DNA of 64,000 nucleotides, taken from NCBI RefSeq assembly GCF_004295485.1, contig NZ_CP036164.1:558001-622000 (forward strand). The letters run 5' to 3'. Numbering within the stretch: position 1 is the first letter of the stretch; every line of letters begins with the position of its first letter. Both the position numbers and the translations under genes were made by a program. Below are positions 1 through 64,000 of the stretch, piece by piece. The stretch is from Janibacter limosus (GTDB taxonomy: Bacteria; Actinomycetota; Actinomycetes; Actinomycetales; Dermatophilaceae). A model generated the notes under the pieces. The model had not been told where the DNA came from, ran no database searches, and saw only the letters and a program-made list of their open reading frames with translations.

Positions 1-184
1 TGCCGAGGGTGCGGACTCCGCGCACGTCCTCGCCGTCGCGCGGTCGAAGGGGGACGGTGCGGCCCCCTTCGTCCCACTGCATGGCGGTCACCGACGTGAC
101 CTCGTGACCGGCCCGGCGGACCACTCGCTCCCGTGCTCGCCAGTCGTCCACCACACCGCTGTGGGAGATCCGAAGGATCCGCAC
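1..184 (-). CDS. Glycosyltransferase, N-terminal fragment (runs off window)
   Basis: Only the first 61 codons lie in the window; the gene continues beyond base 1. The GTG start at 184 is followed by MRILRISHSG and a region that reads like the N-terminus of a GT4/GT-B glycosyltransferase: a hydrophobic first strand, then an arginine-rich helix ending in AGHEV. It diverges from the chain-length/BY-kinase gene at 282, consistent with the polysaccharide locus extending to the left. The fragment contains an inverted pair of the CGAAGGG motif (45-53 and 63-71). The family call rests on the short N-terminus and the context. Confidence 0.6.
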   Translation of the reverse strand, partial: MRILRISHSGVVDDWRARERVVRRAGHEVTSVTAMQWDEGGRTVPLRPRDGEDVRGVRTLG

Positions 185-281
185 CTTATAGACTCCTCGC
201 GAGTGGGTGGGGGGCGTCACACTGACCTTACCGGCCGCGCATCGGGCGCTGGCCGTTCGCGCCCAGGGGTAGGAGCAAGAG

Positions 282-1685
282 TTGCAGTTCAGCGAGTTCT
301 TGAATGTCCTGAGGACGCGATGGAAGCTCATCGCCGCGTGCGTCGTGCTGGCCGTCCTGGCCGCCACGGCGCTCACCCTGCTCACGACCCCGGTGTACGA
401 GGCCCGAGCCCGGATCTATCTCAGTGCCGAGGGGCGCGGCGGGGACGCTGCGCGGAGCACGGGCAGTGTCTTCGTCCTCACCAGCGACGACCTCGACACC
501 TATGTCTCGATCCTCAACACCCCTGCGGTGCTCGGCCCGCTGCGCAAGGAGCTCGGCCTCGCAACGGGGCACCCGATCAACGTGAGCGCAGAGGTCACCG
601 GCTCGACCTCGATCCTCAACATCACCGCCCGCTCGTCCGACCCGAAGGAGGCTGCCGCGGTCGCCAACGAGGTGGGCCCCCAGCTCGGGGCAGTGGCTGG
701 CGAGTTCTCCACGCTGCTGAAGTCGTCGGGGCAGAAGGTCGTCTCGACGCCGATCCAGCCAGCCTCGGCGCCGTCGCGACCGGTGTCCCCAGACCCGGTG
801 CGCAACATCGGCCTCGGCCTGCTCGCAGGTCTCGTCCTCGGGATCGGTCTCGCCTTCATCCGGCACGCCCTGGACACCAAGGTCCGTGGCGAGGAGGACA
901 TCCGCGCGCACTCCGATGCGCCGATGCTGGCCGCGCTGCCCCTCGACCGGTCCTCGACCACGGGGCTCGTCAGCGTCGAGGACGACCCGCATGGCCGGCA
1001 TGCCGAGGCGATCCGTCGGCTGCGCACCAACCTGATGTTCGTCGACGTCACGACCGGCAGACATTCCTTCGTCGTCACCTCGGCGATGCCCGGCGAGGGC
1101 AAGACGACCACGGCTGCCAACCTCGCGCTGGCGATGGCCGACTCCGGACGTCGCACGCTGCTCGTCGACGCAGACCTGCGCAACCCGTCGGTCGCGCGCA
1201 CCCTCGGCATGGAGGGCAGCGTGGGCCTCACGACCGTACTGCTCGGAGAGGCGGAGGTGCGCGACGTCATCCAGCCGTGGGGCTCTCATGGCATGGACGT
1301 GCTCCCGGCAGGGCCCGTCCCGCCCAACCCGAGCGAGCTGCTCGGCTCGGCCCCGATGGAGGAGCTGCTGCGCTCCCTCGTGGGCACGTACGACTTCGTC
1401 CTCATCGACTCCCCACCGGTCGTGCCGGTCATCGACGCCGTCGTCATCGAGCGGCTCACCGGTGGTCTGCTCATGGTTGTGGCCACCGACCGGACCCGCA
1501 AGAAGGACCTGGCCGCCGCGCTGCGACAGCTCGACACCGTCGGGGCGCGCGTCTCGGGGTTCGCCCGTAACTTCGTCGCCAGCAAGGCAGAGGGTGGTTA
1601 CCGCTACGGCTACCACGCCTACGAGCAGGAGGTCGAGCGTGAGACCCGGCGTGCCCGCAAGACGAAGACCCGCAGCCGCACCTGA
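282..1685 (+). CDS. Chain-length determinant fused to BY-type tyrosine autokinase (Wzz/CpsD)
   Basis: Inner-membrane co-polymerase and tyrosine autokinase expected to control polysaccharide chain length and export, 467 aa. TTG start at 282 preceded by AGGAG at 271. TM1 is about residues 15-35 and TM2 about 172-193, flanking an extracytoplasmic Wzz-like region. The cytoplasmic kinase carries Walker A SAMPGEGKTTT (about 267-277), Walker A' LLVDADLR (about 292) and Walker B FVLIDSPP (about 371). The tail holds a tyrosine cluster, YRYGYHAY (about 440), followed by a basic end, the usual autophosphorylation site. The fused architecture is typical of actinobacteria and Firmicute-like CpsCD. It is followed by a strong terminator at 1696. 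Confidence 0.92.
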   Translation: MQFSEFLNVLRTRWKLIAACVVLAVLAATALTLLTTPVYEARARIYLSAEGRGGDAARSTGSVFVLTSDDLDTYVSILNTPAVLGPLRKELGLATGHPINVSAEVTGSTSILNITARSSDPKEAAAVANEVGPQLGAVAGEFSTLLKSSGQKVVSTPIQPASAPSRPVSPDPVRNIGLGLLAGLVLGIGLAFIRHALDTKVRGEEDIRAHSDAPMLAALPLDRSSTTGLVSVEDDPHGRHAEAIRRLRTNLMFVDVTTGRHSFVVTSAMPGEGKTTTAANLALAMADSGRRTLLVDADLRNPSVARTLGMEGSVGLTTVLLGEAEVRDVIQPWGSHGMDVLPAGPVPPNPSELLGSAPMEELLRSLVGTYDFVLIDSPPVVPVIDAVVIERLTGGLLMVVATDRTRKKDLAAALRQLDTVGARVSGFARNFVASKAEGGYRYGYHAYEQEVERETRRARKTKTRSRT

Positions 1686-1695
1686 GCAGTCGGGC

Positions 1696-1743
1696 ATGAC
1701 GAAGGGCGCCGCGCGAGAGATCTCGCGCGGCGCCCTTCGTCAT
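1696..1743. terminator. Bidirectional terminator built from an inverted CGAAGGG pair
   Basis: A perfect inverted repeat with 23-nt arms (1696-1718 and 1721-1743) and a 2-nt centre lies between two convergent genes that end at 1685 and 1763. Each arm carries ATGACGAAGGGCG, so the CGAAGGG repeat at 1700 faces its inverse at 1733. No clear U-tract follows, as is common in high-GC actinobacteria. Confidence 0.85.
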
Positions 1744-1762
1744 CAGTCAGTGGTGGACCCGA

Positions 1763-2446
1763 TCAGGGCGCCGCGGTGGTGGCAGGGGTGGGCTCCAGCG
1801 AAGCCGGCGGAGCCTGAGTGGCCGGAGCCGATGTCGAGGACGACGTGGGGGCGGCAGCCGTGCTCGTCGAGGAGCTGGTCTCGGCGCTCGAGCGGGCAGC
1901 GGGGGCGCTCGTCGTCGCGACGGCAGCATCCTTGCAGCAGTCGGGAGGCGTCCCGGGAACGGTTGTGGACACGGAGACGGGGTCGTGCTCGGTGTCCCCG
2001 GCCGCGGCCGGGGTGTGACCCCACTCGAAGGTCAACGTCATCGTGAAGACCGCGTTGGCGCTGTTCTGAGCGGTGGTGCTCAGCCTCACGGTGACGCTGG
2101 CGCCCGCCGGTACCTCGATATTGCCCGTGTTGAGCACGCCACCGTCGTCGTAGCCCGCGTAGCCGAAGGCCAGTGAGGTCCCCACGGCCGAGATTGACGG
2201 GGGAACGTAGAGCCAAATGGTCTTGTTGGAGGGGTTGGTGATCGTCAGGTTGACGACGTATCCCTTGACAAAGGGGTTGCAGCTGTTTCCGGGGGCCTTG
2301 CAGGCACCGCCGATGGACAGGACCGGTGTCTTGCCCGATGCGGCATATGCCGGAGCCGCGACCCCTCCCAAGATGACCGGAGCCGTCCACGCTGCGCCCT
2401 TGGCCACCGTCCTGCGTGAGATGGGCCTGCTGGTTGCCTCGGTCAT
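1763..2446 (-). CDS. Tat-type secreted hypothetical protein
   Basis: Unrecognised secreted protein, 227 aa. The N-terminus has a twin-arginine-like signal, ISRRTVAKGAAW, then a hydrophobic stretch and an AYA-A cleavage site at about 35. The mature part (about 36-160) reads as a beta-rich domain with two cysteine pairs (ACKAPGNSC; PDCC). The last 60 residues are a Ser/Thr/Ala/Pro-rich low-complexity tail with no anchor visible. AGGGGAAG sits just upstream of the ATG. It converges on the BY-kinase gene and lies inside the polysaccharide locus, but no function can be assigned. Confidence 0.7.
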   Translation of the reverse strand: MTEATSRPISRRTVAKGAAWTAPVILGGVAAPAYAASGKTPVLSIGGACKAPGNSCNPFVKGYVVNLTITNPSNKTIWLYVPPSISAVGTSLAFGYAGYDDGGVLNTGNIEVPAGASVTVRLSTTAQNSANAVFTMTLTFEWGHTPAAAGDTEHDPVSVSTTVPGTPPDCCKDAAVATTSAPAARSSAETSSSTSTAAAPTSSSTSAPATQAPPASLEPTPATTAAP

Positions 2447-2496
2447 TGACTTCCCCTCAATGTGTGTGCGGTGCGTAATGCCCGCGACTTACCAAA

Positions 2497-2526
2497 ACCT
2501 TACTGACTTTGGCAGTCAACTGGCAA
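2497..2526 (-). promoter_or_regulatory. Candidate sigma70-type promoter for the secreted protein
   Basis: Read on the minus strand, TTGCCA (2526-2521) and TAAGGT (2502-2497) are separated by 18 nt, about 50 nt upstream of the ATG at 2446. This is a motif match only. Confidence 0.4.
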
Positions 2527-2562
2527 TACCCTGACCAAGTCGAGATGGCAAGGGGGCGCGCT

Positions 2563-3195
2563 GTGCACGATGACGGACCAGATGGTCGTGGATGTCGACG
2601 CCTCGACGGGCGCTCCGCCTTGGCCGCTGTCGTGGTCCTGTTGGGCCTGTACGGCGTCGCGGTGCTCACGGTGCCGGGGCAGTGGCTCGACGACCAGATC
2701 TTCGGCTGGGTCCAACGACCGCCGTACGGGCCACTGCGCGATGTCCTGCCGACCGCCGCACGTGTGGTCCTCCCCTTCGCCATGCTCATCGCCCTCGTGC
2801 TGGTGGCGGGATGGCGGCTGGCCGTGGGGAGGTGGGCTGTCGTCGCGGGGGCTCTCCTTGTCCCTCTCGTCTCGATCCCGCTGGCTCGATGGCTGCGGGT
2901 CAGCCTGCCGCGTCCCGACCACGGGTACTCCTATGTCGACAACACGATGCCGTCGACGCACGCGACCGTCGTCGTCGCAGCGGTGGTCGCCGTCGCGATG
3001 ATGTGGCCCTCGCAGCGTCCGGCGTGGCTCGGTTGGTGCCTCGGCGGGGTGGTTGCCGTGGCGTGCCTGGGCAATGTCGTGGGCCACGCCCACCGGCCGA
3101 GCGATGTGCTCGCCTCGGTGCTCCTCGTGATCGCCGTGGCTGGCGTCGTGCGGGGCCTCAGCGCTCGACTCGCCCGTCGGGATCGCGGGTGGTGA
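2563..3195 (+). CDS. PAP2-family membrane phosphatase
   Basis: Likely a lipid-phosphate or undecaprenyl-diphosphate phosphatase that could recycle lipid carrier for polysaccharide synthesis. The three PAP2 signature motifs are visible: LPRPDHGYSY (variant of KxxxxxxRP), MPSTHA (PSGH-like) and HAHRPSDV (SRxxxxxHxxxD-like). Several transmembrane helices surround them, and the protein is about 210 aa. I chose GTG 2563 because AGGGGG lies 7 nt upstream. ATG 2545 and TTG 2509 are in-frame alternatives. The 3' end overlaps the convergent GT2 gene by 38 bp. A CCCTTCG copy lies at 2774. Confidence 0.82.
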   Translation: MHDDGPDGRGCRRLDGRSALAAVVVLLGLYGVAVLTVPGQWLDDQIFGWVQRPPYGPLRDVLPTAARVVLPFAMLIALVLVAGWRLAVGRWAVVAGALLVPLVSIPLARWLRVSLPRPDHGYSYVDNTMPSTHATVVVAAVVAVAMMWPSQRPAWLGWCLGGVVAVACLGNVVGHAHRPSDVLASVLLVIAVAGVVRGLSARLARRDRGW

Positions 3196-4135
3196 CGGGC
3201 CCGAAGCGCAGGATGCGCAGCTGCTCGAGGGTCTCCTCGAGCAGGACTCGGTTGGTGCGTTGCAGGTCGGCGATGATCAGGAGGGCGTAGGAGAAGAGCG
3301 CTCCGACGAGGAGCGCGGTCCCGAAGATCAACGACTGGACGTGGCCGCCGCCGTCACCCATCGCGACGAGGACGAGGAAGCGCACGAAGGGGATCAGGCC
3401 CAGCAGGAGCAGCAGCGTGCCGAGCAGGCCGAAGAAGGCGTGCGGCTTGAACATGATGAAGGAGCGCATGATCGCCGACGCCGACTTGCCCATGTGCTGC
3501 CAGATGTTCTTGAAGAGACGGGACTCGCGCGTCTTCTCGTTGGTCACCACGGGGATGGAGACGATCGACATCCGCTTGTGGCCTGCCTGGATGATCGTCT
3601 CCATGCAGTAGGAGAACTCGGTGACGATGTTCAGCCGCATCAACGAGGCGGCCGAGTAGGCGCGGAACCCGCTCGCCGCGTCGGGCAGGTCGGTGCTCGC
3701 AGCCGCGTTGACGACCGCAGAACCCACCGCCTGCATCCGCCGCTTGAAGGGGGAGAAGTGCGCGATGGTCTGGGTCTGTCGGTCGGCGACGACGATGTCG
3801 GCCTCGCCGGTGATGATCGGCTGGACGAGGTCGCCGATGCGCTCCTGCGGGTACTGGTTGTCGCCGTCGGTGTTGACGAGGATGTCGGCGCCGTGGGCGA
3901 GGGCGAAGTCCGCGCCGTCGCGGAAGGATCGGGCCAGGCCGAGCGGGCTGCTGTGGCTGAGGATGTGCGTGACGCCGAGCTCGCGCGCCACCTGCGCGGT
4001 GCGGTCGCTCGAGCCGTCGTCGATCACCAGGGTCTCGATGACGTCGACGCCGGGGATCGACGTGGGGATCGTGGCCAGCACGAGGGGGAGGGTTGTCTCC
4101 TCGTTGAGGCAGGGGATCTGGACGATCACCTTCAT
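3158..4135 (-). CDS. GT2 glycosyltransferase, polyprenyl-phosphate sugar transferase type
   Basis: Family 2 glycosyltransferase, 325 aa, resembling dolichol/polyprenol-phosphate mannosyl- or glucosyltransferases. It starts directly with a Rossmann strand (MKVIVQIPCLNEE). VDDGSSDRT-like IDDGSSDRT lies at about 39-47 and the metal-binding NTDGDNQYP at about 89-97. Two C-terminal transmembrane pairs (about 235-262 and 270-292) would anchor it to the membrane, as in GtrB/ArnC-like members. GGAGGA precedes the ATG. It diverges from UDP-xylose synthase. The donor sugar is not evident from sequence. Confidence 0.85.
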   Translation of the reverse strand: MKVIVQIPCLNEETTLPLVLATIPTSIPGVDVIETLVIDDGSSDRTAQVARELGVTHILSHSSPLGLARSFRDGADFALAHGADILVNTDGDNQYPQERIGDLVQPIITGEADIVVADRQTQTIAHFSPFKRRMQAVGSAVVNAAASTDLPDAASGFRAYSAASLMRLNIVTEFSYCMETIIQAGHKRMSIVSIPVVTNEKTRESRLFKNIWQHMGKSASAIMRSFIMFKPHAFFGLLGTLLLLLGLIPFVRFLVLVAMGDGGGHVQSLIFGTALLVGALFSYALLIIADLQRTNRVLLEETLEQLRILRFGPVTTRDPDGRVER

Positions 4136-4216
4136 GCGGGGGTCCTCCGAGATGCGCTGAGACGAGCCGGAGCCTCAGGGTAGTCGGCAACCGGCCCCGC
4201 CCGTCACGCCGCCCGA

Positions 4217-4222
4217 TACGCT
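4217..4222 (+). promoter_or_regulatory. -10 box TACGCT for leaderless UDP-xylose synthase mRNA
   Basis: TACGCT ends 6 nt before the GTG start at 4229 and there is no Shine-Dalgarno sequence, as expected for a leaderless transcript starting at or next to the initiation codon. Confidence 0.5.
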
Positions 4223-4228
4223 GGCGCC

Positions 4229-5203
4229 GTGACTGAGCCGACCGAACATGAGCAGACGCAGGCGCCACGACGGGTGATGGTGACCGGTGGGGCCGGGTTC
4301 ATCGGGTCGCACATCGCGGAGCGACTCCTCCAGCAAGGGCACGAGGTGCTCGTGGTCGACAACTTCTACTCGAGCACCCGCCGCAACCTGACGCACCTCT
4401 TCGAGCACCCCAACTTCGAGCTGTTGCGTCACGACGTGACCTTCCCGCTGTACGTCGAGGTCGACGAGATCTACCACCTGGCCTGCCCCGCGAGCCCGAT
4501 CTTCTACCAGCGCGACCCTGTCCAGACCACGAAGACGAGCGTCCTGGGCTCGATCAACATGCTCGGTCTGGCCAAGCGCACCAAGGCCAAGATCCTGCTG
4601 TCCTCGACCTCGGAGGTCTACGGCGACCCGCAGGTGCACCCCCAGACCGAGGACTACTGGGGCAACGTCAACCCGATCGGCATCCGGTCCTGCTACGACG
4701 AGGGCAAGCGTTGCGCGGAGACGCTCTTCTTCGACTACCGCCGTCAGCACGACATGCCGGTCAAGGTCGCCCGCATCTTCAACACCTACGGTCCTCGGAT
4801 GCAGCCCAACGACGGTCGGGTCGTCTCCAACTTCATCGTCCAGGCACTCGCGGGCGAGCCGCTGACGATGTACGGCGACGGTAGCCAGACCCGCTCCTTC
4901 TGCTTCGTGGACGACATGGTCGACGGGCTGATGTCGCTGATGGCGACTCCGCACGAGGTGACCGGTCCGATCAACATCGGCAACCCGGTCGAGTTCACGA
5001 TGCTCGAGCTCGCCGAGCTCGTGCTCGAGCTGACCGGCAGCAGCTCCGAGCTCGTCCACCTGCCGCTGCCCCAGGACGACCCGACCAGGCGACGTCCCGA
5101 CATCACGCAGGCCACCGAGGTCCTCGGGTGGGAGCCGCGGGCTCAGTTGCGGGCCGGGCTGCAGCGCACCATCGACTACTTCGCTGCGCTGCCCACGTCG
5201 TGA
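4229..5203 (+). CDS. UDP-glucuronate decarboxylase (UDP-xylose synthase)
   Basis: Short-chain dehydrogenase/reductase, 324 aa, converting UDP-glucuronate to UDP-xylose with bound NAD, a donor for the surface polysaccharide. The NAD-binding motif is [10 protein letters not shown] (about 14-23). The UXS-type segment [18 protein letters not shown], the catalytic S...Y-x3-K region (SCYDEGKR, about 151-158) and the conserved [10 protein letters not shown] follow in order. These blocks are hallmarks of UXS rather than generic epimerases. GTG start, leaderless context. It is followed 14 nt later by the flippase gene. Confidence 0.92.
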
Positions 5204-5217
5204 CAGGAGCCCTCGAT

Positions 5218-6762
5218 GTGCCGCCACCCGCTAGACGCGGGGTCGGCCAAGGGCTGATCAACGGCACGGCGTGGACGGTGGTCCACGTCGCGGTCTCGGT
5301 ACCCATTGCCTTCTTGGCTAACGTCGTCGTGGCGCGCAGTCTCGGCGCGGTGGACTACGGTCGTCTGGCGATCCTCACGATGATCCTCGCGCTGGCAACG
5401 GCTGCCGCCTCGCTCGGTGTCGGTTCTGCTCTCATGCAATTCGTTACTAAGGCCTCCGAAGCAGGACGAACACACGACGTGGATCGGCTGGTCTCCGGCG
5501 CGCAGGGCTACAACATCTTCGTCGCGGCGCCACTCGTCGCCGTCGTCGTCGCAGTTGTGGTCGACGTGCCGTGGCCCTTTCTCCTCCTGGCGATCGTCTT
5601 CGGCATCTTCGGTCCCGCAGTGCTGCAGGCGGGACCGATCCTGCTGGCGACCCAGCACCGCTCAGATCGGGCAGCCCAGATCGCGATGATCAGCAACCTG
5701 GTGACCCAAGTGATCGTCGTGACGACGGTGCTCGTCCGTCCGACCGCCTCGGCGGTGTGGACCGCACGCATCGTCGCCACTGGCGTCCTTATGTCACTGC
5801 CTCTGCTCGCCCTTACGCCACGACTGCGGCGGGCCGCGCTCCGGCCGCGGACCCCGTGGAGCCTGCCCCGCGACTTCTGGATCTTCGCGATTCCCACCGG
5901 GGCGGCCGTCCTGGTGAGCCAGCTCGTGACGGACAGGGTGCAGATCTTCTTCCTCGAGTGGCTGGACGACTCGGTGACGGTAGGCCTCTACGCACTGGCC
6001 TTCGGTCTGGCGGTCCAGATCCTCGCGCCCGTGCAGGCAGCGGTCGGCCCGCTCCTCCCGGCATTCGCCGCCCTGCGCGAACGCGGGGAGGAGCACGCGC
6101 GCGGCGGTCTGCTCCGGGTGACGCGGGTGGCAGCGATCATGGCGGGTGTCGTTCTCTCCTGCGGTCTCCCCGCGCTGGGGGCGCTGATCCCGTGGATCTA
6201 CGGGGTGCAGTTCGCCGCGAGCGCGGACTACTTTGTGGTCATGTCGTGCGCCGCTGGCATCGTCATCGTCGGGTCGGGCTCCTACGCATCCCTCATGGCC
6301 CGCTTGCGCGGCGGCAGCTACCTCCGAATCAATCTCGTCGCACTCGTCAGCATGGCGGCCGTTGCCCTGGCATCGATCCCGTGGTGGGGTGCTTGGGGCG
6401 CCGTTGCCTCGATGGTGGTGGGCACGCTCGTACGGGCTCTGCTCATGGTGGTGCTCGAGATGCGCGCCTACGAGGTCGACCGGTCCGAGATGGCGCGGGC
6501 CTTCGCCCCTGTGCTCGCCGCGATCGTGGCGATCCACGTCGTCTGGTTTGGTTGGATGGCACACGTGTCAGCGCCTGCCTGGATCTCGTCGCCGGTCGGT
6601 GGCCTTCTGTCGTTGACCCTCTTCATACTGGCCGTTCGGGTGTCCCGCACTGGCCTGACCACTTCTGACCGTGAGGCGCTCGTTAAGGCGGTTCCTGGGC
6701 GACTGCGACGGCCGGCCCGTATGTGTGTTGGGCTGGTCTCAGATCCACGCCGTCACGAGTGA
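5218..6762 (+). CDS. Polysaccharide/lipid-linked oligosaccharide flippase (Wzx/MOP family)
   Basis: Multi-pass membrane protein of about 514 aa with 12-14 predicted hydrophobic helices along its whole length, typical of Wzx/MurJ-like MOP-superfamily flippases. It presumably moves the undecaprenyl-linked repeat unit outward. Start GTG 5218 chosen because AGGAG (5205-5209) lies 8 nt upstream; GTG 5200 and earlier starts would overlap UXS. It lies 12 bp before the GT11 gene. Base use is somewhat less GC-biased than in housekeeping genes of the window, and no CGAAGGG copies occur in it, in line with an acquired locus. Confidence 0.88.
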   Translation: MPPPARRGVGQGLINGTAWTVVHVAVSVPIAFLANVVVARSLGAVDYGRLAILTMILALATAAASLGVGSALMQFVTKASEAGRTHDVDRLVSGAQGYNIFVAAPLVAVVVAVVVDVPWPFLLLAIVFGIFGPAVLQAGPILLATQHRSDRAAQIAMISNLVTQVIVVTTVLVRPTASAVWTARIVATGVLMSLPLLALTPRLRRAALRPRTPWSLPRDFWIFAIPTGAAVLVSQLVTDRVQIFFLEWLDDSVTVGLYALAFGLAVQILAPVQAAVGPLLPAFAALRERGEEHARGGLLRVTRVAAIMAGVVLSCGLPALGALIPWIYGVQFAASADYFVVMSCAAGIVIVGSGSYASLMARLRGGSYLRINLVALVSMAAVALASIPWWGAWGAVASMVVGTLVRALLMVVLEMRAYEVDRSEMARAFAPVLAAIVAIHVVWFGWMAHVSAPAWISSPVGGLLSLTLFILAVRVSRTGLTTSDREALVKAVPGRLRRPARMCVGLVSDPRRHE

Positions 6763-6774
6763 GAGGATCGCCGC

Positions 6775-7632
6775 ATGGTGCGTTATCGATCAACGGCGCG
6801 CACGGTTGTCGGGGGCGTTGTCAGGTGGTTCAGTCCTTCGACGCGCGTGATCAAGGATCTGCCTCCGTGGGCCGGTTTCGGCAACCAGCTCTTCTTCTGC
6901 CTTTGGGCGAGTGCTCAGCGGCAGCGAGGGGCCGACCTGTGCTTGGTGCGAAGCGCCCGCTCAACTCGCTGGCTCGAGTACTTTCCGCTGCTCGCGTCGG
7001 AGCTGACAATCGGGCGTGAAGACGTGAGGCTCTCGGATCATCGCGATCTGACTTCCTGGGAGGACATCACGGCCGTGGGGCGACCGGAGGGGCCGACCCG
7101 TGATGAGCTCACGTACTTCATCGAGCGGTACTTGATGCCGTCGGAGCTGTTCGCGCCCACGGTCGAGCTGGCGCGTGGGGTGACACTGAACGTGCGTCGT
7201 GGGGACTACTTTTCGGACCCAGAGGTGCGGGGCAAGTTCAGCTTCGACCAGGTCGCGTACATCGAGGTTGTGCTCAAGCGTTTGCGAGCCGAGGGGCGCG
7301 CCCCCGAGGAGATCCGCGTCGTGTCCGATGACCTGGCGTGGTGCCGCGAACGGTTGTCCCATCTCGATGGTGGGCAGCACATCATGCACTTCGTCGAGTC
7401 GGGGGGACCCATGGATGATCTCACCTGTGTCGCCCGCTCACGGGAGCTCGTCATCATGAACTCGTCTTTTTCCATCTGGGCCGCATACATCAGCAACCAC
7501 CTTTACGGCGACAATCACGCGCTGATCCACGCTCCGGCCTTCGGTACGAGGCCCTTCGACGGAACGCCGTGGCCATCCCTCGATCCGCGGTGGGACATCG
7601 TGTCCAATATCCCGGGCGGTTGGGACTCCTGA
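6775..7632 (+). CDS. GT11-like alpha-1,2-fucosyltransferase family protein
   Basis: Glycosyltransferase family 11-like protein, 285 aa. Visible family blocks are the N-terminal GFGNQLFFCLWAS (about 38-50), the donor-binding LNVRRGDYF (about 140-148, equivalent to HxRRxDY) and NSSFSIWAA near the C-terminus (about 225-233, equivalent to NSSFSWWAA). GT11 enzymes usually transfer fucose from GDP-fucose to galactose. No fucose-synthesis genes are in this window, so the donor is uncertain. GAGAGGA precedes the ATG. GC is visibly lower here than in flanking genes. Confidence 0.8.
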   Translation: MVRYRSTARTVVGGVVRWFSPSTRVIKDLPPWAGFGNQLFFCLWASAQRQRGADLCLVRSARSTRWLEYFPLLASELTIGREDVRLSDHRDLTSWEDITAVGRPEGPTRDELTYFIERYLMPSELFAPTVELARGVTLNVRRGDYFSDPEVRGKFSFDQVAYIEVVLKRLRAEGRAPEEIRVVSDDLAWCRERLSHLDGGQHIMHFVESGGPMDDLTCVARSRELVIMNSSFSIWAAYISNHLYGDNHALIHAPAFGTRPFDGTPWPSLDPRWDIVSNIPGGWDS

Positions 7633-7643
7633 GTCCTGAGAGC

Positions 7644-8501
7644 TCAGTGTCGGCGTCGTCCTCGGGGCTCCGCAGCGTAAGCCCGTAGTAGTCTCCGCGC
7701 CTGGCCCCTGAGTCGTAGCAAGGGGGCAACGCGGGGCGACCACGCGTTGTGGAAGGCCCTCAGGTCTTCTAGCTCGCTCTTCAGTACTTGCGCCTCCAGG
7801 GCAGCCGCGAGGAATAGGTCATTAGCGAGATCCGGCCGTAAGTCGACGAAAGCGCGCTGGACACTGCCCGCCTGCGTCGCGCGCCCCTCGCTGCGCGATC
7901 TCGGACGGAGCCTGTAGTGGAGCACAGCGTCGGGGACTTGGATCATGGTTCCCCGCGTGTGTCCAAGGACCTTCAACCACATGAACCAGTCTTCGTCCAT
8001 GATGTCGGTCGTTCGGTATCCCCCCACGTCTTCCCACACCTGCCGACGGTATAGGGCACATGCGACCACTTGATTGGTGACCGCTATGTCCTCCAGACGG
8101 ACGATCGGGGGCGCATCCTGGACCCCGTCCGCAGCTCCAAACCTGCGGACCTTCGGAAACGCCGCGACAGCGTCACTGGTCTCCAAGGCCTGTACCAACA
8201 GCTTGACCGTGTCGGGTTCGATCCAGTCGTCCCCGTCCAGTGGAAGGATGAACTCACCCCGAGCACTTCGGATCCCCGCGTTTCTTGCCTCACCCGGCCC
8301 TGAGTTCGACTGCCGGATGATCTCGACACCTCGGGGGTTCCCAAGTTCGCGCGCGGTCACCGGTGAGCTTGAGCCGTCGTCCACTACGACGATCTCGAGC
8401 GGCTCATACGACTGCTGCAGAGCCGAGGTGACGGACTTCCGCAGGTGTTCGGGGGCGTCGTTGAACGTCGGGATGACGACAGTGACGAGAGGTGGCTCCA
8501 T
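7644..8501 (-). CDS. GT2 family glycosyltransferase (GT-A fold)
   Basis: 285 aa. Order of motifs: VTVVIPTFND (about 6-15), VVVDDGSSS (about 38-46), SGPGEARNAGI (about 66-76) and LPLDGDDWIE (about 87-96) with the DXD metal site. These identify a WcaA-like inverting transferase that builds the repeat unit. No transmembrane segment is seen, so it is cytoplasmic or peripheral. Last gene of a minus-strand run of four glycosyltransferases. It lies 11 bp tail to tail from the GT11 gene. GC is lower than average. Donor and acceptor are unknown. Confidence 0.87.
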   Translation of the reverse strand: MEPPLVTVVIPTFNDAPEHLRKSVTSALQQSYEPLEIVVVDDGSSSPVTARELGNPRGVEIIRQSNSGPGEARNAGIRSARGEFILPLDGDDWIEPDTVKLLVQALETSDAVAAFPKVRRFGAADGVQDAPPIVRLEDIAVTNQVVACALYRRQVWEDVGGYRTTDIMDEDWFMWLKVLGHTRGTMIQVPDAVLHYRLRPRSRSEGRATQAGSVQRAFVDLRPDLANDLFLAAALEAQVLKSELEDLRAFHNAWSPRVAPLLRLRGQARRLLRAYAAEPRGRRRH

Positions 8502-8517
8502 TTGGATCGTCTCCGCG

Positions 8518-9609
8518 TCAGTCGGCGGCCGCGGATGTGCGGGGACCGCGAAGGGCGACGACGCGCTCGTAGGCCGCCAACGTGGCTCGAGCGGTGTCTT
8601 CCCACGTGAACTGAGAGGTCACGCGGTCGCGGAGGCTGGCAGAGGCGCTGTCGCCGAGCGCGGCCAGGGTGGTCTGGCGAATGGTTGCGGGGTCGGCGGG
8701 GTCGCAGTACCGGGCGTCGTCGCCGAGGTACTCACGGGCGTGCCCCCGGTCGGTGGTGACGATCGTGCAGCCGGAGGCCGCGGCTTCCAGCGAGACCAGG
8801 CCGGTCGTCTCGTACCAGGAGGCCAGGACGTGGGTGTGGTGACGGGCGTACAGGTCAGGCAGCTCGTTGTGCTCGACGCCCGACAGGAGCGTCACGTTGT
8901 CCGTCGCCGCAGTTCGGCACAGATTGGCGTATTCGCGGTGATGAGGGTGCGTGGGTCCCACGATGGTCAGCGTGACGTCCGGCAGGCCACGGAGTGCCTC
9001 GATGACGGCGAGCTGGCCCTTGTGCGGCTCGATGCGGCCCACGCTCAGCACCGTGCCGGCCAGTCGAGGGCGATCGAATCCCGGGGCGAAGAGGCGTGCA
9101 TCGATCGCATTCGGCACGATGGACGTCTGCGTGAGCACCCCTAGGTCATCGCGGATGTGCCGGGCCTCGCCCTCAGCATTGGGAAGCAGGACGTCGGCCA
9201 TGGACCAGGCGCGCATCCGGTCGAGCTGGTCTTCCATCTCGAGGGTCGCCAGTCGGGTCAGAGGCTCGCGACCACGCAGGCTCGCACGGAGGTACCGCAT
9301 GCCGCGGTAGGTACGACCCGCTCCGTCACGCAGCGTCGGGCCGCCACCACCTGCTGCGGTTCCGTAGGCCAGCCCGACATAGATCGTCGACATCGCGACG
9401 GGGAATCCCTGCTGCCGGGCCTGTGCTACCTCGCCGGCGCTCAGCTGGAACCCGTGGACGATGTCCCAGTCGCCGTCGGGCAGGAAAGGCCCATCGTGCT
9501 CGTCGACCTCAACACCCAGCGCGCGCAGTGCCCGAGCCGTCTGCTGCAGCTGGACCCGGTGGCCGCCGGGGATCTCAGACCCGCTGTTGATCCACATGAG
9601 GACGCGCAT
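8518..9609 (-). CDS. GT4 family glycosyltransferase
   Basis: 363 aa, GT-B fold. The C-terminal donor domain shows LSVGRIEPHKGQLAVIEAL (about 189-207), the VGPTHPHHREY loop and ETTGLVSLEAAASGCTIV (about 265-282), the E-x7-E signature of retaining GT4 enzymes. The N-terminal acceptor domain has a GGHRVQLQQTARAL helix. It follows the next GT4 gene upstream after a 4-bp gap, so the two are co-transcribed. It contains a CGAAGGG copy at 8549, one of only three in the whole 3.4-14.2 kb stretch. Sugar specificity unknown. Confidence 0.87.
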   Translation of the reverse strand: MRVLMWINSGSEIPGGHRVQLQQTARALRALGVEVDEHDGPFLPDGDWDIVHGFQLSAGEVAQARQQGFPVAMSTIYVGLAYGTAAGGGGPTLRDGAGRTYRGMRYLRASLRGREPLTRLATLEMEDQLDRMRAWSMADVLLPNAEGEARHIRDDLGVLTQTSIVPNAIDARLFAPGFDRPRLAGTVLSVGRIEPHKGQLAVIEALRGLPDVTLTIVGPTHPHHREYANLCRTAATDNVTLLSGVEHNELPDLYARHHTHVLASWYETTGLVSLEAAASGCTIVTTDRGHAREYLGDDARYCDPADPATIRQTTLAALGDSASASLRDRVTSQFTWEDTARATLAAYERVVALRGPRTSAAAD

Positions 9610-9613
9610 GCAG

Positions 9614-10738
9614 TCACACCCTCCCGGCGGGTTGGATCACGGACGCGTACAGGTCGAGATAGCGCGTACCGATTCGGCTCCACGACAATGACTCTGCGTG
9701 CCGTCTTGCCGTCTCGGGCTCGAGCGGATCACGGTGTGCCGACGCCATGGCCTCAGAGAGAGCCTCCACGTCAGTCGGGTCCGCACCCCGGCCCAGGCCG
9801 CCGGTGGCATCGGCGAGTCCTCCGTTGGTGCTCCAGACGACCCCGCGTCCTGCGGCCATCGCCTCGACGGCGACGATGCCGAAGGGTTCCAAGCGGCTCG
9901 GCACCACGACGACGCGAGCGCTCTCGAGCAGGCTCCCCACCCCTTTTCGGTCGAGGGGGCCGAGGAACTCCACCCCGGGGCCAGCCATCGCTTGCAGTCG
10001 GCTGCTCTCCGGGCCATCGCCGCCGATGCGCAGCACGGCGTCGGGGAGTGCGCGACGCACGCGCGCGAACGCCTCGATGAGCAGGTCAAAACCCTTTTGC
10101 GGGACGTGCCGGCCCCACGCGGCGAAGACGGGTGCTGCCGGTAGGGGAGTGGTCGTCCACTGGGACAGGTCAACACCGTTGGGGACGACGTCGCATCCCT
10201 CGAAGGGTCGCGCGACGGTCGCAGCATCGTCACCGGCTCGGCGAGAGCAAGCCGTGAGTGCGGCGGCGCGGACCGAGCCGATCCGCAGGCTCGTGCGGAC
10301 CTGGAGGCTGCGCTCATAGATCCGACCGGCGTCCATCGTCACCTCGCCCTGCGTCGTCAGCACGAGGGGCACGCGTCGAAGGGTGCTCCACGCCGTGAGC
10401 GCAAGGACCTGGTTGGCGGCGCACTGCACGTGGACGATGTCGGGTCGTGGGCCGAGCGCGTCCAGGGATGCCAGCTGCTTGCGCAGGGCGAGCGGGTAGG
10501 TCAGGAGGCGCGCGGGGTGGGAGCCGGGCAAGTCGAGATCCAGGCGCCGGACTCGAACGCCCTCGACGAGGTCCTCGGTGGGGAGGACGCGAGGGTGTCG
10601 ATGCACGACGACGGTGACGTCATGGCCGCGCTGCTGGTAGTCGCGGGCAAGCTGCAGGGTCAGTTCCTCGACCCCGCCACGTGAAGGGTGGAAGGCACTG
10701 GGGGCCAACCAGATCCGCAGTCGCTGGTAGGCGCTCAC
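9614..10738 (-). CDS. GT4 family glycosyltransferase
   Basis: 374 aa from GTG 10738, whose start overlaps the stop of the upstream GT4 gene (GTGA), so translation is probably coupled. The N-terminus has the GT4 hallmark HPSRGGVEELTLQLARDY. The C-terminal half has AWGRHVPQKGFDLLIEAFARV (about 200) in pieces typical of donor binding, GGDGPES, and RLEPFGIVAVEAMAAGRGVV with the E-x7-E pattern. Part of the four-gene glycosyltransferase run. Likely mannosyl- or glucosyltransferase activity by family, but the donor cannot be read from sequence. Confidence 0.87.
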   Translation of the reverse strand: MSAYQRLRIWLAPSAFHPSRGGVEELTLQLARDYQQRGHDVTVVVHRHPRVLPTEDLVEGVRVRRLDLDLPGSHPARLLTYPLALRKQLASLDALGPRPDIVHVQCAANQVLALTAWSTLRRVPLVLTTQGEVTMDAGRIYERSLQVRTSLRIGSVRAAALTACSRRAGDDAATVARPFEGCDVVPNGVDLSQWTTTPLPAAPVFAAWGRHVPQKGFDLLIEAFARVRRALPDAVLRIGGDGPESSRLQAMAGPGVEFLGPLDRKGVGSLLESARVVVVPSRLEPFGIVAVEAMAAGRGVVWSTNGGLADATGGLGRGADPTDVEALSEAMASAHRDPLEPETARRHAESLSWSRIGTRYLDLYASVIQPAGRV

Positions 10739-11829
10739 CCGAGCACCTTGCGGTAGACGTCGAGGTGGGCGCGCGCGGCCTTGTCCCACGCGAAGGTCGC
10801 GGCCCGGTCGAGTCCGCGCCGCACGAGGTCATCACGATCGATCTCTCGACGACCGACGGCGCGCATGGCCTCGGCGATCGCGGCACCATCGGGCTCGGTC
10901 ATCAGGGCATTGCCGTCTGCGACCTCTGGTGTCGCCCCGCGGTCGACCGCGATCACGGGGGTGCCGACCGCCATACCCTCGAGTGTCGGGAGCCCGAAGC
11001 CCTCGTAGATGCTCGGCACGACGACGGCCTCAGCGGCGGCCATCACCCGACCGACACGGTCGAGTTCGATCTTGCCTGCTAGGACGACCCGGGGGAGATG
11101 GCCGAAGAGTTCTTCGCGACGTCCCGAGGGGGGGCCGAGCAGCACGAGCTCGTGGTCCGTGAGTGCAGGAGCCACCAGCTCCCACGCGCTCGCAAGGCCC
11201 TCGAGATTCTTGCGGCGGGTGACGCCGGCGGCATGTACGAAGAAGGGCCTGGTGATCCCGAGGCCCCTGAGTGCGGAGGCGTCGAGTGGTGCGGGCTGCT
11301 GGAAGCTTGGCCGGACGCCGTAGGGGATGACGCTCACTCGCTGCGCGCTGAGGAGCTCACGGACCTCGTGTGCGGCGAACTCGGACGGGCAGATCACCTC
11401 GACGTCGTCACGGAGGGGGCGCATGCACCAGTCAGGGAGGCGTCCCTCGTCCGGGAAGCGTGCTGGGGGGAGGTCGTGGAGGGTCAGAACGTGCGGTCGC
11501 TGTGGGCCGGGGACTCGCAGGTCGAACCGGTGCACCAGATCGGACCCCAGGCCGGTAATGGTCCCCACGGCGCGTGCGCCGATCGGGTGGTCGAGCACCC
11601 GGTGCGGCACGCGGTAGGTGGCAGCGCTGCGACCGCTGCCGACGCTGGCCGCGCGGAAGTCCCACCCGGGCTCCGCTAGGTCGAGGATCGCCTGCTGGAT
11701 GCTCGTCTCGTAGGTCTGCTGCCCCATGGGCACAGAGGTGTACAAGGTCAACCAATGCACCCGCCGTGCCACGTCTTCGGAATCGACGGCACCTTTGCGG
11801 AGTGCAGCCCCCGGATCGTTCCCCGCCAT
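10735..11829 (-). CDS. GT4 family glycosyltransferase (mannosyltransferase-like)
   Basis: 364 aa. It resembles WbdA/MtfA-type mannosyltransferases: VLTLHDLPPARFPDE in the N-terminal domain, VICPSEFAAHEV (the SxFS-like acceptor segment), VHAAGVTRRKNLEGLASAW at the start of the donor domain and PSIYEGFGLPTLEGMAVGTP with the E-x7-E signature (about 280-299). It starts 9 bp after the acyltransferase stop and overlaps the next gene by 4 bp. Together these make one minus-strand operon for repeat-unit assembly. Confidence 0.88.
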   Translation of the reverse strand: MAGNDPGAALRKGAVDSEDVARRVHWLTLYTSVPMGQQTYETSIQQAILDLAEPGWDFRAASVGSGRSAATYRVPHRVLDHPIGARAVGTITGLGSDLVHRFDLRVPGPQRPHVLTLHDLPPARFPDEGRLPDWCMRPLRDDVEVICPSEFAAHEVRELLSAQRVSVIPYGVRPSFQQPAPLDASALRGLGITRPFFVHAAGVTRRKNLEGLASAWELVAPALTDHELVLLGPPSGRREELFGHLPRVVLAGKIELDRVGRVMAAAEAVVVPSIYEGFGLPTLEGMAVGTPVIAVDRGATPEVADGNALMTEPDGAAIAEAMRAVGRREIDRDDLVRRGLDRAATFAWDKAARAHLDVYRKVLG

Positions 11830-11838
11830 GGCGTCACT

Positions 11839-12930
11839 CTAGCCGCGGGAGTCGGTCGCGGTCCGCGGGCCGAGAGGGAGGTTCGGGACCGAGGCGGTGT
11901 GGCGTCCGAGCCGGTCCTTGAGGCGGAGGAAGGGCGCTTCCAGCCAGCGGAAGGAGGCCTCGGCAATGATGATCGTTGCCATGATTCCGACGACCATCCG
12001 GAACCACTCGGGCCCTACCTGCACGTGATGCCGCAGGACCTGGAGGACGGGGAAGTGGTACAGATACAGGCCGTACGAGCGGGTGCCCGCCCATCGCAGT
12101 GGAGGCCAGGCCAAGAGAGTTGCGGCCGCGGATCGTGGCGACAGGACGATGCCTGCAAGGACGAACAACGACAGGATGCCCGTCCCACTGCTCGGCCCGG
12201 TGAGCCAGCGCTCTGGCAAGGTCCATGGGATCAGCAGAACACCAAGGAGAACCAAGAGGGCGCCGTTGCCGATGGTGCCCAGCGCTCGACTGGAGGTGGC
12301 CTCGCGACGCCGGGAAACCACCCATGCCAAGAGCGAGCCCCAGATGATGGGGAAACCCCGCAGATATGTACCGCGCACGTCGGTGATCGGCTCGGGCCAC
12401 GGAGTGAAGATGAGAGCGACGCCCACGACTGCTGCGATCACGGCAAAGGCTCTCAACGCACGGCGGCGAGAGCACAGGCCGATCAGGAGCACGGGCCACA
12501 CCGCGTAGAAGTGCTCCTCGATGGCGAGGGTCCACGTGTGGTCGAGCAGGGGCGCTGAACGTCCGGTGTACATCCACCAGTTCCCGAGGTAGAACAGCAC
12601 CGCCAATGTGCCGGGGGCCGCCTCGCTGAGTTGCCCGGTGGCGGCAGCCGCTGCAATGACGAGGATGCACGTGGCGACCAGCGCTGGCCAGAGGCGCAGC
12701 ATCCGGCGCGTGTAGAACCTCAACAGCCGGATGCGGCCGTGGCGTTGAGCCTCGACCAACAGCAATGACGTGATCAGGAAGCCGGAGAGGGCAAAGAAGA
12801 CATCCACACCGACGTACCCGTTGACAGCGGGTCCGAGACCCGCGTGGAAGATGATGACTGCGAGCGCAGCGATGCCCCGGAGCCCGTCCAGCCCCGGCCA
12901 ATAGGTCCGCGCAGAGGGCCCCGCCGTCAC
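11839..12930 (-). CDS. OafA/YrhL-type membrane acyltransferase
   Basis: Acyltransferase family 3 protein, about 363 aa, expected to O-acetylate a sugar of the surface polysaccharide. The N-terminus has the signature WPGLDGLRGIAALAV followed by IIFHAG with the catalytic histidine, then GVDVFFALSGFLIT and the RRMLRLWPA block. About ten transmembrane helices follow. I favour GTG 12930 because family members begin a few residues before the GLDGLRG motif. A start at 13002 is in frame but adds a Ser-rich low-complexity segment and would touch the divergent ATG at 13001. First gene of the minus-strand operon. Confidence 0.87.
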   Translation of the reverse strand: MTAGPSARTYWPGLDGLRGIAALAVIIFHAGLGPAVNGYVGVDVFFALSGFLITSLLLVEAQRHGRIRLLRFYTRRMLRLWPALVATCILVIAAAAATGQLSEAAPGTLAVLFYLGNWWMYTGRSAPLLDHTWTLAIEEHFYAVWPVLLIGLCSRRRALRAFAVIAAVVGVALIFTPWPEPITDVRGTYLRGFPIIWGSLLAWVVSRRREATSSRALGTIGNGALLVLLGVLLIPWTLPERWLTGPSSGTGILSLFVLAGIVLSPRSAAATLLAWPPLRWAGTRSYGLYLYHFPVLQVLRHHVQVGPEWFRMVVGIMATIIIAEASFRWLEAPFLRLKDRLGRHTASVPNLPLGPRTATDSRG

Positions 12931-13000
12931 AAGGGAAGAGTACGAGGAAGTTCGAGACAGTGAGGCACTATTCGAGTGGCTGTGCTGCCATGCTGCCTGC

Positions 13001-13774
13001 ATGGCACTGAAGGAACAGCTGCGAAGCCATCTTCCGCCGCCACTCTTCGCGGCGGGCCGATCGGTTTATCGCCTGCGCCCGTCAGCCGTCACGGCGCGCA
13101 GGCGCCATCGACGCGACACGGCAGCGGGCATCTCGGTGGCTGAGTCTGCTGGTTGGGTCGTGCAGCGCGGGCCCTTCCGAGGGATGAAGTATGTCGAAGC
13201 CTACGGAGACCTGGGGGCGAAGGTCCTCGGCTCCTATGAGGAGGAGCTCCACGAGACGGTGGAGCAGCTGGTTGCCGCGAACTACGACGTCATCATCAAC
13301 GTCGGGGCTGCTGAGGGGTATTACGCAGTCGGGTTTGCACTGAGGTGCCCGCAGGCGAAGGTCATCGCATACGAGACGAGCCCAGCGGGTCGTGAGCTCT
13401 GTGCGTCGATGGCGCAGCTCAACTCGGTGCGCGTGGAGGTGCGAGGCACATTCACGCCGCAGGACCTGACAGATGTCCCAGAGGGCAGGACCTTGGTGCT
13501 CATGGACATCGAGGGAGGGGAGCTGGCCTTGCTGGACCCCGACGTGGCACCGGCGCTGAGCCGTGTCGACCACTTGGTCGAGCTCCACGACTTCGTCGAT
13601 CCATCGATCAAGGGGACCATCCTGGCTCGCTTCCGCGATACCCATGAGGCGCGGCTCGTCGCCACCAGGCCACGGAGAGAAGCGGACTACCCGGAGCTGA
13701 CCTCACACACGGCGCGCGTCCTCGACGAGCACCGGCCGTGCCCGATGGAGTGGGCCCTCCTCACGAGGCGCTAA
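13001..13774 (+). CDS. FkbM-family methyltransferase
   Basis: 257 aa, putative SAM-dependent O-methyltransferase acting on a sugar hydroxyl. The FkbM-like features are the RGPFRGMKY segment (about 56-64), the SAM-binding loop INVGAAEGYYAVGFA (about 97-111), the acidic end of the second strand in IAYETSP and LMDIEGGELALL (about 167-178), the characteristic D-(I/V)-E-G block. No strong Shine-Dalgarno precedes the ATG. It diverges from the acyltransferase and is followed by the double GT4 gene. Confidence 0.82.
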   Translation: MALKEQLRSHLPPPLFAAGRSVYRLRPSAVTARRRHRRDTAAGISVAESAGWVVQRGPFRGMKYVEAYGDLGAKVLGSYEEELHETVEQLVAANYDVIINVGAAEGYYAVGFALRCPQAKVIAYETSPAGRELCASMAQLNSVRVEVRGTFTPQDLTDVPEGRTLVLMDIEGGELALLDPDVAPALSRVDHLVELHDFVDPSIKGTILARFRDTHEARLVATRPRREADYPELTSHTARVLDEHRPCPMEWALLTRR

Positions 13775-13793
13775 AGGCAACGGCTCCAACATC

Positions 13794-13799
13794 TAGGCT
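13794..13799 (+). promoter_or_regulatory. -10 box TAGGCT before the double glycosyltransferase
   Basis: TAGGCT is followed by 7 nt and then GTG 13807. No ribosome-binding site is present, so a leaderless transcript starting at this GTG is likely. Confidence 0.45.
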
Positions 13800-13806
13800 T
13801 CGTTCA

Positions 13807-17105
<3,299 letters not shown>

Positions 17106-17108
17106 CCG

Positions 17109-17642
17109 GTGGCCGTCCACGGTGTGTCGATCGCGGTTCCCGAGCCGTGGTGCGCGCAGCTGCAGCAGCTGCGTGAGGACGTCGGAGACCCTCTGGCGCA
17201 GGCGATCCCGCCGCACATCACGCTCATGCCGCCGACCGAGATCGCCGAGTCCGAGATGGACCGCTTCCGCACCCACCTCGAGAGCGTGGCCAAGCAGCAC
17301 GGCCCCTTCTCCATGCGGCTGCGTGGGACCGGCACCTTCCGTCCGGTCAGCCCGGTCGTCTTCGTCCAGGTGGCCCAGGGCATCCCGATGTGCGAGCGCC
17401 TCGAGCAGGCGGTGCGCCGCGGGCCGGTCTCACGAGACCTCGAGTTCCCGTACCACCCGCACGTGACCATCGCGCACGGGATCGCCGACCCGGGTCTGGA
17501 CCGGGCCTTCGACGAGCTCGCCTTCTTCGACACCAGCTTCGAGGTCGAGGACTTCCACCTCTACGACCACGGGGACGATGGCGTGTGGCGGCCCGTCACG
17601 GCCTTCGCGCTCAGTGGGGAGCGTCTGCAGCCCTCATCGTGA
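17109..17642 (+). CDS. 2'-5' RNA ligase/LigT-like 2H phosphoesterase
   Basis: 177 aa. Both catalytic HxT motifs of the 2H superfamily are present: PHITLMPP (about 36-43) and HPHVTIAHG (about 118-126). The roughly symmetrical halves and length fit the family. Actinobacterial members are found near trpS, but the physiological substrate is not established; a cyclic phosphodiesterase role on RNA or nucleotides is the family expectation. GTG start 3 bp after trpS, so co-transcribed. The 3' end overlaps the convergent MarR gene by 32 bp. Confidence 0.82.
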   Translation: MAVHGVSIAVPEPWCAQLQQLREDVGDPLAQAIPPHITLMPPTEIAESEMDRFRTHLESVAKQHGPFSMRLRGTGTFRPVSPVVFVQVAQGIPMCERLEQAVRRGPVSRDLEFPYHPHVTIAHGIADPGLDRAFDELAFFDTSFEVEDFHLYDHGDDGVWRPVTAFALSGERLQPSS

Positions 17643-18102
17643 GGTCCCCGGACGGGTCCAGGCTCCTGAGGACGGCGCCGGCGATCTCACCGAGTGCCCG
17701 CACCTGACCGGGCGTCAGCTGGTCGAGCACGTGCTCCCTGACAAAGCTGACGTGGTGGGGTGCCGCCGACACGATCTTTGCCCAGCCCTCATCGGTGAGC
17801 ACGGCGTCGGTGGCCCGGGCGTCGAGGTCGCTGCGTGAGCGGGAGACGAGCCCGCGGTCCTCGAGACGCTTGACCACGTGGGAGAGGCGGGGGAGCGTCG
17901 AGTTGGCGCGCCGGGCCAGCCACGACATGCGCAGCGTCCGCTCCGGGGCCTCGGAGAGCATCGCGAGCACCTGGTACTCGAAGTGCGTCAGCCCCGAGTC
18001 CTGACGCACCTGGGCGTCCAGGCGAGCGGGGAGGACCTCGGCGAGGGCGATCACCTGCAGCCAGGTGCGCATCTCGTCATCGTCGAGCCAGCGTGGTTCC
18101 AT
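17611..18102 (-). CDS. MarR family transcriptional regulator
   Basis: 163 aa. The winged-helix domain spans about 35-130: LTHFEYQVLAMLSEAPERT, RMSWLARRANSTLPRLSHVV (recognition helix) and the wing RLEDRGLVSRSRSDLDARAT, ending in TDEGWAKI. These match MarR proteins. It follows the mannosyltransferase gene on the same strand after a 64-bp gap. The regulated gene and ligand are not evident; autoregulation or control of the adjacent membrane-glycolipid gene is possible. Confidence 0.88.
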   Translation of the reverse strand: MEPRWLDDDEMRTWLQVIALAEVLPARLDAQVRQDSGLTHFEYQVLAMLSEAPERTLRMSWLARRANSTLPRLSHVVKRLEDRGLVSRSRSDLDARATDAVLTDEGWAKIVSAAPHHVSFVREHVLDQLTPGQVRALGEIAGAVLRSLDPSGDLTMRAADAPH

Positions 18103-18166
18103 GCCCGGATCATCCCAGACCCTCCGCTCGGGTGCGACGAGGCGAGGGGGGATCCTCCCTTCGTCC

Positions 18167-19333
18167 TCAGGCGGCGTGCGAGGAGATCGCGCCCTCGTAG
18201 TGACCGACGAGCTGCTCCGTCAGGCTGCTCCACGAGCGCTGGGCCACCATCGCCGGGCCGTGCCCACCCATCCGCTCGCGCTGGGTCGGCGAGTCGACGA
18301 GCTCGGCGACCCAGCGGGCGAGGTCACCCCGCACCTCCGGGTCGAAGAGGTAGCCGCTCTCACCGTGGGCGACGAGGTCCAGCGGTCCGCCGACGGCGGG
18401 AGCGACCACGGGCAGGCCGGCTGCGGCGGCCTCCTGCAGGGTCTGCCCGAAGGTCTCCTTGGTGCCCGTGTGGACGAAGATGTCGAAGGTCGCGTACGCG
18501 CGAGCGAGGTCCTCGCCCGTGCGCGGGCCGAGGAAGGCGGGCGGCAGGTTGGGTCGCCCCGAGCTCGAGGCGACGGCCTCGGCGAGACGAGCGCCCAGCT
18601 CGTTGCGGCTCGGGCCCTCGCCGACGAGCACCAGGCGCGTGCCGGGCAGCTGGGCGAGCTCCGCGAGCCGGTGCAGCTCCTTCTCCGGTGCGAGTCGTCC
18701 GACGTAGCCGAGGAGCAGCTCACCGTTGGGCGCGAGCGCGCGCTTGAGGGCGAGCGTCTCGCTGTCCTGCTTCCACTCGGGGGTGAACAAGCGGGTGTCG
18801 ACCCCGCGGCCCCACAGATCGGTGCGGGGGATGCGGTGGGCGCGCAGCTCCTCGAGGGTCGGCCGGCTCGGGGCGAGCGTCAGGTCGGCGCGCTCGTGGA
18901 GGCGCCGCACCCACTCCCAGGTCAGCGAGGAGGCGCCGCGACCGAAGGCACCGGGGCCGTGCTGCTTGACGTAGTTGGGCATGTCCGTCTGGTAGATCGC
19001 GACCGTCGGCAGGTCGAAGTGCTCGGCGGCGTGCAGGCCACGAGCACCCACGAGGAAGGGGGAGGCGACGTGGACGACGTCGGGGCGGAAGTCGCGCAGC
19101 GCTCGCCGCACCGCACCCGTCGGCACTCCCGCGCGGAAGCCGCGCACCGGCACCGCCGGCAGGGTCCGCACGGTGTGACCGGCAAAGGTCGCCGGCGCCG
19201 GGCCCGGCGCGATGATCATCGCCTTGTGGCCCTGCTCGCGCAGGTTCTCGGCCACCCGGCAGACGCTCGTGGTCACGCCGTTGAGGCTGGGCAGGAAGGA
19301 CTCGGTCGCAATTGCCACTCTCACGGTTTTCAC
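18167..19333 (-). CDS. GDP-mannose-dependent GT4 mannosyltransferase (MgtA-like)
   Basis: 388 aa. Close in pattern to actinobacterial MgtA/PimB' enzymes: the N-terminal TESFLPSLNGVTTSVCRV (about 10-27), VHVASPFLVGARGL, YQTDMPNYVKQHG (a block typical of MgtA), donor domain GYVGRLAPEKELHRLAELA (about 217-235) and HTGTKETFGQTLQEAAAAGLP with E-x7-E. The expected role is mannosylation of a membrane glycolipid such as a glucuronosyl diacylglycerol or PI-mannoside precursor. It diverges from mannose-1-phosphate guanylyltransferase, which makes its donor GDP-mannose. Confidence 0.85.
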   Translation of the reverse strand: MKTVRVAIATESFLPSLNGVTTSVCRVAENLREQGHKAMIIAPGPAPATFAGHTVRTLPAVPVRGFRAGVPTGAVRRALRDFRPDVVHVASPFLVGARGLHAAEHFDLPTVAIYQTDMPNYVKQHGPGAFGRGASSLTWEWVRRLHERADLTLAPSRPTLEELRAHRIPRTDLWGRGVDTRLFTPEWKQDSETLALKRALAPNGELLLGYVGRLAPEKELHRLAELAQLPGTRLVLVGEGPSRNELGARLAEAVASSSGRPNLPPAFLGPRTGEDLARAYATFDIFVHTGTKETFGQTLQEAAAAGLPVVAPAVGGPLDLVAHGESGYLFDPEVRGDLARWVAELVDSPTQRERMGGHGPAMVAQRSWSSLTEQLVGHYEGAISSHAA

Positions 19334-19412
19334 TGTCCTCGCGGCCCTGCCCGGACCGGTGACCTGAAGGGGGGTGTCCGGTGAGCATCAGGTGACGTCT
19401 TGGTCGTCCGGG

Positions 19413-19418
19413 TACGGT
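19413..19418 (+). promoter_or_regulatory. -10 box TACGGT before mannose-1-phosphate guanylyltransferase
   Basis: TACGGT, then exactly 6 nt, then ATG 19425. No Shine-Dalgarno is present, so a leaderless mRNA is inferred. Confidence 0.5.
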
Positions 19419-19424
19419 GCGCCC

Positions 19425-20516
19425 ATGACGACGACTCCCGATCTCGAGCGCTTCTGGGCCGTGGTGCCCGCCGGTGGTGCCGGGACGCGCCTGTGGCCGG
19501 TCTCCCGGGCCTCCTCGCCCAAGTTCCTGCACGACCTCACCGGCAGCGGACGCACCCTGATCCAGGCCACCGTCGACCGGCTGCGCGTCCTCGCCGGGGA
19601 GCGGGTTCTCGTGGTGACCGGCAGAGCCCATGCCGAGGCCGTGTCCCGGCAGGTGCCCGACCTGCCGGCGGACCTGCTGCTCGCCGAGCCCTCACCGCGT
19701 GACTCGATGGCCGCGATCGGGCTGGCCGCGGCCGTGCTCGAGCTGCGTGACCCCGAGGCGATCATCGGTTCCTTCGCGGCCGACCACGTCATCACGGACC
19801 AAGCGGCCTTCGGTCGGGCCGTCACCGAGGCCGTCGGTGTCGCCCAGCGCGACAACCTGCTGGTGACGATCGGCATCGAGCCGACCTACCCCTCCACCGG
19901 CTTCGGCTACATCCAGATGGGCCCGCGGCTGCGCGCCCACCCCACGGCCACCCGGGTGCGCCAGTTCGTCGAGAAGCCCGACGCCCGCCGCGCCGCCTCA
20001 TACCTGGCCACGGGTGAGTTCCGTTGGAACGCAGGCATGTTCGTCGTGCGAGCCACGCGGCTGCTCGACCTGCTCGCCGAGTGGCACCCCGACCTGGCGG
20101 CCGGCCTGCGCGAGATCGCGGCCGACCCCTCTCTGCTCGAGGAGCGGTGGGAGGGGCTGGAGAAGATCGCGATCGACCACGCGGTGGCCGAGCCGGCAGC
20201 CGACGAGGGCCTCGTCGCGGTCGTGCCCGGCGACTTCGACTGGGACGACGTCGGCGACTTCAAGTCGCTGTCCGGGCTGCTGCCGAAGGGAGAGGGCTCG
20301 ATGACCGTCGTCGGTGACCCTGCCCAGGTGCAGGCCATCGACTCCGGTGGTCTCGTGGTCTCCGAGTCCGGCCGGATGGTCGCCGTCGTGGGGCTCGAGG
20401 ACGTCGTGGTCGTCGAGACCGCCGACGCGCTCCTGGTCGCCAGCCGTGAGCGGGCCCAGGACGTCAAGCTCGTCGTCGAGGCGCTCAAGGCCGCCGGTCG
20501 ATCCGACCTCGTGTGA
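19425..20516 (+). CDS. manC: Mannose-1-phosphate guanylyltransferase
   Basis: 363 aa. Makes GDP-mannose from mannose-1-phosphate and GTP. The nucleotidyltransferase signature VVPAGGAGTRLWPVSR (about 10-25) with SSPKFLHDL is followed by EPSPRDSMAAIGLAA, IGSFAADHVI and FVEKPDARRAASYL, then WNAGMFVVRA. All are conserved blocks of this family. There is no C-terminal phosphomannose isomerase extension, so it is the short single-function form. ATG 19425 is set by the -10 box six bases upstream. It supplies donor for the divergent mannosyltransferase and probably for GT4 enzymes of the polysaccharide locus. Confidence 0.92.
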   Translation: MTTTPDLERFWAVVPAGGAGTRLWPVSRASSPKFLHDLTGSGRTLIQATVDRLRVLAGERVLVVTGRAHAEAVSRQVPDLPADLLLAEPSPRDSMAAIGLAAAVLELRDPEAIIGSFAADHVITDQAAFGRAVTEAVGVAQRDNLLVTIGIEPTYPSTGFGYIQMGPRLRAHPTATRVRQFVEKPDARRAASYLATGEFRWNAGMFVVRATRLLDLLAEWHPDLAAGLREIAADPSLLEERWEGLEKIAIDHAVAEPAADEGLVAVVPGDFDWDDVGDFKSLSGLLPKGEGSMTVVGDPAQVQAIDSGGLVVSESGRMVAVVGLEDVVVVETADALLVASRERAQDVKLVVEALKAAGRSDLV

Positions 20517-20583
20517 CCCGCTCGGTTCACCCGATGGTCACCTCCCCGTCGTGACGACCTGACCTCGGTAGAGTCGCCACGCC

Positions 20584-21780
20584 ATGACTGCCCCCCTCGC
20601 CCCGACGCTCCTGCGCGTCATCGACGACCTCGTCCCCGAGCTGGTCGACTTCCGTCGGGACCTGCACGCCCACCCCGAGCTGTCCTTCCAGGAGCACCGC
20701 ACGACGGCCAGGCTGCGCGAGCGCCTGGAGGCGGCCGGGCTGGCGCCGAGGTCTGTCAGCGAGACGGGGCTCGTCGTGGACCTGGGGGCCAGCGAGCCGC
20801 GTCGCCGGGTCGCCCTGCGCGGCGACATCGACGCCCTGCCGGTCCGTGAGCGCACGGGCCTGGACTGGACCTCGACCGTCGACGGCGTCTGCCACGCCTG
20901 CGGCCACGACGTGCACGCCACCGTCCTCCTGGGCGCCGGGCTGGCGCTCGCCGAGGTGGCCGACGAGCTCGCCGCGCGTCATGTCGGGGTCCGCCTGATC
21001 TTCCAACCCGCCGAGGAGCAGATGCCCGGTGGCGCCCTGAAGTTCGTCCAGTCGGGGGTGATGTCCGGTGTCGACACGGCCTACGCCGTCCACTGCGACC
21101 CCTCCCTCGACGTCGGGGAGGTGGGCCTGCGCGAGGGAGCGCTCACGGCCGCGGCCGACCAGGTGACGGTCACGCTGCGCGGGCGGGGTGGTCACACCTC
21201 CCGCCCCTTCCTCACCGAGGACCTCACCTATGCCCTAGCCAAGGTCATCACCGACGTCCCGGCGGTGCTGAGTCGACGGGTCGACCCACGGGCCGGTCTC
21301 GTCGTCGTGTGGGGCCGGGTCTCCGCGGGCGAGGCGATCAACGTCATCCCGTCCACCGGTGTCGCCCAGGGGACCGTGCGGATGCTCGACGTCGGCGTCT
21401 GGGACAGGATCGGTCCGCTCCTGCACGAGGTCGTCGAGGACGTCGTGCGGCCCTACGGCGTCGCGGCGACGATCGATCACGTGCGCGGGGTGCCGCCCGT
21501 CGTCAACGACCCGGCTGCGGTCGCGGCGCTCGGTCGGGCCACGATGGCCGCCGGTCTGCGGCCGGTGCCGACGCCGCACAGCCTCGGCGGCGAGGACTTC
21601 GCATGGATGCTGCACGAGGCCGAGGGGGCGATGGCCCGTCTGGGGACCCGCACCCACGGAGGCCGCAGCTTCGACCTGCACCAGGGCGACCTCGTCGTCG
21701 ACGAGGGCGCCGTGCGCAACGGCACCGCGCTGCTGAGCCTCGCAGCCGCGGGGGAGTGGACCCGCGTCGAGAGCGACTGA
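20584..21780 (+). CDS. M20-family amidohydrolase/aminoacylase
   Basis: 398 aa, IAA-amino-acid hydrolase/hippurate hydrolase-like metallopeptidase. Metal and catalytic blocks in order: RRDLHAHPELSFQEHRT (about 22-38), LRGDIDALPVRE (about 79-90), CHACGHDVHATVLLG (about 102-116), QPAEEQMPGGA (about 141-151) and the C-terminal GGEDFAWM (about 338-345). It probably hydrolyses an N-acyl amino acid or peptide in the cytoplasm. A TAGAGT box lies 9 nt before the ATG. A small hairpin (21787-21804) follows. It is not obviously linked to its neighbours. Confidence 0.9.
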   Translation: MTAPLAPTLLRVIDDLVPELVDFRRDLHAHPELSFQEHRTTARLRERLEAAGLAPRSVSETGLVVDLGASEPRRRVALRGDIDALPVRERTGLDWTSTVDGVCHACGHDVHATVLLGAGLALAEVADELAARHVGVRLIFQPAEEQMPGGALKFVQSGVMSGVDTAYAVHCDPSLDVGEVGLREGALTAAADQVTVTLRGRGGHTSRPFLTEDLTYALAKVITDVPAVLSRRVDPRAGLVVVWGRVSAGEAINVIPSTGVAQGTVRMLDVGVWDRIGPLLHEVVEDVVRPYGVAATIDHVRGVPPVVNDPAAVAALGRATMAAGLRPVPTPHSLGGEDFAWMLHEAEGAMARLGTRTHGGRSFDLHQGDLVVDEGAVRNGTALLSLAAAGEWTRVESD

Positions 21781-21786
21781 GCGACG

Positions 21787-21804
21787 GGGAGGGTTATCCC
21801 TCCC
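21787..21804 (+). terminator. Short hairpin after the amidohydrolase gene
   Basis: GGGAGGG, loop TTAT, CCCTCCC starts 6 nt after the stop codon. The stem is 7 bp and there is no T-run; probable intrinsic terminator. Confidence 0.55.
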
Positions 21805-21882
21805 GGCGCCTGCGACGGTCGCGGTCTCATAACAGTTGGTCCCATCCACCACATCGCCTCTGGTGTGCGGGCTACCGCGTCG

Positions 21883-21888
21883 TAGCAT
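21883..21888 (+). promoter_or_regulatory. -10 box TAGCAT for the nucleoside uptake operon
   Basis: TAGCAT predicts a transcription start near 21895. The resulting leader of about 45 nt carries AAGGAG (21928-21933) six bases before the TTG start at 21940. An ATG at 21895 could also be read leaderlessly, but would spoil the lipoprotein signal. Confidence 0.45.
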
Positions 21889-21939
21889 CCCGGGATGGCA
21901 CGTGCGTGCCGATACACCCCTGCTGAGAAGGAGAGCGCC

Positions 21940-22977
21940 TTGCGCCACACCGTGAAGGCCGCATCGATCTTGTCCGTGGCCGCCTTGGCCCTCACCGCGT
22001 GCGGTGGCAGTGACTCGGGCGGCGACGCCACCTCTGGCGCAGACGGCGGCAGCGACATCAAGGCCTGCCTCGCCTACGACGTCGGTGGCCGTGGCGACCA
22101 GTCGTTCAACGACTCCGCAGCCAAGGGCCTGGACCAGGCCAAGGACGAGCTCGGGGTCCAGATCGAGGAGGTCGAGGCGAGCCAGGGCGAAAATGACGCG
22201 GCTCGCGAGGACCGCCTCAACCAGCTCGTCGACGCCGACTGCACCAACATCGTCGGTGTCGGCTTCATCTACGCCAAGGCGATCGGTGCCGCGTCCAAGG
22301 ACAACCCCGACATCTCCTTCGCGATCGTCGACGACGCCTCGGCCGACTCCGCGGGCGACAACGTCGCCCAGCTCGTCTTCGCCGAGAACGAAGGCTCCTT
22401 CCTCGTCGGCGCAGCGGCGGCGCTGAAGTCCAAGAGCGGCAAGGTCGGCTTCATCGGTGGCATGGACGTGCCGCTGATCAACAAGTTCGACGCGGGCTTC
22501 AAGGCCGGCGCCAAGGCCGTCGACCCCAAGATCGAGATCCAGACCAAGTACCTGGCCGAGGACGGCTCCGGCTTCGCCGACCCGGCAAAGGGCAAGACGG
22601 CCGCCGAGGGCATGTACGACAAGGGCGCGGACGTCATCTACCACGCGGCCGGTGGCTCCGGTGCGGGTGTCTTCGAGGCGGCCAAGGCCAACAAGAAGAT
22701 GGCCATCGGTGTCGACTCCGACCAGGCCAAGACCGCGGAGAAGGACGTCCAGGACGTCATCATCACCTCGATGGTCAAGAACGTGAATGTCGCGGTCTTC
22801 GACTACATCAAGGCCTCCGTCGACGGCGAGCAGATGTCCGGTCCGCAAGAGTTCGACCTCAAGGACGGCGGCGTCAGCTACACGACGACCGGCGGCAAGA
22901 TCGACGACATCACGGATCAGCTCGACGACTACAAGCAGCAGATCATCGACGGGAAGATCACCGTTCCCGCGAAGTGA
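21940..22977 (+). CDS. BMP-family nucleoside-binding lipoprotein
   Basis: 345 aa, the extracellular substrate-binding subunit of a nucleoside ABC importer (BmpA/PnrA family). TTG start with AAGGAG six bases upstream. The lipoprotein signal runs from RHTVKAAS through hydrophobic residues to lipobox LTAC (Cys about 22), then a Gly/Ser-rich linker. Family blocks include DVGGRGDQSFNDSAAKG, FAENEGSFLVGAAAALKS, VGFIGGMDVPLI and IYHAAGGSGAGVFEAA. It is followed by a strong hairpin, then the ATPase and two permeases. Downstream cdd, deoA and add support a nucleoside substrate. Confidence 0.93.
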   Translation: MRHTVKAASILSVAALALTACGGSDSGGDATSGADGGSDIKACLAYDVGGRGDQSFNDSAAKGLDQAKDELGVQIEEVEASQGENDAAREDRLNQLVDADCTNIVGVGFIYAKAIGAASKDNPDISFAIVDDASADSAGDNVAQLVFAENEGSFLVGAAAALKSKSGKVGFIGGMDVPLINKFDAGFKAGAKAVDPKIEIQTKYLAEDGSGFADPAKGKTAAEGMYDKGADVIYHAAGGSGAGVFEAAKANKKMAIGVDSDQAKTAEKDVQDVIITSMVKNVNVAVFDYIKASVDGEQMSGPQEFDLKDGGVSYTTTGGKIDDITDQLDDYKQQIIDGKITVPAK

Positions 22978-22992
22978 CGCTGACGGGCAGCT

Positions 22993-23031
22993 CGGGGCCC
23001 GATCACACGCGACGCGTGTGATCGGGCCCCG
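22993..23031 (+). terminator. Strong hairpin between binding protein and ABC ATPase genes
   Basis: An 18-bp perfect stem (22993-23010 with 23014-23031) and a 3-nt loop. It lies 15 nt after the lipoprotein gene but inside what is otherwise one uptake operon. It may give partial termination, keeping the binding protein in excess, or protect its mRNA 3' end. Confidence 0.75.
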
Positions 23032-23094
23032 TCCCGTCCGCGGGCGCTACCCTTCGCCTGCGCACCCATGTCGCTGATGCACCACGGAGGCACC

Positions 23095-24645
23095 ATGAGC
23101 ACGACCGTCACTGACCCCCCTTCGGCAGCCGGCAACGCCACCGACCTGGCCGTCGAGGTCGAGGGGATCACCAAGCGCTTCCCCGGCGTCATCGCCAACC
23201 AGGACGTCACCTTCGCGGTGGCCCGGGGGACGGTCCACGCGATCGTGGGTGAAAACGGTGCGGGCAAGTCGACCCTGATGAAGATGCTCTACGGGGTGCA
23301 GCGCCCCGACGAGGGCACCATCCGGATCAACGGCGAGAGCGTCTCGCTGCACAGCCCCGCGGACGCGATCAAGCACGGCGTCGGCATGGTCTTCCAGCAC
23401 TTCATGCTCGCCGACAACCTCACGGTCACCGAAAACGTCGTCCTCGGGGCGGAGAAGCTGCACGGCATCGGCGCGGGTGCACGCGCCGAGATCACCCGCA
23501 TCTCCGACGAGTACGGCCTCGGGATCGACCCGCGTGACCTCGTCGCCGACCTGGGAGTCGGCGCCCGACAGCGGGTGGAGATCCTCAAGGTGCTCTACCG
23601 CGGCGCCCGCACGATCATCCTCGACGAGCCCACCGCGGTGCTCGTCCCGCAGGAGGTCGACGAGCTCTTCGGCAACCTGCGCGAGCTCAAGCGTGAGGGC
23701 ATCACCGTCCTCTTCATCTCCCACAAGCTCGACGAGGTCCTGTCGGTCGCCGACCGGGTCACCGTCATCCGCCGGGGGATGACCATCGACACCGTCCTGC
23801 CTCAGGACGTCACCTCGCGCCAGCTCGCCGAGCTCATGGTCGGCTCGGAGCTGCCGACGCCGCAAACCGAGGAGTCCACCGTCACCGACAGGGTCGTGCT
23901 CTCGATCGCCGACGTGACCCTCGCCGGCGCCGGCCGCACTGTGCTCGAGGACGTCACCCTGGACCTGCACGCCGGTGAGGTCGTCGGCATCGCAGGTGTC
24001 GAGGGCAACGGCCAGGCCGAGCTCGTCGAGGTCGTCATGGGCATGGGTGAGCCCGCCCGCGGACGGATCGAGCTCGAGGGCACCGACATCTCCGACTGGG
24101 ACGTGCGCCGCATCCGCGAGGCGGGTGTCGGCTACATCCCCGAGGACCGCCACCGCCAGGGTCTGCTGCTGGACTCGCCCCTCTGGGAAAACCGGATGCT
24201 CGGTCACCAGACACAGGAGCCGGCATCCAAGAACGGCATCCTCACCAACGCCGCTGCACGGACCGACACCGAGCGGATCGTGCGTGAGTACGACGTGCGC
24301 ACGCCCAGCATCCACGTCACCGTGGGGTCGTTGTCCGGTGGCAACCAGCAAAAGCTGATCATCGGCCGCGAGATGAGCCATGCCCCCAAGGTGCTGGTCG
24401 CCTCGCACCCGACCCGAGGGGTTGACGTCGGCGCCCAGGCGGCGATCTGGGATCTCATCCGTGAGGCGCGCAGAGAGGGCCTGGCGGTCCTGCTCATCAG
24501 CGCCGACCTCGAGGAGCTCATCGGCCTCTCCGACACCATCAAGGTCATCCTACGTGGTCGCATCACCGGGGAGTTCGACCCCGACGTGGTCACGAGCCAG
24601 GAGCTGGGCAGCGCCATGACCGGCGCCGGGAAGGACGCCTCATGA
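23095..24645 (+). CDS. Nucleoside ABC transporter ATP-binding protein
   Basis: 516 aa with two ABC domains in one chain, as in BMP-type and sugar (RbsA-like) importers. Domain 1 has Walker A GENGAGKST (about 49-57) and the Q-loop FQHFMLADN; its Walker B is IILDEPTA. Domain 2 has a degenerate Walker A (GVEGNGQAE) but an intact signature LSGGNQQKLIIGRE (about 408-421) and the unusual ASHPTRGVDVGA in place of the D-loop region. GGAGG (23085) precedes the ATG at 23095. The stop overlaps the first permease (ATGA). It energises nucleoside import. Confidence 0.95.
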   Translation: MSTTVTDPPSAAGNATDLAVEVEGITKRFPGVIANQDVTFAVARGTVHAIVGENGAGKSTLMKMLYGVQRPDEGTIRINGESVSLHSPADAIKHGVGMVFQHFMLADNLTVTENVVLGAEKLHGIGAGARAEITRISDEYGLGIDPRDLVADLGVGARQRVEILKVLYRGARTIILDEPTAVLVPQEVDELFGNLRELKREGITVLFISHKLDEVLSVADRVTVIRRGMTIDTVLPQDVTSRQLAELMVGSELPTPQTEESTVTDRVVLSIADVTLAGAGRTVLEDVTLDLHAGEVVGIAGVEGNGQAELVEVVMGMGEPARGRIELEGTDISDWDVRRIREAGVGYIPEDRHRQGLLLDSPLWENRMLGHQTQEPASKNGILTNAAARTDTERIVREYDVRTPSIHVTVGSLSGGNQQKLIIGREMSHAPKVLVASHPTRGVDVGAQAAIWDLIREARREGLAVLLISADLEELIGLSDTIKVILRGRITGEFDPDVVTSQELGSAMTGAGKDAS

Positions 24646-25742
24646 AGTTCACTCCGCGCCGCCTGGTGCTGACCCTGGCCGCGCCGGTGCTCGCCGTCGT
24701 CGTCGCCTTCGTCATCACCTCCCTCGTGCTCGTCGCCGTGGGCGACCCCGTGGGCAAGGTGTGGTCCACGCTGCTGTCCGAGCCGCGCCCGCGCACGCTC
24801 GTCAACATCTTCAACAGCGCCATCACCTACTACATCGCCGCCGTCGCCGTCGCGATCGGCTTCAAGATGAAGCTCTTCAACATCGGTGTCGACGGCCAGT
24901 ACCGCATCGCGGCCTTCGCCGCGGCGCTCGTCGCCGGGCAGGCCTGGCTCCCGGGCGGCCTCAACATCGTCCTGGCCATGCTCGTGGCCATGCTCGTCGG
25001 CGGCTTCTGGGCGGGCATCGCCGGCTGGCTGAAGGTGACCCGCGGTGTCTCAGAGGTGATCTCGACGATCATGCTCAACACCATCTCGGCCGGCCTGGTC
25101 GGCTGGGGGCTGCGCAGCTGGGGCACCCGCGCCGAGGGCAGCAACACCCGCAACACCACGCAGATCCCGGAGTCCAGCCAGCTCGAGGGCTTCAAGCTCG
25201 TCGCGGACGCCCCCAACCGGGTGTACACCCTCCTCGTGCTCGCGATCCTCGTCGGCATCGTCTACTGGTTCGTCATCAACCGCACCCGCTTCGGCTTCGA
25301 CGTGCGGGCCACCGGGGAGTCCGAGACGGCCGCTGTGGCCAGCGGCGTCAAGGTGCCGCGCATGGTGCTCATCGCCATGATCGCCTCCGGCGCCGTCGCC
25401 GGCCTGATCAGCATGCCCGCCTTCTTCGGCGCCGACCACAGCTACGGCCTGAACTTCCAGGAGGGCGTCGGCTTCATCGGCATCGGCATCGCGCTCCTGG
25501 GACGCAACCATCCCGTCGGCATCGCCTTCGCCGCACTGCTGTGGTCGTGGCTGGAGAAGGCGAGCGACGGGCTGCAGCTGCAGGCCGGCGTCTCACCGGC
25601 GCTCGTCTACATCATCCAGGGCGTCATCCTCCTCGCGGTCGTCATCGCCTACGAGGTCGTCGCCCGCTTCGAGCGGCGGCTGGAGCAGAAGCAGGTCACC
25701 CGCCAGCTCGACACCGCCACCCCGGAAGGAGCTGCGGCATGA
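24642..25742 (+). CDS. Nucleoside ABC transporter permease 1
   Basis: 366 aa integral membrane subunit with about nine hydrophobic helices. Family features of BPD_transp_2/NupP-type permeases: FNSAITYYIAAVAVAIGFKMKLFNIGVDGQY (split over the first helices), VSEVISTIMLNTISAG and the C-terminal GVGFIGIGIALLGRNHPVGI. A long hydrophilic loop (about 150-185) resembles that of other YufP-like subunits. It overlaps the ATPase gene and the second permease gene by 4 bp each, so all are translated together. Confidence 0.93.
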   Translation: MKFTPRRLVLTLAAPVLAVVVAFVITSLVLVAVGDPVGKVWSTLLSEPRPRTLVNIFNSAITYYIAAVAVAIGFKMKLFNIGVDGQYRIAAFAAALVAGQAWLPGGLNIVLAMLVAMLVGGFWAGIAGWLKVTRGVSEVISTIMLNTISAGLVGWGLRSWGTRAEGSNTRNTTQIPESSQLEGFKLVADAPNRVYTLLVLAILVGIVYWFVINRTRFGFDVRATGESETAAVASGVKVPRMVLIAMIASGAVAGLISMPAFFGADHSYGLNFQEGVGFIGIGIALLGRNHPVGIAFAALLWSWLEKASDGLQLQAGVSPALVYIIQGVILLAVVIAYEVVARFERRLEQKQVTRQLDTATPEGAAA

Positions 25743-27004
25743 CCCTCAGCGTCGGCACCGAGATCGAGACCGCCCCGGCCACGCCGGCCACGCGGCGCAT
25801 CCCCTTCTGGGCCTGGCCCCTGGGCCTCGCCGCCCTGCTCGTCGTCCTGTCGATCATCCGGATGATCACCGGTCAGGACGACATCTCCTCCTCCGGCACC
25901 CTGGGCGCGGCCCTCGCCTGGGCCATGCCCCTCGCCCTCGCCGGACTGGGCGGTCTGTGGTCCGAGCGCGCGGGCGTCATCAACATCGGCCTCGAGGGGA
26001 TGATGATCCTCGGCACCTGGGGGGCGGCCTTCGGCGCCATCCACGGCGGCCCGTGGATGGGAGTCGTCGGCGCCGTCGTCTGCGGTGCGCTCGGTGGGCT
26101 GGTGCACGCGCTGGCCACGGTCACCTTCGGCGTCGACCACATCGTCTCCGGTGTCGCCCTCAACATCGTCGCCCTGGGCGTCGCGAGCTACCTCGCCGCG
26201 CGCTTCTTCGGCGACCTGAAGGGAGGCAGCGACGTCCAGTCGCCGCCCCTCCCTTCGCTCCCGCGGGTCGGCATCCCGGGGCTGTCCGAACCGCTGAAGA
26301 GCGTGGAGGACAAGGGGTGGTTCTTCGTCTCCGAGCTGGCCGCCATGCTGCGCGCGGCGACCACCGACCTGTCCCTGCTCACCGTCATCGCGCTGCTCCT
26401 CCTCGCCGGCACCTGGTGGCTGCTGTGGCGCACCGCCTTCGGCCTGCGGGTGCGCTCCTGCGGCGAGTCGCCGGTCGCCGCGGAGACCCTCGGCATCAAC
26501 GTCTACCTCTACAAGTACATCGCCGTCACCGCGTCCGGCGGTCTCGCCGGCCTCGGCGGTGGCTTCCTCGCGATGGTCGCCTCCAACGCCTACCGCGAGG
26601 ACCAGACCGGTGGGCGCGGCTACATCGGCCTCGCGGCCATGATCTTCGGCAACTGGCGCCCGGGCGGCGTGCTCATGGGCTCGGGCCTCTTCGGCTACAT
26701 GGACGCCCTGCAGCTGCGCGGTGGAGGCTCGGCGCTGCACGCGATGCTGCTCTTCATCGGGGTCCTGCTGCTCGTCATCGGCCTCTGGCAGATCCTGCGA
26801 CGCCACGCGCACGTGCAAGGCGCCATCGCCATCGTCACCGGTGTGGTCGTCATGGTCCTGTGGGCGGTCAGCGACAGCATCCCGGGCGAGGTCACCCGAT
26901 TTGCCCCCCACCTGACGACACTGCTCGTCCTCGCCTTCGCCAGCCAACGCCTGCGGATGCCGGCGGCCAACGGCAAGGTCTATCGACGAGGAGAGGGGCA
27001 CTGA
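25739..27004 (+). CDS. Nucleoside ABC transporter permease 2
   Basis: 421 aa partner permease (YufQ-like). It has multiple membrane helices, ERAGVINIGLEGMMILGTWGA in the second region, HIVSGVALNIVALGVASYLA, and NRG-like GRGYIGLAAMIFGNWRPGG near the end. These are the conserved blocks of the second BMP-system permease. An extra pair of hydrophobic segments follows (about 345-405), making it longer than many homologues of roughly 310-340 aa. ATG overlaps the first permease stop; cdd starts 2 bp after its own stop. Confidence 0.92.
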   Translation: MTLSVGTEIETAPATPATRRIPFWAWPLGLAALLVVLSIIRMITGQDDISSSGTLGAALAWAMPLALAGLGGLWSERAGVINIGLEGMMILGTWGAAFGAIHGGPWMGVVGAVVCGALGGLVHALATVTFGVDHIVSGVALNIVALGVASYLAARFFGDLKGGSDVQSPPLPSLPRVGIPGLSEPLKSVEDKGWFFVSELAAMLRAATTDLSLLTVIALLLLAGTWWLLWRTAFGLRVRSCGESPVAAETLGINVYLYKYIAVTASGGLAGLGGGFLAMVASNAYREDQTGGRGYIGLAAMIFGNWRPGGVLMGSGLFGYMDALQLRGGGSALHAMLLFIGVLLLVIGLWQILRRHAHVQGAIAIVTGVVVMVLWAVSDSIPGEVTRFAPHLTTLLVLAFASQRLRMPAANGKVYRRGEGH

Positions 27005-27005
27005 C

Positions 27006-27419
27006 ATGGCGCCGGCTCTGACGCAGGACGACTGGGAGCTGCTGCGCAGCACGGCGGTCGAGGCGATGGGGCAGGCCTACGCGCCGTACTCCAACTTCCC
27101 GGTCGGGGTCGCCGGACTGGCGGACGACGGCCGTCTGCTGAGCGGCTGCAATGTCGAGAACGCCTCCTATGCCGTCGGCCTGTGCGCGGAGTGCGGACTC
27201 GTCAGCGACCTGGTGCGCACCGGCGGTGGACGCCTGGTCGCAGTCTGGTGCGTCGACTCCCGAGGGGAGACCCTCATGCCGTGCGGCCGCTGCCGCCAGC
27301 TCCTCTGGGAGCACGGGGGCGAGCAGTGCCGCATCCAGACACCGGAGGGCGAGCGCTCGCTCGCCGAGATCCTGCCGCAGGCCTTCGGGGCGGACGACCT
27401 GACCAAGGGAGCACGATGA
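27006..27419 (+). CDS. cdd: Cytidine deaminase
   Basis: 137 aa. Deaminates cytidine and deoxycytidine to uridine and deoxyuridine. Zinc and catalytic motifs are complete: CNVENASYAVGLCAEC (about 49-64, with the catalytic Glu after Ala/Cys) and MPCGRCRQLLWE (about 97-108). YAPYSNFPVGVA at the N-terminus is the family opening. It is embedded in the uptake operon between permease 2 and thymidine phosphorylase, with which it overlaps by 4 bp, so imported cytidine is processed immediately. Confidence 0.95.
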   Translation: MAPALTQDDWELLRSTAVEAMGQAYAPYSNFPVGVAGLADDGRLLSGCNVENASYAVGLCAECGLVSDLVRTGGGRLVAVWCVDSRGETLMPCGRCRQLLWEHGGEQCRIQTPEGERSLAEILPQAFGADDLTKGAR

Positions 27420-28717
27420 CCGAGCAGCACGATGTCGTGGACATCATCCGCACCAAGCGCGACCGGGGTGTGCTCACCGACGATCAGATCGACTGGGTGA
27501 TCGACGCCTACACCCGCGGCGTCGTCGCCGACGAGCAGATGTCGGCGCTCGCCATGGCCATCCTTATCAACGGCATGACCCGTCCCGAGATCGCCCGCTG
27601 GACCGCAGCGATGATCGCCAGCGGTGAGCGCATGGACTTCTCCGGCCTGGCACGGCCCACCTCGGACAAGCACTCCACGGGCGGCGTGGGGGACAAGATC
27701 ACCCTCCCGCTGGCCCCGCTCGTCGCCGTCTTCGGCATCGCCGTGCCCCAGCTCTCCGGCCGCGGTCTCGGCCACACGGGCGGGACCCTGGACAAGCTCG
27801 AGTCGATCCCGGGGTGGCGCGCGGACCTGAGCAATGCCCAGATGCTCGCCCAGCTCGACGACGTCGGTGCCGTCATCTGCGCCGCCGGCGCGGGGCTGGC
27901 TCCGGCGGACAAGAAGCTCTACGCCCTGCGTGACGTCACCGGCACCGTCGAGGCGATCCCGCTCATCGCCAGCTCGATCATGAGCAAGAAGATCGCCGAG
28001 GGCACGGGCGCACTCGTCCTCGACGTCAAGGTCGGGTCCGGAGCCTTCATGAAGACCCGTGAGGACGCCACCGAGCTGGCCCGCACGATGGTCGACCTCG
28101 GGACGGACGCCGGCGTCAACACGGTCGCCCTGATCACCGACATGTCCGTGCCGCTCGGCCTGACGGCAGGCAACGCCCTCGAGGTGCGCGAGTCCGTCGA
28201 GGTCCTCGCCGGCGGGGGCCCGCAGGACGTCGTCGACCTCACGGTCGCCCTGGCCGACGAGATGACCCGCGCTGCCGGCAAGGACGTCGGCCCCGACGAG
28301 CTGCGTGCTGCGCTGGCCGACGGCCGGGCCATGGACGTCTGGCGCCGGATGATCTCCGCACAGGGCGGCGACGCCGATGCGCCGCTGCCCACCGCTGCCG
28401 AGACGCAGACGGTCGTCGCCGACACCGACGGGCATCTGGAGCACCTCGACGCGATGGCGGTCGGCATGGCCGCCTGGCGCCTGGGCGCGGGCCGTGCCCG
28501 CAAGGAGGACCCCGTGCAGGCCGGCGCGGGGGTCGAGCTGCATGCCCGCCCGGGGGACAAGGTCGCCAAGGGGCAGCCACTCATGACCCTGCACACCGAC
28601 ACCCCCGAGCGGTTTGCCCGGGCCCAGGAGTCGCTGGTCGGAGGCTGGCGGATCGCGCCCCAGGCGCCCGCCAGGGGCCCCGTCGTCCTCGACCGGATCA
28701 CCGCCCAGGAGGCCTGA
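27416..28717 (+). CDS. deoA: Thymidine/pyrimidine-nucleoside phosphorylase
   Basis: 433 aa. Phosphorolysis of thymidine, deoxyuridine or uridine to base plus pentose-1-phosphate. The family signature is clear: KHSTGGVGDKITLPLAPLVA (about 81-100) and SGRGLGHTGGTLDKLES (about 113-129), with the phosphate-binding KKLYALRD and the lysine/serine of SSIMSKKIAEG. The C-terminal PYNP alpha/beta domain is present. ATGA overlap with cdd. Products feed deoC, encoded on the opposite strand 1.7 kb away. Confidence 0.95.
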   Translation: MTEQHDVVDIIRTKRDRGVLTDDQIDWVIDAYTRGVVADEQMSALAMAILINGMTRPEIARWTAAMIASGERMDFSGLARPTSDKHSTGGVGDKITLPLAPLVAVFGIAVPQLSGRGLGHTGGTLDKLESIPGWRADLSNAQMLAQLDDVGAVICAAGAGLAPADKKLYALRDVTGTVEAIPLIASSIMSKKIAEGTGALVLDVKVGSGAFMKTREDATELARTMVDLGTDAGVNTVALITDMSVPLGLTAGNALEVRESVEVLAGGGPQDVVDLTVALADEMTRAAGKDVGPDELRAALADGRAMDVWRRMISAQGGDADAPLPTAAETQTVVADTDGHLEHLDAMAVGMAAWRLGAGRARKEDPVQAGAGVELHARPGDKVAKGQPLMTLHTDTPERFARAQESLVGGWRIAPQAPARGPVVLDRITAQEA

Positions 28718-28718
28718 C

Positions 28719-29078
28719 ATGCCCGAGCTCAACGACACCCCGTCGATCATCGACGTGCCCGGCGGCAAGGTCATCGCCGAGCACGTCGGCCGGGTCGCCA
28801 CCGGCAGCGAGGCGATGTCCGTCGCCCACATGAAGGCCCCGGCCGACTGGTCGGAGCCGGCGCAGCGACCCGACTTCGACGAGGTGACCGTCGTCGTCGC
28901 CGGCACGGTGCTCGTCGAGCACGACGGCGGAACCACGACGGTCGGAGCCGGTCAGAGCATCGTCACCCGGGCGGGTGAGCGGGTGCGCTACTCGACCGGC
29001 CCCGAGGGCGCCGAGTACGTGGCGATCTGCACGCCCGCCTTCGCTCCCGACACCGTGCACCGGGAGGACGAGGGATGA
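28719..29078 (+). CDS. Small cupin-domain protein in the nucleoside operon
   Basis: 119 aa, a single cupin beta-barrel by pattern: [19 protein letters not shown] (about 50-68), then [19 protein letters not shown] (about 73-91). The classical metal histidines are mostly absent, since the first motif has no HxH, so it may bind a ligand without metal. It starts 1 bp after deoA and overlaps add by 4 bp (ATGA), so it is made with the salvage enzymes. Function is unknown. A role in nucleoside or sugar-phosphate handling is inferred only from position. Confidence 0.78.
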
Positions 29079-30220
29079 TCCTCGACGAGGCCGCGATCCG
29101 CTCCCTTCCCAAGGTGCTGCTGCACGACCACCTCGACGGCGGTGTGCGGCCGGCCACCGTCCTCGAGATCGCCGACGAGGTGGGCCACGAGCTGCCGGTC
29201 ATTGGCGACGAGCGCACCGCCGAGGGCTTGGCGCGATGGTTCCGCGAGTCGGCCGACTCGGGCTCGCTCGTGCGCTACCTCGAGACCTTCGTGCACACCG
29301 TCGGCGTGATGCAGACCGCCCCGGCGCTGCGCCGGGTCGCCCGGGAGTCAGTGCTCGACCTCGCCCGTGACGGCGTCGTCTACGCCGAGTCGCGCTACGC
29401 GCCCGAGCAGCACCTCGAGGGCGGGCTGACCCTCGAGCAGGTGGTCGACGAGGTCAACGCCGGCTTCCGCGAAGGGGAGGAGCAGGCTGCCGCAGAAGGG
29501 CACCCGATCGTCGTGCGGGCGCTGCTCACGGCGATGCGGCACGCCGCCAAGTCGCGCGAGATCGCCGAGCTGGCCGTGCGCTACCGCGACAAGGGGGCGG
29601 CCGGCTTCGACATCGCCGGGGCCGAGGCCGGGCATCCGCCGAGCCGCCACCTCGACGCCTTCGAGTACCTGCGCCGCGAGAACGCCCACTTCACGATCCA
29701 CGCTGGTGAGGCCTTCGGGCTGCCCAGCATCTGGGAGGCGCTGCAGTGGTGCGGCGCAGATCGGCTCGGGCACGGCGTGCGCATCGTGGACGACATCGGC
29801 TTCCGCGGGGCGACCGTCACGGACGACCCGCTCGCAGCCAACCAGGCCGCGAGGGAGGACCCGTCGCAGCTGCGCCTCGGCCGTCTGGCCGCCTTCGTCC
29901 GGGACACCCGCGTGCCCCTGGAGATGTGCCCGCACAGCAATGTGCAGACCGGCGCGGCTCCGTCGATCGCCGCGCACCCGATCACCCTGCTGGCCAGGCT
30001 GCGCTACCGCATCACCCTCAACACCGACAACCGGCTGATGTCGGACACGTCGATGACCCGGGAGATGCACGCGCTCGTCAGCGAGGCGGGCTGGGAGCTG
30101 GACGACCTGCGGTGGGTGACGACCAACGCGATGAAGTCGGCCTTCCTCCCCTTCGACGAGCGACTGGAGCTCATCGAGCAGACGATCAAGCCGGCGTACG
30201 CGGCTGCTGCCTACGCCTGA
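29075..30220 (+). CDS. add: Adenosine deaminase
   Basis: 381 aa. Converts adenosine or deoxyadenosine to inosine forms. Zinc ligands in LLHDHLDGG (about 16-24) and [15 protein letters not shown] (about 210-224, with catalytic Glu), then the catalytic-His block [10 protein letters not shown] and NTDNRLMS (about 311-318). The insertion between about 255 and 275 ([16 protein letters not shown]) is typical of actinobacterial Add. Last gene of the plus-strand operon; it converges with deoC across a repeat-containing gap. Confidence 0.95.
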
Positions 30221-30248
30221 GCGCCGAGCAGCCGTCCCGATGCTGGTT

Positions 30249-30354
30249 GGAGGTATACGCGCGGACGAAAGGTCGGCGAGCTCCCTTCCAACCAGCGCCT
30301 CTGATCTTCCAGTGGATGCCGACTCGCCCAGGAATCGTCCGCGCGTTTACCTCC
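30249..30354. repeat. 106-bp element with 20-nt terminal inverted repeats
   Basis: Arms 30249-30268 and 30335-30354 match at 19 of 20 positions. A second 10-bp inverted pair, 30242-30251 with 30287-30296, crosses it, so the pairing order is pseudoknot-like. It lies between the convergent genes add and deoC. Possibilities are a MITE-like remnant, a bidirectional terminator or a structured RNA. No target-site duplication was recognised. Confidence 0.6.
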
Positions 30355-30389
30355 ACCGGGTGGCTGGGGCCTCCACCGGGTGGCTGAGG
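30350..30389. repeat. Two tandem 20-bp repeats
   Basis: The unit CCTCCACCGGGTGGCTGGGG (30350-30369) is repeated at 30370-30389 with one change. Each unit contains the palindrome CCACCGGGTGG. It abuts the deoC stop codon at 30392. Confidence 0.75.
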
Positions 30390-30391
30390 CC

Positions 30392-31171
30392 TCAGTAGGT
30401 CGAGGAAGGCGCGGCGTCGGCGGTCCGGCCGGGCTCGGGGACGACCAGGCCCGCAGCGCCGACCTGCTCGGCCTCGGCCAGCAGACCGGCCGTGCTCGAG
30501 GTGCCGATGCGGGTGACGCCCTCGGCGGCCATCGCCAGCAGGGTCGGGATGTCGCGGACGCCGCCGGAGGCCTTGACCTCCATCTGCTGCGGGGTGTTGG
30601 CGCGCATCAGGGCGACGTCGGCGAGGGTGGCGCCGCCTCCGGCGAAACCCGTGGAGGTCTTGGTGAAGTCCGCGCCCGCGTCGGCGCTCGCCCGGCAGGC
30701 GTCGATCTTGGCGCGCTCGTCGAGCAGCGCGGTCTCGAAGATCACCTTGACGATGACCCCGGCTGCGTGACCGACCTCGACGACCGCGGCGATGTCGTCA
30801 CGCACGGCGGTGACGTCCCCACCCCGCAGACGGCCGATGTTGAGGACCATGTCCAGCTCGGTGGCGCCGTCGGCCAGCGCCTGCCGCGACTCCGCGACCT
30901 TGGCGGCCGTCGAGGTCGTGCCGTGGGGAAAGCCGATGACCGTGCACACGCGCGTCGGGCTCCCTTCGACCTCGGCGATGGTGGCCTTGGCGAGGGCCAC
31001 ATCGCTCGGCCGCACGCAGACGCTCCAGATGCGCTGGGCGGCGAGCTCGCGGACAGAGTCCGCGACCTCGTCCGGGGTCAGCTCCGGCTTGAGCAGGGCG
31101 TGGTCGATCAGGTCGGCGACGTCCTGGACGGACAGCGTCGAGCCGGGGGCGAAGGGGGGACGACGAGTCAT
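30392..31171 (-). CDS. deoC: Deoxyribose-phosphate aldolase
   Basis: 259 aa. Cleaves 2-deoxyribose-5-phosphate to glyceraldehyde-3-phosphate and acetaldehyde, completing deoxynucleoside catabolism. DHALLKPELT (about 23-32), CTVIGFPHG (about 76-84), ELDMVLNIGRL (about 104-114), VKVIFETALL with a Schiff-base-region lysine, and DFTKTSTGF with the catalytic lysine (about 168-176), then VKASGG. Leaderless context: TAGGGT lies 6 nt before the ATG, inside the 3' end of the upstream IMPACT gene. The GSP and EG codons at 30962 use GAA-GGG to form the repeat motif. Confidence 0.95.
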   Translation of the reverse strand: MTRRPPFAPGSTLSVQDVADLIDHALLKPELTPDEVADSVRELAAQRIWSVCVRPSDVALAKATIAEVEGSPTRVCTVIGFPHGTTSTAAKVAESRQALADGATELDMVLNIGRLRGGDVTAVRDDIAAVVEVGHAAGVIVKVIFETALLDERAKIDACRASADAGADFTKTSTGFAGGGATLADVALMRANTPQQMEVKASGGVRDIPTLLAMAAEGVTRIGTSSTAGLLAEAEQVGAAGLVVPEPGRTADAAPSSTY

Positions 31172-31175
31172 GAGA

Positions 31176-31811
31176 TCACCCTAGGTGGTCGACCCAGCGC
31201 GACCCCACCTGGCGGGCCTGCCCCGCACCCGTAGTGAGCTCGGCGACGAGCGGAGCAAGCGCCTCCTGGTCATCGGCCGGCACACCGAGCCGCAGGGTCA
31301 CCTCGGCGCCGTACTCGGTGTCGAGCACATGGACCCCGCGGGAGCGCAGCTCGTGCTCGAGCCTCCCGGCCTCGGTGTGCGCGACGACCAGTTCGTGCTC
31401 GAGCACCAGGGCCCGGCGCAGGGTGCCCACGGCATCCAGCCCGGCCCGGACCGAGTCGCCGTAGGCCCGCACGAGCCCACCGGTCCCCAGCAGGACCCCG
31501 CCGAACCAGCGCGTGACCACCGCGACCACGTCAGAGACCTCGTGGCCCATGAGGACCTCGAGCATCGGGGCGCCCGCCGTGCCCGACGGCTCGCCGTCGT
31601 CCGAGGACCTGGCGATCTCGCCACCGGGCCCGATGACGAAGGCCGAGCAGTGGTGGCGCGCGTCCCAGTGCTGCCTGCGCAGCCTCTCGACCACGGCCCG
31701 CGCGTCGTCCTCCGACTCCACCCGCTCGAGGGTGCACAGGAACCGGGAGCGCTTGACCTCCAGCTCGGCCTCGCCGTCGCGGGCGATCGTGAGGTAGGAC
31801 GTGGTGGTCAT
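31176..31811 (-). CDS. IMPACT/YigZ family protein
   Basis: 211 aa. The N-terminal UPF0029/IMPACT domain shows VKRSRFLCTLERVESEDDAR (about 20-39), WDARHHCSAFVIG (about 50-62), RSSDDGEPSGTAGAPML (about 69-85) and VVTRWFGGVLLGTGGLVRAYG (about 100-120). The last 60 residues are the DUF1949-like ferredoxin fold. The biochemical role in bacteria is not settled; a link to translation or stress is proposed for eukaryotic IMPACT. Lies between the kinase and deoC on the same strand. Confidence 0.88.
   Translation of the reverse strand: MTTTSYLTIARDGEAELEVKRSRFLCTLERVESEDDARAVVERLRRQHWDARHHCSAFVIGPGGEIARSSDDGEPSGTAGAPMLEVLMGHEVSDVVAVVTRWFGGVLLGTGGLVRAYGDSVRAGLDAVGTLRRALVLEHELVVAHTEAGRLEHELRSRGVHVLDTEYGAEVTLRLGVPADDQEALAPLVAELTTGAGQARQVGSRWVDHLG
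31178..31183 (-). promoter_or_regulatory. -10 box TAGGGT for deoC (leaderless)
   Basis: On the minus strand TAGGGT is followed by 6 nt and ATG 31171. It overlaps the last bases of the IMPACT-family gene, giving deoC a promoter of its own. Confidence 0.5.
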
Positions 31812-31818
31812 CGGTGCG

Positions 31819-32436
31819 TCAGGCTCCGGACAGCTCGCGCTCGGCCCGGGTCGGCGTCGCGCACCGGGCGCCGAGCGCCTCGTGCCGGGCCACGACCCGC
31901 GGCTCGTCGCGCATGAGCACGAGCCCGCGACGCACGAGTGTCAGCGGCGGTTTGCGGCGCTCCTTCAGGTCCCGCGCCAGCCGGAGGAAGAAGGTCTTGA
32001 GCCGGTGGTGGCGGATGCACCACGCCGAGTGCAGCAGACCCGCGGCACGCAGCGCCGGGATCGCCTCGGCGGCGAAGATCCCCTCCGCGATGACGAGGTC
32101 GTCCGGGAGCGCGGTGATCGTGTGCTGCCCCACGGCCCGGGAGACGCTGATGTCGTAGACGGGCATGGCCGCCGTGCCCGTCGTGAGGAGGGTGCGCAGG
32201 GCGACGATCGCCGCGTCCTCGTCCCAGCTGTCGGGGTGGTCCCAGTCGATCATTCCGAGCTCCGCGCTCACCGGCAGGCCCGGTGCGTCGGCGTCCTTGT
32301 AGAAGTCGTCGAGCCGCACGACCGGCCAGCCATGGGCCCGGCGCAACCGGTCCGCCAGCCGCGACTTGCCCGACCCGCTCGGCCCGGCGAGCACCACGAC
32401 ACGGCCGTGGGGGAGGGACGGGGCAGGCGTGGGCAC
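31819..32436 (-). CDS. Uridine kinase-like P-loop kinase
   Basis: 205 aa. P-loop GPSGSGKSRLADRL (about 18-31), VRLDDFYKD (about 44-52) and DWDHPDSWD (about 67-75) match uridine kinase/phosphoribulokinase-type enzymes. Later, VIAEGIFAAE matches the substrate-binding block. It would phosphorylate imported uridine or cytidine. GTG 32436 chosen because the reading frame becomes family-like from there and it lies 11 bp after the phosphohexomutase stop. A CGAAGGG copy (32436) overlaps the start region. The exact nucleoside is inferred from context. Confidence 0.8.
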   Translation of the reverse strand: MPTPAPSLPHGRVVVLAGPSGSGKSRLADRLRRAHGWPVVRLDDFYKDADAPGLPVSAELGMIDWDHPDSWDEDAAIVALRTLLTTGTAAMPVYDISVSRAVGQHTITALPDDLVIAEGIFAAEAIPALRAAGLLHSAWCIRHHRLKTFFLRLARDLKERRKPPLTLVRRGLVLMRDEPRVVARHEALGARCATPTRAERELSGA

Positions 32437-32447
32437 GAAGGGAGAGT

Positions 32448-34205
32448 CTAGAGGGCGGTCAGCCCCTCCATGGCGGCGCGTACAGCGGCCAGGCGCCGGG
32501 CGGCCCGCTCGCGCGCGCCCGTCAGGTCCTCGGGGCCGGCGACCGGCTCGATCGCCTCGAGGTAGACCTTGAGCTTGGGCTCGGTGCCGGAGGGTCGCAC
32601 GATGATCCGCGAGTCGTCGGCCAGGAGGTAGCGCAGACCTTCGGTGGGCGGCAGGCCCCCGGCACCGGCGGCCAGGTCCTCGGCGCTCGCCACCGGCGAC
32701 CCGGCGACCTCGGCCGGTGGGGACTGCCGCAGTCGGGCCATGATCCGGCCGATGTCCGCGAGGTCCTCGACGCGGATGGAGAAGGCATCGGTGGTGTGGA
32801 CGCCGAGCTGGGTGTGCAGGTCGTCGAGGACCGACTGGAGGGTCCTCCCTTCGGCCTTGAGGATCGCGGCGAGCTCGGCGATGAGCAGCGCGGCGGAGAT
32901 CCCGTCCTTGTCCTTGACGAGGTCGGGCGCGACGCAGTAGCCGAGCGCCTCCTCGTAGCCGTAGTGCAGGCCCTCTACGCGGGCGATCCACTTGAAGCCC
33001 GTGAGGGTCTCCTCGTGGGGGACGCCCGACTGACGGCACATCGCGGCCAGCAGGCGCGAGGAGACGATGGAGCTGGCCATCCGGCGGCCCTCGGGCACGC
33101 CGCGCATCAGCAGGTGCGAGGCGAGCAACGCACCCAGCTCGTCGCCGCGCAGCAGTCGCCAGCCACCCTCGACCGCGGTGTCGGGGACGGCGACCGCGCA
33201 CCGGTCGGCGTCCGGGTCGTTGGCGATGACGAGGTCGGGCTGCTGCTCACGAGCCGCCATCAGGGCGGCATCCAGGGCGCCGTCCTCCTCGGGGTTGGGG
33301 AAGGCGACCGTCGGGAAGTCGGGGTCGGGCTCGGCCTGCGACGCCACCTTGCTCGGTGCGGCGAACCCGGCTCGGACGAAGGCCCGCTCGACCGTCGCGT
33401 CACCGACCCCGTGGAGCGCCGTGTGCAGGACGGTGATGTCGCGCGGGGTGTCCGCCGCGACCACGCCGGCCACCGCGTCGAGATAGGCCTCGAGCAGCTC
33501 GTCGCCGAGGACCTCCCACCCGGCCTCCGCCCGGGGGACCGATGCGACGGTCGCGACGCGCGCGATCTGCGCGGCGATCTGCTCGTCGCTCGGCGGCACG
33601 ATCTGGCTGCCGTCGCCGAGGTAGACCTTGTAGCCGTTGTCCTGCGGAGGGTTGTGGCTCGCGGTGACCATGACGCCCGCGTCGGCGCCGAGGTGCCGGA
33701 TGGCGAAGGCCAGCACCGGCGTGGGCAGCGGCTCGGGCAGCAGCACCGCGCGGCCACCGGCCCCGACGACGACCGCGGCCGTGTCGGTGGCGAAGGCATC
33801 GGAGTTGTGGCGGGCGTCGCGACCGATGACGACGAAGGCGCCGCCCAGAGGTGCGACGGAGTGGGTCCCACGTTCCGCGTGGGCGCCTCGAAGGGGGGAG
33901 TCCGTCACGGTCTTGAGGTGGGCCACCAGGCCCGCGGCGGCGCGGATGACGACGGCGCGGTTCATCCGGTGCGGGCCGGCGCCGAGGGCACCGCGCAGTC
34001 CGGCGGTGCCGAACTGGAGCAGGCCGGTGAAGCGGTCGGTGAGGTCGGCGACCGCGGTGGGGTCACCCCCTTCGGCAGCAGCGATGACCGCCTCGAGCTC
34101 TGCGCGGGTGGCCGGGTCGGGGTCGTCGGCGGCCCACTCGCGGGCGGCGCCGACGAGGTCGTCGATGGCGCCCGTGCTGGTGTGGCGAGCCGCGTACTCG
34201 ACCAT
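32448..34205 (-). CDS. Phosphohexomutase (phospho-sugar mutase)
   Basis: 585 aa, alpha-D-phosphohexomutase superfamily (PgcA/PMM2-like long form). GTAGLRGALGAGPHRMN (about 71-87), the catalytic phosphoserine loop MVTASHNPPQDNGYK (about 180-194), metal site NDPDADRCAV (about 340-349), the sugar-specificity loop and the C-terminal RPSGTEPKLKVY. The context with PNP and nucleoside kinases suggests it may interconvert pentose- or hexose-1- and 6-phosphates (phosphopentomutase role), but phosphomannomutase/phosphoglucomutase activity is equally possible. ATGA overlap with the PNP gene. The EGR codons at 32847 are GAA-GGG-AGG. Confidence 0.88.
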   Translation of the reverse strand: MVEYAARHTSTGAIDDLVGAAREWAADDPDPATRAELEAVIAAAEGGDPTAVADLTDRFTGLLQFGTAGLRGALGAGPHRMNRAVVIRAAAGLVAHLKTVTDSPLRGAHAERGTHSVAPLGGAFVVIGRDARHNSDAFATDTAAVVVGAGGRAVLLPEPLPTPVLAFAIRHLGADAGVMVTASHNPPQDNGYKVYLGDGSQIVPPSDEQIAAQIARVATVASVPRAEAGWEVLGDELLEAYLDAVAGVVAADTPRDITVLHTALHGVGDATVERAFVRAGFAAPSKVASQAEPDPDFPTVAFPNPEEDGALDAALMAAREQQPDLVIANDPDADRCAVAVPDTAVEGGWRLLRGDELGALLASHLLMRGVPEGRRMASSIVSSRLLAAMCRQSGVPHEETLTGFKWIARVEGLHYGYEEALGYCVAPDLVKDKDGISAALLIAELAAILKAEGRTLQSVLDDLHTQLGVHTTDAFSIRVEDLADIGRIMARLRQSPPAEVAGSPVASAEDLAAGAGGLPPTEGLRYLLADDSRIIVRPSGTEPKLKVYLEAIEPVAGPEDLTGARERAARRLAAVRAAMEGLTAL

Positions 34206-35023
34206 CAGATGCGCCCGACGACGCTCGCCAGGAGGGTCCCGCAGCGTTCCGCTGCAGCCTGCCCGGCGGCCACCACCTCGTCGTGCGCGAGGGGCGCGTC
34301 GCTGATGCCGGCTGCGGCATTGGTGACGAGGGAGACGCCCAGCAGCTCCAGTCCGGCCTCGCGAGCGGCGATGGCCTCCAGCGCCGTGCTCATGCCGACG
34401 AGGTCGGCACCGAGGATCCCGGCCATGCGCACCTCGGCCGGCGTCTCGTAGTGGGGGCCGGGGAACTGGGCGTAGACGCCCTCGTCGAGGCCGGGATCGA
34501 TCTCACGGGCCAGCCCACGCAGGCGGGGCGAGTACAGGTCGGTGAGGTCGACGAAGTTGGCCCCCTCGATCGGGGAGGTCGCCGTGAGGTTGATGTGGTC
34601 GCTGATGAGGACGGGGGTGCCCGGCGCCCACTCCGGGCGCAGCCCGCCGCACCCGTTGGTCAGGACGATCGCCCGGCAGCCGGCGGCCGCCGCGGTGCGC
34701 ACGGCGTGCACGACGGAGCGCACGCCGCGGCCCTCGTAGAAGTGGGTGCGGGTGCCGAAGACCAGGGCACGACGGCCCGTGCCCGCGATGTCGATCGAGC
34801 GCATCTGCCCGGAGTGCCCGGCGACGGCCGCGGCCGCGAAGCCCGGCACCTCGGCCTGCTCGACGGTGGCGACGGTCTCCCCGACGAGGTCGGCGGTCTG
34901 CCCCCAGCCGGACCCGAGGACGAGGGCGATGTCGTGGCTCGCGACGCCGGTGCGCTCGGCGATCACCGCCGCGGCGTCACGGGCGAGGGCGAAGGGGTCC
35001 TGGCTGTCGGTCTGCTCGGTCAC
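34205..35023 (-). CDS. punA: Purine-nucleoside phosphorylase
   Basis: 272 aa, trimeric PNP family (PNP/MTAP). Phosphorolysis of inosine and guanosine. [14 protein letters not shown] (about 34-47), [20 protein letters not shown] (about 90-100), [16 protein letters not shown] (about 121-136), [16 protein letters not shown] (about 205-220) and [15 protein letters not shown], then VTNAAAGIS. All blocks of the family are present. GTG start. It is leaderless, with TAGATT six bases upstream. First gene of the minus-strand run PNP, mutase, kinase, IMPACT, deoC. Confidence 0.93.
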
Positions 35024-35029
35024 AGCCGC

Positions 35030-35035
35030 AATCTA
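35030..35035 (-). promoter_or_regulatory. -10 box TAGATT for purine-nucleoside phosphorylase
   Basis: On the minus strand TAGATT is followed by exactly 6 nt and GTG 35023. The same hexamer and spacing precede the response regulator at 43982. Confidence 0.55.
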
Positions 35036-35048
35036 CAAGGGTGGTTGG

Positions 35049-36464
35049 ATGGGTGGCGTGACTCGAACCAGCTCAGTTGTGATCCTCGGCGGCGGACCCG
35101 GTGGCTACGAGGCAGCACTCGTCGCCGCGCACCTGGGGGCCGACGTCACCATCGTCGACCGCGACGGCATCGGGGGCGCCGCGGTGCTCACCGACTGCGT
35201 CCCGAGCAAGACCCTCATCGCGACCGCCGACTACCTCGGTGGCATCGAGACGGCGGCCGACCTCGGTGTCCACCTCGAGGACCACGAGGGTGACGTCGCC
35301 ACGCAGACCGTCGCCGAGCTCGACGCGATCAACCGTCGGGTGCTCAGCCTCGCGGCCGCCCAGTCGGCGGACATCTCGGAGCGGCTGGCCGAGGTCGGTG
35401 TGCGGGTTGTCCCCGGGGCCGGTCGGCTGGCCGCCCCGGGTGAGGTCGTCGTCGAGGGCGAAGGGGGGACCCCCGAGACCCTCCACGCGGACGTGGTCCT
35501 GGTGAGCACCGGTGCGACGCCACGGGTCCTGCCCACCGCGCAGCCCGACGGGGAGCGGATCCTCACCTGGCAGCAGATCTACGCGCTGCCGCAGATCCCC
35601 GACAAGCTGATCGTCGTCGGCTCGGGAGTCACGGGCGCCGAGCTGGCGCAGGCCTACCTCGGTCTGGGCACCGATGTCACGCTCATCTCCTCGCGCGACC
35701 TCGTCCTGCCCGGCGAGGACCAGGACGCGGCCGCGGTCATCGAGGACGTCTTCCGCCGCCGCGGCATGACGGTGCTCAACCGCTCACGGATGGCCTCCGC
35801 GGAGCGTCGCGGCGACGGGGTCGTCGTCACCCTCGAGGACGGTCGCGAGGTCGAGGGCAGCCACGTCCTCATCGCGGTCGGCGCCGTGCCCAACACGAGC
35901 GGCATCGGCCTCGAGGACATCGGCGTCGAGCTCAGCGAGTCCGGGCACATCGTCACCGACCGGGTCTCGCGCACCTCGGTGCGTGGCGTCTACGCCGCCG
36001 GCGACTGCACCGGTGTCTTCGCGCTCGCCTCGGTCGCGGCCATGCAGGGCCGCACGGCGATGGCGCACGCACTGGGTGACGCGGTGACCCCCCTTCGCCT
36101 CTCGGCGGTGTCGGCCAATGTCTTCACCGATCCGGAGATCGCGACCGTCGGGATGAGCGCCGCGGACGCGGCGGACAACTCCGACGTCGAGGCGGTCATG
36201 ATGCCTCTCTCCCGCAATGCCCGCGCCAAGATGCTCGGCATCGACGAGGGCTTCGTCAAGCTCTTCGCCTACCGGGGGACCGGCACGCTGCTCGGTGGGG
36301 TCGTCGTCGCACCGCGCGCCTCCGAGCTGATCTTCCCCGTGGCCATCGCGGTGCAGAACAGGCTGTCGGTCGACCAGGTGGCCTCGACCTTCACCGTCTA
36401 CCCCTCGCTCACCGGCACGCTCGCCGAGGCGGCCCGACGGCTGCACCCTCTCCACGGGGGGTGA
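35049..36464 (+). CDS. NAD(P)H-quinone dehydrogenase, LpdA-like flavoprotein
   Basis: 471 aa, pyridine nucleotide-disulfide oxidoreductase fold. FAD-binding VILGGGPGGYEAALVAAHLG (about 10-29), second Rossmann IVVGSGVTGAELAQAYLGLG (about 183), FAD contact VYAAGDCTG (about 315) and the C-terminal dimer domain. The position of the redox disulfide reads AVLTDCVPSK: only one cysteine, so no CxxxxC. This matches M. tuberculosis LpdA (Rv3303c), a quinone reductase, not a lipoamide dehydrogenase. ATG 35049 has AAGGG 7 nt upstream; GTG 35058 is possible. Diverges from PNP. Confidence 0.88.
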   Translation: MGGVTRTSSVVILGGGPGGYEAALVAAHLGADVTIVDRDGIGGAAVLTDCVPSKTLIATADYLGGIETAADLGVHLEDHEGDVATQTVAELDAINRRVLSLAAAQSADISERLAEVGVRVVPGAGRLAAPGEVVVEGEGGTPETLHADVVLVSTGATPRVLPTAQPDGERILTWQQIYALPQIPDKLIVVGSGVTGAELAQAYLGLGTDVTLISSRDLVLPGEDQDAAAVIEDVFRRRGMTVLNRSRMASAERRGDGVVVTLEDGREVEGSHVLIAVGAVPNTSGIGLEDIGVELSESGHIVTDRVSRTSVRGVYAAGDCTGVFALASVAAMQGRTAMAHALGDAVTPLRLSAVSANVFTDPEIATVGMSAADAADNSDVEAVMMPLSRNARAKMLGIDEGFVKLFAYRGTGTLLGGVVVAPRASELIFPVAIAVQNRLSVDQVASTFTVYPSLTGTLAEAARRLHPLHGG

Positions 36465-36521
36465 AGCGCGGCTAGGGTCGATGCAGGGCCGACCGCCGGC
36501 CCGGTGTCGAGAGGGCCGAGC

Positions 36522-36863
36522 ATGAGCAACAACCCGCAGAAGTTCAACGGTGGCGAGTACGTCGACAAGGCGCGTGACGCGGCCAGGGACAACCCTGACA
36601 AGGCGCGCAGCGCGATCGACAAGGTCCAGGAGGCGGCCAACCGGCGCACCGGTGGCAAGTTCGGGTCGCTGATCGAGAAGGCTGGCGACTTCGTCGAGGA
36701 CAAGCTCGGTCTGCCGGCGGAGACGAAGGACGAGCCCCGCGCCGACCCCAAGGCCGACTCGTCCGCCGAGCCCAAGGCCGAGCCGACGCCGGAGCCCCAG
36801 GCCGAGCCGGCCCAGCCCGAGGGTCAGTCGGACTCGACGGGACCGGGCAAGCTGCCCGGCTGA
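36522..36863 (+). CDS. MT0933-like antitoxin-domain protein
   Basis: 113 aa. The first 65 residues match the actinobacterial MT0933/Rv0909 antitoxin pattern: YVDKARDAARDNPDKARSAI, then DKVQEAANRRTGGKFGSLI with the conserved RTGGK(F/Y). The remainder is a charged Pro/Ala/Glu tail with repeated EPKAEP units. No toxin gene is adjacent: the next gene is the convergent MFS transporter, with a 40-bp overlap. TAGGGT near 36472 is a possible -10. Whether it acts as an antitoxin, or is a stress-induced CsbD-like soluble protein, is uncertain. Confidence 0.7.
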   Translation: MSNNPQKFNGGEYVDKARDAARDNPDKARSAIDKVQEAANRRTGGKFGSLIEKAGDFVEDKLGLPAETKDEPRADPKADSSAEPKAEPTPEPQAEPAQPEGQSDSTGPGKLPG

Positions 36864-38815
36864 TCCAGCTGCAGGTCCACGGTCAACGACTGACCGCCGA
36901 CCGTGAGGATCTGGCTGCGGCTCGTCCCCACACCACGGTCGACGGCGGTGAGGTCGTACGAGCCCGCCGCAGGCAACGGCAGGCGGTAGCGCCCTTCGTC
37001 ATCGGTGCGCACCCACGAGACCGAGCCGCCGGTGCGCTTGGTGATGACGACCGACGCACCGGGGCGGAGCCTGCCGCGCTCGTCGGTGACCTTGCCGCTG
37101 ACCGTGAGGCGGTCGGTCATGACGAAGGGGGACAGCCGCTGGCTGTCGGTGAGGTCGACATAGGCCGACACCGGTGACCAGCCCGGGGCGGTGGCCACGA
37201 GCAGGTGGCGGATCGGGCCCCCCGTCGCGACGCTGAAGTCACCTGCGGAGTCGGTGTGCGACCAGTCCATGTGGCTGCCACGGCCCCCCATCACGGTGAC
37301 GACGGCGCCGCCGATCCCCCTTCCCTGGGCGTCGACGACCTGGCCGCGCACCACGTGGTCGGCGGTCAGGGACTCGGGGGAGCGGGTGTCGCCCTCGGCG
37401 AGCCGTCGGCGGGCGAAGGGCAGGACGAGTCCGAGGCTCACGACCGAGGCGCCAGCGGCCAGGACGAACATCGTCGCCATGCCACCGAAGGTCGGGAAGG
37501 CGCTGCCGCTGGTGATCGTCGCCGCGAGGACGGCGGCGGTGACCGCGCTGGCGGTCGAGGTCCCGACGGAGCGCAGCAGGGTGTTGAGCCCGTTGGCCGC
37601 GGCCGTCTCGGTGACGGGCACGGACTGCATGATCAGTGTCGGCAGCGCCGAGTAGGCCAGCGCGGTGCCCACGGTGACGACGACGGTGCCTATGACCACC
37701 CACGCGATCGTGTCGCTGAACGGGATCCGGGCGAGGTACGACACGGCCATGATCGCGGCCCCCGCAGCGATGGCGATCTCGGCGCCGAAGCGCCGGGTCA
37801 CCCACCCTGAGAGAGGTGCGAGGACGCCGAAGGCGACCGCTGACGGGGCCATCCACAGCCCGGCGTGCAGGGCGTCGAGGCCCAGACCGTAGCCCGTCTC
37901 GACGGGGGTCTGCAGCTGCTGGGTCGACACGAGCATGTTGATGAACATCGCGAAGCCCATGAAGATCGAGATGGCGTTGGCGACCATGACGACGGGCTGT
38001 GCGGCCGTGCGGATGTCGACGAGGGGGCTGGGGATGCGCAGCTCGAGCGGGACGAAGACCGCGAGCAGCACGATGCCCGCGGCGAGGCAGCCGAGGGTCC
38101 GGGCATCGATCCAGCCCCAGTCGGAGCCCTTGGAGACCGCGAGCAGCAGCAGCACGAGCGCCAGGCTGAGCAGCACGGCACCTCGCACGTCGAAGGCTCC
38201 GGCCGTGCGGACATTGGACTCGGACACGGTGGCCAGGACGAGCCCGATCAGCAGCAGAGCGAGCACCCCGGGCAGCCACAGCACCACGTGCCAGTCGAAG
38301 GCCTCGGCGAGGAACCCGCCGAGGGGCAGGCCGACGCCGGCACCGATGGCCAGGGTCGCGCTCATCAGGGCGACGGCGAGCGGGACCTTGTCCGGGTCGA
38401 GCTCGTCGCGCATCGTGGCGATACCGATGGGCACGAGCGCCATGCCCATGCCCTGCAGGGCCCGGGCGAGGATGAGGAAGGGGAGCGAGGTCGACAGCCC
38501 GCCCACGAGCGCCCCGAGGGCGACGATCGCCAGGGTCACCAGGATCATCCGGCGCTTGCCGTACATGTCGGCCATGCGGGAGATGACCGGCGTGGCCACG
38601 GCACCGGCCACGAGGGTGGCGGTGATCATCCACGACGCATTGCCGGCGGTGGTGCCGATGAGGCCGGGCAGGTCGGGGACGAGAGGAAGCACCATCGTCT
38701 GCTGGAGCGAGACGACGGTGCCGCACAGGGCGAGGACCGCGATGACGACGCCGCCCCCGCCACGCCCGGTGGGCGTGGCGGGGGCGGCGTCGATGCTCGA
38801 GGTGCTGGCGCTCAT
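36824..38815 (-). CDS. MFS transporter with C-terminal carboxypeptidase-regulatory-like tail
   Basis: 663 aa. Residues about 20-480 form a 14-helix DHA2-type drug/proton antiporter: RMADMYGKRRMILVTLAIVA (motif A-like, about 79-98), LILARALQGMGMALVPIG and GAGVGLPLGGFLAE (motif C-like). After the last helix come two beta-sandwich repeats (about 500-575 and 580-655) of CarboxypepD_reg/Cna-B type, for example GQVVDAQGRGIGGAVVTV and GKVTDERGRLRPGASVVI. An even helix count puts both on the cytoplasmic side. The start overlaps the carboxylase stop by ATGA. Substrate unknown. Confidence 0.88.
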   Translation of the reverse strand: MSASTSSIDAAPATPTGRGGGGVVIAVLALCGTVVSLQQTMVLPLVPDLPGLIGTTAGNASWMITATLVAGAVATPVISRMADMYGKRRMILVTLAIVALGALVGGLSTSLPFLILARALQGMGMALVPIGIATMRDELDPDKVPLAVALMSATLAIGAGVGLPLGGFLAEAFDWHVVLWLPGVLALLLIGLVLATVSESNVRTAGAFDVRGAVLLSLALVLLLLAVSKGSDWGWIDARTLGCLAAGIVLLAVFVPLELRIPSPLVDIRTAAQPVVMVANAISIFMGFAMFINMLVSTQQLQTPVETGYGLGLDALHAGLWMAPSAVAFGVLAPLSGWVTRRFGAEIAIAAGAAIMAVSYLARIPFSDTIAWVVIGTVVVTVGTALAYSALPTLIMQSVPVTETAAANGLNTLLRSVGTSTASAVTAAVLAATITSGSAFPTFGGMATMFVLAAGASVVSLGLVLPFARRRLAEGDTRSPESLTADHVVRGQVVDAQGRGIGGAVVTVMGGRGSHMDWSHTDSAGDFSVATGGPIRHLLVATAPGWSPVSAYVDLTDSQRLSPFVMTDRLTVSGKVTDERGRLRPGASVVITKRTGGSVSWVRTDDEGRYRLPLPAAGSYDLTAVDRGVGTSRSQILTVGGQSLTVDLQLDQPGSLPGPVESD

Positions 38816-40584
38816 CAGTCCTTGATCTCGGCGATGACCGCGCCGTTGCTGACGGTGGCACCGACCTCGGCCGTGAGGCCGGTGATCGTGCCCGCCTTGT
38901 GGGCGTTGAGCGGCTGCTCCATCTTCATCGCCTCGAGGACGACGATCAGGTCACCCTCGGCGACCTGCTGCCCCTCCTCGACGGCGATCTTGACGATCGT
39001 GCCCTGCATGGGCGCGGTCAGGCTGTCGCCGGATGCAGCGGCACCGCCGCCACCTCCGCCGGAGCGCTTGGGAGCCTTCTTCTTGGCCGCGGCGCCACCG
39101 CCACCACCGAGGGACAGGCCGCCCGGAAGCACGACCTCGAGGCGCTTGCCGCCGACCTCGACGGTGATCTTCTGGCGCTCGCCCTCGTCCTCGGCGGCCT
39201 CGCCGATCTCGCCACCGTAGGGCGCGATCTGGTTGTCGAACTCCGTCTCGATCCAGCGGGTGTGGATGGTGAAGGGAGTGCCGTCGGCCGGGGCGAAGGC
39301 CGGGTCGGACACGATCGTCTGGTGGAAGGGGACGACCGTGGGCATGCCCTCGACGACGAGCTCGGAGAGAGCGCGGCGGGAGCGCTCCAGTGCCTGCTCG
39401 CGGGTGGCGCCGGTGACGATGAGCTTGGCGATCATCGAGTCGAAGGCGCCGGCGACGGTGTCGCCCTCGACGATGCCGGCGTCCCAGCGCACGCCCGGGC
39501 CGGTCGGCACGGTCATCTTGGTGACGGTGCCGGGTGCCGGCATGAAGTTGCGACCGGCGTCCTCGCCGTTGATGCGGAACTCGAAGGAGTGACCGCGGGC
39601 GATCGGGTCGTCGTAGCCGAGCTCCTCACCGTCGGCGATGCGCAGCATCTCGCGGACGAGGTCGATGCCGGTGACCTCCTCGCTCACGGGGTGCTCGACC
39701 TGGAGGCGGGTGTTGACCTCGAGGAAGGAGATCGTGCCGTCCTGGGCGACGAGGTACTCGCAGGTGCCGGCGCCGACGTAGCCGGCCTCCTTGAGGATCG
39801 CCTTGGAGGCGCGGACCAGCTCAGCATTTTGCTCGTCGGTGAGGAAGGGCGCGGGGGCCTCCTCCACGAGCTTCTGGTTGCGACGCTGCAGCGAGCAGTC
39901 GCGGGTGGAGACGACGACGACATTGCCGTGCTGGTCGGCGAGGCACTGGGTCTCGACGTGGCGGGGCTTGTCGAGGAACTTCTCGACGAGGCACTCCCCG
40001 CGGCCGAAGGCCGAGACGGCCTCGCGGACCGCGGAGTCGAAGAGCTCGGGGATCTCCTCCATGGTGCGGGCGACCTTGAGGCCACGACCGCCACCGCCGT
40101 AGACCGCCTTGATGGCGATCGGCAGGCCGAACTTCTGCGCGAGCGCGACCACCTCGTCGGCGTCCTTGACCGGGTCCTTGGTGCCGGGGGCCAGCGGGGC
40201 GTTGGCCTTGACGGCGATGTGCTTGGCCTTGGCCTTGTCGCCGAGGGCGTCGATGGCCGCGGGGCTCGGGCCGATCCAGATCAGCCCGGCGTCGAGGACG
40301 GCCTGGGCGAACTCGGCGTTCTCCGCGAGGAACCCGTAGCCGGGGTGGACCGCGTCTGCACCAGCGTCCTTGGCGACCTGGAGGAGCTTGTCCTGCAGGA
40401 GGTAGGAGTCGCCGGGGGTCGTCCCACCCAGCGCGTACGCCTCGTCGGCGACCTTGACGTGCAGGGCGTCGCGGTCGGGCTCGGCGTAGACGGCGACGGA
40501 GCCGATGGCGGCGTCGGCGCAGGCGCGGGCGATGCGGACGGCGATCTCGCCGCGGTTGGCGATGAGGACTTTGCTGATGGCCAT
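38815..40584 (-). CDS. Acyl-CoA carboxylase alpha subunit (biotin carboxylase + BCCP)
   Basis: 589 aa. Biotin carboxylase domain (about 1-450): [21 protein letters not shown]-grasp glycine loop [28 protein letters not shown] linker rich in Gly/Lys/Ala follows. The BCCP domain ends with biotin site [17 protein letters not shown] (about 552-568). It provides carboxylated biotin to acetyl/propionyl-CoA carboxyltransferase partners. No beta subunit is adjacent; one candidate is at 53146. Length is typical of AccA3-like subunits. It is coupled by ATGA to the MFS gene. Confidence 0.95.
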
Positions 40585-40683
40585 GGGTCGCAGACTACTG
40601 GGTGGTCGAGGCGTCCGGTGGCCCGCCCGCATCGTGGCCCGCGCCACGCTCCCTTCGCCCGGACCGACGCGGACCGCGGCCCG

Positions 40684-43284
40684 TCAGCGGCGGTCGCTGC
40701 TGCTCAGCGTGCACCCGGGACGAAGGGAGTACCCCGCCCGGATGTCGTCGGCGCGGGAGCGGGCGAGGTTCCACTCGGGCCAGGTGCTCCCTCCGTCCTG
40801 TGTCGACGAGCGGGAGATGACGCACGCCTTGACCTCGGCCGGCAGGTCGCTCTCGTGGATCGTCGGGACGGCGTCGTCACCCAGCTGCGAGAGGTAGAAG
40901 GAGTCGATCTCGCCGGTCTCCTGGTAGAGGGCGATGTTGCGGTCGGCGACGAAGCCGTTGACATTGCCGAGCGAGAGCCCGGCGACGAGGACCGCCGCCG
41001 AGACGAGCGCGAGCCGTCCCAGCCAGCGACCGCCGACGAAGAGCGAGACGAGCACGCCGAGGACGACGATGCCGAGCCAGACCTCGAAGGCGTCGACGTT
41101 GACCCGCAGGGTCGTGTAGCCGAAGGCGTCCTGGTAGAGGGCCATCCGGCGCAGCGCGGAGGCGACGACGAGGAGGGTGAGGACGCAGAGGACGGCGTTC
41201 ATGACCGTCATGACGCGCCGCTCGCTTGCGGTGTCGGCGCGGCCCCAGGACCGCACGCCGGCGATGAGCAGGAGCACGAGGGCGGTCGCGAGGGTCAGCT
41301 GGCCGAAGCCCTGCCGGGCCGACTCGGCGTAGGTGACGCCGGCGGTGCGCATCACGTAGTCGTGCCCGCCGATGGTCGCCGCGGCCTGGGCGGCGATGAA
41401 GACGACGAAGACCGCGATGACGACACCGAGCGGGATCTGCCACTCGCGCACCGGGATCCGTCGGTCGGTGAGGCGGCTGGTGCGCAGCTCGTCGACCGCC
41501 GGCGGGTTGATCGCGAGGTAGAGGCCGGCGAGCATCACGCCGGCGAAGAAGACGAGGGTGAAGGCACGGAAGACGAGCAGGTCGCTGATGTCGGGCACGA
41601 GCGCCGACGCCCAGGACCCGAGCACGGCGTCGGCGGAGGCGAGCAGGCCCCCGAAGACCAGGAGCAGCACGAGGCTGACCACGCTGGTGCGCAGGGCCGC
41701 CCATGTCCGGCCGTGCTGCCCGAGCAGGCGGACCGTGCGGTCGATGAGCGGCAGGCCACGCAGCGCAGAGGCCGGCCACGCAGCGACCGACGCGACCATG
41801 GCGCTGACGCGATGCGCGTCGGTGCAGGCGACGGCGGCGAGCACCCCGGCCATGACGGCCGCGAGGAAGATGTAGCCCGGGTGCGCGGTGAGGATCGTCG
41901 TCAGGCCGAGGGGGAGCGCGAGGGCCGCGGTGACCCACGACCAGCGGTTGGAGCGGCGCGGTGAGGCGAGCCACAGCGAGGCGCCGCCCGCGACGAGGAC
42001 CAGCAGCAGCCCGAGCCCGAGGGCGTTGTCCGGCAGCACGATCGCCGCGAGGAGGCCGACGGCGAGGGCGGCGAGGACGAGCCTCGGTTGCGGTGCGGTG
42101 ACCCTCTCGGGCCACCACCTCGACCACGAGAGCGAAGGGAGTGCTGCCGGCACCGCTCCCTGAGGAGGCGCGCCAGCGCCGTCTCGAAGGGGAGGCGTGG
42201 TGGGGACGGGCTGCACGGACATGGTGCTCTCCTGGGTCGGTGTGGGCACGGGCCGGTCGGTGGCCAGTGGTGCGGGCGAAGGGGAGGAGTTGGGTGGGGT
42301 GAGCGGCAAGGTCATCCGGATCTGCGCGCCATCGTCGGCAGGCAGCGCGCGGATGGTCCCGCCGTGCATGGTGACCACCCAGGCGGCGATGGCCAGACCG
42401 AGGCCGGTGCCACCCCCTCCGTCCCCGCCGGGACCGAAGCGGTGGAAGAGGCGCTCGGCGCGCTCCGGCGAGAGGCCGGGCCCGTCGTCGGCGACGGTGA
42501 GGGTCCACTGGTGGGCATCGGTGCGGGCGGTCATCGTCACCGTGCAGCCGCTCGGGCTGTGCCGGATGGCGTTGTCGAGCAGGTTGGCGGTGACCTGGGC
42601 CAGGCGCGACCGGTCACCGGTGATGGTGAGGTCTACGGGTTCGACGTCGACGACGAGGGAGACGCCGCGCCCTTGGAGGGCAGCCTCGTCGACGGCTTCG
42701 TCGAGCAGGTCCTGCACGCGGACTCGACCGGGGGAGAAGGGGACTCCGCGTCCGTCAGGTCGTGACAGGTCGAGCAGGTCGGTGACGAGGGAGCCGAGTC
42801 GCTCGGACTGGGCCAGCGCTGCGCGCAGGGTGCTCTCGTCGGGGGGCGTCACACCGTCGGCGAGGTTTTCCAGCAGGGCCTGCTGTGCGCTCAGCGGGGT
42901 GCGCAGCTCGTGGGCGACGGTCGCGACGAGGCGACGACGGTGCTCCTCGCTCTGCTCGAGCTCGGTGGCCATCGAGGTGAAGGCGCGGGCGAGCACACCC
43001 ACTTCGTCCTGGCTGGATGTCGTGATGGCTGCGGCGTAGTCCCCCTTCGCCATGCGTTGTGCGGCGTCGGTCATCTGCAGCAGCGGGGTGGTCATGCCCG
43101 AGGCGAGCCACCGGGTGACGACGAGGGCGACGCCGACGGTCGCCGGCAGCCCGAGCCACAGGGGGACCCCTGCGTCGGTGCCGATCGTGCCGACTACTGC
43201 GGCGACGAGCACGCTGGCGCCGACGAGCACGGTCAGGCGGGTGCGGATCGAGCTGAGCCCAGCGAGGGGCTGCGAGCGGTTCAC
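40684..43284 (-). CDS. Sensor histidine kinase fused to DUF4173/DUF4153 membrane domain
   Basis: 867 aa. Residues 15-55 are two membrane helices, followed by HAMP (about 60-115), HisKA with VATVAHELRTPLSAQQ (His about 125), and HATPase with NLLDNAIRHSPSG (N box), DDGPGL (G1) and GGGTGLGLAIA (G2). A Pro/Thr-rich linker (about 340-375) joins it in frame to about ten further membrane helices of DUF4173 type, then a C-terminal extracytoplasmic tail. An ATG at 42222 has AGGAG six bases upstream, so the membrane half may also be made alone. GTG start overlaps the regulator stop (GTGA). Confidence 0.87.
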   Translation of the reverse strand: MNRSQPLAGLSSIRTRLTVLVGASVLVAAVVGTIGTDAGVPLWLGLPATVGVALVVTRWLASGMTTPLLQMTDAAQRMAKGDYAAAITTSSQDEVGVLARAFTSMATELEQSEEHRRRLVATVAHELRTPLSAQQALLENLADGVTPPDESTLRAALAQSERLGSLVTDLLDLSRPDGRGVPFSPGRVRVQDLLDEAVDEAALQGRGVSLVVDVEPVDLTITGDRSRLAQVTANLLDNAIRHSPSGCTVTMTARTDAHQWTLTVADDGPGLSPERAERLFHRFGPGGDGGGGTGLGLAIAAWVVTMHGGTIRALPADDGAQIRMTLPLTPPNSSPSPAPLATDRPVPTPTQESTMSVQPVPTTPPLRDGAGAPPQGAVPAALPSLSWSRWWPERVTAPQPRLVLAALAVGLLAAIVLPDNALGLGLLLVLVAGGASLWLASPRRSNRWSWVTAALALPLGLTTILTAHPGYIFLAAVMAGVLAAVACTDAHRVSAMVASVAAWPASALRGLPLIDRTVRLLGQHGRTWAALRTSVVSLVLLLVFGGLLASADAVLGSWASALVPDISDLLVFRAFTLVFFAGVMLAGLYLAINPPAVDELRTSRLTDRRIPVREWQIPLGVVIAVFVVFIAAQAAATIGGHDYVMRTAGVTYAESARQGFGQLTLATALVLLLIAGVRSWGRADTASERRVMTVMNAVLCVLTLLVVASALRRMALYQDAFGYTTLRVNVDAFEVWLGIVVLGVLVSLFVGGRWLGRLALVSAAVLVAGLSLGNVNGFVADRNIALYQETGEIDSFYLSQLGDDAVPTIHESDLPAEVKACVISRSSTQDGGSTWPEWNLARSRADDIRAGYSLRPGCTLSSSDRR
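42220..42233 (-). promoter_or_regulatory. Internal ribosome-binding site and ATG at the kinase/DUF4173 junction
   Basis: On the minus strand AGGAG (42233-42229), a 6-nt spacer and ATG (42222-42220) lie in frame inside the fused gene, exactly at the domain boundary. They would yield a separate 512-aa DUF4173 protein. Confidence 0.55.
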
Positions 43285-43982
43285 TGCCCGGATCCGTCGT
43301 CGAGGGCGTAGCCGACGCCGTGCACGGTGCGGATGCGGTGCGCGCCCACCTTGGTGCGCAAGGACTTGATGTGGCTGTCGAGGCTGCCGCGTCCCAGCCC
43401 GTCGTCCCAGCCCCACAGGTCGGCGACGATGTGTTCCCGGCGCAAAACGACTCCGGGCTCGCGGGCGAGCAGCGTGATCAGGTCGAACTCGGTCGGCGTG
43501 AGGTGCACCGCGTGACCGCTGACGGTGCAGCGTCGGGTGCGCTCGTCGAGGAGCAGTCCGTCGTGCTGGACCGGCCCGTCGTCGCTGCGACCCAGCTCGG
43601 CCGCCCGCTCGACCCGCCGCAGCAGGGCTCGGACCCGGGCGACGACCTCGCGCATCCGGAAGGGCTTGGTCAGGTAGTCGTCGGCGCCGACGCCGAGCCC
43701 GACGATGATGTCGCTCTCGTCGTCGCGGGCCGTGAGCATGAGGACGGGCACCGGCCGCACGGCCTGGATGCGACGGCAGACCTCGAGCCCGTCGAAGCCG
43801 GGGAGCATGAGGTCGAGGACGACGACCTCGGGGGAGTGCTCGGCGAAGGCGGTCACCGCGCTCGGTCCGTCGTGGGCCCGCGTGACCTCGAAGCCCTCGG
43901 CCACGAAGCGGTCCGTCAGGGCCTGGTTGATCGTCGGGTCGTCCTCGACGATCAGGACGCGCGGGGAGGGGGTGGGAGGCAT
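43281..43982 (-). CDS. OmpR/PhoB-family response regulator
   Basis: 233 aa. Receiver domain: VEDDPTINQAL with the acidic pocket, phospho-acceptor VVLDLMLPGFDGLEV (Asp about 54), LTARDDESD and DDYLTKPFRM (Lys about 105). The winged-helix DNA-binding domain spans about 135-228, with HLTPTEFDLITLLAREPG and SLDSHIKSLRTKVG. Leaderless: TAGATT six bases before ATG. Partner of the fused histidine kinase, which overlaps its stop. The input signal is unknown. Confidence 0.93.
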   Translation of the reverse strand: MPPTPSPRVLIVEDDPTINQALTDRFVAEGFEVTRAHDGPSAVTAFAEHSPEVVVLDLMLPGFDGLEVCRRIQAVRPVPVLMLTARDDESDIIVGLGVGADDYLTKPFRMREVVARVRALLRRVERAAELGRSDDGPVQHDGLLLDERTRRCTVSGHAVHLTPTEFDLITLLAREPGVVLRREHIVADLWGWDDGLGRGSLDSHIKSLRTKVGAHRIRTVHGVGYALDDGSGQ

Positions 43983-43988
43983 GCCCTC

Positions 43989-43994
43989 AATCTA
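43989..43994 (-). promoter_or_regulatory. -10 box TAGATT for the two-component operon
   Basis: On the minus strand TAGATT, 6 nt, ATG 43982. It is identical in sequence and spacing to the box at the PNP gene. Confidence 0.55.
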
Positions 43995-44103
43995 GGCAGC
44001 CGCGCTAAGGGATCGCCGGGAGTAAATCTGCAGATCCTCTGGAGATCCGGACACGGGCGCTCGAGTCCCGCATTTCCTTAAGGTCGTGCGAAGGGGGGAG
44101 AGG

Positions 44104-45585
44104 TCACCCGACCGGGAGGCGGGAGACGAACTGCCGCAGCTGCTCGATGTTGCGCACCTCGTGCATGTCGACGACCTGCCCGTACTGGCTGGCGACCGAG
44201 TCGCCGGTGTCCCACATGCCCGACCGCTCGGGGTTGAGCCAGACGGCGTGCTTGGCCCGGGAGACCAGCTCACGCAGGGCGTCCACCTGCGGGTCGGTGC
44301 CGTTGGTGCGGGCGTCGCCGAGAATGAGCACGGTCGAGCGCGGCCCCACGGCATCGAGGTGGTGCTCGACGGCGTCGACGAAGGCCGAGCCGTAGTCGCT
44401 CGAGCCGTGCCAACGGGTCATCTGCGCCTCCCGGGAGACGCGTTCGCTGATGTCCTCGCCGAACTGCGCCTCGCGCACCAGCTCGGTGATGTCGTCGCAG
44501 GTGTTGATGAAGCCGATGAAGCGCACCCGGCGGAAGGCCCCGGCCAGCGACTGGAGCAGCAGCATCGTGAAGCGGGAGAAGCCCGCGACCGACCCCGACA
44601 TGTCACACAGCAGGACGATGTCGGCGCGGCTGCGGGTGCGCCGCTTGTACGCGGGGCGCACCGGCACCCCGCCGGTGGACATCGCAGCGCGCAGGGTGCG
44701 CCGGATGTCGATGGTGCCGCGCGACTGGCGGCGCTGGCGGGCGGCCAGCTTGGCGGCGAGCTTGCGCGACAGGGGCGTGATGACGGCGTGCAGCTCGGCT
44801 GCCTCCGCCGTCCCGGTGAGAAGGAAGTCCTTGCGCTCCAAGGGGTCGCGCACCCCGTAGCGGGAGATGCGCTCGCGTCCGCGGACCTCGGCGTTGCGGC
44901 GCGCGGCCTCGGTCTCGATCTTGCGACGGAAGGCCCCGACCCGACCGCGGATCTCGTCGCGGTCGTAGCGGTCGCTCAGCTGCTCGGGCCGCCATGCGCT
45001 CCCGCCTCCGGGGGGGCCGCCGCCGGAGGCCCCACCGCTGCCGGAGCCGCTGCCGCCCGACCCTTCGCCCGAACCGCCGGTCACATCGCCGGCGTCCCTG
45101 GCCCGCTGCAACGCAGCGGCAATCGCCGTCTGCGGGGCGAGGCGCTCGATGGTCTGGTTGGCCGACCAGCCACCCGACGACGACTCGTTGGACAGGCGGC
45201 CCAGCTCCTGCAGCGCCCGAGACGCGAGTCGATCGAGCTCGGCCTCGTCGCCGCGGGCCAGCGCGTCGATGAGCTCGTCGCGGATGGCGGCGGCACGCTC
45301 ACGGGCGCCCGCGGTGTCCGTCGGGGCGGACGGCTCGTCATCGCCTGTCCGGGCCCCGACCGCAGCGGGGAAGTGGATGTCGAAGAGCTGGTCGAAGACC
45401 GCCCGGTCCGCGGACCGACGCATCATGGTGGCGGCCAGCCCGGTGCGCAGGCGCTCGCGGTTCTCCAGGCCGAGCGTCCTTGCGGCAGAGGCGGCATCGG
45501 TGATCTCCGAGGTGCCGACGGTCACCCCGTGCCGACGAAGGGAGCGGGCCAGGTCGACGAGCCGCTCGCCGAGCGGATCAGGCAA
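44104..45585 (-). CDS. CoxE-like VWA-domain protein (MoxR partner)
   Basis: About 493 aa. The C-terminal VWA/CoxE domain carries the MIDAS motif LLCDMSGSVAGFSRF (about 305-319) and later NTCDDITELV and LGDARTNG. The N-terminal helical region precedes a glycine/serine-rich linker (about 185-210) and a basic stretch. With the adjacent MoxR ATPase it forms a typical AAA+/VWA chaperone pair. Start uncertain: TTG 45585 gives a normal N-terminus and a 3-bp overlap-like junction with the MoxR stop (45578). GTG 45651 would overlap further. At 45535 the L-R codons are CTT-CGT, forming the repeat. Confidence 0.85.
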   Translation of the reverse strand: MPDPLGERLVDLARSLRRHGVTVGTSEITDAASAARTLGLENRERLRTGLAATMMRRSADRAVFDQLFDIHFPAAVGARTGDDEPSAPTDTAGARERAAAIRDELIDALARGDEAELDRLASRALQELGRLSNESSSGGWSANQTIERLAPQTAIAAALQRARDAGDVTGGSGEGSGGSGSGSGGASGGGPPGGGSAWRPEQLSDRYDRDEIRGRVGAFRRKIETEAARRNAEVRGRERISRYGVRDPLERKDFLLTGTAEAAELHAVITPLSRKLAAKLAARQRRQSRGTIDIRRTLRAAMSTGGVPVRPAYKRRTRSRADIVLLCDMSGSVAGFSRFTMLLLQSLAGAFRRVRFIGFINTCDDITELVREAQFGEDISERVSREAQMTRWHGSSDYGSAFVDAVEHHLDAVGPRSTVLILGDARTNGTDPQVDALRELVSRAKHAVWLNPERSGMWDTGDSVASQYGQVVDMHEVRNIEQLRQFVSRLPVG

Positions 45586-46486
45586 GGGCCCGGTCCAGGT
45601 CCAAGGTCCGGGCCGCGAGGTCGATGTCCTCGCGGTGCTTGAGGACGACACCGAGGGTGGCTCGCACCAGGTCGGGCTGCAGGTCGCCGTCCGCGCCGAG
45701 GCTGAGCAGCGTGCGCGCCCAGTCGATCGTCTCGGCGACCGACGGCGACTTGCGCAGGCGCATCTCGCGCAGCGCGCCGACGAGTCGCACGACGGACGCA
45801 GCGAGGGTCTCCCCGAGGTCGGGCACGGTCAGGCGCACGATCCGCAGCTCGAGGTCGGCCTCGGGGTAGTCGATGTGCAGGTAGAGGCAGCGTCGGCGCA
45901 GCGCCTCGGACAGCTCACGGGTGGCATTGGAGGTCAGGACGACGAAGGGGGTCTGGCTCGCCCGGATCGTTCCGAGCTCGGGGACCGTCACCTGGAAGTC
46001 CGAGAGCACCTCGAGCAGCAGCCCCTCGATCTCGACATCGGCCTTGTCGAGCTCGTCGATGAGCAGCACGGTCGGGTGCTCGTTGCGGATCGCGGTGAGC
46101 AGGGGGCGCGAGAGGAGGAACTCGTCGGTGAAGATGTCCTCCTTGACCGAGCTCCAGTCGGCCTCGTCCGCGCCCCGCGTGTCGTGGTGGGCACCTGCAG
46201 CGGTGATGCGCAGCAGCTGCTTGGCGTGGTTCCACTCGTAGAGCGCGCGGGCCTCATCGACACCCTCGTAGCACTGCAGGCGCACGAGCTCGCCGGCCGT
46301 GGCGTCCGCGACGGCGGCGCTCAGCGCGGTCTTGCCGACACCGGCCGGCCCCTCGATGAGCAGGGGCTTGCCGAGCTGGTCAGCGAGATAGACAGTCGTC
46401 GCGATCGCGTCGGAGGCGAGATAGCCGTGCTCGGCCAGGCGGGTGCTGACGTCGTCGACGGAGGCGAAGCGGGGGGTGTGCGTCAT
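45578..46486 (-). CDS. MoxR-family AAA+ ATPase
   Basis: 302 aa. Walker A IEGPAGVGKTALS (about 45-57), Walker B VLLIDELDKAD (about 122-132), sensor 1 VLTSNATREL (about 162-171) and arginine-finger region ALRRRCLYLHIDYP. The C-terminal lid domain is present. MoxR ATPases assist maturation of metal-dependent or multi-subunit enzymes together with a VWA protein, here the next gene. The client is not visible in the window. Divergent from the HTH/kinase pair; a weak -10-like CAGACT lies 6 nt before the ATG. Confidence 0.92.
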   Translation of the reverse strand: MTHTPRFASVDDVSTRLAEHGYLASDAIATTVYLADQLGKPLLIEGPAGVGKTALSAAVADATAGELVRLQCYEGVDEARALYEWNHAKQLLRITAAGAHHDTRGADEADWSSVKEDIFTDEFLLSRPLLTAIRNEHPTVLLIDELDKADVEIEGLLLEVLSDFQVTVPELGTIRASQTPFVVLTSNATRELSEALRRRCLYLHIDYPEADLELRIVRLTVPDLGETLAASVVRLVGALREMRLRKSPSVAETIDWARTLLSLGADGDLQPDLVRATLGVVLKHREDIDLAARTLDLDRALA

Positions 46487-46528
46487 GGTCGCAGTCTGCC
46501 TGAGGGCCGGGAGGTGCGTGCGACCTCC

Positions 46529-46534
46529 TAGGAT
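46529..46534 (+). promoter_or_regulatory. -10 box TAGGAT for the HTH/kinase pair
   Basis: TAGGAT lies 23 nt before ATG 46558. The leader contains the CGAAGGGAGGG stretch (46543), a repeat copy that doubles as Shine-Dalgarno. Confidence 0.45.
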
Positions 46535-46557
46535 GCCAACGAGCGAAGGGAGGGCCC

Positions 46558-47028
46558 ATGACCGAGGACATCGACAGCAACCTCAGCCGTCAGCGCGAGT
46601 TGTACGGAGCGTCGTTGCGCGAGCTCGCTGACCGCGTCATGACGGCGCTCGGCCTGACCCAGGGGCGTCTCGCGGAGGCCCTGGGCCTCTCGGCGCCGAT
46701 GCTCTCCCAGCTGCTCTCCGGTCGCCGGGTCAAGATCGGCAACCCCGCGGTCGTCCAGCGGCTCCAGGAGCTGCTCGCCACGGCGGAGGCGGCGCCCGGG
46801 CTCACCCCGGACGAGATCGCTGCCCGCATCGCGGCGGCCAGAGAGGTGCAGGGGACCTTCACGACGAGTCGCCAGCCCGGGGAGGGCGACCACGTCACCG
46901 CCATGGCGGTGCTGCGCCGGACGGCGTCAGTGGACGATCTCGTCGACGCCTCCCGCCTCATCCGCGATCGGCACCCGCGTCTGGCTGCCCTGCTGCAGGA
47001 GGCGGCAGAGGACTCGACCCGTGGGTGA
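46558..47028 (+). CDS. Helix-turn-helix DNA-binding protein
   Basis: 156 aa. Residues about 20-60 carry a Cro/C1-type HTH: LADRVMTALGLTQGRLAEAL and GLSAPMLSQLLSGRRVKIGN. The C-terminal half is helical, with no recognised ligand domain. The gene overlaps the downstream Ser/Thr kinase by 8 bp, so the two are co-translated. This suggests that the HTH protein is a substrate or effector of the kinase, but that is inference. Similar gene pairs occur in other actinobacteria. Confidence 0.82.
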   Translation: MTEDIDSNLSRQRELYGASLRELADRVMTALGLTQGRLAEALGLSAPMLSQLLSGRRVKIGNPAVVQRLQELLATAEAAPGLTPDEIAARIAAAREVQGTFTTSRQPGEGDHVTAMAVLRRTASVDDLVDASRLIRDRHPRLAALLQEAAEDSTRG

Positions 47029-48319
47029 GGTCTTCGCCGGCCGCTACGAGCTGCTCGACCTCATCGGTGAGGGCGGGATGGGCTCGGTGTGGCGGGTCCA
47101 CGATCGGCGCACCGACGAGGTCGTCGCGGCCAAGGTGCTGCGCCAGTCCGACGCTGTCTCGCTGCTGCGCTTCGTGCGCGAGACCGCCCTGCGCATCCAG
47201 CACCCGCACGTCGTCACCCCGCTCGGCTGGGCCGGGGAGGACGACCGGGTCCTCTTCACCATGCCGATCGTCGACGGAGGCTCCGTCGCCACACTCGTCG
47301 GGGACCACGGGCCGCTCCCGGCCCCCTTCGTGGCCGAGATCCTGCGTCAGCTGCTCGACGCGCTGGCCACCGTGCACGGCTCCGGCATCGTCCATCGCGA
47401 CGTCAAGCCTGCCAACATCCTGCTGCGCGCCACCGGGAGCGAGCGTCCATTTGCGTACCTGACCGACTTCGGGATCGCCGTCGGCCTCGACGGCCCTCGG
47501 CTCACCGAGACGGACGCGGTCATCGGTACTCGCGGCTACATGGCGCCGGAGCAGCGTCGGGGACAGCTCACTCCGGCGAGCGACCTCTACGCGGTGGGCG
47601 CAGTCGCGCTCGAGATGCTCACCGCCCAACGCCCTCCCGTGGACGGAGCGCTCGAAGCGATCCGACCGGATGACGTGCCCGACTCCCTCTGGGAGCTCAT
47701 GAGCGCGCTCTTGGCCGAGGACCCGGCGTCGCGGCCCGACGCCTCCGGTGCTCGGGACGCGCTCACCGTCACCGAGCTCGCGTGGGTGCCAGGGGCCGCA
47801 GGTGATGTCGAGGTCCTGCGTCAGGTCTTCGACACCGAGGGTGACGACGCCGGACTCCTTGAGCCCACCACCTCGGTGAGGGGTCGCCAGGACGAGGACG
47901 AAGGGGGCGCATCCCCTGGTCCTCGACCGCAGCGGCAGCCGCAACGTCGACCGCAGCCGTGGATCGCCGTCGTCGTGGCCGCGGTGGCTGCGGTGGTCAT
48001 CACGGGTGTCCTGCTCGTCTGGTCCCCGTGGTCGGGGGAGAGCTCCGGCGGGGACGGCGCGGGCCCGGGCACGACCTCATCGAGCGCCAGCACGCCGACC
48101 AGCCCGGACGAGAGCGAGACCAGCTCGTCGCCTGCCAGCGAGTCGTCGGAGCCGACCCGCACGACCGGGTCCGTCGAGGTCGGGGTCGTCGTCACCCGTG
48201 TCGGGCAGCAGTGCGCCTTCAGCGATGTCGGTATGCGGGAGACGACCTCGGACGGCGTCGACGTGCAGTGCCGTCGCGCTGGTGACGGCGCCTACTCCTG
48301 GGAACGCGCCGAGCCCTGA
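47021..48319 (+). CDS. Transmembrane Ser/Thr protein kinase (PknB-like)
   Basis: 432 aa. Kinase domain about 1-255: glycine loop IGEGGMGSVW (about 15-24), catalytic Lys in VAAKVLR, HRDVKPANILL (about 126-136), DFGIAVGL (about 149-156) and activation/APE segment VIGTRGYMAPEQ. A single membrane helix (about 312-332) follows a Gln/Arg/Pro-rich linker. A Ser/Thr-rich spacer leads to a short extracellular domain with two cysteines (QQCAFS, VDVQCRRA). There are no PASTA repeats. GTG start overlaps the HTH gene. The tail overlaps the convergent VWA gene by 28 bp. Confidence 0.92.
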   Translation: MGEVFAGRYELLDLIGEGGMGSVWRVHDRRTDEVVAAKVLRQSDAVSLLRFVRETALRIQHPHVVTPLGWAGEDDRVLFTMPIVDGGSVATLVGDHGPLPAPFVAEILRQLLDALATVHGSGIVHRDVKPANILLRATGSERPFAYLTDFGIAVGLDGPRLTETDAVIGTRGYMAPEQRRGQLTPASDLYAVGAVALEMLTAQRPPVDGALEAIRPDDVPDSLWELMSALLAEDPASRPDASGARDALTVTELAWVPGAAGDVEVLRQVFDTEGDDAGLLEPTTSVRGRQDEDEGGASPGPRPQRQPQRRPQPWIAVVVAAVAAVVITGVLLVWSPWSGESSGGDGAGPGTTSSSASTPTSPDESETSSSPASESSEPTRTTGSVEVGVVVTRVGQQCAFSDVGMRETTSDGVDVQCRRAGDGAYSWERAEP

Positions 48320-50286
48320 GCGCCCTTGCGCCGCAGGCCGAACCACACACCGAGGCCCATGAGGACCGCCGTGAGCAGTCCGCCACCGATCCACGGAAGG
48401 GGGGAGCCCCCTTCGTCCTTGCTGGTATCGGACGTGCCGGTCTCCTGGCTCCCGCTGTCATCCTTCTGCGCGCCCGTGGCCGCCGAGTCCCAACCGTCTT
48501 GGCCGTCGTACTTCACCGCGCCGGAGGGCTTGCCCTCGACATCGACGGTGAAGGCGACCTTGATTGGCTGTCCGGTCAGATCCTCGCCGACGTCCTTCGT
48601 GCTCACGCTGAGCGAGTAGTAGTACCAGCCGCCCATGCTCGACCCGGGAGCACTGTCAGGGTCCCCGAGGGTGTCCGCGTAACGGTTCTTGTAACGGACC
48701 TGGCTGGTCGAGATGGACTGGGGATCGCTGTCGCCTCGGCTGAAGGTCCCCGGCACAGGCGTGAGGCCATCCGCGTTCTGACGGTCGGGTGAGTAGACCA
48801 TCCCCTGGATGAAGACCTGCTCGTGGTTCGCCGCGTCCGCGGGGAAGCGAAAGCCCTGGGTGGGTCCGTTGACGGTGAATCTTCCGATCTGGCCGTCCTC
48901 GACCTTGACCCGGTACAGGAGCGTCTCACCGGGCACAAGGGTGTCGACCCAGGTGCCGCTGCTGATCTCGGCAGCGTCGGAAAAGGAGAGTCCGCCGGTG
49001 ACGGGCTTGGCCTCCCCCTCCGGCAGGTCCTTCTGATCCGGATGCTCGTCGACGATCTCCGGAAGCGCCTCGAGGTTGGTGACAGGAGGCTCCTCGATGA
49101 CCTGGATCTCCGCGGAGGCCTCCTGCTGGGCTGCCTGGCGGTTCACCAGGACGGTGAAGGTCCCCTTCGCCTGGCACGCATCATCGTCGGGGCCCTCTTC
49201 GAGGGGCTGGCCGAGCACCCGTCCGCTCACGGTGACGATGGGCCGGAACCCGTTGCCCGGCCCTTCGAAGGTGGTCTCTTTGGCACACGTGGTGCCGTCC
49301 GGCGCGAGGATATTCAGCTCGAGCTTCTCCTGCTCGTTGTCATCCCCGGCACGGTTGGAGTATGTGCTGGGCTTGGTGGTCACAGCGACGTGCAGCGTCG
49401 ACTCCGCTGTCGTGCGTTCGACCTCGTACGCGCGCCAGGTGTCCTTGTTCGCGGTGAGTTCGTCGGTGTAGAGGCCGGGGGTGAGCTTGGGCAGGTCGGC
49501 GGGGGGTTGTTCGTCCTCGACGAGGTCGATGCCGGTGATTGGGGTGCCGTTGAAGGTGAAGTCGCGCACGGCTTGTTGGGAGAGCTTGTTGAGTCTGGTG
49601 GTGAGCTCGTCGGCGTCTTTGGCGTCGTAGTAGGTGCCGTCGCCGGCGTCGGCGATGCATCTCAGCTGCTTGCGGGCGGGGTCCTTGACGCCGAAGCCGA
49701 CGGTGTCGATGCGTAGGTCGACGCCGCCCTTGGTGAGCTTTTTGACCACGGGGCAGGGGTCGGGCACGCAGGACTCCTCGCCGTCGGAGACGAGGATGAC
49801 ATTGCGTGGGCCGGTGTCGCCGAGGTCGTCGATGGCCTTGGTGAGGGAGTGGGCAATGGGCGTTTCGCCCTTGGCCTCGAAGTCGTTGATGGCCTTGGTC
49901 AACGCTGGCTTGTCGAGGGGGGCGATGGGTGCGACGAGCTGGGTGTCGGCGCAGGCGGCCTTGGTGGGCTTGCCTCCTTCTTCGGTGGCGCCGTAGACGC
50001 GCAGGCCGACGTTGGTGTCTTGGGGCAGCTTGTCGACGACACCGATGAGGGCCTTCTTCGCGGCTTCCATCTTGGTCCCGCCGGAGGGGTCGGCCTCGTT
50101 CATCGAGCCGGACGCGTCGAGCATCAGCAGCAACTTGCCCGGGACGTCGGTCGAGGACTCCGTCGCGGCTGGGAGGTGCGCGGTGGACGTCGCGGCGTTG
50201 GCGGTGCCGGCGCCGGACAAGGCAACTGTCCCGGTCAGGAGGCCGGCGAGCAGCCCGCGGATCATGCCCGTGGTCGTCAGATGCAT
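48292..50286 (-). CDS. Secreted/membrane-anchored VWA-domain protein
   Basis: 664 aa. A signal peptide (about 1-30) ends near TANA-A. The VWA domain (about 45-250) has a complete MIDAS, LMLDASGSMNEADPSGGTKM, plus ILVSDGEESCVPDPC with a likely disulfide. Long beta-rich regions follow. The C-terminus has one membrane helix (about 635-655) and a short basic tail, giving a type I topology. ATG 50286 preceded by AGGGGAA. It is controlled by the twin palindrome at 50314-50351. Adhesion or complex-assembly role is the usual expectation; partners unknown. Confidence 0.87.
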   Translation of the reverse strand: MHLTTTGMIRGLLAGLLTGTVALSGAGTANAATSTAHLPAATESSTDVPGKLLLMLDASGSMNEADPSGGTKMEAAKKALIGVVDKLPQDTNVGLRVYGATEEGGKPTKAACADTQLVAPIAPLDKPALTKAINDFEAKGETPIAHSLTKAIDDLGDTGPRNVILVSDGEESCVPDPCPVVKKLTKGGVDLRIDTVGFGVKDPARKQLRCIADAGDGTYYDAKDADELTTRLNKLSQQAVRDFTFNGTPITGIDLVEDEQPPADLPKLTPGLYTDELTANKDTWRAYEVERTTAESTLHVAVTTKPSTYSNRAGDDNEQEKLELNILAPDGTTCAKETTFEGPGNGFRPIVTVSGRVLGQPLEEGPDDDACQAKGTFTVLVNRQAAQQEASAEIQVIEEPPVTNLEALPEIVDEHPDQKDLPEGEAKPVTGGLSFSDAAEISSGTWVDTLVPGETLLYRVKVEDGQIGRFTVNGPTQGFRFPADAANHEQVFIQGMVYSPDRQNADGLTPVPGTFSRGDSDPQSISTSQVRYKNRYADTLGDPDSAPGSSMGGWYYYSLSVSTKDVGEDLTGQPIKVAFTVDVEGKPSGAVKYDGQDGWDSAATGAQKDDSGSQETGTSDTSKDEGGSPLPWIGGGLLTAVLMGLGVWFGLRRKGAQGSARSQE

Positions 50287-50313
50287 CGGATGGTTCCCCT
50301 GTGTGGCGTACGA

Positions 50314-50353
50314 ATGTTTGCGATTGCAATCTAGATGTTTGCCATTGCAAATG
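50314..50353. promoter_or_regulatory. Twin palindromic operator upstream of the VWA gene
   Basis: Two related sites, TTTGCGATTGCAAT (50317-50330) and TTTGCCATTGCAAA (50338-50351), are 21 bp apart centre to centre, two helical turns. Both fit TTTGC-N4-GCAAA-like dyads. It is one of the few AT-rich spots in the window, 28 bp from the VWA start and about 75 bp from the PfkB start. The binding protein is unknown. Confidence 0.65.
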
Positions 50354-50427
50354 TCAACGCGTGACATGGCGATCCTAAGTGAGTGGACGGGCGCCGAGGG
50401 TGGGAGTCGTGGGTAGCGTGAGCCTCC

Positions 50428-51351
50428 ATGAACCCCCGGGTGATCCACACCGCGCAAGCGCTCGTCGACCTCGTCGTCGAAGTGCCCGACCTCCCCAGGC
50501 GAGGTGGCAATGTGATGGCTTCTGCCGCAACGCGATACGCCGGGGGAGCGGTGACCATCCTCCTGGCTGCCGTGCGTTCAGGAGCCGAAGCGGTGCACGC
50601 CGGCGCACACGGGCGGGGGCCCAACGGCGACCTCGTGCGGGAAACGCTGACGGCCGAGGGCGTGACGCTCTCGGCGCCCGTCGTCGAGGACCTGGACACG
50701 GGCGTCTGCGTGGTCATGGTCGAGCCCTCCGCCGAGCGCACCTTCGTCACCACGCAGGAGGCCGAGCGGCGGATCACGCCGGAGTCGCTGCAGACGAGCG
50801 CACCGGTGGCGGGGGACCTGGTCTGCGTGAGTGGATACAGCTTCGTCGGGCGCACCCGGGACCCGCTCATCACCTGGCTGGAGTCGCTCCCCGACGAGGT
50901 CGTCGTCGTGCTCGACCCCGGTGCGGTCTTCGCGGAGCTGGACTCCTCCCTTCGCTCCCGCATCGTCGCGCTGACCGATGTCTGGACCGGCAATGGCGAG
51001 GAGTCCGAGGACTTCGGTCGGGCGAAGGGGATGGGGCCGGCCGCCGAGGCCGTCGCTGCCCTGCTGAAGCCGGGCGCCGTCGCCGTCGTGCGCGATGGTG
51101 AGGAGGGATGCGCCGTGCACGTCGACGGCGTGACCACGATCGTGCCGGGCTACCCGGAAAAGGCGGTCGACACCAACGGCGCCGGCGACACCCACACCGG
51201 AGTCCTGCTCGCGGAGCGGGCGAAGGGGACGCCGTGGGCCGATGCCTGCCGCCGGGCCAATGCTGCAGGAGCCATCAAGGTCACCCGGCGCGGACCGACG
51301 ACCGCGCCCACGGCCGCCGAGATCGACGCCTACCTCGCCACTCGCGGCTGA
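50428..51351 (+). CDS. PfkB-family carbohydrate kinase
   Basis: 307 aa ribokinase-fold enzyme that phosphorylates a sugar or nucleoside. An N-terminal GGNVMASAATRYAGGAVT motif (pfkB-1-like) and the C-terminal DTNGAGDTHTGVLLAE (about 250-265) with the catalytic Asp are clear. The central VCVVMVEPSAERTFV fits the substrate lid. No neighbour reveals the sugar. TAGCGT lies 8 nt before ATG, so it may be leaderless. At 50948 Leu-Arg is encoded CTT-CGC, making a repeat copy. Confidence 0.88.
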   Translation: MNPRVIHTAQALVDLVVEVPDLPRRGGNVMASAATRYAGGAVTILLAAVRSGAEAVHAGAHGRGPNGDLVRETLTAEGVTLSAPVVEDLDTGVCVVMVEPSAERTFVTTQEAERRITPESLQTSAPVAGDLVCVSGYSFVGRTRDPLITWLESLPDEVVVVLDPGAVFAELDSSLRSRIVALTDVWTGNGEESEDFGRAKGMGPAAEAVAALLKPGAVAVVRDGEEGCAVHVDGVTTIVPGYPEKAVDTNGAGDTHTGVLLAERAKGTPWADACRRANAAGAIKVTRRGPTTAPTAAEIDAYLATRG

Positions 51352-51384
51352 CGTTGGCTTCGAGATGCTTGCTGCGCAAGCTCC

Positions 51385-51837
51385 TCAGCCAGCGTCGGGA
51401 CGGGCATCGAGATCTGCGCGACAGCGCTGCTCGAAGGTCTCCAGCTCGGACAAGGCATCGTCGATGTCGCGCCGGCGTTGCTCCAGGTCCTCGCGCCGCT
51501 CGTCGATCTGCGAGAGCACGTACTCCAGCTGGCTGCGGTGGCCGCGCGGGGCGTCGTAGAGGTTGATGATCGTGGCGATCTCATCGAGGGGAAACCCGAG
51601 GCGCTTGCCGCGCAGGATGAGCGCCAGCCGCGTCCGGTCGCGACGGTGAAACAGGCGCGTTGTGCCCTGCCGCTCCGGGGAGATCAGGCCGATGTCCTCG
51701 TAGTGGCGCACCGTGCGGGTGGTGACGCCGAACTCGTCCGCGACCTCGCGGATCGTCCAGGTGTGCTCCCGGTCGGGGGGTGCGCCTGCGGCCACCGCTG
51801 CAGGTAGGGGAGTCGCCCCCTTCGTCCGGCTTGTCAT
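51385..51837 (-). CDS. MerR-family transcriptional regulator (LiuR-like)
   Basis: About 150 aa. The N-terminal MerR HTH is WTIREVADEFGVTTRTVRHYE (split across about 27-46), then DIGLISPERQGTTRLF, followed by the RLALILRGKRLGFPLDEI block and a long coiled-coil dimerisation helix (SQIDERREDLEQRRRDIDDA). There is no cysteine metal site. Together with the adjacent acyl-CoA dehydrogenase and carboxyltransferase this resembles regulators of branched-chain acyl-CoA catabolism. ATG 51837 chosen; ATG 51849 is in frame. Both lie next to the palindrome at 51855. Confidence 0.85.
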   Translation of the reverse strand: MTSRTKGATPLPAAVAAGAPPDREHTWTIREVADEFGVTTRTVRHYEDIGLISPERQGTTRLFHRRDRTRLALILRGKRLGFPLDEIATIINLYDAPRGHRSQLEYVLSQIDERREDLEQRRRDIDDALSELETFEQRCRADLDARPDAG

Positions 51838-51850
51838 GACCGCGAGCATG

Positions 51851-51874
51851 CTTTACGTTGACGTCAACGTCAAG
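51851..51874. promoter_or_regulatory. MerR-type palindromic operator
   Basis: ACGTTGACGTCAACGT (51855-51870) is a perfect 16-bp palindrome, extended by CTT and AAG on each side after one mismatch. It sits in the divergent gap between the MerR gene and the acyl-CoA dehydrogenase gene, the expected place for autoregulation and operon control. Confidence 0.7.
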
Positions 51875-51923
51875 CAACGGTGCTGGTCGGCCCCTCCGAC
51901 CCGGCGCCAGAGAAAGGCCGGGC

Positions 51924-53120
51924 ATGTTCGAGCTCTCGCAGGATCACGAGGACTTTCGCGCCAGCGTGCGCGACTTCGCGGAGAAGGAGGTCGAACCGCA
52001 CGTCGCCCAGTGGGACAAGGACCATCACTTCCCGACGGAGGTCGTCGCTCGCATGGGCGACCTGGGCCTCTTCGGTCTCGTCGTCCCCGAGGCATGGGGC
52101 GGCTCCGCCGAGACCGTCGACGGCGTCGTGCAGTCCGACTTCACCGCGCTGTGCGTCGCGATCGAGGAGCTCGGCCGGGTCGACCAGTCGATCGGCATCA
52201 CGCTGTCGGCCGGGGTCGGCCTGGGCATCAACCCGATCCTCACCTACGGCACCGACGAGCAGCGCGACACCTGGCTGCCCGACCTCGTCGCCGGCAAGGC
52301 ACTCGCCGGCTTCGGCCTGACCGAGCCCGACGCCGGCTCCGACGCGGGCGGTACCCGCACCACGGCCAAGCGCGACGGCGACGAGTGGGTCATCGACGGC
52401 GCCAAGTCCTTCATCACCAACTCCGGCACCGACATCACCTCGCTGGTGACCGTCACCGCCCGCACCGGGACGAGCGACGACGGGCGCCCGCAGATCTCGG
52501 CGATCATCGTCCCGAGCGGCACGCCCGGCTTCACCGTCGAGGCGCCCTACGACAAGCTCGGGTGGAACATCTCCGACACCCACGGCCTGAGCTTCTCCGG
52601 CTGCCGCGTGCCCGCCGACAACCTGGTCGGTGGCGAGGGGCAGGGCTTCCGCCAGTTCCTCAAGACCCTCGACGACGGCCGCATCGCGATCTCCGCGCTC
52701 GCCACCGGCCTGACCCAGCGGATGCTCGAGCTGTCGACCGAGTACGCCAACACCCGCACCGCCTTCGGTCGCCCGATCGGTGCCAACCAGGGCGTCTCCT
52801 TCCAGGTGTCCGACCTCGCGGTCATGGCCGAGACCTCGCGCGTGCTCACCTACAAGGCCGCGTGGCTCAAGGACGAGGCCGACCGTGGCCGTCGCTCGGT
52901 CAAGGAGGTCGCCAAGGCCGCCTCGATCGCCAAGCTCTACACCTCCGAGGCCGCGGTGAGCGCGACCCGGATCGCGACCCAGATCTTCGGTGGCAACGGC
53001 TTCATGGAGGAGTACCCGGTCGCGCGCTTCTACCGCGACGCCAAGATCCTCGAGATCGGCGAGGGCACCTCCGAGGTCCAGCGCATGGTCATCGCCCGCC
53101 ACCTCGGCCTCCCGGTCTGA
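51924..53120 (+). CDS. Acyl-CoA dehydrogenase
   Basis: 398 aa FAD enzyme oxidising an acyl-CoA to the 2-enoyl form. FGLTEPDAGSDAGGTRTTA (about 129-147) is the family signature. ITNSGTDITSLVTVTA follows, and IATQIFGGNGFMEEYPVARFYRDAK (in its two halves, about 352-376) is the second signature. The active-site Glu is expected in the segment before GEGTSEVQRMVIARHLG. With the downstream carboxyltransferase and MerR regulator, a short or branched acyl-CoA such as isovaleryl-CoA is plausible. AGAAAGG precedes the ATG. Confidence 0.93.
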   Translation: MFELSQDHEDFRASVRDFAEKEVEPHVAQWDKDHHFPTEVVARMGDLGLFGLVVPEAWGGSAETVDGVVQSDFTALCVAIEELGRVDQSIGITLSAGVGLGINPILTYGTDEQRDTWLPDLVAGKALAGFGLTEPDAGSDAGGTRTTAKRDGDEWVIDGAKSFITNSGTDITSLVTVTARTGTSDDGRPQISAIIVPSGTPGFTVEAPYDKLGWNISDTHGLSFSGCRVPADNLVGGEGQGFRQFLKTLDDGRIAISALATGLTQRMLELSTEYANTRTAFGRPIGANQGVSFQVSDLAVMAETSRVLTYKAAWLKDEADRGRRSVKEVAKAASIAKLYTSEAAVSATRIATQIFGGNGFMEEYPVARFYRDAKILEIGEGTSEVQRMVIARHLGLPV

Positions 53121-53145
53121 GCGCCGGACCGAGCGAAGGAGCACC

Positions 53146-54708
53146 ATGACCACTCACCCCCTGGACCCCAAGGTCGAGGACGTCCGCCGGCGACTGCGTG
53201 AGGCACACGCCGCCTCGGAGCGGCCCACCGACAAGGCCGCCGCCAAGCTGGAGTCGCAGAACAAGCTCTACGTCCGCGACCGCATCGCCCTGCTCATCGA
53301 CGAGGGGACCTTCGTCGAGGACGGCCGCTACGCCAACTCGCTGTCCGCGGGGCTCCCTGCTGACGGTGTCGTCACCGGTCGCGCTCTCGTCGACGACCGG
53401 CCCGTGATCATCATCGCCAACGACCCGACCGTGAAGGCCGGCTCGTGGGGTGCGCGCACCGTCGAGAAGATCGTGCGCGCCACCGAGACGGCCCTGCGCG
53501 AGGAGCTGCCGGTCTTCTGGCTCGTCGACTCCGCCGGCGCGCGGATCACCGACCAGGTCGAGATGTTCCCGGGCCGCCGCGGCGCCGGGCACATCTTCCA
53601 CAACCAGGTCGCGCTGTCGGGCAAGGTCCCGCAGATCTGCTGCCTCTTCGGCCCGAGCGCTGCCGGTGGGGCCTACATCCCCTCCTTCACCGACCTCGTC
53701 ATCATGGTCGAGGGCAATGCGTCGATGTACCTCGGCAGTCCGCGGATGGCCGAGATGGTCGTCGGCGAGAAGGTGTCGCTCGACGAGATGGGCGGTGCCC
53801 GCATGCACTGCACCGTCAGTGGTGTCGGCGACGTCCTCGTCCAGGACGACACCGAGGCGATCGAGACGGCGCGGCTGTGGCTGAGCTACCTCCCGCTCAA
53901 CTGGCGCAGTGCCCTCCCTTCGTACGCGCCGGAGGAGCCCTCCGCCCGGCTCACGGGCGCGACGATCCCCGAGCGTGAGTCGCAGCCCTTCGACGTCCAC
54001 GAGGTCATCGACGGTCTCGTCGACGACGACTCCTTCTTCGAGGTCAAGGCGCTCTTCGCCCCCGAGCTGGTCGTCGGTCTCGGCCGGATGTCGGGGGAGA
54101 CCGTCGGCATCGTCGCCAACAACTCGATGGCCAAGGGCGGCGTGCTCTTCACCGACAGCGCCGACAAGGCGGCCCGCTTCATCTGGCTGTGCGACGCCTA
54201 CTCGATCCCGCTCATCTACCTGGCCGACGTGCCCGGCTTCATGATCGGCTCCGAGGTCGAGCGCGGCGGCATCATCCGCCACGGCGCCAAGATGGTCTCG
54301 GCCGTCGCGTCGGCGACCGTCCCGCAGTTCTGCGTCATCATCCGCAAGGCCTACGGCGCCGGGCTCTACGCGATGGGTGGCCCCGGCTTCGCGCCGGACG
54401 CGACGATCGCGCTGCCCACCGCCCGCATCGCGGTCATGGGGCCGGAGGCGGCGGTCAACGCCGTCTACGCCAACAAGATCGCGCAGGTCGAGGCCGACGA
54501 AGGGGAGGCCGCTCGCGACGCGTACATCGCCGCCCAGCGGGCCGAGTACGAGGAGGACGTCGACCTCGAGCGGCTAGCGGCCGACCTCGTCCTCGACCAG
54601 GTCATCGAGCCGGAGCAGCTGCGTGACGAGCTGCTCGCGCGACTGCGCCACGCGCGGGGTCGCGACCGCAGCTTCTCCGAGCGTCGCCGGGGGATCCCGC
54701 CGGTCTGA
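53146..54708 (+). CDS. Acyl-CoA carboxylase carboxyltransferase (beta) subunit
   Basis: 520 aa. Transfers CO2 from biotin to an acyl-CoA such as propionyl- or methylcrotonyl-CoA. The crotonase-fold halves are seen as SAGARITDQVEMFPGRRGAG (about 127-146), FGPSAAGGAYIPSFTDLVIM with the oxyanion glycines, and the C-terminal half ADVPGFMIGSEVERGGIIR and KAYGAGLYAMGGPGFAPD. GAAGGAG precedes ATG 53146, 25 nt after the dehydrogenase. The alpha subunit is missing here; the nearest is at 38815-40584. Confidence 0.93.
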   Translation: MTTHPLDPKVEDVRRRLREAHAASERPTDKAAAKLESQNKLYVRDRIALLIDEGTFVEDGRYANSLSAGLPADGVVTGRALVDDRPVIIIANDPTVKAGSWGARTVEKIVRATETALREELPVFWLVDSAGARITDQVEMFPGRRGAGHIFHNQVALSGKVPQICCLFGPSAAGGAYIPSFTDLVIMVEGNASMYLGSPRMAEMVVGEKVSLDEMGGARMHCTVSGVGDVLVQDDTEAIETARLWLSYLPLNWRSALPSYAPEEPSARLTGATIPERESQPFDVHEVIDGLVDDDSFFEVKALFAPELVVGLGRMSGETVGIVANNSMAKGGVLFTDSADKAARFIWLCDAYSIPLIYLADVPGFMIGSEVERGGIIRHGAKMVSAVASATVPQFCVIIRKAYGAGLYAMGGPGFAPDATIALPTARIAVMGPEAAVNAVYANKIAQVEADEGEAARDAYIAAQRAEYEEDVDLERLAADLVLDQVIEPEQLRDELLARLRHARGRDRSFSERRRGIPPV

Positions 54709-54735
54709 CCGGGCCCGCGAGGTCCTCGAGTGACC

Positions 54736-54786
54736 CGACACCCTCCCTTCGCACGAGTTCGCACCTCCTGCGGAGGGAGGGTGTCG
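54736..54786 (+). terminator. Terminator hairpin after the carboxyltransferase gene
   Basis: 13-nt perfect arms CGACACCCTCCCT (54736-54748) and AGGGAGGGTGTCG (54774-54786) with a 25-nt loop, 28 nt after the stop. A CCCTTCG copy overlaps the left arm. Confidence 0.7.
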
Positions 54787-54867
54787 TCGTCGACGATCGT
54801 GGGACGGCTGTCACGGGGGGAGTGACCTGCCTCCCATCCGCTCGCGCTGCGAGCGTGGCGTTTCGTC

Positions 54868-54886
54868 GTTACCGTTTGGTAACCAA
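54868..54886. promoter_or_regulatory. Overlapping palindromes upstream of the subtilisin gene
   Basis: GTTACC-GTTT-GGTAAC (54868-54883) overlaps TTGGTAACCAA (54876-54886), about 30 nt before the ATG at 54912. Possible operator; the regulator is unknown. Confidence 0.5.
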
Positions 54887-54911
54887 CGTTCCCCTGACGA
54901 AGGATCCCCTG

Positions 54912-55988
54912 ATGAAGCGCTTCACCGCTCCCTTCGCCGCCGCGGCCTGTGCGATCGGCCTCGTGGCCACCGCCGGCTCCGCCGGTGCCGCCACGAACGA
55001 CCCCCTCCGCCCCGACCTGTGGGGCCTCGACCAGGTCCAGGCCGAGCAGGCGTGGGCGACGACCCGGGGCGAGGGTGCCGTCGTCGCCGTCGTCGACACC
55101 GGCGTCGACCTCACCCACCCCGACCTCGCCGGGCGTCTCGTGCCGGGCGCCGACTTCGTCTGCGGAGAGGGCGTCACGGGCTCCTGCGGTGACGGCAGCT
55201 GGAAGGGCCGGGACGGTGTCGGGCAGGACCCCGACGTCCACGGCACCCACGTGTCCGGCACGATCGCGGCCGTCGCCGACAACGGCATCGGTGTCGCCGG
55301 TGTCGCGCCGGACGCCAAGATCATGCCGATCAAGGTCCTCGAGGACGGCTCCGGCACGACCGAGGACATCGCCGAGGGGGTCCGCTACGCTGCCGACAAC
55401 GGCGCCGATGTCGTCAACCTGAGCCTCGGCGGTCTGCCCGGTACCCAGCTGCTCACCATCCTCGGTGCCGACACGACGATGAAGGACGCGATCCAGTACG
55501 CCCGCGACAAGGGCACGCTGACCGTCGCGGCAGCAGGCAACTCATCGACCCTGTTGTGCAACGACCCCGCCTTCAGCAGCGACTCGATCTGCGTCGGCGC
55601 GACCGACCGCGACGAGATGAAGTCCTACTTCTCCGAGCTGCCGATCAAGCTCTCCGGCAAGGGCGTCGCCGCACCGGGCGGCTCCGGGCGTCTGCTCGGT
55701 GGCCCCTGCTCCGACGACATCATCTCGACCGTGCCGCAGGGCACCGGCACCGACGAGTGCGGTGAGGGCAAGGACTACGCAGCCTTCGCCGGCACGTCGA
55801 TGGCCACCCCCCACGTCGCCGGTGTCGCTGCGCTCCTCTTCGCGCAGGGCCGCGACCTGGACGGCGTCGAGCAGGCGATCCTCACGACCTCGCGGCAGCC
55901 GCTGCTCGGTCTGCGCGGCAGCTTCAGCCCGCTCTACGGGCGCGGCATCGTCGATGCCGAGGCCGCGGTGGCCACGCCGGTCTCCTGA
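54912..55988 (+). CDS. Secreted subtilisin-like serine protease (S8)
   Basis: 358 aa. A signal peptide (about 1-33, ending SAGAA) with little or no propeptide: the mature enzyme begins close to the catalytic domain. Catalytic triad visible as VVDTGVDLTHPDL (Asp about 62), VHGTHVSGTIAA (His about 112) and AGTSMATPHVAGVAAL (Ser about 297), with oxyanion Asn in AAAGNSS. Four to five cysteines suggest disulfides. AAGGA precedes the ATG. It converges with Maf, overlapping by 55 bp. Extracellular proteolysis is the expected role. The missing propeptide is unusual for S8. Confidence 0.9.
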   Translation: MKRFTAPFAAAACAIGLVATAGSAGAATNDPLRPDLWGLDQVQAEQAWATTRGEGAVVAVVDTGVDLTHPDLAGRLVPGADFVCGEGVTGSCGDGSWKGRDGVGQDPDVHGTHVSGTIAAVADNGIGVAGVAPDAKIMPIKVLEDGSGTTEDIAEGVRYAADNGADVVNLSLGGLPGTQLLTILGADTTMKDAIQYARDKGTLTVAAAGNSSTLLCNDPAFSSDSICVGATDRDEMKSYFSELPIKLSGKGVAAPGGSGRLLGGPCSDDIISTVPQGTGTDECGEGKDYAAFAGTSMATPHVAGVAALLFAQGRDLDGVEQAILTTSRQPLLGLRGSFSPLYGRGIVDAEAAVATPVS

Positions 55989-56608
55989 CCCGAGGCGACG
56001 GACCACCAGTCGACCCCGAGGTCGCCGAGGAGACGTCGTAGCAGGGGCAGGCACAGCCCGACGACGGTGCTCGGGTGGCCCTCGATCGACTCGACGAAGG
56101 GGGCGCCCAGCCCGTCGAGCGTGAAGCCGCCGGCCACGTGCAGCGGCTCGCCCGTCGCGACATAGCCCTCGATCTCGGCGTCACTCAACGAGGCGAACCT
56201 GACGGTCGCACTCGCCGGACCCCCGGCGGTGCGGCCGTCACGCATGTCGATGAGGTGGTGGCCCGTGTGGAGGACCGCCGAGCGGCCCCGGACCTGCCGC
56301 CAGCGCTCGCGCGCCACGTCGGCGGTCCCCGGCTTGCCGTGGACCAGGCCGTCGACCTCGAGGACGGAGTCGCAGGCGAGGACGAAGGGGGGCGGTCCCT
56401 CGTGGGAGAGCGCGGCGACGGCCGCTCCCTTCGCCTCGGCCAGCAGCTGGGCGAGCCGGGAGGGCGACAACTGCGGATCCTGCTCGCGGGCGGCCGCCTC
56501 GACGGCATCCTCGTCGACAGCGCTGACCACGACCAGCGGATCGATGCCGCTGGAACGCAGCAGATGCAGACGTGCGGATGATGCAGAGGCCAGGACGAGT
56601 GAGCGCAT
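55934..56608 (-). CDS. maf: Maf-like nucleoside triphosphate pyrophosphatase
   Basis: 224 aa. The N-terminal LVLASASSARLHLLRSSGI (about 4-22) and the DTVI-like LACDSVLEVDG (about 77-87) with GKPGTADVARE match the Maf/HAM1-like family, which hydrolyses non-canonical or pyrimidine NTPs. In the conserved block the usual D-T-V reads D-S-V. The C-terminal SIEGHPSTVVGLCLPLL is typical (G-x-P-x-x-V-x-G-L-P). ATG 56608 preferred over GTG 56614. The last 25 residues extend past the family end and overlap the protease gene tail to tail. Confidence 0.9.
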   Translation of the reverse strand: MRSLVLASASSARLHLLRSSGIDPLVVVSAVDEDAVEAAAREQDPQLSPSRLAQLLAEAKGAAVAALSHEGPPPFVLACDSVLEVDGLVHGKPGTADVARERWRQVRGRSAVLHTGHHLIDMRDGRTAGGPASATVRFASLSDAEIEGYVATGEPLHVAGGFTLDGLGAPFVESIEGHPSTVVGLCLPLLRRLLGDLGVDWWSVASGQETGVATAASASTMPRP

Positions 56609-56626
56609 GCCCACATCATCCTCTGG

Positions 56627-56655
56627 TTGTCAGCGGCCCAACTCACCAGTAACTT
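56627..56655 (+). promoter_or_regulatory. Sigma70-type promoter for the secreted lipase
   Basis: TTGTCA (56627-56632), a 17-nt spacer, and TAACTT (56650-56655), about 85 nt upstream of ATG 56742. Consensus-like spacing. Confidence 0.5.
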
Positions 56656-56741
56656 GTCTTCACCGCCACATCGTCGAGGTCGTCGAGTCCCGGGCCACCC
56701 CCCGCGGGTCGAAGAGCTCACCAGCTCAGGACAGGACCCAG

Positions 56742-58013
56742 ATGACCTCCTTCACCACCCGTGCCGTCGCTGCCGCGACCCTCGCGGTCGCCGTCACGCT
56801 CCCGCTCGCCGGCCAGGCCAGCGCCGACCGCACCGACGTGCCTGGCACGGCCGGAGCCAAGACCCTCACCAACACCCCCGAGCCGGCCCGCGACCCCTTC
56901 TACGAGCCGCCGGCCACCATCCCCTCGACGCCGGGCACGCTCATCCGGTCAGAGCCGGCACCGCTGCTCCTGGACCCGCTGGGCCTGTCCGAGAACGTGG
57001 TCACCGCGACCCGCGTCATGTACTCCTCGACCGACGGCAAGGGCCGCGCGATCGCCGTGACCGGCACGGTCTTCGTGCCCAGGGCGACGTACGTCGGCAG
57101 GTCCGCCCGTCCGCTGGTCTCGTACGCGGCCGGGACGCAGGGCATGGGTGATGCCTGTGCACCGTCGAAGCAGATGGAGAACCTCGTCGAGTACGAAGGC
57201 CTGGGCATCGCACCGCTGGTCGGCCGCGGGTACGCCGTCTCGATGACGGACTACCAGGGCCTGGGCACACCGGGGACGCACACCTACATGGTCCGCGAGG
57301 CGCAGGGCCGCGCCGTGCTCGACATGGCGCGCGCCACCAAGAACCTCAAGGGCAGTGGCATCACCAATGCCAACCCGATCGGTCTCATGGGCTACTCGCA
57401 GGGTGGCGGGGCGGCCGCCGCCGCGGCCGAGCTCGCCAGCAGCTACGCCCCGGAGCTGCCCATCAAGGGTTCGGCGATCGGTGCCCCGCCTGCCGACCTG
57501 GCCAAGGTCGGCAAGAACATCGACGGCTCGCTCTACTTCGCCTTCGCGACCTTCGCCCTGCTGGGCGTCGCCCAGTCCGAGGGGATCGACCCCAACCCCT
57601 ACCTCAACGCCGAGGGCCAGAAGCTGGCTGCGGGGGTCGAGAACAAGTGCGTCTTCGACCTCTTCGAGTACGCCTTCAAGGACTCGGGCACGTACACCGT
57701 GAGCGGCAAGAAGCTGTCCGAGCTGCTCGACGAGCAGCCCTTCCGGGCAGCGGTCGAGCGACAGCGGATCGGCAAGATCAAGCCCAACGCCCCGGTCGTC
57801 ATCAACCACGCCATCGGTGACGACACCATCCCCTACGCGGTGGGCAAGCAGCTCGGCAGCGACTGGTGCGACAAGGGCGCGCGAGTGACCTTCAACGCCG
57901 GCCTCATCCCGACGCACGTCGGGGGCATGCTGCCGCACGTCGCGAAGTCGATGGTCTTCTTCGAGGACCGCTTCGCCGGACGCAACCAGCCGAACAGCTG
58001 CTGGCGGCTCTGA
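56742..58013 (+). CDS. Secretory lipase (LIP family alpha/beta hydrolase)
   Basis: 423 aa. Signal peptide about 1-28 (hydrophobic, ending QASA-D). The nucleophile elbow GYSQGGGAAAAAAE (Ser about 219) follows the LIP-family block VSMTDYQGLGTPGTHTYMV. The Asp is likely in HAIGDDTIPYAVG (about 358) and the His in IPTHVGGMLPHV (about 390), where a family member ends. Cysteines (DACAPS, NKCVFD, DWCDKG, NSCWRL) could form two disulfides. It is followed by an inverted-repeat terminator. Likely acts on extracellular esters; substrate unknown. Confidence 0.88.
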   Translation: MTSFTTRAVAAATLAVAVTLPLAGQASADRTDVPGTAGAKTLTNTPEPARDPFYEPPATIPSTPGTLIRSEPAPLLLDPLGLSENVVTATRVMYSSTDGKGRAIAVTGTVFVPRATYVGRSARPLVSYAAGTQGMGDACAPSKQMENLVEYEGLGIAPLVGRGYAVSMTDYQGLGTPGTHTYMVREAQGRAVLDMARATKNLKGSGITNANPIGLMGYSQGGGAAAAAAELASSYAPELPIKGSAIGAPPADLAKVGKNIDGSLYFAFATFALLGVAQSEGIDPNPYLNAEGQKLAAGVENKCVFDLFEYAFKDSGTYTVSGKKLSELLDEQPFRAAVERQRIGKIKPNAPVVINHAIGDDTIPYAVGKQLGSDWCDKGARVTFNAGLIPTHVGGMLPHVAKSMVFFEDRFAGRNQPNSCWRL

Positions 58014-58024
58014 CCGGCACCACG

Positions 58025-58063
58025 CGAAGGGAGCGACACCGATCACCGGTGCCGCTCCCTTCG
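58025..58063. terminator. Terminator hairpin from an inverted CGAAGGG pair
   Basis: CGAAGGGAGCGACACC (58025-58040) faces GGTGCCGCTCCCTTCG (58048-58063): 16-bp arms with one G-T pair and a 7-nt loop. It lies between two convergent genes ending at 58013 and 58064, so it serves both. Confidence 0.8.
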
Positions 58064-58804
58064 TCAGGTGCGGCCGTCGCCGTTGCCGGTCTGCCCGAAG
58101 GAGTCGGCGTAGCTGGTCGTCGTCGGCGACGGCGCGCCGGTGGACGGCGCGTCGGTGGGCGTGGACGACCCGGTCAGGACGGCCGAGGTCACAGCGGGGT
58201 CGGCGCCCGAGCCGAGTCGGCCGTGGTCGACGACGACGGTGAGGCTGCGTGACCCGTCGGAGTAGGTGACCTCGCTGCTGCCGGCGTACTCGGTCGTCGA
58301 CGCACGCCTCCAGCTGGGGCCCCCCGCGGGCATCTGACCGAAGAGGGCGCTCACGGCGGCAGCGGTGCCATAGGTGGCTGCCGAGGCGCGGTCCCCCCGC
58401 CCCCACGCACGGATGAAGGCGTCGGCGTAGTCGCCCGGGCGGCTCGGCCGCGCCTCGTCGTCGGGGGACGTGCTGCTGCTCGGGCTGGACGTCTGCGTCC
58501 CCGTCGGCGACGAGGTCGATGTCGAGGTCGATGACGGGGTGCCGGACGTCGAGGACGCCGACGCCGACGACGCGGACGAGGAGGTGGAGGAGGACGACGC
58601 GGCGGGTGAGGTCGTGGTCCGCGGGCCGCGCGTCGACGACGGGGAGCTGGTCACCGTCTGGGTCGTCGGGGCGTTGCTCGTCGAGCTGGAGTAGGTGACG
58701 GTGACCGTCTCGGGTCCGGGAGGCGTGCCCTCGGAGCGCGCGGAGCACCCGGTCACGACGACCGTCACGGCCACGATGCACAGGGACCCTCGGAAATACC
58801 TCAC
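58064..58804 (-). CDS. Ser/Thr-rich lipoprotein, hypothetical
   Basis: About 246 aa. From GTG 58804 the protein begins RYFRGSLCIVAVTVVVTGC, a compact lipoprotein signal with a lipobox Cys at about 20. About 100 residues of Ser/Thr/Pro repeats (for example STSSSASSASASSTSG) follow, then a small folded region (about 125-215) including YADAFIRAWGRGDRASA, and a second low-complexity tail. ATG 58846 upstream is an alternative start, giving a longer n-region. Function unknown; the Ser/Thr spacer probably carries the domain through the cell wall. Confidence 0.7.
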   Translation of the reverse strand: MRYFRGSLCIVAVTVVVTGCSARSEGTPPGPETVTVTYSSSTSNAPTTQTVTSSPSSTRGPRTTTSPAASSSSTSSSASSASASSTSGTPSSTSTSTSSPTGTQTSSPSSSTSPDDEARPSRPGDYADAFIRAWGRGDRASAATYGTAAAVSALFGQMPAGGPSWRRASTTEYAGSSEVTYSDGSRSLTVVVDHGRLGSGADPAVTSAVLTGSSTPTDAPSTGAPSPTTTSYADSFGQTGNGDGRT

Positions 58805-58851
58805 ACCTGCGATCGTAGTGCGGTCCAGCGACCGTGCATGGGCCATCGTGC

Positions 58852-60543
58852 TCAGCTCTGCGCGCTGCCCAGCACGGCCGACCTCAGGGTGTCGAGGCCG
58901 ACGCTGCCGATGTCCAGTGCCCGCCGGTGGAAGGCGGTGAGGTCGAAGTCCTCGCCCTCGCGGCGTGCCGTCTCCTCGCGCAGCTGCATCCACAGCCGCT
59001 CGCCGATCTTGTAGCTCGGTGCCTGGCCGGGCCAGCCGAGGTAGCGGTCGAGCTCGAAGCGCAGGAAGCCGTCGTCCATGTTGGCGTGCGCCGACAAGAA
59101 GGCCCAGGCCTTGTCATAGGTCCACTCGCCGCCCCCGACCTCGGCGGGAGCCTCGAAGCCGCAGTGCACGCCGATGTCGAGGACGACCCGGGCCGCCCGC
59201 AGGGACTGGCCGTCGAGCAGGCCCATCCGGTTGCCGGGGTCGTCCATGTGCCCCAGCTCGGCCATGAACCACTCGGCATAGAGGGCCCAGCCCTCGCCGT
59301 GCCCGGAGGTCCACGAGGCGAGTCGGCGCCAGCGGTTGAGCAGCTCCTTGCGGAAGATCGTCTGGCCCACCTGGAGGTGATGGCCCGGGACGCCTTCGTG
59401 GTAGACGGTCGTCAGCTCGCGCCAGGTGCCGAACTCGGTGACGCCCTTGGGCACCGACCACCACATGCGGCCGGGTCGGGAGAAGTCGTCGCTCGGCCCG
59501 GTGTAGTAGATCCCGCCGGTCTCGGTCGGCGCGATGAGGCACTCGATGGTGCGTACCGGCTCGGGGATGTCCATGTGCGGGGCGACCAGCTCGATCGCCT
59601 CGTCGGCGGTGCGCTGCATCCACTCGCGCAGTGCGTCGGTCCCGTGCAGCTGGTAGCGCTCGTCGGCGTCGAGGAGGGCGATGGCCTCCTTGACGCTCGC
59701 CCCGGGGCGGAACTCCTCGGCGACCGACTCCATCTGGGCGGTGATCCGAGCGAGCTCCTCCTGGCCCCACGCGTAGGTCTCCTCGAGGTCGATCGTGGCT
59801 CCGAGGAAGGCGCGGGAGTGCAGCTGGTAGGACTCTCGACCGCAGGCGTCCCTCTCGGGAGCCCGGTCGCGCAGGGGCTCCAGCCGGACCGCGAGGTCGC
59901 GGTAGGCGCTGGCGGCGGCCTCGACGGACTGCCGCAGGTCGGAGGCGACCGCCTGGGGCAGGGGCGCGCCGTCGTCGAGGGTGGCCCCGGTGAGCAACCC
60001 GGCGAAGTAGCCGTCCGGGGCGGTGAGGTCCGCGCACTGCTCGATGCACCGCTCGTACTGACGAAGGGGGGCGATCCTCCCCTTCGCCGCGGCAGCGGTC
60101 AGCGACTGCGTCCACTGCTCGAGGGCGAGCGGGACCTTGCCCATGCGGGTGGCGATGGTCGCCCAGTCGTCGGCCGTCGCCGTCGCCATGATGTCGAAGA
60201 CGTCCCGTACCGACTGCATGGGCGAGGCGATGACGTTGATCTCCTGCAGGTCCAGGCCGGCAGCGTGGATCTCCTCGGCGAGCCCGAGTCGCTCGCGCAT
60301 CGCCTCGAGCGTCACGCGGTCGACGTCGTCGACGGGAGTGGCCTGCTCGAGCGCGGCGAGCGTCTCCTGGCGCAGGGCGGACGCCGCGGCGTAGCCCGCC
60401 GGTGAGAGGTCGTCGAGATCGCTCTCGTGGCCCGGCAGGCCCAGGTAGGTCGCGGTGATGGGGGACAGGGCGACCTCGCGGTCGAGGTGCGCCTCGGCGA
60501 TGCGGTCGATGTCGGTCTGGGGACGGCTCTGCTCCTGGGTCAC
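58852..60543 (-). CDS. DUF885-family putative metallo-carboxypeptidase
   Basis: 563 aa. The gluzincin-like motif TVYHEGVPGHHLQVGQT contains HExxxHH, expected to bind zinc, and EGWALYAEW follows about 35 residues later, as in other DUF885 proteins. No signal peptide is visible. GTG 60543 chosen: TACCGT lies 7 nt upstream with no Shine-Dalgarno, so it is probably leaderless. Peptidase activity is inferred from the motif. An inverted CGAAGGG pair (60062-60069 and 60079-60086) lies inside the coding sequence. The lipoprotein gene follows on the same strand. Confidence 0.87.
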   Translation of the reverse strand: MTQEQSRPQTDIDRIAEAHLDREVALSPITATYLGLPGHESDLDDLSPAGYAAASALRQETLAALEQATPVDDVDRVTLEAMRERLGLAEEIHAAGLDLQEINVIASPMQSVRDVFDIMATATADDWATIATRMGKVPLALEQWTQSLTAAAAKGRIAPLRQYERCIEQCADLTAPDGYFAGLLTGATLDDGAPLPQAVASDLRQSVEAAASAYRDLAVRLEPLRDRAPERDACGRESYQLHSRAFLGATIDLEETYAWGQEELARITAQMESVAEEFRPGASVKEAIALLDADERYQLHGTDALREWMQRTADEAIELVAPHMDIPEPVRTIECLIAPTETGGIYYTGPSDDFSRPGRMWWSVPKGVTEFGTWRELTTVYHEGVPGHHLQVGQTIFRKELLNRWRRLASWTSGHGEGWALYAEWFMAELGHMDDPGNRMGLLDGQSLRAARVVLDIGVHCGFEAPAEVGGGEWTYDKAWAFLSAHANMDDGFLRFELDRYLGWPGQAPSYKIGERLWMQLREETARREGEDFDLTAFHRRALDIGSVGLDTLRSAVLGSAQS

Positions 60544-60550
60544 CCGCAGG

Positions 60551-60556
60551 ACGGTA
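60551..60556 (-). promoter_or_regulatory. -10 box TACCGT for the DUF885 gene
   Basis: On the minus strand TACCGT, 7 nt, GTG 60543. Leaderless context; it lies in the gap after the antiporter stop at 60569. Confidence 0.45.
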
Positions 60557-60568
60557 CTACCCCGCTGC

Positions 60569-62455
60569 TCACACGAGCGTCTCGTCGATGAAGCACCATC
60601 GCCAGGCCTCGCCCGGCTCGAGGGAGCGCATGACCGGGTGCCCGGTCTCGCGGAAGTGCGCCGAGGCGTGGCCGTGCGAGGAGTCGCAGCAGCCCACGTG
60701 CCCGCACGAGAGGCAGACGCGCAGGTGCAGCCAGGTCGATCCGTCGGCGAGGCACTCCTCGCAGCCCTCGGGCTGCCGGGGGACGACGCACTCGGGCAGC
60801 TCGCGCTGGTGCTGGCACTCACCGGTGAGCCGGTCGGGGGCGCGGAGGGGAGCCTCTCGGATCGCCTCGACCCGCGCGCCGATCGACTCGATCGTCGACT
60901 CCTCGACGTCGAGTGCGGCGAGGACGTCGGCGAGGACCTGGTGGTCGACGACCCCCTGGTCGCGGATGCGCAGCAGCTCGGTGCGCTCGGCCTGCAGGAC
61001 CGGTAGCCGGACCCGCCGGTAGGCATCGCTCGGTGACACGGAGTCGCGACCGCCCAGACGCTCCCACACCCGGTTGACCCGCATGGCGGCCTGCTGGCGC
61101 AGCCGCTCGTCGACGTCCGGGTCGACGTCGTCCAGCTCGTCGAGACGGCGCAGCCCGGCGCTCACCGCGGACTGGGTGACGGTGGCCTCCTGCAGCGCGT
61201 CCTCGCGTGGGTCGGGCCCGTGGACCCCGAGCGCCCGGGCAAGGACCGGCAGGGTGGTGCCCTGGATCAGCAGGGTCCCGATGGTGACCATCATCGCGAT
61301 GAGCACGAGTGTGGGGCGGTGCGGGGTCTCCTGCGGGAGCAGGAGCGCGGCTGCCAGCGTGACGACTCCCCGCATGCCGGCCCAGCTGACGATCACGCCC
61401 TCGCCGAAGGGACTGAGCACGTCGCGCTCGCGGTGGGAGGTGAGGGAGCGCAGCCAGCGGAAGGGGAAGATCCACACGGGGCGCAGGACGAGGACGGTGG
61501 CCAGGACCGCGAGCCCGGCGAGCAGCGTGGCACTCAGACCGAGATCGGTGGCCTGCACGTCCTCGACGAGGCTGTTCAGCTGCAGCCCGATGACGAGGAA
61601 GACCGCGTTCTCCAGGATGAACTGGATGCTCGCCCAGTTGGACCGCTCCGACAGTCGCGAGCGGGCGTTCTGCAGCACGGGGGAGCGGTGGCCGAGGAGC
61701 AGCCCGGTGGTCACGACGGCGAGGACGCCCGAGGCGTGGAGCAGCTCGGCGGGCAGGTAGGCGGCGAAGGGGGCGATGAAGCTGATCGTCGTGTCGGCCA
61801 CGGGCGAGTTGGCGTGGAGCCGTAGCACGGCGATGAGCTTGTAGGCGACGACGCCGATGACGACGCCACCGATCGCGGCTCGCAGGAAGTCGAGGGTGAC
61901 GGACTGGACCGAGACGTCGAGGACACCTTGGCTCCCTTGCCCCGCGGCCAGCCCCGCGACCGCCAGGGCGGTGCGCAGCGAGACCAAGGCGGTCGCGTCG
62001 TTGAGGAGGGACTCGCCCTCGAGGAGCGTGACGGCGCGTCGGGGCAGCCCGATGCTCCTGGCCACGGCGGTCGCGGCGACGGCATCGGGTGGGGCGACGA
62101 TCGCACCGAGCGCGAAGGCCAGGGCGAAGCTGATCGGGAGCAGCGCGCTCGCGACGACGGCGACCCCGAGGGCGGTGAAGAGGACGAGGGCGATGGACAG
62201 TCCTGCGATGGCCACGCGCTGCGCCTTGAGGTCGACGAGCGAGGTCGAGATGGCGGTGGCGTAGAGCAGCGGTGGGAGCAGCCCGATGAGCACGACCTCC
62301 GACGAGAGGGTGACCTCGGGGAACCACGGGACGAAGGAGGCCGCCGCGCCCGCCGCGAGCAGCAGCAGCGGCGTGAGCAGGCCGAGCCGCGACGCGATCC
62401 CGTGCACGAGCAGGGAGGCGACCGCGATGGCCAGGAGGGTGAGGGCGAGGTCCAC
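60569..62455 (-). CDS. Na+/H+ antiporter (CPA1) with C-terminal UBP zinc finger
   Basis: 628 aa. About twelve membrane helices fill residues 1-420. GAIVAPPDAVAATAVARSIG (about 115-134) is the ND-type ion-site region and LLNDATALVSLRTALAVAGL follows, as in CPA1 exchangers; SWAGMRGVVTLAAALLLP is the second conserved block. A cytoplasmic helical region (about 430-540) leads to a UBP-type zinc finger (about 548-628), CQHQRELPEC, GCEECLADG, VCLSCGHVGCCDSSHGHASA with the ordered Cys/His ligands, and GHPVMRSLEPG. Moves Na+ outward against H+. The fused finger is known in some actinobacterial antiporters; its ligand is unclear. Confidence 0.9.
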   Translation of the reverse strand: MDLALTLLAIAVASLLVHGIASRLGLLTPLLLLAAGAAASFVPWFPEVTLSSEVVLIGLLPPLLYATAISTSLVDLKAQRVAIAGLSIALVLFTALGVAVVASALLPISFALAFALGAIVAPPDAVAATAVARSIGLPRRAVTLLEGESLLNDATALVSLRTALAVAGLAAGQGSQGVLDVSVQSVTLDFLRAAIGGVVIGVVAYKLIAVLRLHANSPVADTTISFIAPFAAYLPAELLHASGVLAVVTTGLLLGHRSPVLQNARSRLSERSNWASIQFILENAVFLVIGLQLNSLVEDVQATDLGLSATLLAGLAVLATVLVLRPVWIFPFRWLRSLTSHRERDVLSPFGEGVIVSWAGMRGVVTLAAALLLPQETPHRPTLVLIAMMVTIGTLLIQGTTLPVLARALGVHGPDPREDALQEATVTQSAVSAGLRRLDELDDVDPDVDERLRQQAAMRVNRVWERLGGRDSVSPSDAYRRVRLPVLQAERTELLRIRDQGVVDHQVLADVLAALDVEESTIESIGARVEAIREAPLRAPDRLTGECQHQRELPECVVPRQPEGCEECLADGSTWLHLRVCLSCGHVGCCDSSHGHASAHFRETGHPVMRSLEPGEAWRWCFIDETLV

Positions 62456-62576
62456 CCGCTCATTGTGGCGCCCGTCCGTCGCGGCATCAGTCGGCGGCGT
62501 CTCGCCATCTGGCGCGGATCGTCTCGCGATGAGTGAGTGGCCCGGCCAGGGGCGCCGACGGTGCCACGATCGATCG

Positions 62577-63374
62577 ATGACGTCCTATGTCCACGGCCAC
62601 GCCGCCCCCGTCGTCGCCGCCCACGCCGCCCGCACCGTCGACAGCTCGGCGGCCTACCTCGCCGGTCATCTGCGCGAGGGCATGCGCGTGCTCGACGTCG
62701 GCTGCGGACCCGGGTCGATCACCCTGGAGCTCGCGCAGCGCGTGGCTCCGGGTGAGGTCGTCGGCGTCGACGCGTCGGAGTCGGTGATCGCCACCGCTCG
62801 CGCAGCGGCCGAGGCCGCGGGCGACGAGCACACCCACTTCGAGGTGGCGGACGCGATGCGGCTGCCCTTCGACGACGACAGCTTCGACGTCGTCCACGCC
62901 CACCAGGTGCTCCAGCACGTGCCCGACCCGGTGGGTCTGCTGCGCGAGATGGCCCGGGTCGCCCGACCCGGTGGTCTCGTCGCCGCGCGGGACGCCGACC
63001 ACGAGGCGATGACCTGGGCGCCTGCGCACCCCGGGCTGGACCGGTGGCTGGAGCTCTACCGGGCGGCGGCACGCGGCACGGGCGGCGAGCCGGACGCCGG
63101 GCGCCACCTGCTTCGCTGGGCGCACGAGGCCGGCCTCACCGAGGTCACCGCGACCGCCTCGGTGTGGTGCTTCGCCGACGACGAGGCGCGCGAGTGGTGG
63201 GGCGGGCAGTGGCAGCGGCGAGCCGTGGACTCCGGCTTCCGCGACCAGGTCCTCGCCCAGGGCCTGGCCGACGACGGGGAGATCGCTCGCGTCGTCGAGG
63301 GGTGGCGGGAGTGGACGGCGTCACCGGACGGGTGGTTCGTCATCGTGCACGGCGAGGTCCTCGCCCGCGCCTGA
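62577..63374 (+). CDS. Class I SAM-dependent methyltransferase
   Basis: 265 aa. Motif I VLDVGCGPGSITLELAQRV (about 38-56), acidic motif VVGVDASESVIATA, motif II/III FDDDSFDVVHAHQVLQHV (about 99-116) and LLREMARVARPGGLVAARD are the UbiE/COQ5-like blocks. The C-terminal part, from about 150, is the variable acceptor domain. ATG 62577 chosen as the first start before motif I; CGATCG precedes it without a Shine-Dalgarno. The acceptor cannot be named. RNase HI follows 61 bp downstream. Confidence 0.88.
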   Translation: MTSYVHGHAAPVVAAHAARTVDSSAAYLAGHLREGMRVLDVGCGPGSITLELAQRVAPGEVVGVDASESVIATARAAAEAAGDEHTHFEVADAMRLPFDDDSFDVVHAHQVLQHVPDPVGLLREMARVARPGGLVAARDADHEAMTWAPAHPGLDRWLELYRAAARGTGGEPDAGRHLLRWAHEAGLTEVTATASVWCFADDEAREWWGGQWQRRAVDSGFRDQVLAQGLADDGEIARVVEGWREWTASPDGWFVIVHGEVLARA

Positions 63375-63435
63375 TGATCTTCGTCTGATACAAACAGCCG
63401 CAGCCTTGTCCCCCTTCGTCCCCCGGAGTGACCGT

Positions 63436-63984
63436 ATGACCTTGACCGCAGCCGCCGACGGCTCCGCACTCGGCAACCCCGGCCCCGCCGGCTGGGGGTG
63501 GTACATCGACGCGGACCGCTGGGACCTCGGCGGCTGGCCGCACGGCACCAACAACATGGGCGAGCTGACGGCGGTGCTCGACCTGCTGCAGCAGACGGCC
63601 CACCTCGACGAGGACCTGCACGTCATCTGCGACAGCAAGTACGTCATCAACTCGATCACGTCCTGGATGCCGGGGTGGAAGGCCAAGGGCTGGCGCAAGA
63701 AGGACGGCAAGCCGGTCCTCAACCTCGAGATCATGCAGGCGCTCGACGCGGCGATGGCCGGGCGTCGGGTGACCTTCGAGTGGGTCAAGGGCCACGCGGG
63801 GCACCCGCTCAACGAGGAGGCCGACCGGCTCGCGACGACCGCGGCTGCCGCATGGGCGAAGGGGGTCGCCCCCGAGAGAGGGCCCGGCATCCCGGGTGCC
63901 CGGTCGGGTACGGCGGAGGCAGTCGTCGAGCACGCGGTCCAGCAGTCAGAGCAGGAGCCGGACGAGCCGCTGTCGCTCTTCTAG
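63436..63984 (+). CDS. rnhA: Ribonuclease HI
   Basis: 182 aa. Degrades RNA in RNA-DNA hybrids. Catalytic residues visible: ADGSALGNPGPAGWGW (Asp about 6), NNMGELTAVLDLL (Glu about 38), CDSKYVINSI (Asp about 60), and HAGHPLNEEADRLA with His and the final Asp (about 117-130). ATG 63436 has CGGAG 7 nt upstream; an in-frame TTG at 63406 is less likely. The last 50 residues are an unstructured tail beyond the usual domain. The gene ends 16 nt before the window edge. Confidence 0.93.
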   Translation: MTLTAAADGSALGNPGPAGWGWYIDADRWDLGGWPHGTNNMGELTAVLDLLQQTAHLDEDLHVICDSKYVINSITSWMPGWKAKGWRKKDGKPVLNLEIMQALDAAMAGRRVTFEWVKGHAGHPLNEEADRLATTAAAAWAKGVAPERGPGIPGARSGTAEAVVEHAVQQSEQEPDEPLSLF

Positions 63985-64000
63985 GAGCGGGCGGCGATCT

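Follow-up and report, generated by a model that had tools for sequence, protein, structure and literature searches.

CGAAGGGRG, an abundant word of Janibacter spaced strand by strand, is a candidate self-DNA recognition tag

Introduction

Sequence-specific DNA uptake has been described for Neisseriaceae and Pasteurellaceae. The DUS of Neisseriaceae occurs about once per 1-1.5 kb, both within and between genes, forms hairpin pairs and is scarce in strain-specific DNA (PMC3630211, PMC2397512), and dialects are known within this one family (PMC3630211). In Haemophilus influenzae, the orientation of the uptake sequence has no effect (PMC1939737). Transformation of the actinobacterium Micrococcus luteus needs tad genes (PMC4322843), and a search of that article for terms for uptake sequences found none. 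Our literature search found neither a comparable self-DNA tag reported for actinobacteria nor a report of uptake or transformation in Janibacter. Among other abundant words, Chi, which acts with RecBCD, is asymmetric, G-rich and polar in its behavior. HIP1 of cyanobacteria is very abundant, lineage-specific and palindromic.

Here we analyze a word of Janibacter limosus that, by analogy, resembles the self-DNA tags of DNA-uptake bacteria. The window, the whole 64,000-nucleotide stretch in which the word was first noticed, corresponds to C1:558001-622000 of G000 (3,545,254 bp, one contig), the whole Janibacter genome used. The word shares with DUS the density, the placement within and between genes, the hairpin pairs, the dialects within a family and the scarcity in strain-specific DNA; it differs from both DUS and USS in its actinobacterial host and unrelated sequence. 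Like HIP1 it is abundant and lineage-specific, but it is non-palindromic and its spacing depends on the strand.

Results

The original prediction counted 37 and 35 copies of CGAAGGG on the two strands of the window, against about 15 expected. We count 38 and 37 (75 in total), and the genome contains 1862 forward and 1859 reverse copies, compared with 160 and 143 for the word read backward. The expected figure of 15 rested on composition only and does not hold as a null; the excess itself does, since CGAAGGG is 2.4- to 2.9-fold over-represented in coding DNA under codon-aware nulls. The signal is stronger for a longer, asymmetric element, the 9-mer CGAAGGGRG, of which the 3.55-Mb genome contains 2365 copies (0.67 per kb; strands 1185/1180), compared with 35 genome-wide for its reversed control. 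In 830 genes predicted by a home-made gene finder it occurs 434 times, versus 58.1±7.3 under a codon-shuffled null and 60.2±6.9 under a null that keeps codon-junction dinucleotides. Under the codon-shuffled null in coding DNA, CGAAGGG without RG is found 263 times versus 181 expected, and CGAAGGGYG is not enriched (55 versus 70 expected). The roughly 7-fold coding excess of CGAAGGGRG over codon-shuffled nulls is seen in all six frames and reaches 69-fold in unfavorable ones, which indicates that selection or drive acts at the DNA level. Motif counts lie at neither the codon-shuffled nor the Markov expectation. Maximum-order Markov scoring in the window was set aside as it masks the motif: the 7-mer scores only z 4.3 because sub-words of the motif are also enriched, and codon-aware nulls are therefore required. 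As with DUS and USS, this is a short word over-represented genome-wide on both strands, at roughly 1 per kb.

Of the 75 copies of CGAAGGG in the window, 45 match CGAAGGGRG, 22 on the forward and 23 on the reverse strand. Forward copies ending in GG lie at 45..53, 14893..14901, 31150..31158, 33889..33897, 35459..35467, 37123..37131, 45943..45951, 47899..47907, 56095..56103, 56383..56391, 60062..60070, 61765..61773 and 63857..63865, with an intergenic one at 44089..44097 that adjoins a CCTTAAGG repeat unit. Forward copies ending in AG are found at 17017..17025, 20284..20292, 40721..40729 and 42133..42141 and, between genes, at 32436..32444, 45536..45544 and 46544..46552. The copy at 45536, originally assigned to the coding sequence of a VWA gene (45535), lies between predicted genes. 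On the reverse strand, GG copies are located at 63..71 (paired with 45..53), 15417..15425, 23116..23124, 34066..34074, 36089..36097, 43041..43049, 47322..47330 and 48407..48415, and in intergenic DNA at 51816..51824 and 63410..63418; AG copies are located at 14257..14265, 15536..15544, 26249..26257, 30960..30968, 32845..32853, 50946..50954, 53914..53922, 54928..54936 and 56425..56433, and in intergenic DNA at 18155..18163, 40649..40657 and 54743..54751. The two remaining AG copies, 58025..58033 (forward) and 58055..58063 (reverse), are the left and right arms of one intergenic hairpin. Such inverted intergenic pairs, noted earlier, recur in an 862-kb sample, with 15 convergent pairs within 60 bp versus 2.7 expected.

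A motif-poor stretch had also been noted, and no CGAAGGGRG is present from 71 to 14257. Within this 14.2-kb gap, eight polysaccharide-synthesis genes (4277..12930) have Pfam matches to epimerases, polysaccharide biosynthesis proteins, glycosyltransferases and an acyltransferase. The density of the word falls to 0.32/kb in the most codon-atypical decile of genes and to 0.20/kb in the decile with the best adapted codons, and is 3.3-fold higher between genes than within them. A transcription terminator element, expected mostly between genes at gene ends, was rejected because 434 of 578 copies are intragenic. At sites aligned between species, CGAAGGGRG is kept in 820 of 1290 cases (64%), compared with 12328 of 36514 (34%) for permuted control words. 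The absence of strand skew was confirmed relative to replication: with the origin placed at dnaA (3.217 Mb) and the terminus assumed opposite, 279 copies are leading and 299 lagging (leading fraction 0.483, p=0.43). These arms replaced contig halves, which were abandoned as replichores once dnaA had been located. The lack of a strong origin-to-terminus skew argues against a polar guide of the KOPS/FtsK type.

The spacing of the word depends on orientation. At distances of 100-1000 bp, Janibacter CGAAGGGRG forms 85 same-strand and 173 opposite-strand pairs (p=5e-8); same-strand pairs amount to 0.49 of expectation, compared with 1.15±0.13 for 40 control words. Other Janibacter loci, which are mutually related, give 28 and 55. 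The exclusion reaches about 1 kb and is absent between opposite-strand copies, as if one copy sufficed for roughly 1 kb of the strand on which it lies. The even density originally described is found only within strands: the pooled strands are no more even than random (CV 0.92 versus 0.94±0.04), whereas each strand taken separately is more even than after permutation of the orientations (CV 0.80 versus 0.95±0.03; 0 of 400 permutations). With the same script and distances, pieces with the DUS word gave 110 same-strand and 129 opposite-strand pairs and pieces with the USS word 39 and 32. These yardstick pieces were chosen by word (80 of 88 found for USS, 80 of at least 120 for DUS), and for DUS/USS 49 and 62 of the 80 were counted (at least 4 sites and at least 0.3 per kb), the others being dropped. 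E. coli Chi, with only 178 sites and hence little power, gave 16 same-strand pairs versus 24.8 expected and 12 opposite-strand pairs versus 15.0, again at 100-1000 bp. Strand-wise exclusion is thus not clearly displayed by the DUS-word, USS-word or E. coli Chi pieces, and the orientation-blind spacing of the Neisseria- and Haemophilus-word pieces is not shared by CGAAGGGRG. Given this mutual avoidance of copies on one strand over distances of up to about 1 kb, the function of CGAAGGGRG seems to be strand-polar.

Among 186 genomes of the family, CGAAGGGRG is carried by 16 of 16 Janibacter and 3 of 3 genomes of a sister genus, g64, which we infer to be Marihabitans; the other 167 are at background, so that 2 of 53 genera bear the word. 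In a class-level survey, 2 of 345 genomes had it, one from Janibacter and one from the g64 genus. Another unskewed word, CGNCATAC, numbers 1000 copies or more in 106 of the 186 genomes and is at background in all 19 CGAAGGGRG genomes, no genome having both. Different words thus occur in different genera of one family; by analogy, the words would be genus dialects, with CGNCATAC a tag of related genera and CGNCGTAC probably a further one. The strand-wise signal is weaker than in Janibacter for CGNCGTAC (435 same-strand and 503 opposite-strand pairs, p=0.03; only the 100-1000 bp counts are used, as its within-strand CV is confounded by partly palindromic overlap) and for the motif of G018 (102 and 129, p=0.09); for the word of G055 there is none (neighbors 36 and 41). 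Single species (G065, G139 and G114) deviate from their genus in the word. Two further candidate dialects are not relied on: AGCGGCATA in G030 has conserved flanks and may be a dispersed repeat, and CCGCATCG in G113 is scarce between genes. No clear motif was found in G025, G036, G037, G046, G179, G074, G039, G048 or G124; G029 falls outside the motif analysis, as no genes were called at its lower GC.

Competence genes are present. ComEC is found in 180 of the 186 genomes, including all 16 Janibacter; a ComEA-like protein has HHH_3 and SLBB domains, with comEA adjoining comEC; and a tad-type locus has T2SSE, T2SSF and TadE matches. TadE-like pilin genes are seen, and a second tad-type locus is probably present. 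The six genomes without a ComEC match all carry CGNCATAC (783-2596 copies); four are less than 90% complete, and the other two, 93 and 95% complete, are in hundreds of contigs. As a predictor of the motif ComEC fails: it is nearly universal and also occurs in genomes with neither word, e.g., all 12 g2 genomes, and with its equal presence there, nothing ties the motif directly to uptake.

Discussion

The likening of the word to a DNA-uptake sequence stands in part. Enrichment, lack of skew and the com and tad-type genes speak for it, and the genus dialects, the hairpin pairs and the scarcity of the word in surface-sugar genes are, by analogy, consistent with an uptake sequence. Against it, ComEC does not track the motif, and the same-strand exclusion is unlike DUS and USS. 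We tentatively favor, at somewhat less than an even chance, CGAAGGGRG as a candidate strand-specific self-DNA recognition tag in the transformation of Janibacter and the putative Marihabitans. The tag would be recognized one strand at a time, with the uptake machine (tad-type pilus, ComEA and ComEC) or a step feeding single-stranded DNA favoring the strand that bears it. Tagged fragments would be imported and recombined more often, so that the tag would spread and untagged intervals of either strand would be closed, while a second same-strand tag inside one import tract would bring nothing and close same-strand copies would not be retained. Where there is only one membrane, the sequence and the strand might be selected in a single step, giving a polar tag unlike those of Neisseria and Haemophilus. 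Since the H. influenzae sequence is orientation-blind and the DUS and USS pieces lack exclusion, the polar step is an addition made here.

The main rival, which we regard as unlikely, is a Chi-like signal that, in one orientation, halts a helicase-nuclease, in Janibacter RecBCD, as it degrades DNA from a broken end. A directional reader predicts polar, strand-wise spacing, and as left and right ends need opposite orientations, the strands would be stocked independently. RecC is found in 15 of 16 Janibacter (the one without a match is a draft of 79% completeness) and in only 2 of 9 other family genomes tested. However, CGAAGGGRG lacks the leading-strand bias of E. coli Chi, for which most of 14 stretches show a strong skew; hairpin pairs are unexpected for such a signal; and E. 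coli Chi, with its few sites, has no clear exclusion of its own. RecC also fails as a predictor of the motif: G036, G039, G048 and G074 have no strong motif (100 kb each) while bearing RecC (G074 by way of its genus-mate G024, which has it), and G018, in which RecC has no match, carries a motif of its own.

Quite improbable, in our judgment, is that the word marks a strand for some other system or is bound by one, for example as a one-strand methylation target, as a nick-directing mark for repair over about 1 kb or as a polar nucleoid-protein site. A per-strand reach of about 1 kb without replication bias would suit any such mark, but neither the hairpin use nor the dialects are predicted by it. 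We give little credence to an ordinary, orientation-blind uptake sequence of the DUS/USS kind with strand-wise spacing as a by-product of something else: density, strand equality, dialects, hairpin pairs and avoided polysaccharide genes all agree with it, but the DUS and USS pieces lack the exclusion seen in Janibacter. A functionless by-product of mutation or codon bias is hardly credible, since high-GC codon use explains why certain frames are common but does not account for the enrichment in unfavorable ones, the higher density between genes, site conservation beyond that of control words, same-strand exclusion or a range of only 2 of the 53 genera.

A strand-specific tag may not be confined to Janibacter. 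It is conceivable, though doubtful, that many actinobacteria have genus-specific, strand-polar self-DNA tags (CGAAGGGRG, CGNCATAC, CGNCGTAC and perhaps CGWGGCATCC), with strands stocked independently and a reach of about 1 kb; monoderm self-recognition would then combine sequence and strand choice in one step, and a switch of dialect between sister genera would be a barrier to gene exchange. The 1-kb strand-wise exclusion provides a quantitative signature by which the motif can be told from the DUS and USS pieces (and, on few sites, from E. coli Chi), and for that reason it is directly testable whichever machine reads the word. If the favored reading is true, self-DNA recognition extends to Gram-positive bacteria, and a genus-restricted actinobacterial tag with dialects would offer a way to predict partners in gene exchange.

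Definition and genomic distribution of the element

The original prediction described CGAAGGG as a strongly over-represented, non-skewed heptamer resembling a DNA-uptake sequence. The over-representation was confirmed and could be sharpened to a longer word. The window carries 75 copies (38 on the plus and 37 on the minus strand), and the complete source genome (G000; one contig, 3,545,254 bp) carries 1862 and 1859 per strand; the reversed heptamer occurs 160 and 143 times. In an 862-kb sample composed of 40 stretches of 20 kb from this genome plus the window, 578 of the 912 copies continue as CGAAGGGRG (R = A or G), comprising 342 CGAAGGGGG and 236 CGAAGGGAG versus 20.9 and 17.9 expected under an order-2 Markov model. 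Upstream of the nonamer, G followed by R is weakly preferred. Its single-base neighbours are mostly close to or below expectation, the clearest excesses being at positions 1 and 9 and for exchange of R at position 8. The 434 copies in 830 predicted genes far exceed both the 58.1 ± 7.3 obtained by shuffling synonymous codons within genes and the 60.2 ± 6.9 expected when codon-junction dinucleotides are preserved. Under the codon-shuffle null, the nonamer is enriched in all six frames, 67- to 69-fold in two of them, and CGAAGGG without RG just 1.45-fold.

CGAAGGGRG is denser between genes (1.83 per kb) than within them (0.55 per kb), with 2.68 per kb between convergent, 2.14 between tandem and 1.09 between divergent genes. 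When 675 genes (450 bp or longer) are divided into deciles, the most codon-adapted decile has the fewest sites per kb (0.20), followed by the decile with the most atypical codons (0.32). The 14.2-kb gap of the window that is free of the element contains polysaccharide genes. In alignments of the com locus from 13 Janibacter genomes and a tad locus from 10, counted as ordered pairs that are not independent, the element is retained at 820 of 1290 aligned sites, compared with 12,328 of 36,514 for composition-permuted nonamers; at about 80% identity, the counts are 103 of 206 and 1306 of 6512.

A separate, mostly intergenic, CCTTAAGG-centred repeat occurs 38 times in the 862 kb, twice within predicted genes. 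It often forms GGTGCGCACGACCTTAAGGAGATGCGG-like tandem arrays with a roughly 31-bp period (window position 44076; contig C1 of the source genome, 13605–13667, 100710–100773 and 106568–106661). Its sole window copy adjoins a CGAAGGGGG, and its TGCGCAC part is in excess within genes as well. In locus L030, positions 11886–13496 encode a protein whose first residues, read by eye, resemble a site-specific recombinase. The gene lies three genes from comEC in a 9.2-kb stretch devoid of CGAAGGGRG and may mark an integrated element.

Strand balance and spacing

The predicted lack of skew held in the 862-kb sample. With the origin set at the DnaA domain (3,216,808) and the terminus assumed opposite, 279 of its sites are leading and 299 lagging (p = 0.43). 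Within the 41 stretches, the two orientations are more evenly balanced than a coin toss would give (chi-square 19.0), because same-orientation neighbours are locally depleted. Relative to random, such neighbours occur at 0.57 at 200–400 bp, 0.45 at 400–700 bp, 0.39 at 700–1000 bp and 0.92 at 1–1.5 kb. Opposite neighbours stay at 0.7–1.5 from 60 bp upward, and convergent hairpin pairs are in excess below 60 bp. At 100–1000 bp, there are 85 same-orientation and 173 opposite pairs (p = 4.6e-8). The same-to-expected ratio is 0.49, versus 1.15 ± 0.13 (lowest 0.80) for forty control octamers of similar abundance. The depletion persists in every context, with same and opposite counts of 27 and 70 within one gene, 13 and 30 between genes on the same strand, 12 and 20 between genes on opposite strands, and 32 and 46 when one site is intergenic. 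It also recurs in other Janibacter loci, which are related to each other (28 same, 55 opposite). CGAAGGG without RG yields 60 same and 58 opposite.

Carriers of the element and dialects in other genomes

The closest matches to the source genome's ComEC (77–91% identity in the best segment) are encoded by Janibacter records, followed by Marihabitans asiaticum (58%); by this similarity, G000 and its genus g1 are probably Janibacter. Genus g64 is likely Marihabitans, since the ComEC placement of its genome G120 matches that of the named locus L056. CGAAGGG numbers 1957–4020 copies in 16 Janibacter genomes versus 213–1179 in 42 others of the order. Among 186 family genomes including G000, CGAAGGGRG reaches 894–2601 copies in all 16 Janibacter and 1452–2165 in all three g64 genomes, versus 23–127 in the remaining 167. 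Among 345 genomes of the class, a set overlapping the family set in several genomes, it stands out only in G000 (2365) and G122 (2091), one from each carrier genus. None of the other 343 exceeds 301 copies, a maximum reached by a genome that also has 220 copies of the reversed word.

When k-mers were screened de novo against a codon-shuffled background, over 100 kb per genome, other words emerged. In genome G018 (loci L138–L142), CGNCATAC occurs 144 times in genes versus 24.9 ± 4.7 expected, and 174 times overall (1.74 per kb) versus 34 for the reversed word. By a tally from the family table, it reaches 1000 or more copies in 106 of the 186 genomes, with strands near equal, and just 41–133 in Janibacter and 50–90 in g64. 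It falls to background in single members of three genera: G065 (82 versus 2408–3210 in other g45), G139 (126 versus 1025–2867 in other g66) and G114 (68 versus 3862 and 1230 in other g62). CGNCGTAC exceeds the junction-preserving null 2.6-fold in G114, 2.7-fold in G119 and 3.2-fold in six Nocardioides loci, which belong to a group of seven enriched named loci from that genus or its family. In G055, from a different family (L167–L171), CG[AT]GGCATCC occurs 55 times in genes versus 2.3 expected in 100 kb. Nine genomes searched in this way gave no clear motif; the dialect trait is therefore widespread but patchy. G030 (L128–L132) carries AGCGGCATA, which has conserved flanks and may be a dispersed repeat. 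The G018 dialect (102 same, 129 opposite) and CGNCGTAC (435 and 503) lean more weakly in the Janibacter direction, and the G055 word shows no lean (36 same and 41 opposite neighbours).

Comparison with Chi, DUS and USS

The strongest rival explanation is a Chi-like recombination signal. RecC was found in 22 of the 39 genomes tested; 15 of the 16 Janibacter carry it, against 2 of 9 others from the family, a pattern that suggests gain or loss of RecBCD. However, RecC-bearing genera exist without a strong motif, and G018 has a similar motif yet no RecC match. The absence of leading/lagging skew in CGAAGGGRG also counts against this role; Chi of E. coli K-12, by contrast, is strongly strand-skewed. 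In spacing, Chi gives 16 same and 12 opposite; the same-strand count is under the 24.8 expected, but 178 sites are too few to decide the matter.

The resemblance to an uptake sequence was borne out in several features but not in spacing. The same script was applied to pieces of viral-collection contigs chosen by a close word pair, defined by word rather than host. Pieces with the Neisseria DUS word gave 110 same and 129 opposite (62 of 80 pieces, 405 distinct sites) and those with the Haemophilus-type USS word 39 and 32 (49 of 80 pieces, 184 sites), without the clear same-strand exclusion of CGAAGGGRG. By this test, CGAAGGGRG is not a plain DUS or USS. Among the matches listed from open-licence papers, no report of an uptake sequence in actinobacteria was recognised; the best matches listed for Janibacter did not mention the genus, and none of those for CGAAGGG as text dealt with a genomic repeat.

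A possible uptake mechanism

The spacing calls for a process that reads a single strand in a fixed direction and acts over about 1 kb, treating both strands equally and regardless of replication direction. In a cell with a single membrane, transformation would provide such polar reading if sequence preference acts at strand entry. This polar step is our inference, because excerpts on H. influenzae describe uptake independent of signal orientation (PMC1939737) and no added uptake from two close copies (PMC7811141).

In G000, comEA and comEC are adjacent. The genome also has a tad-type locus with matches to T2SSE, T2SSF and TadE, as well as another T2SSE gene close to small pilin-like reading frames. 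Transformation of Micrococcus luteus requires tad genes, according to the abstract of PMC4322843. ComEC was detected in 180 of 186 family genomes; its presence decides nothing, because the six without a match carry 783–2596 CGNCATAC each and four of them are less than 90% complete.

For DUS, excerpts of PMC3630211 and PMC2397512 argue from spread by preferred uptake to abundance, dialects, hairpin pairs and scarcity. CGAAGGGRG may well work like DUS and USS, and spread through preferred uptake would account for its abundance, the dialects, the hairpin pairs and its scarcity in polysaccharide genes.
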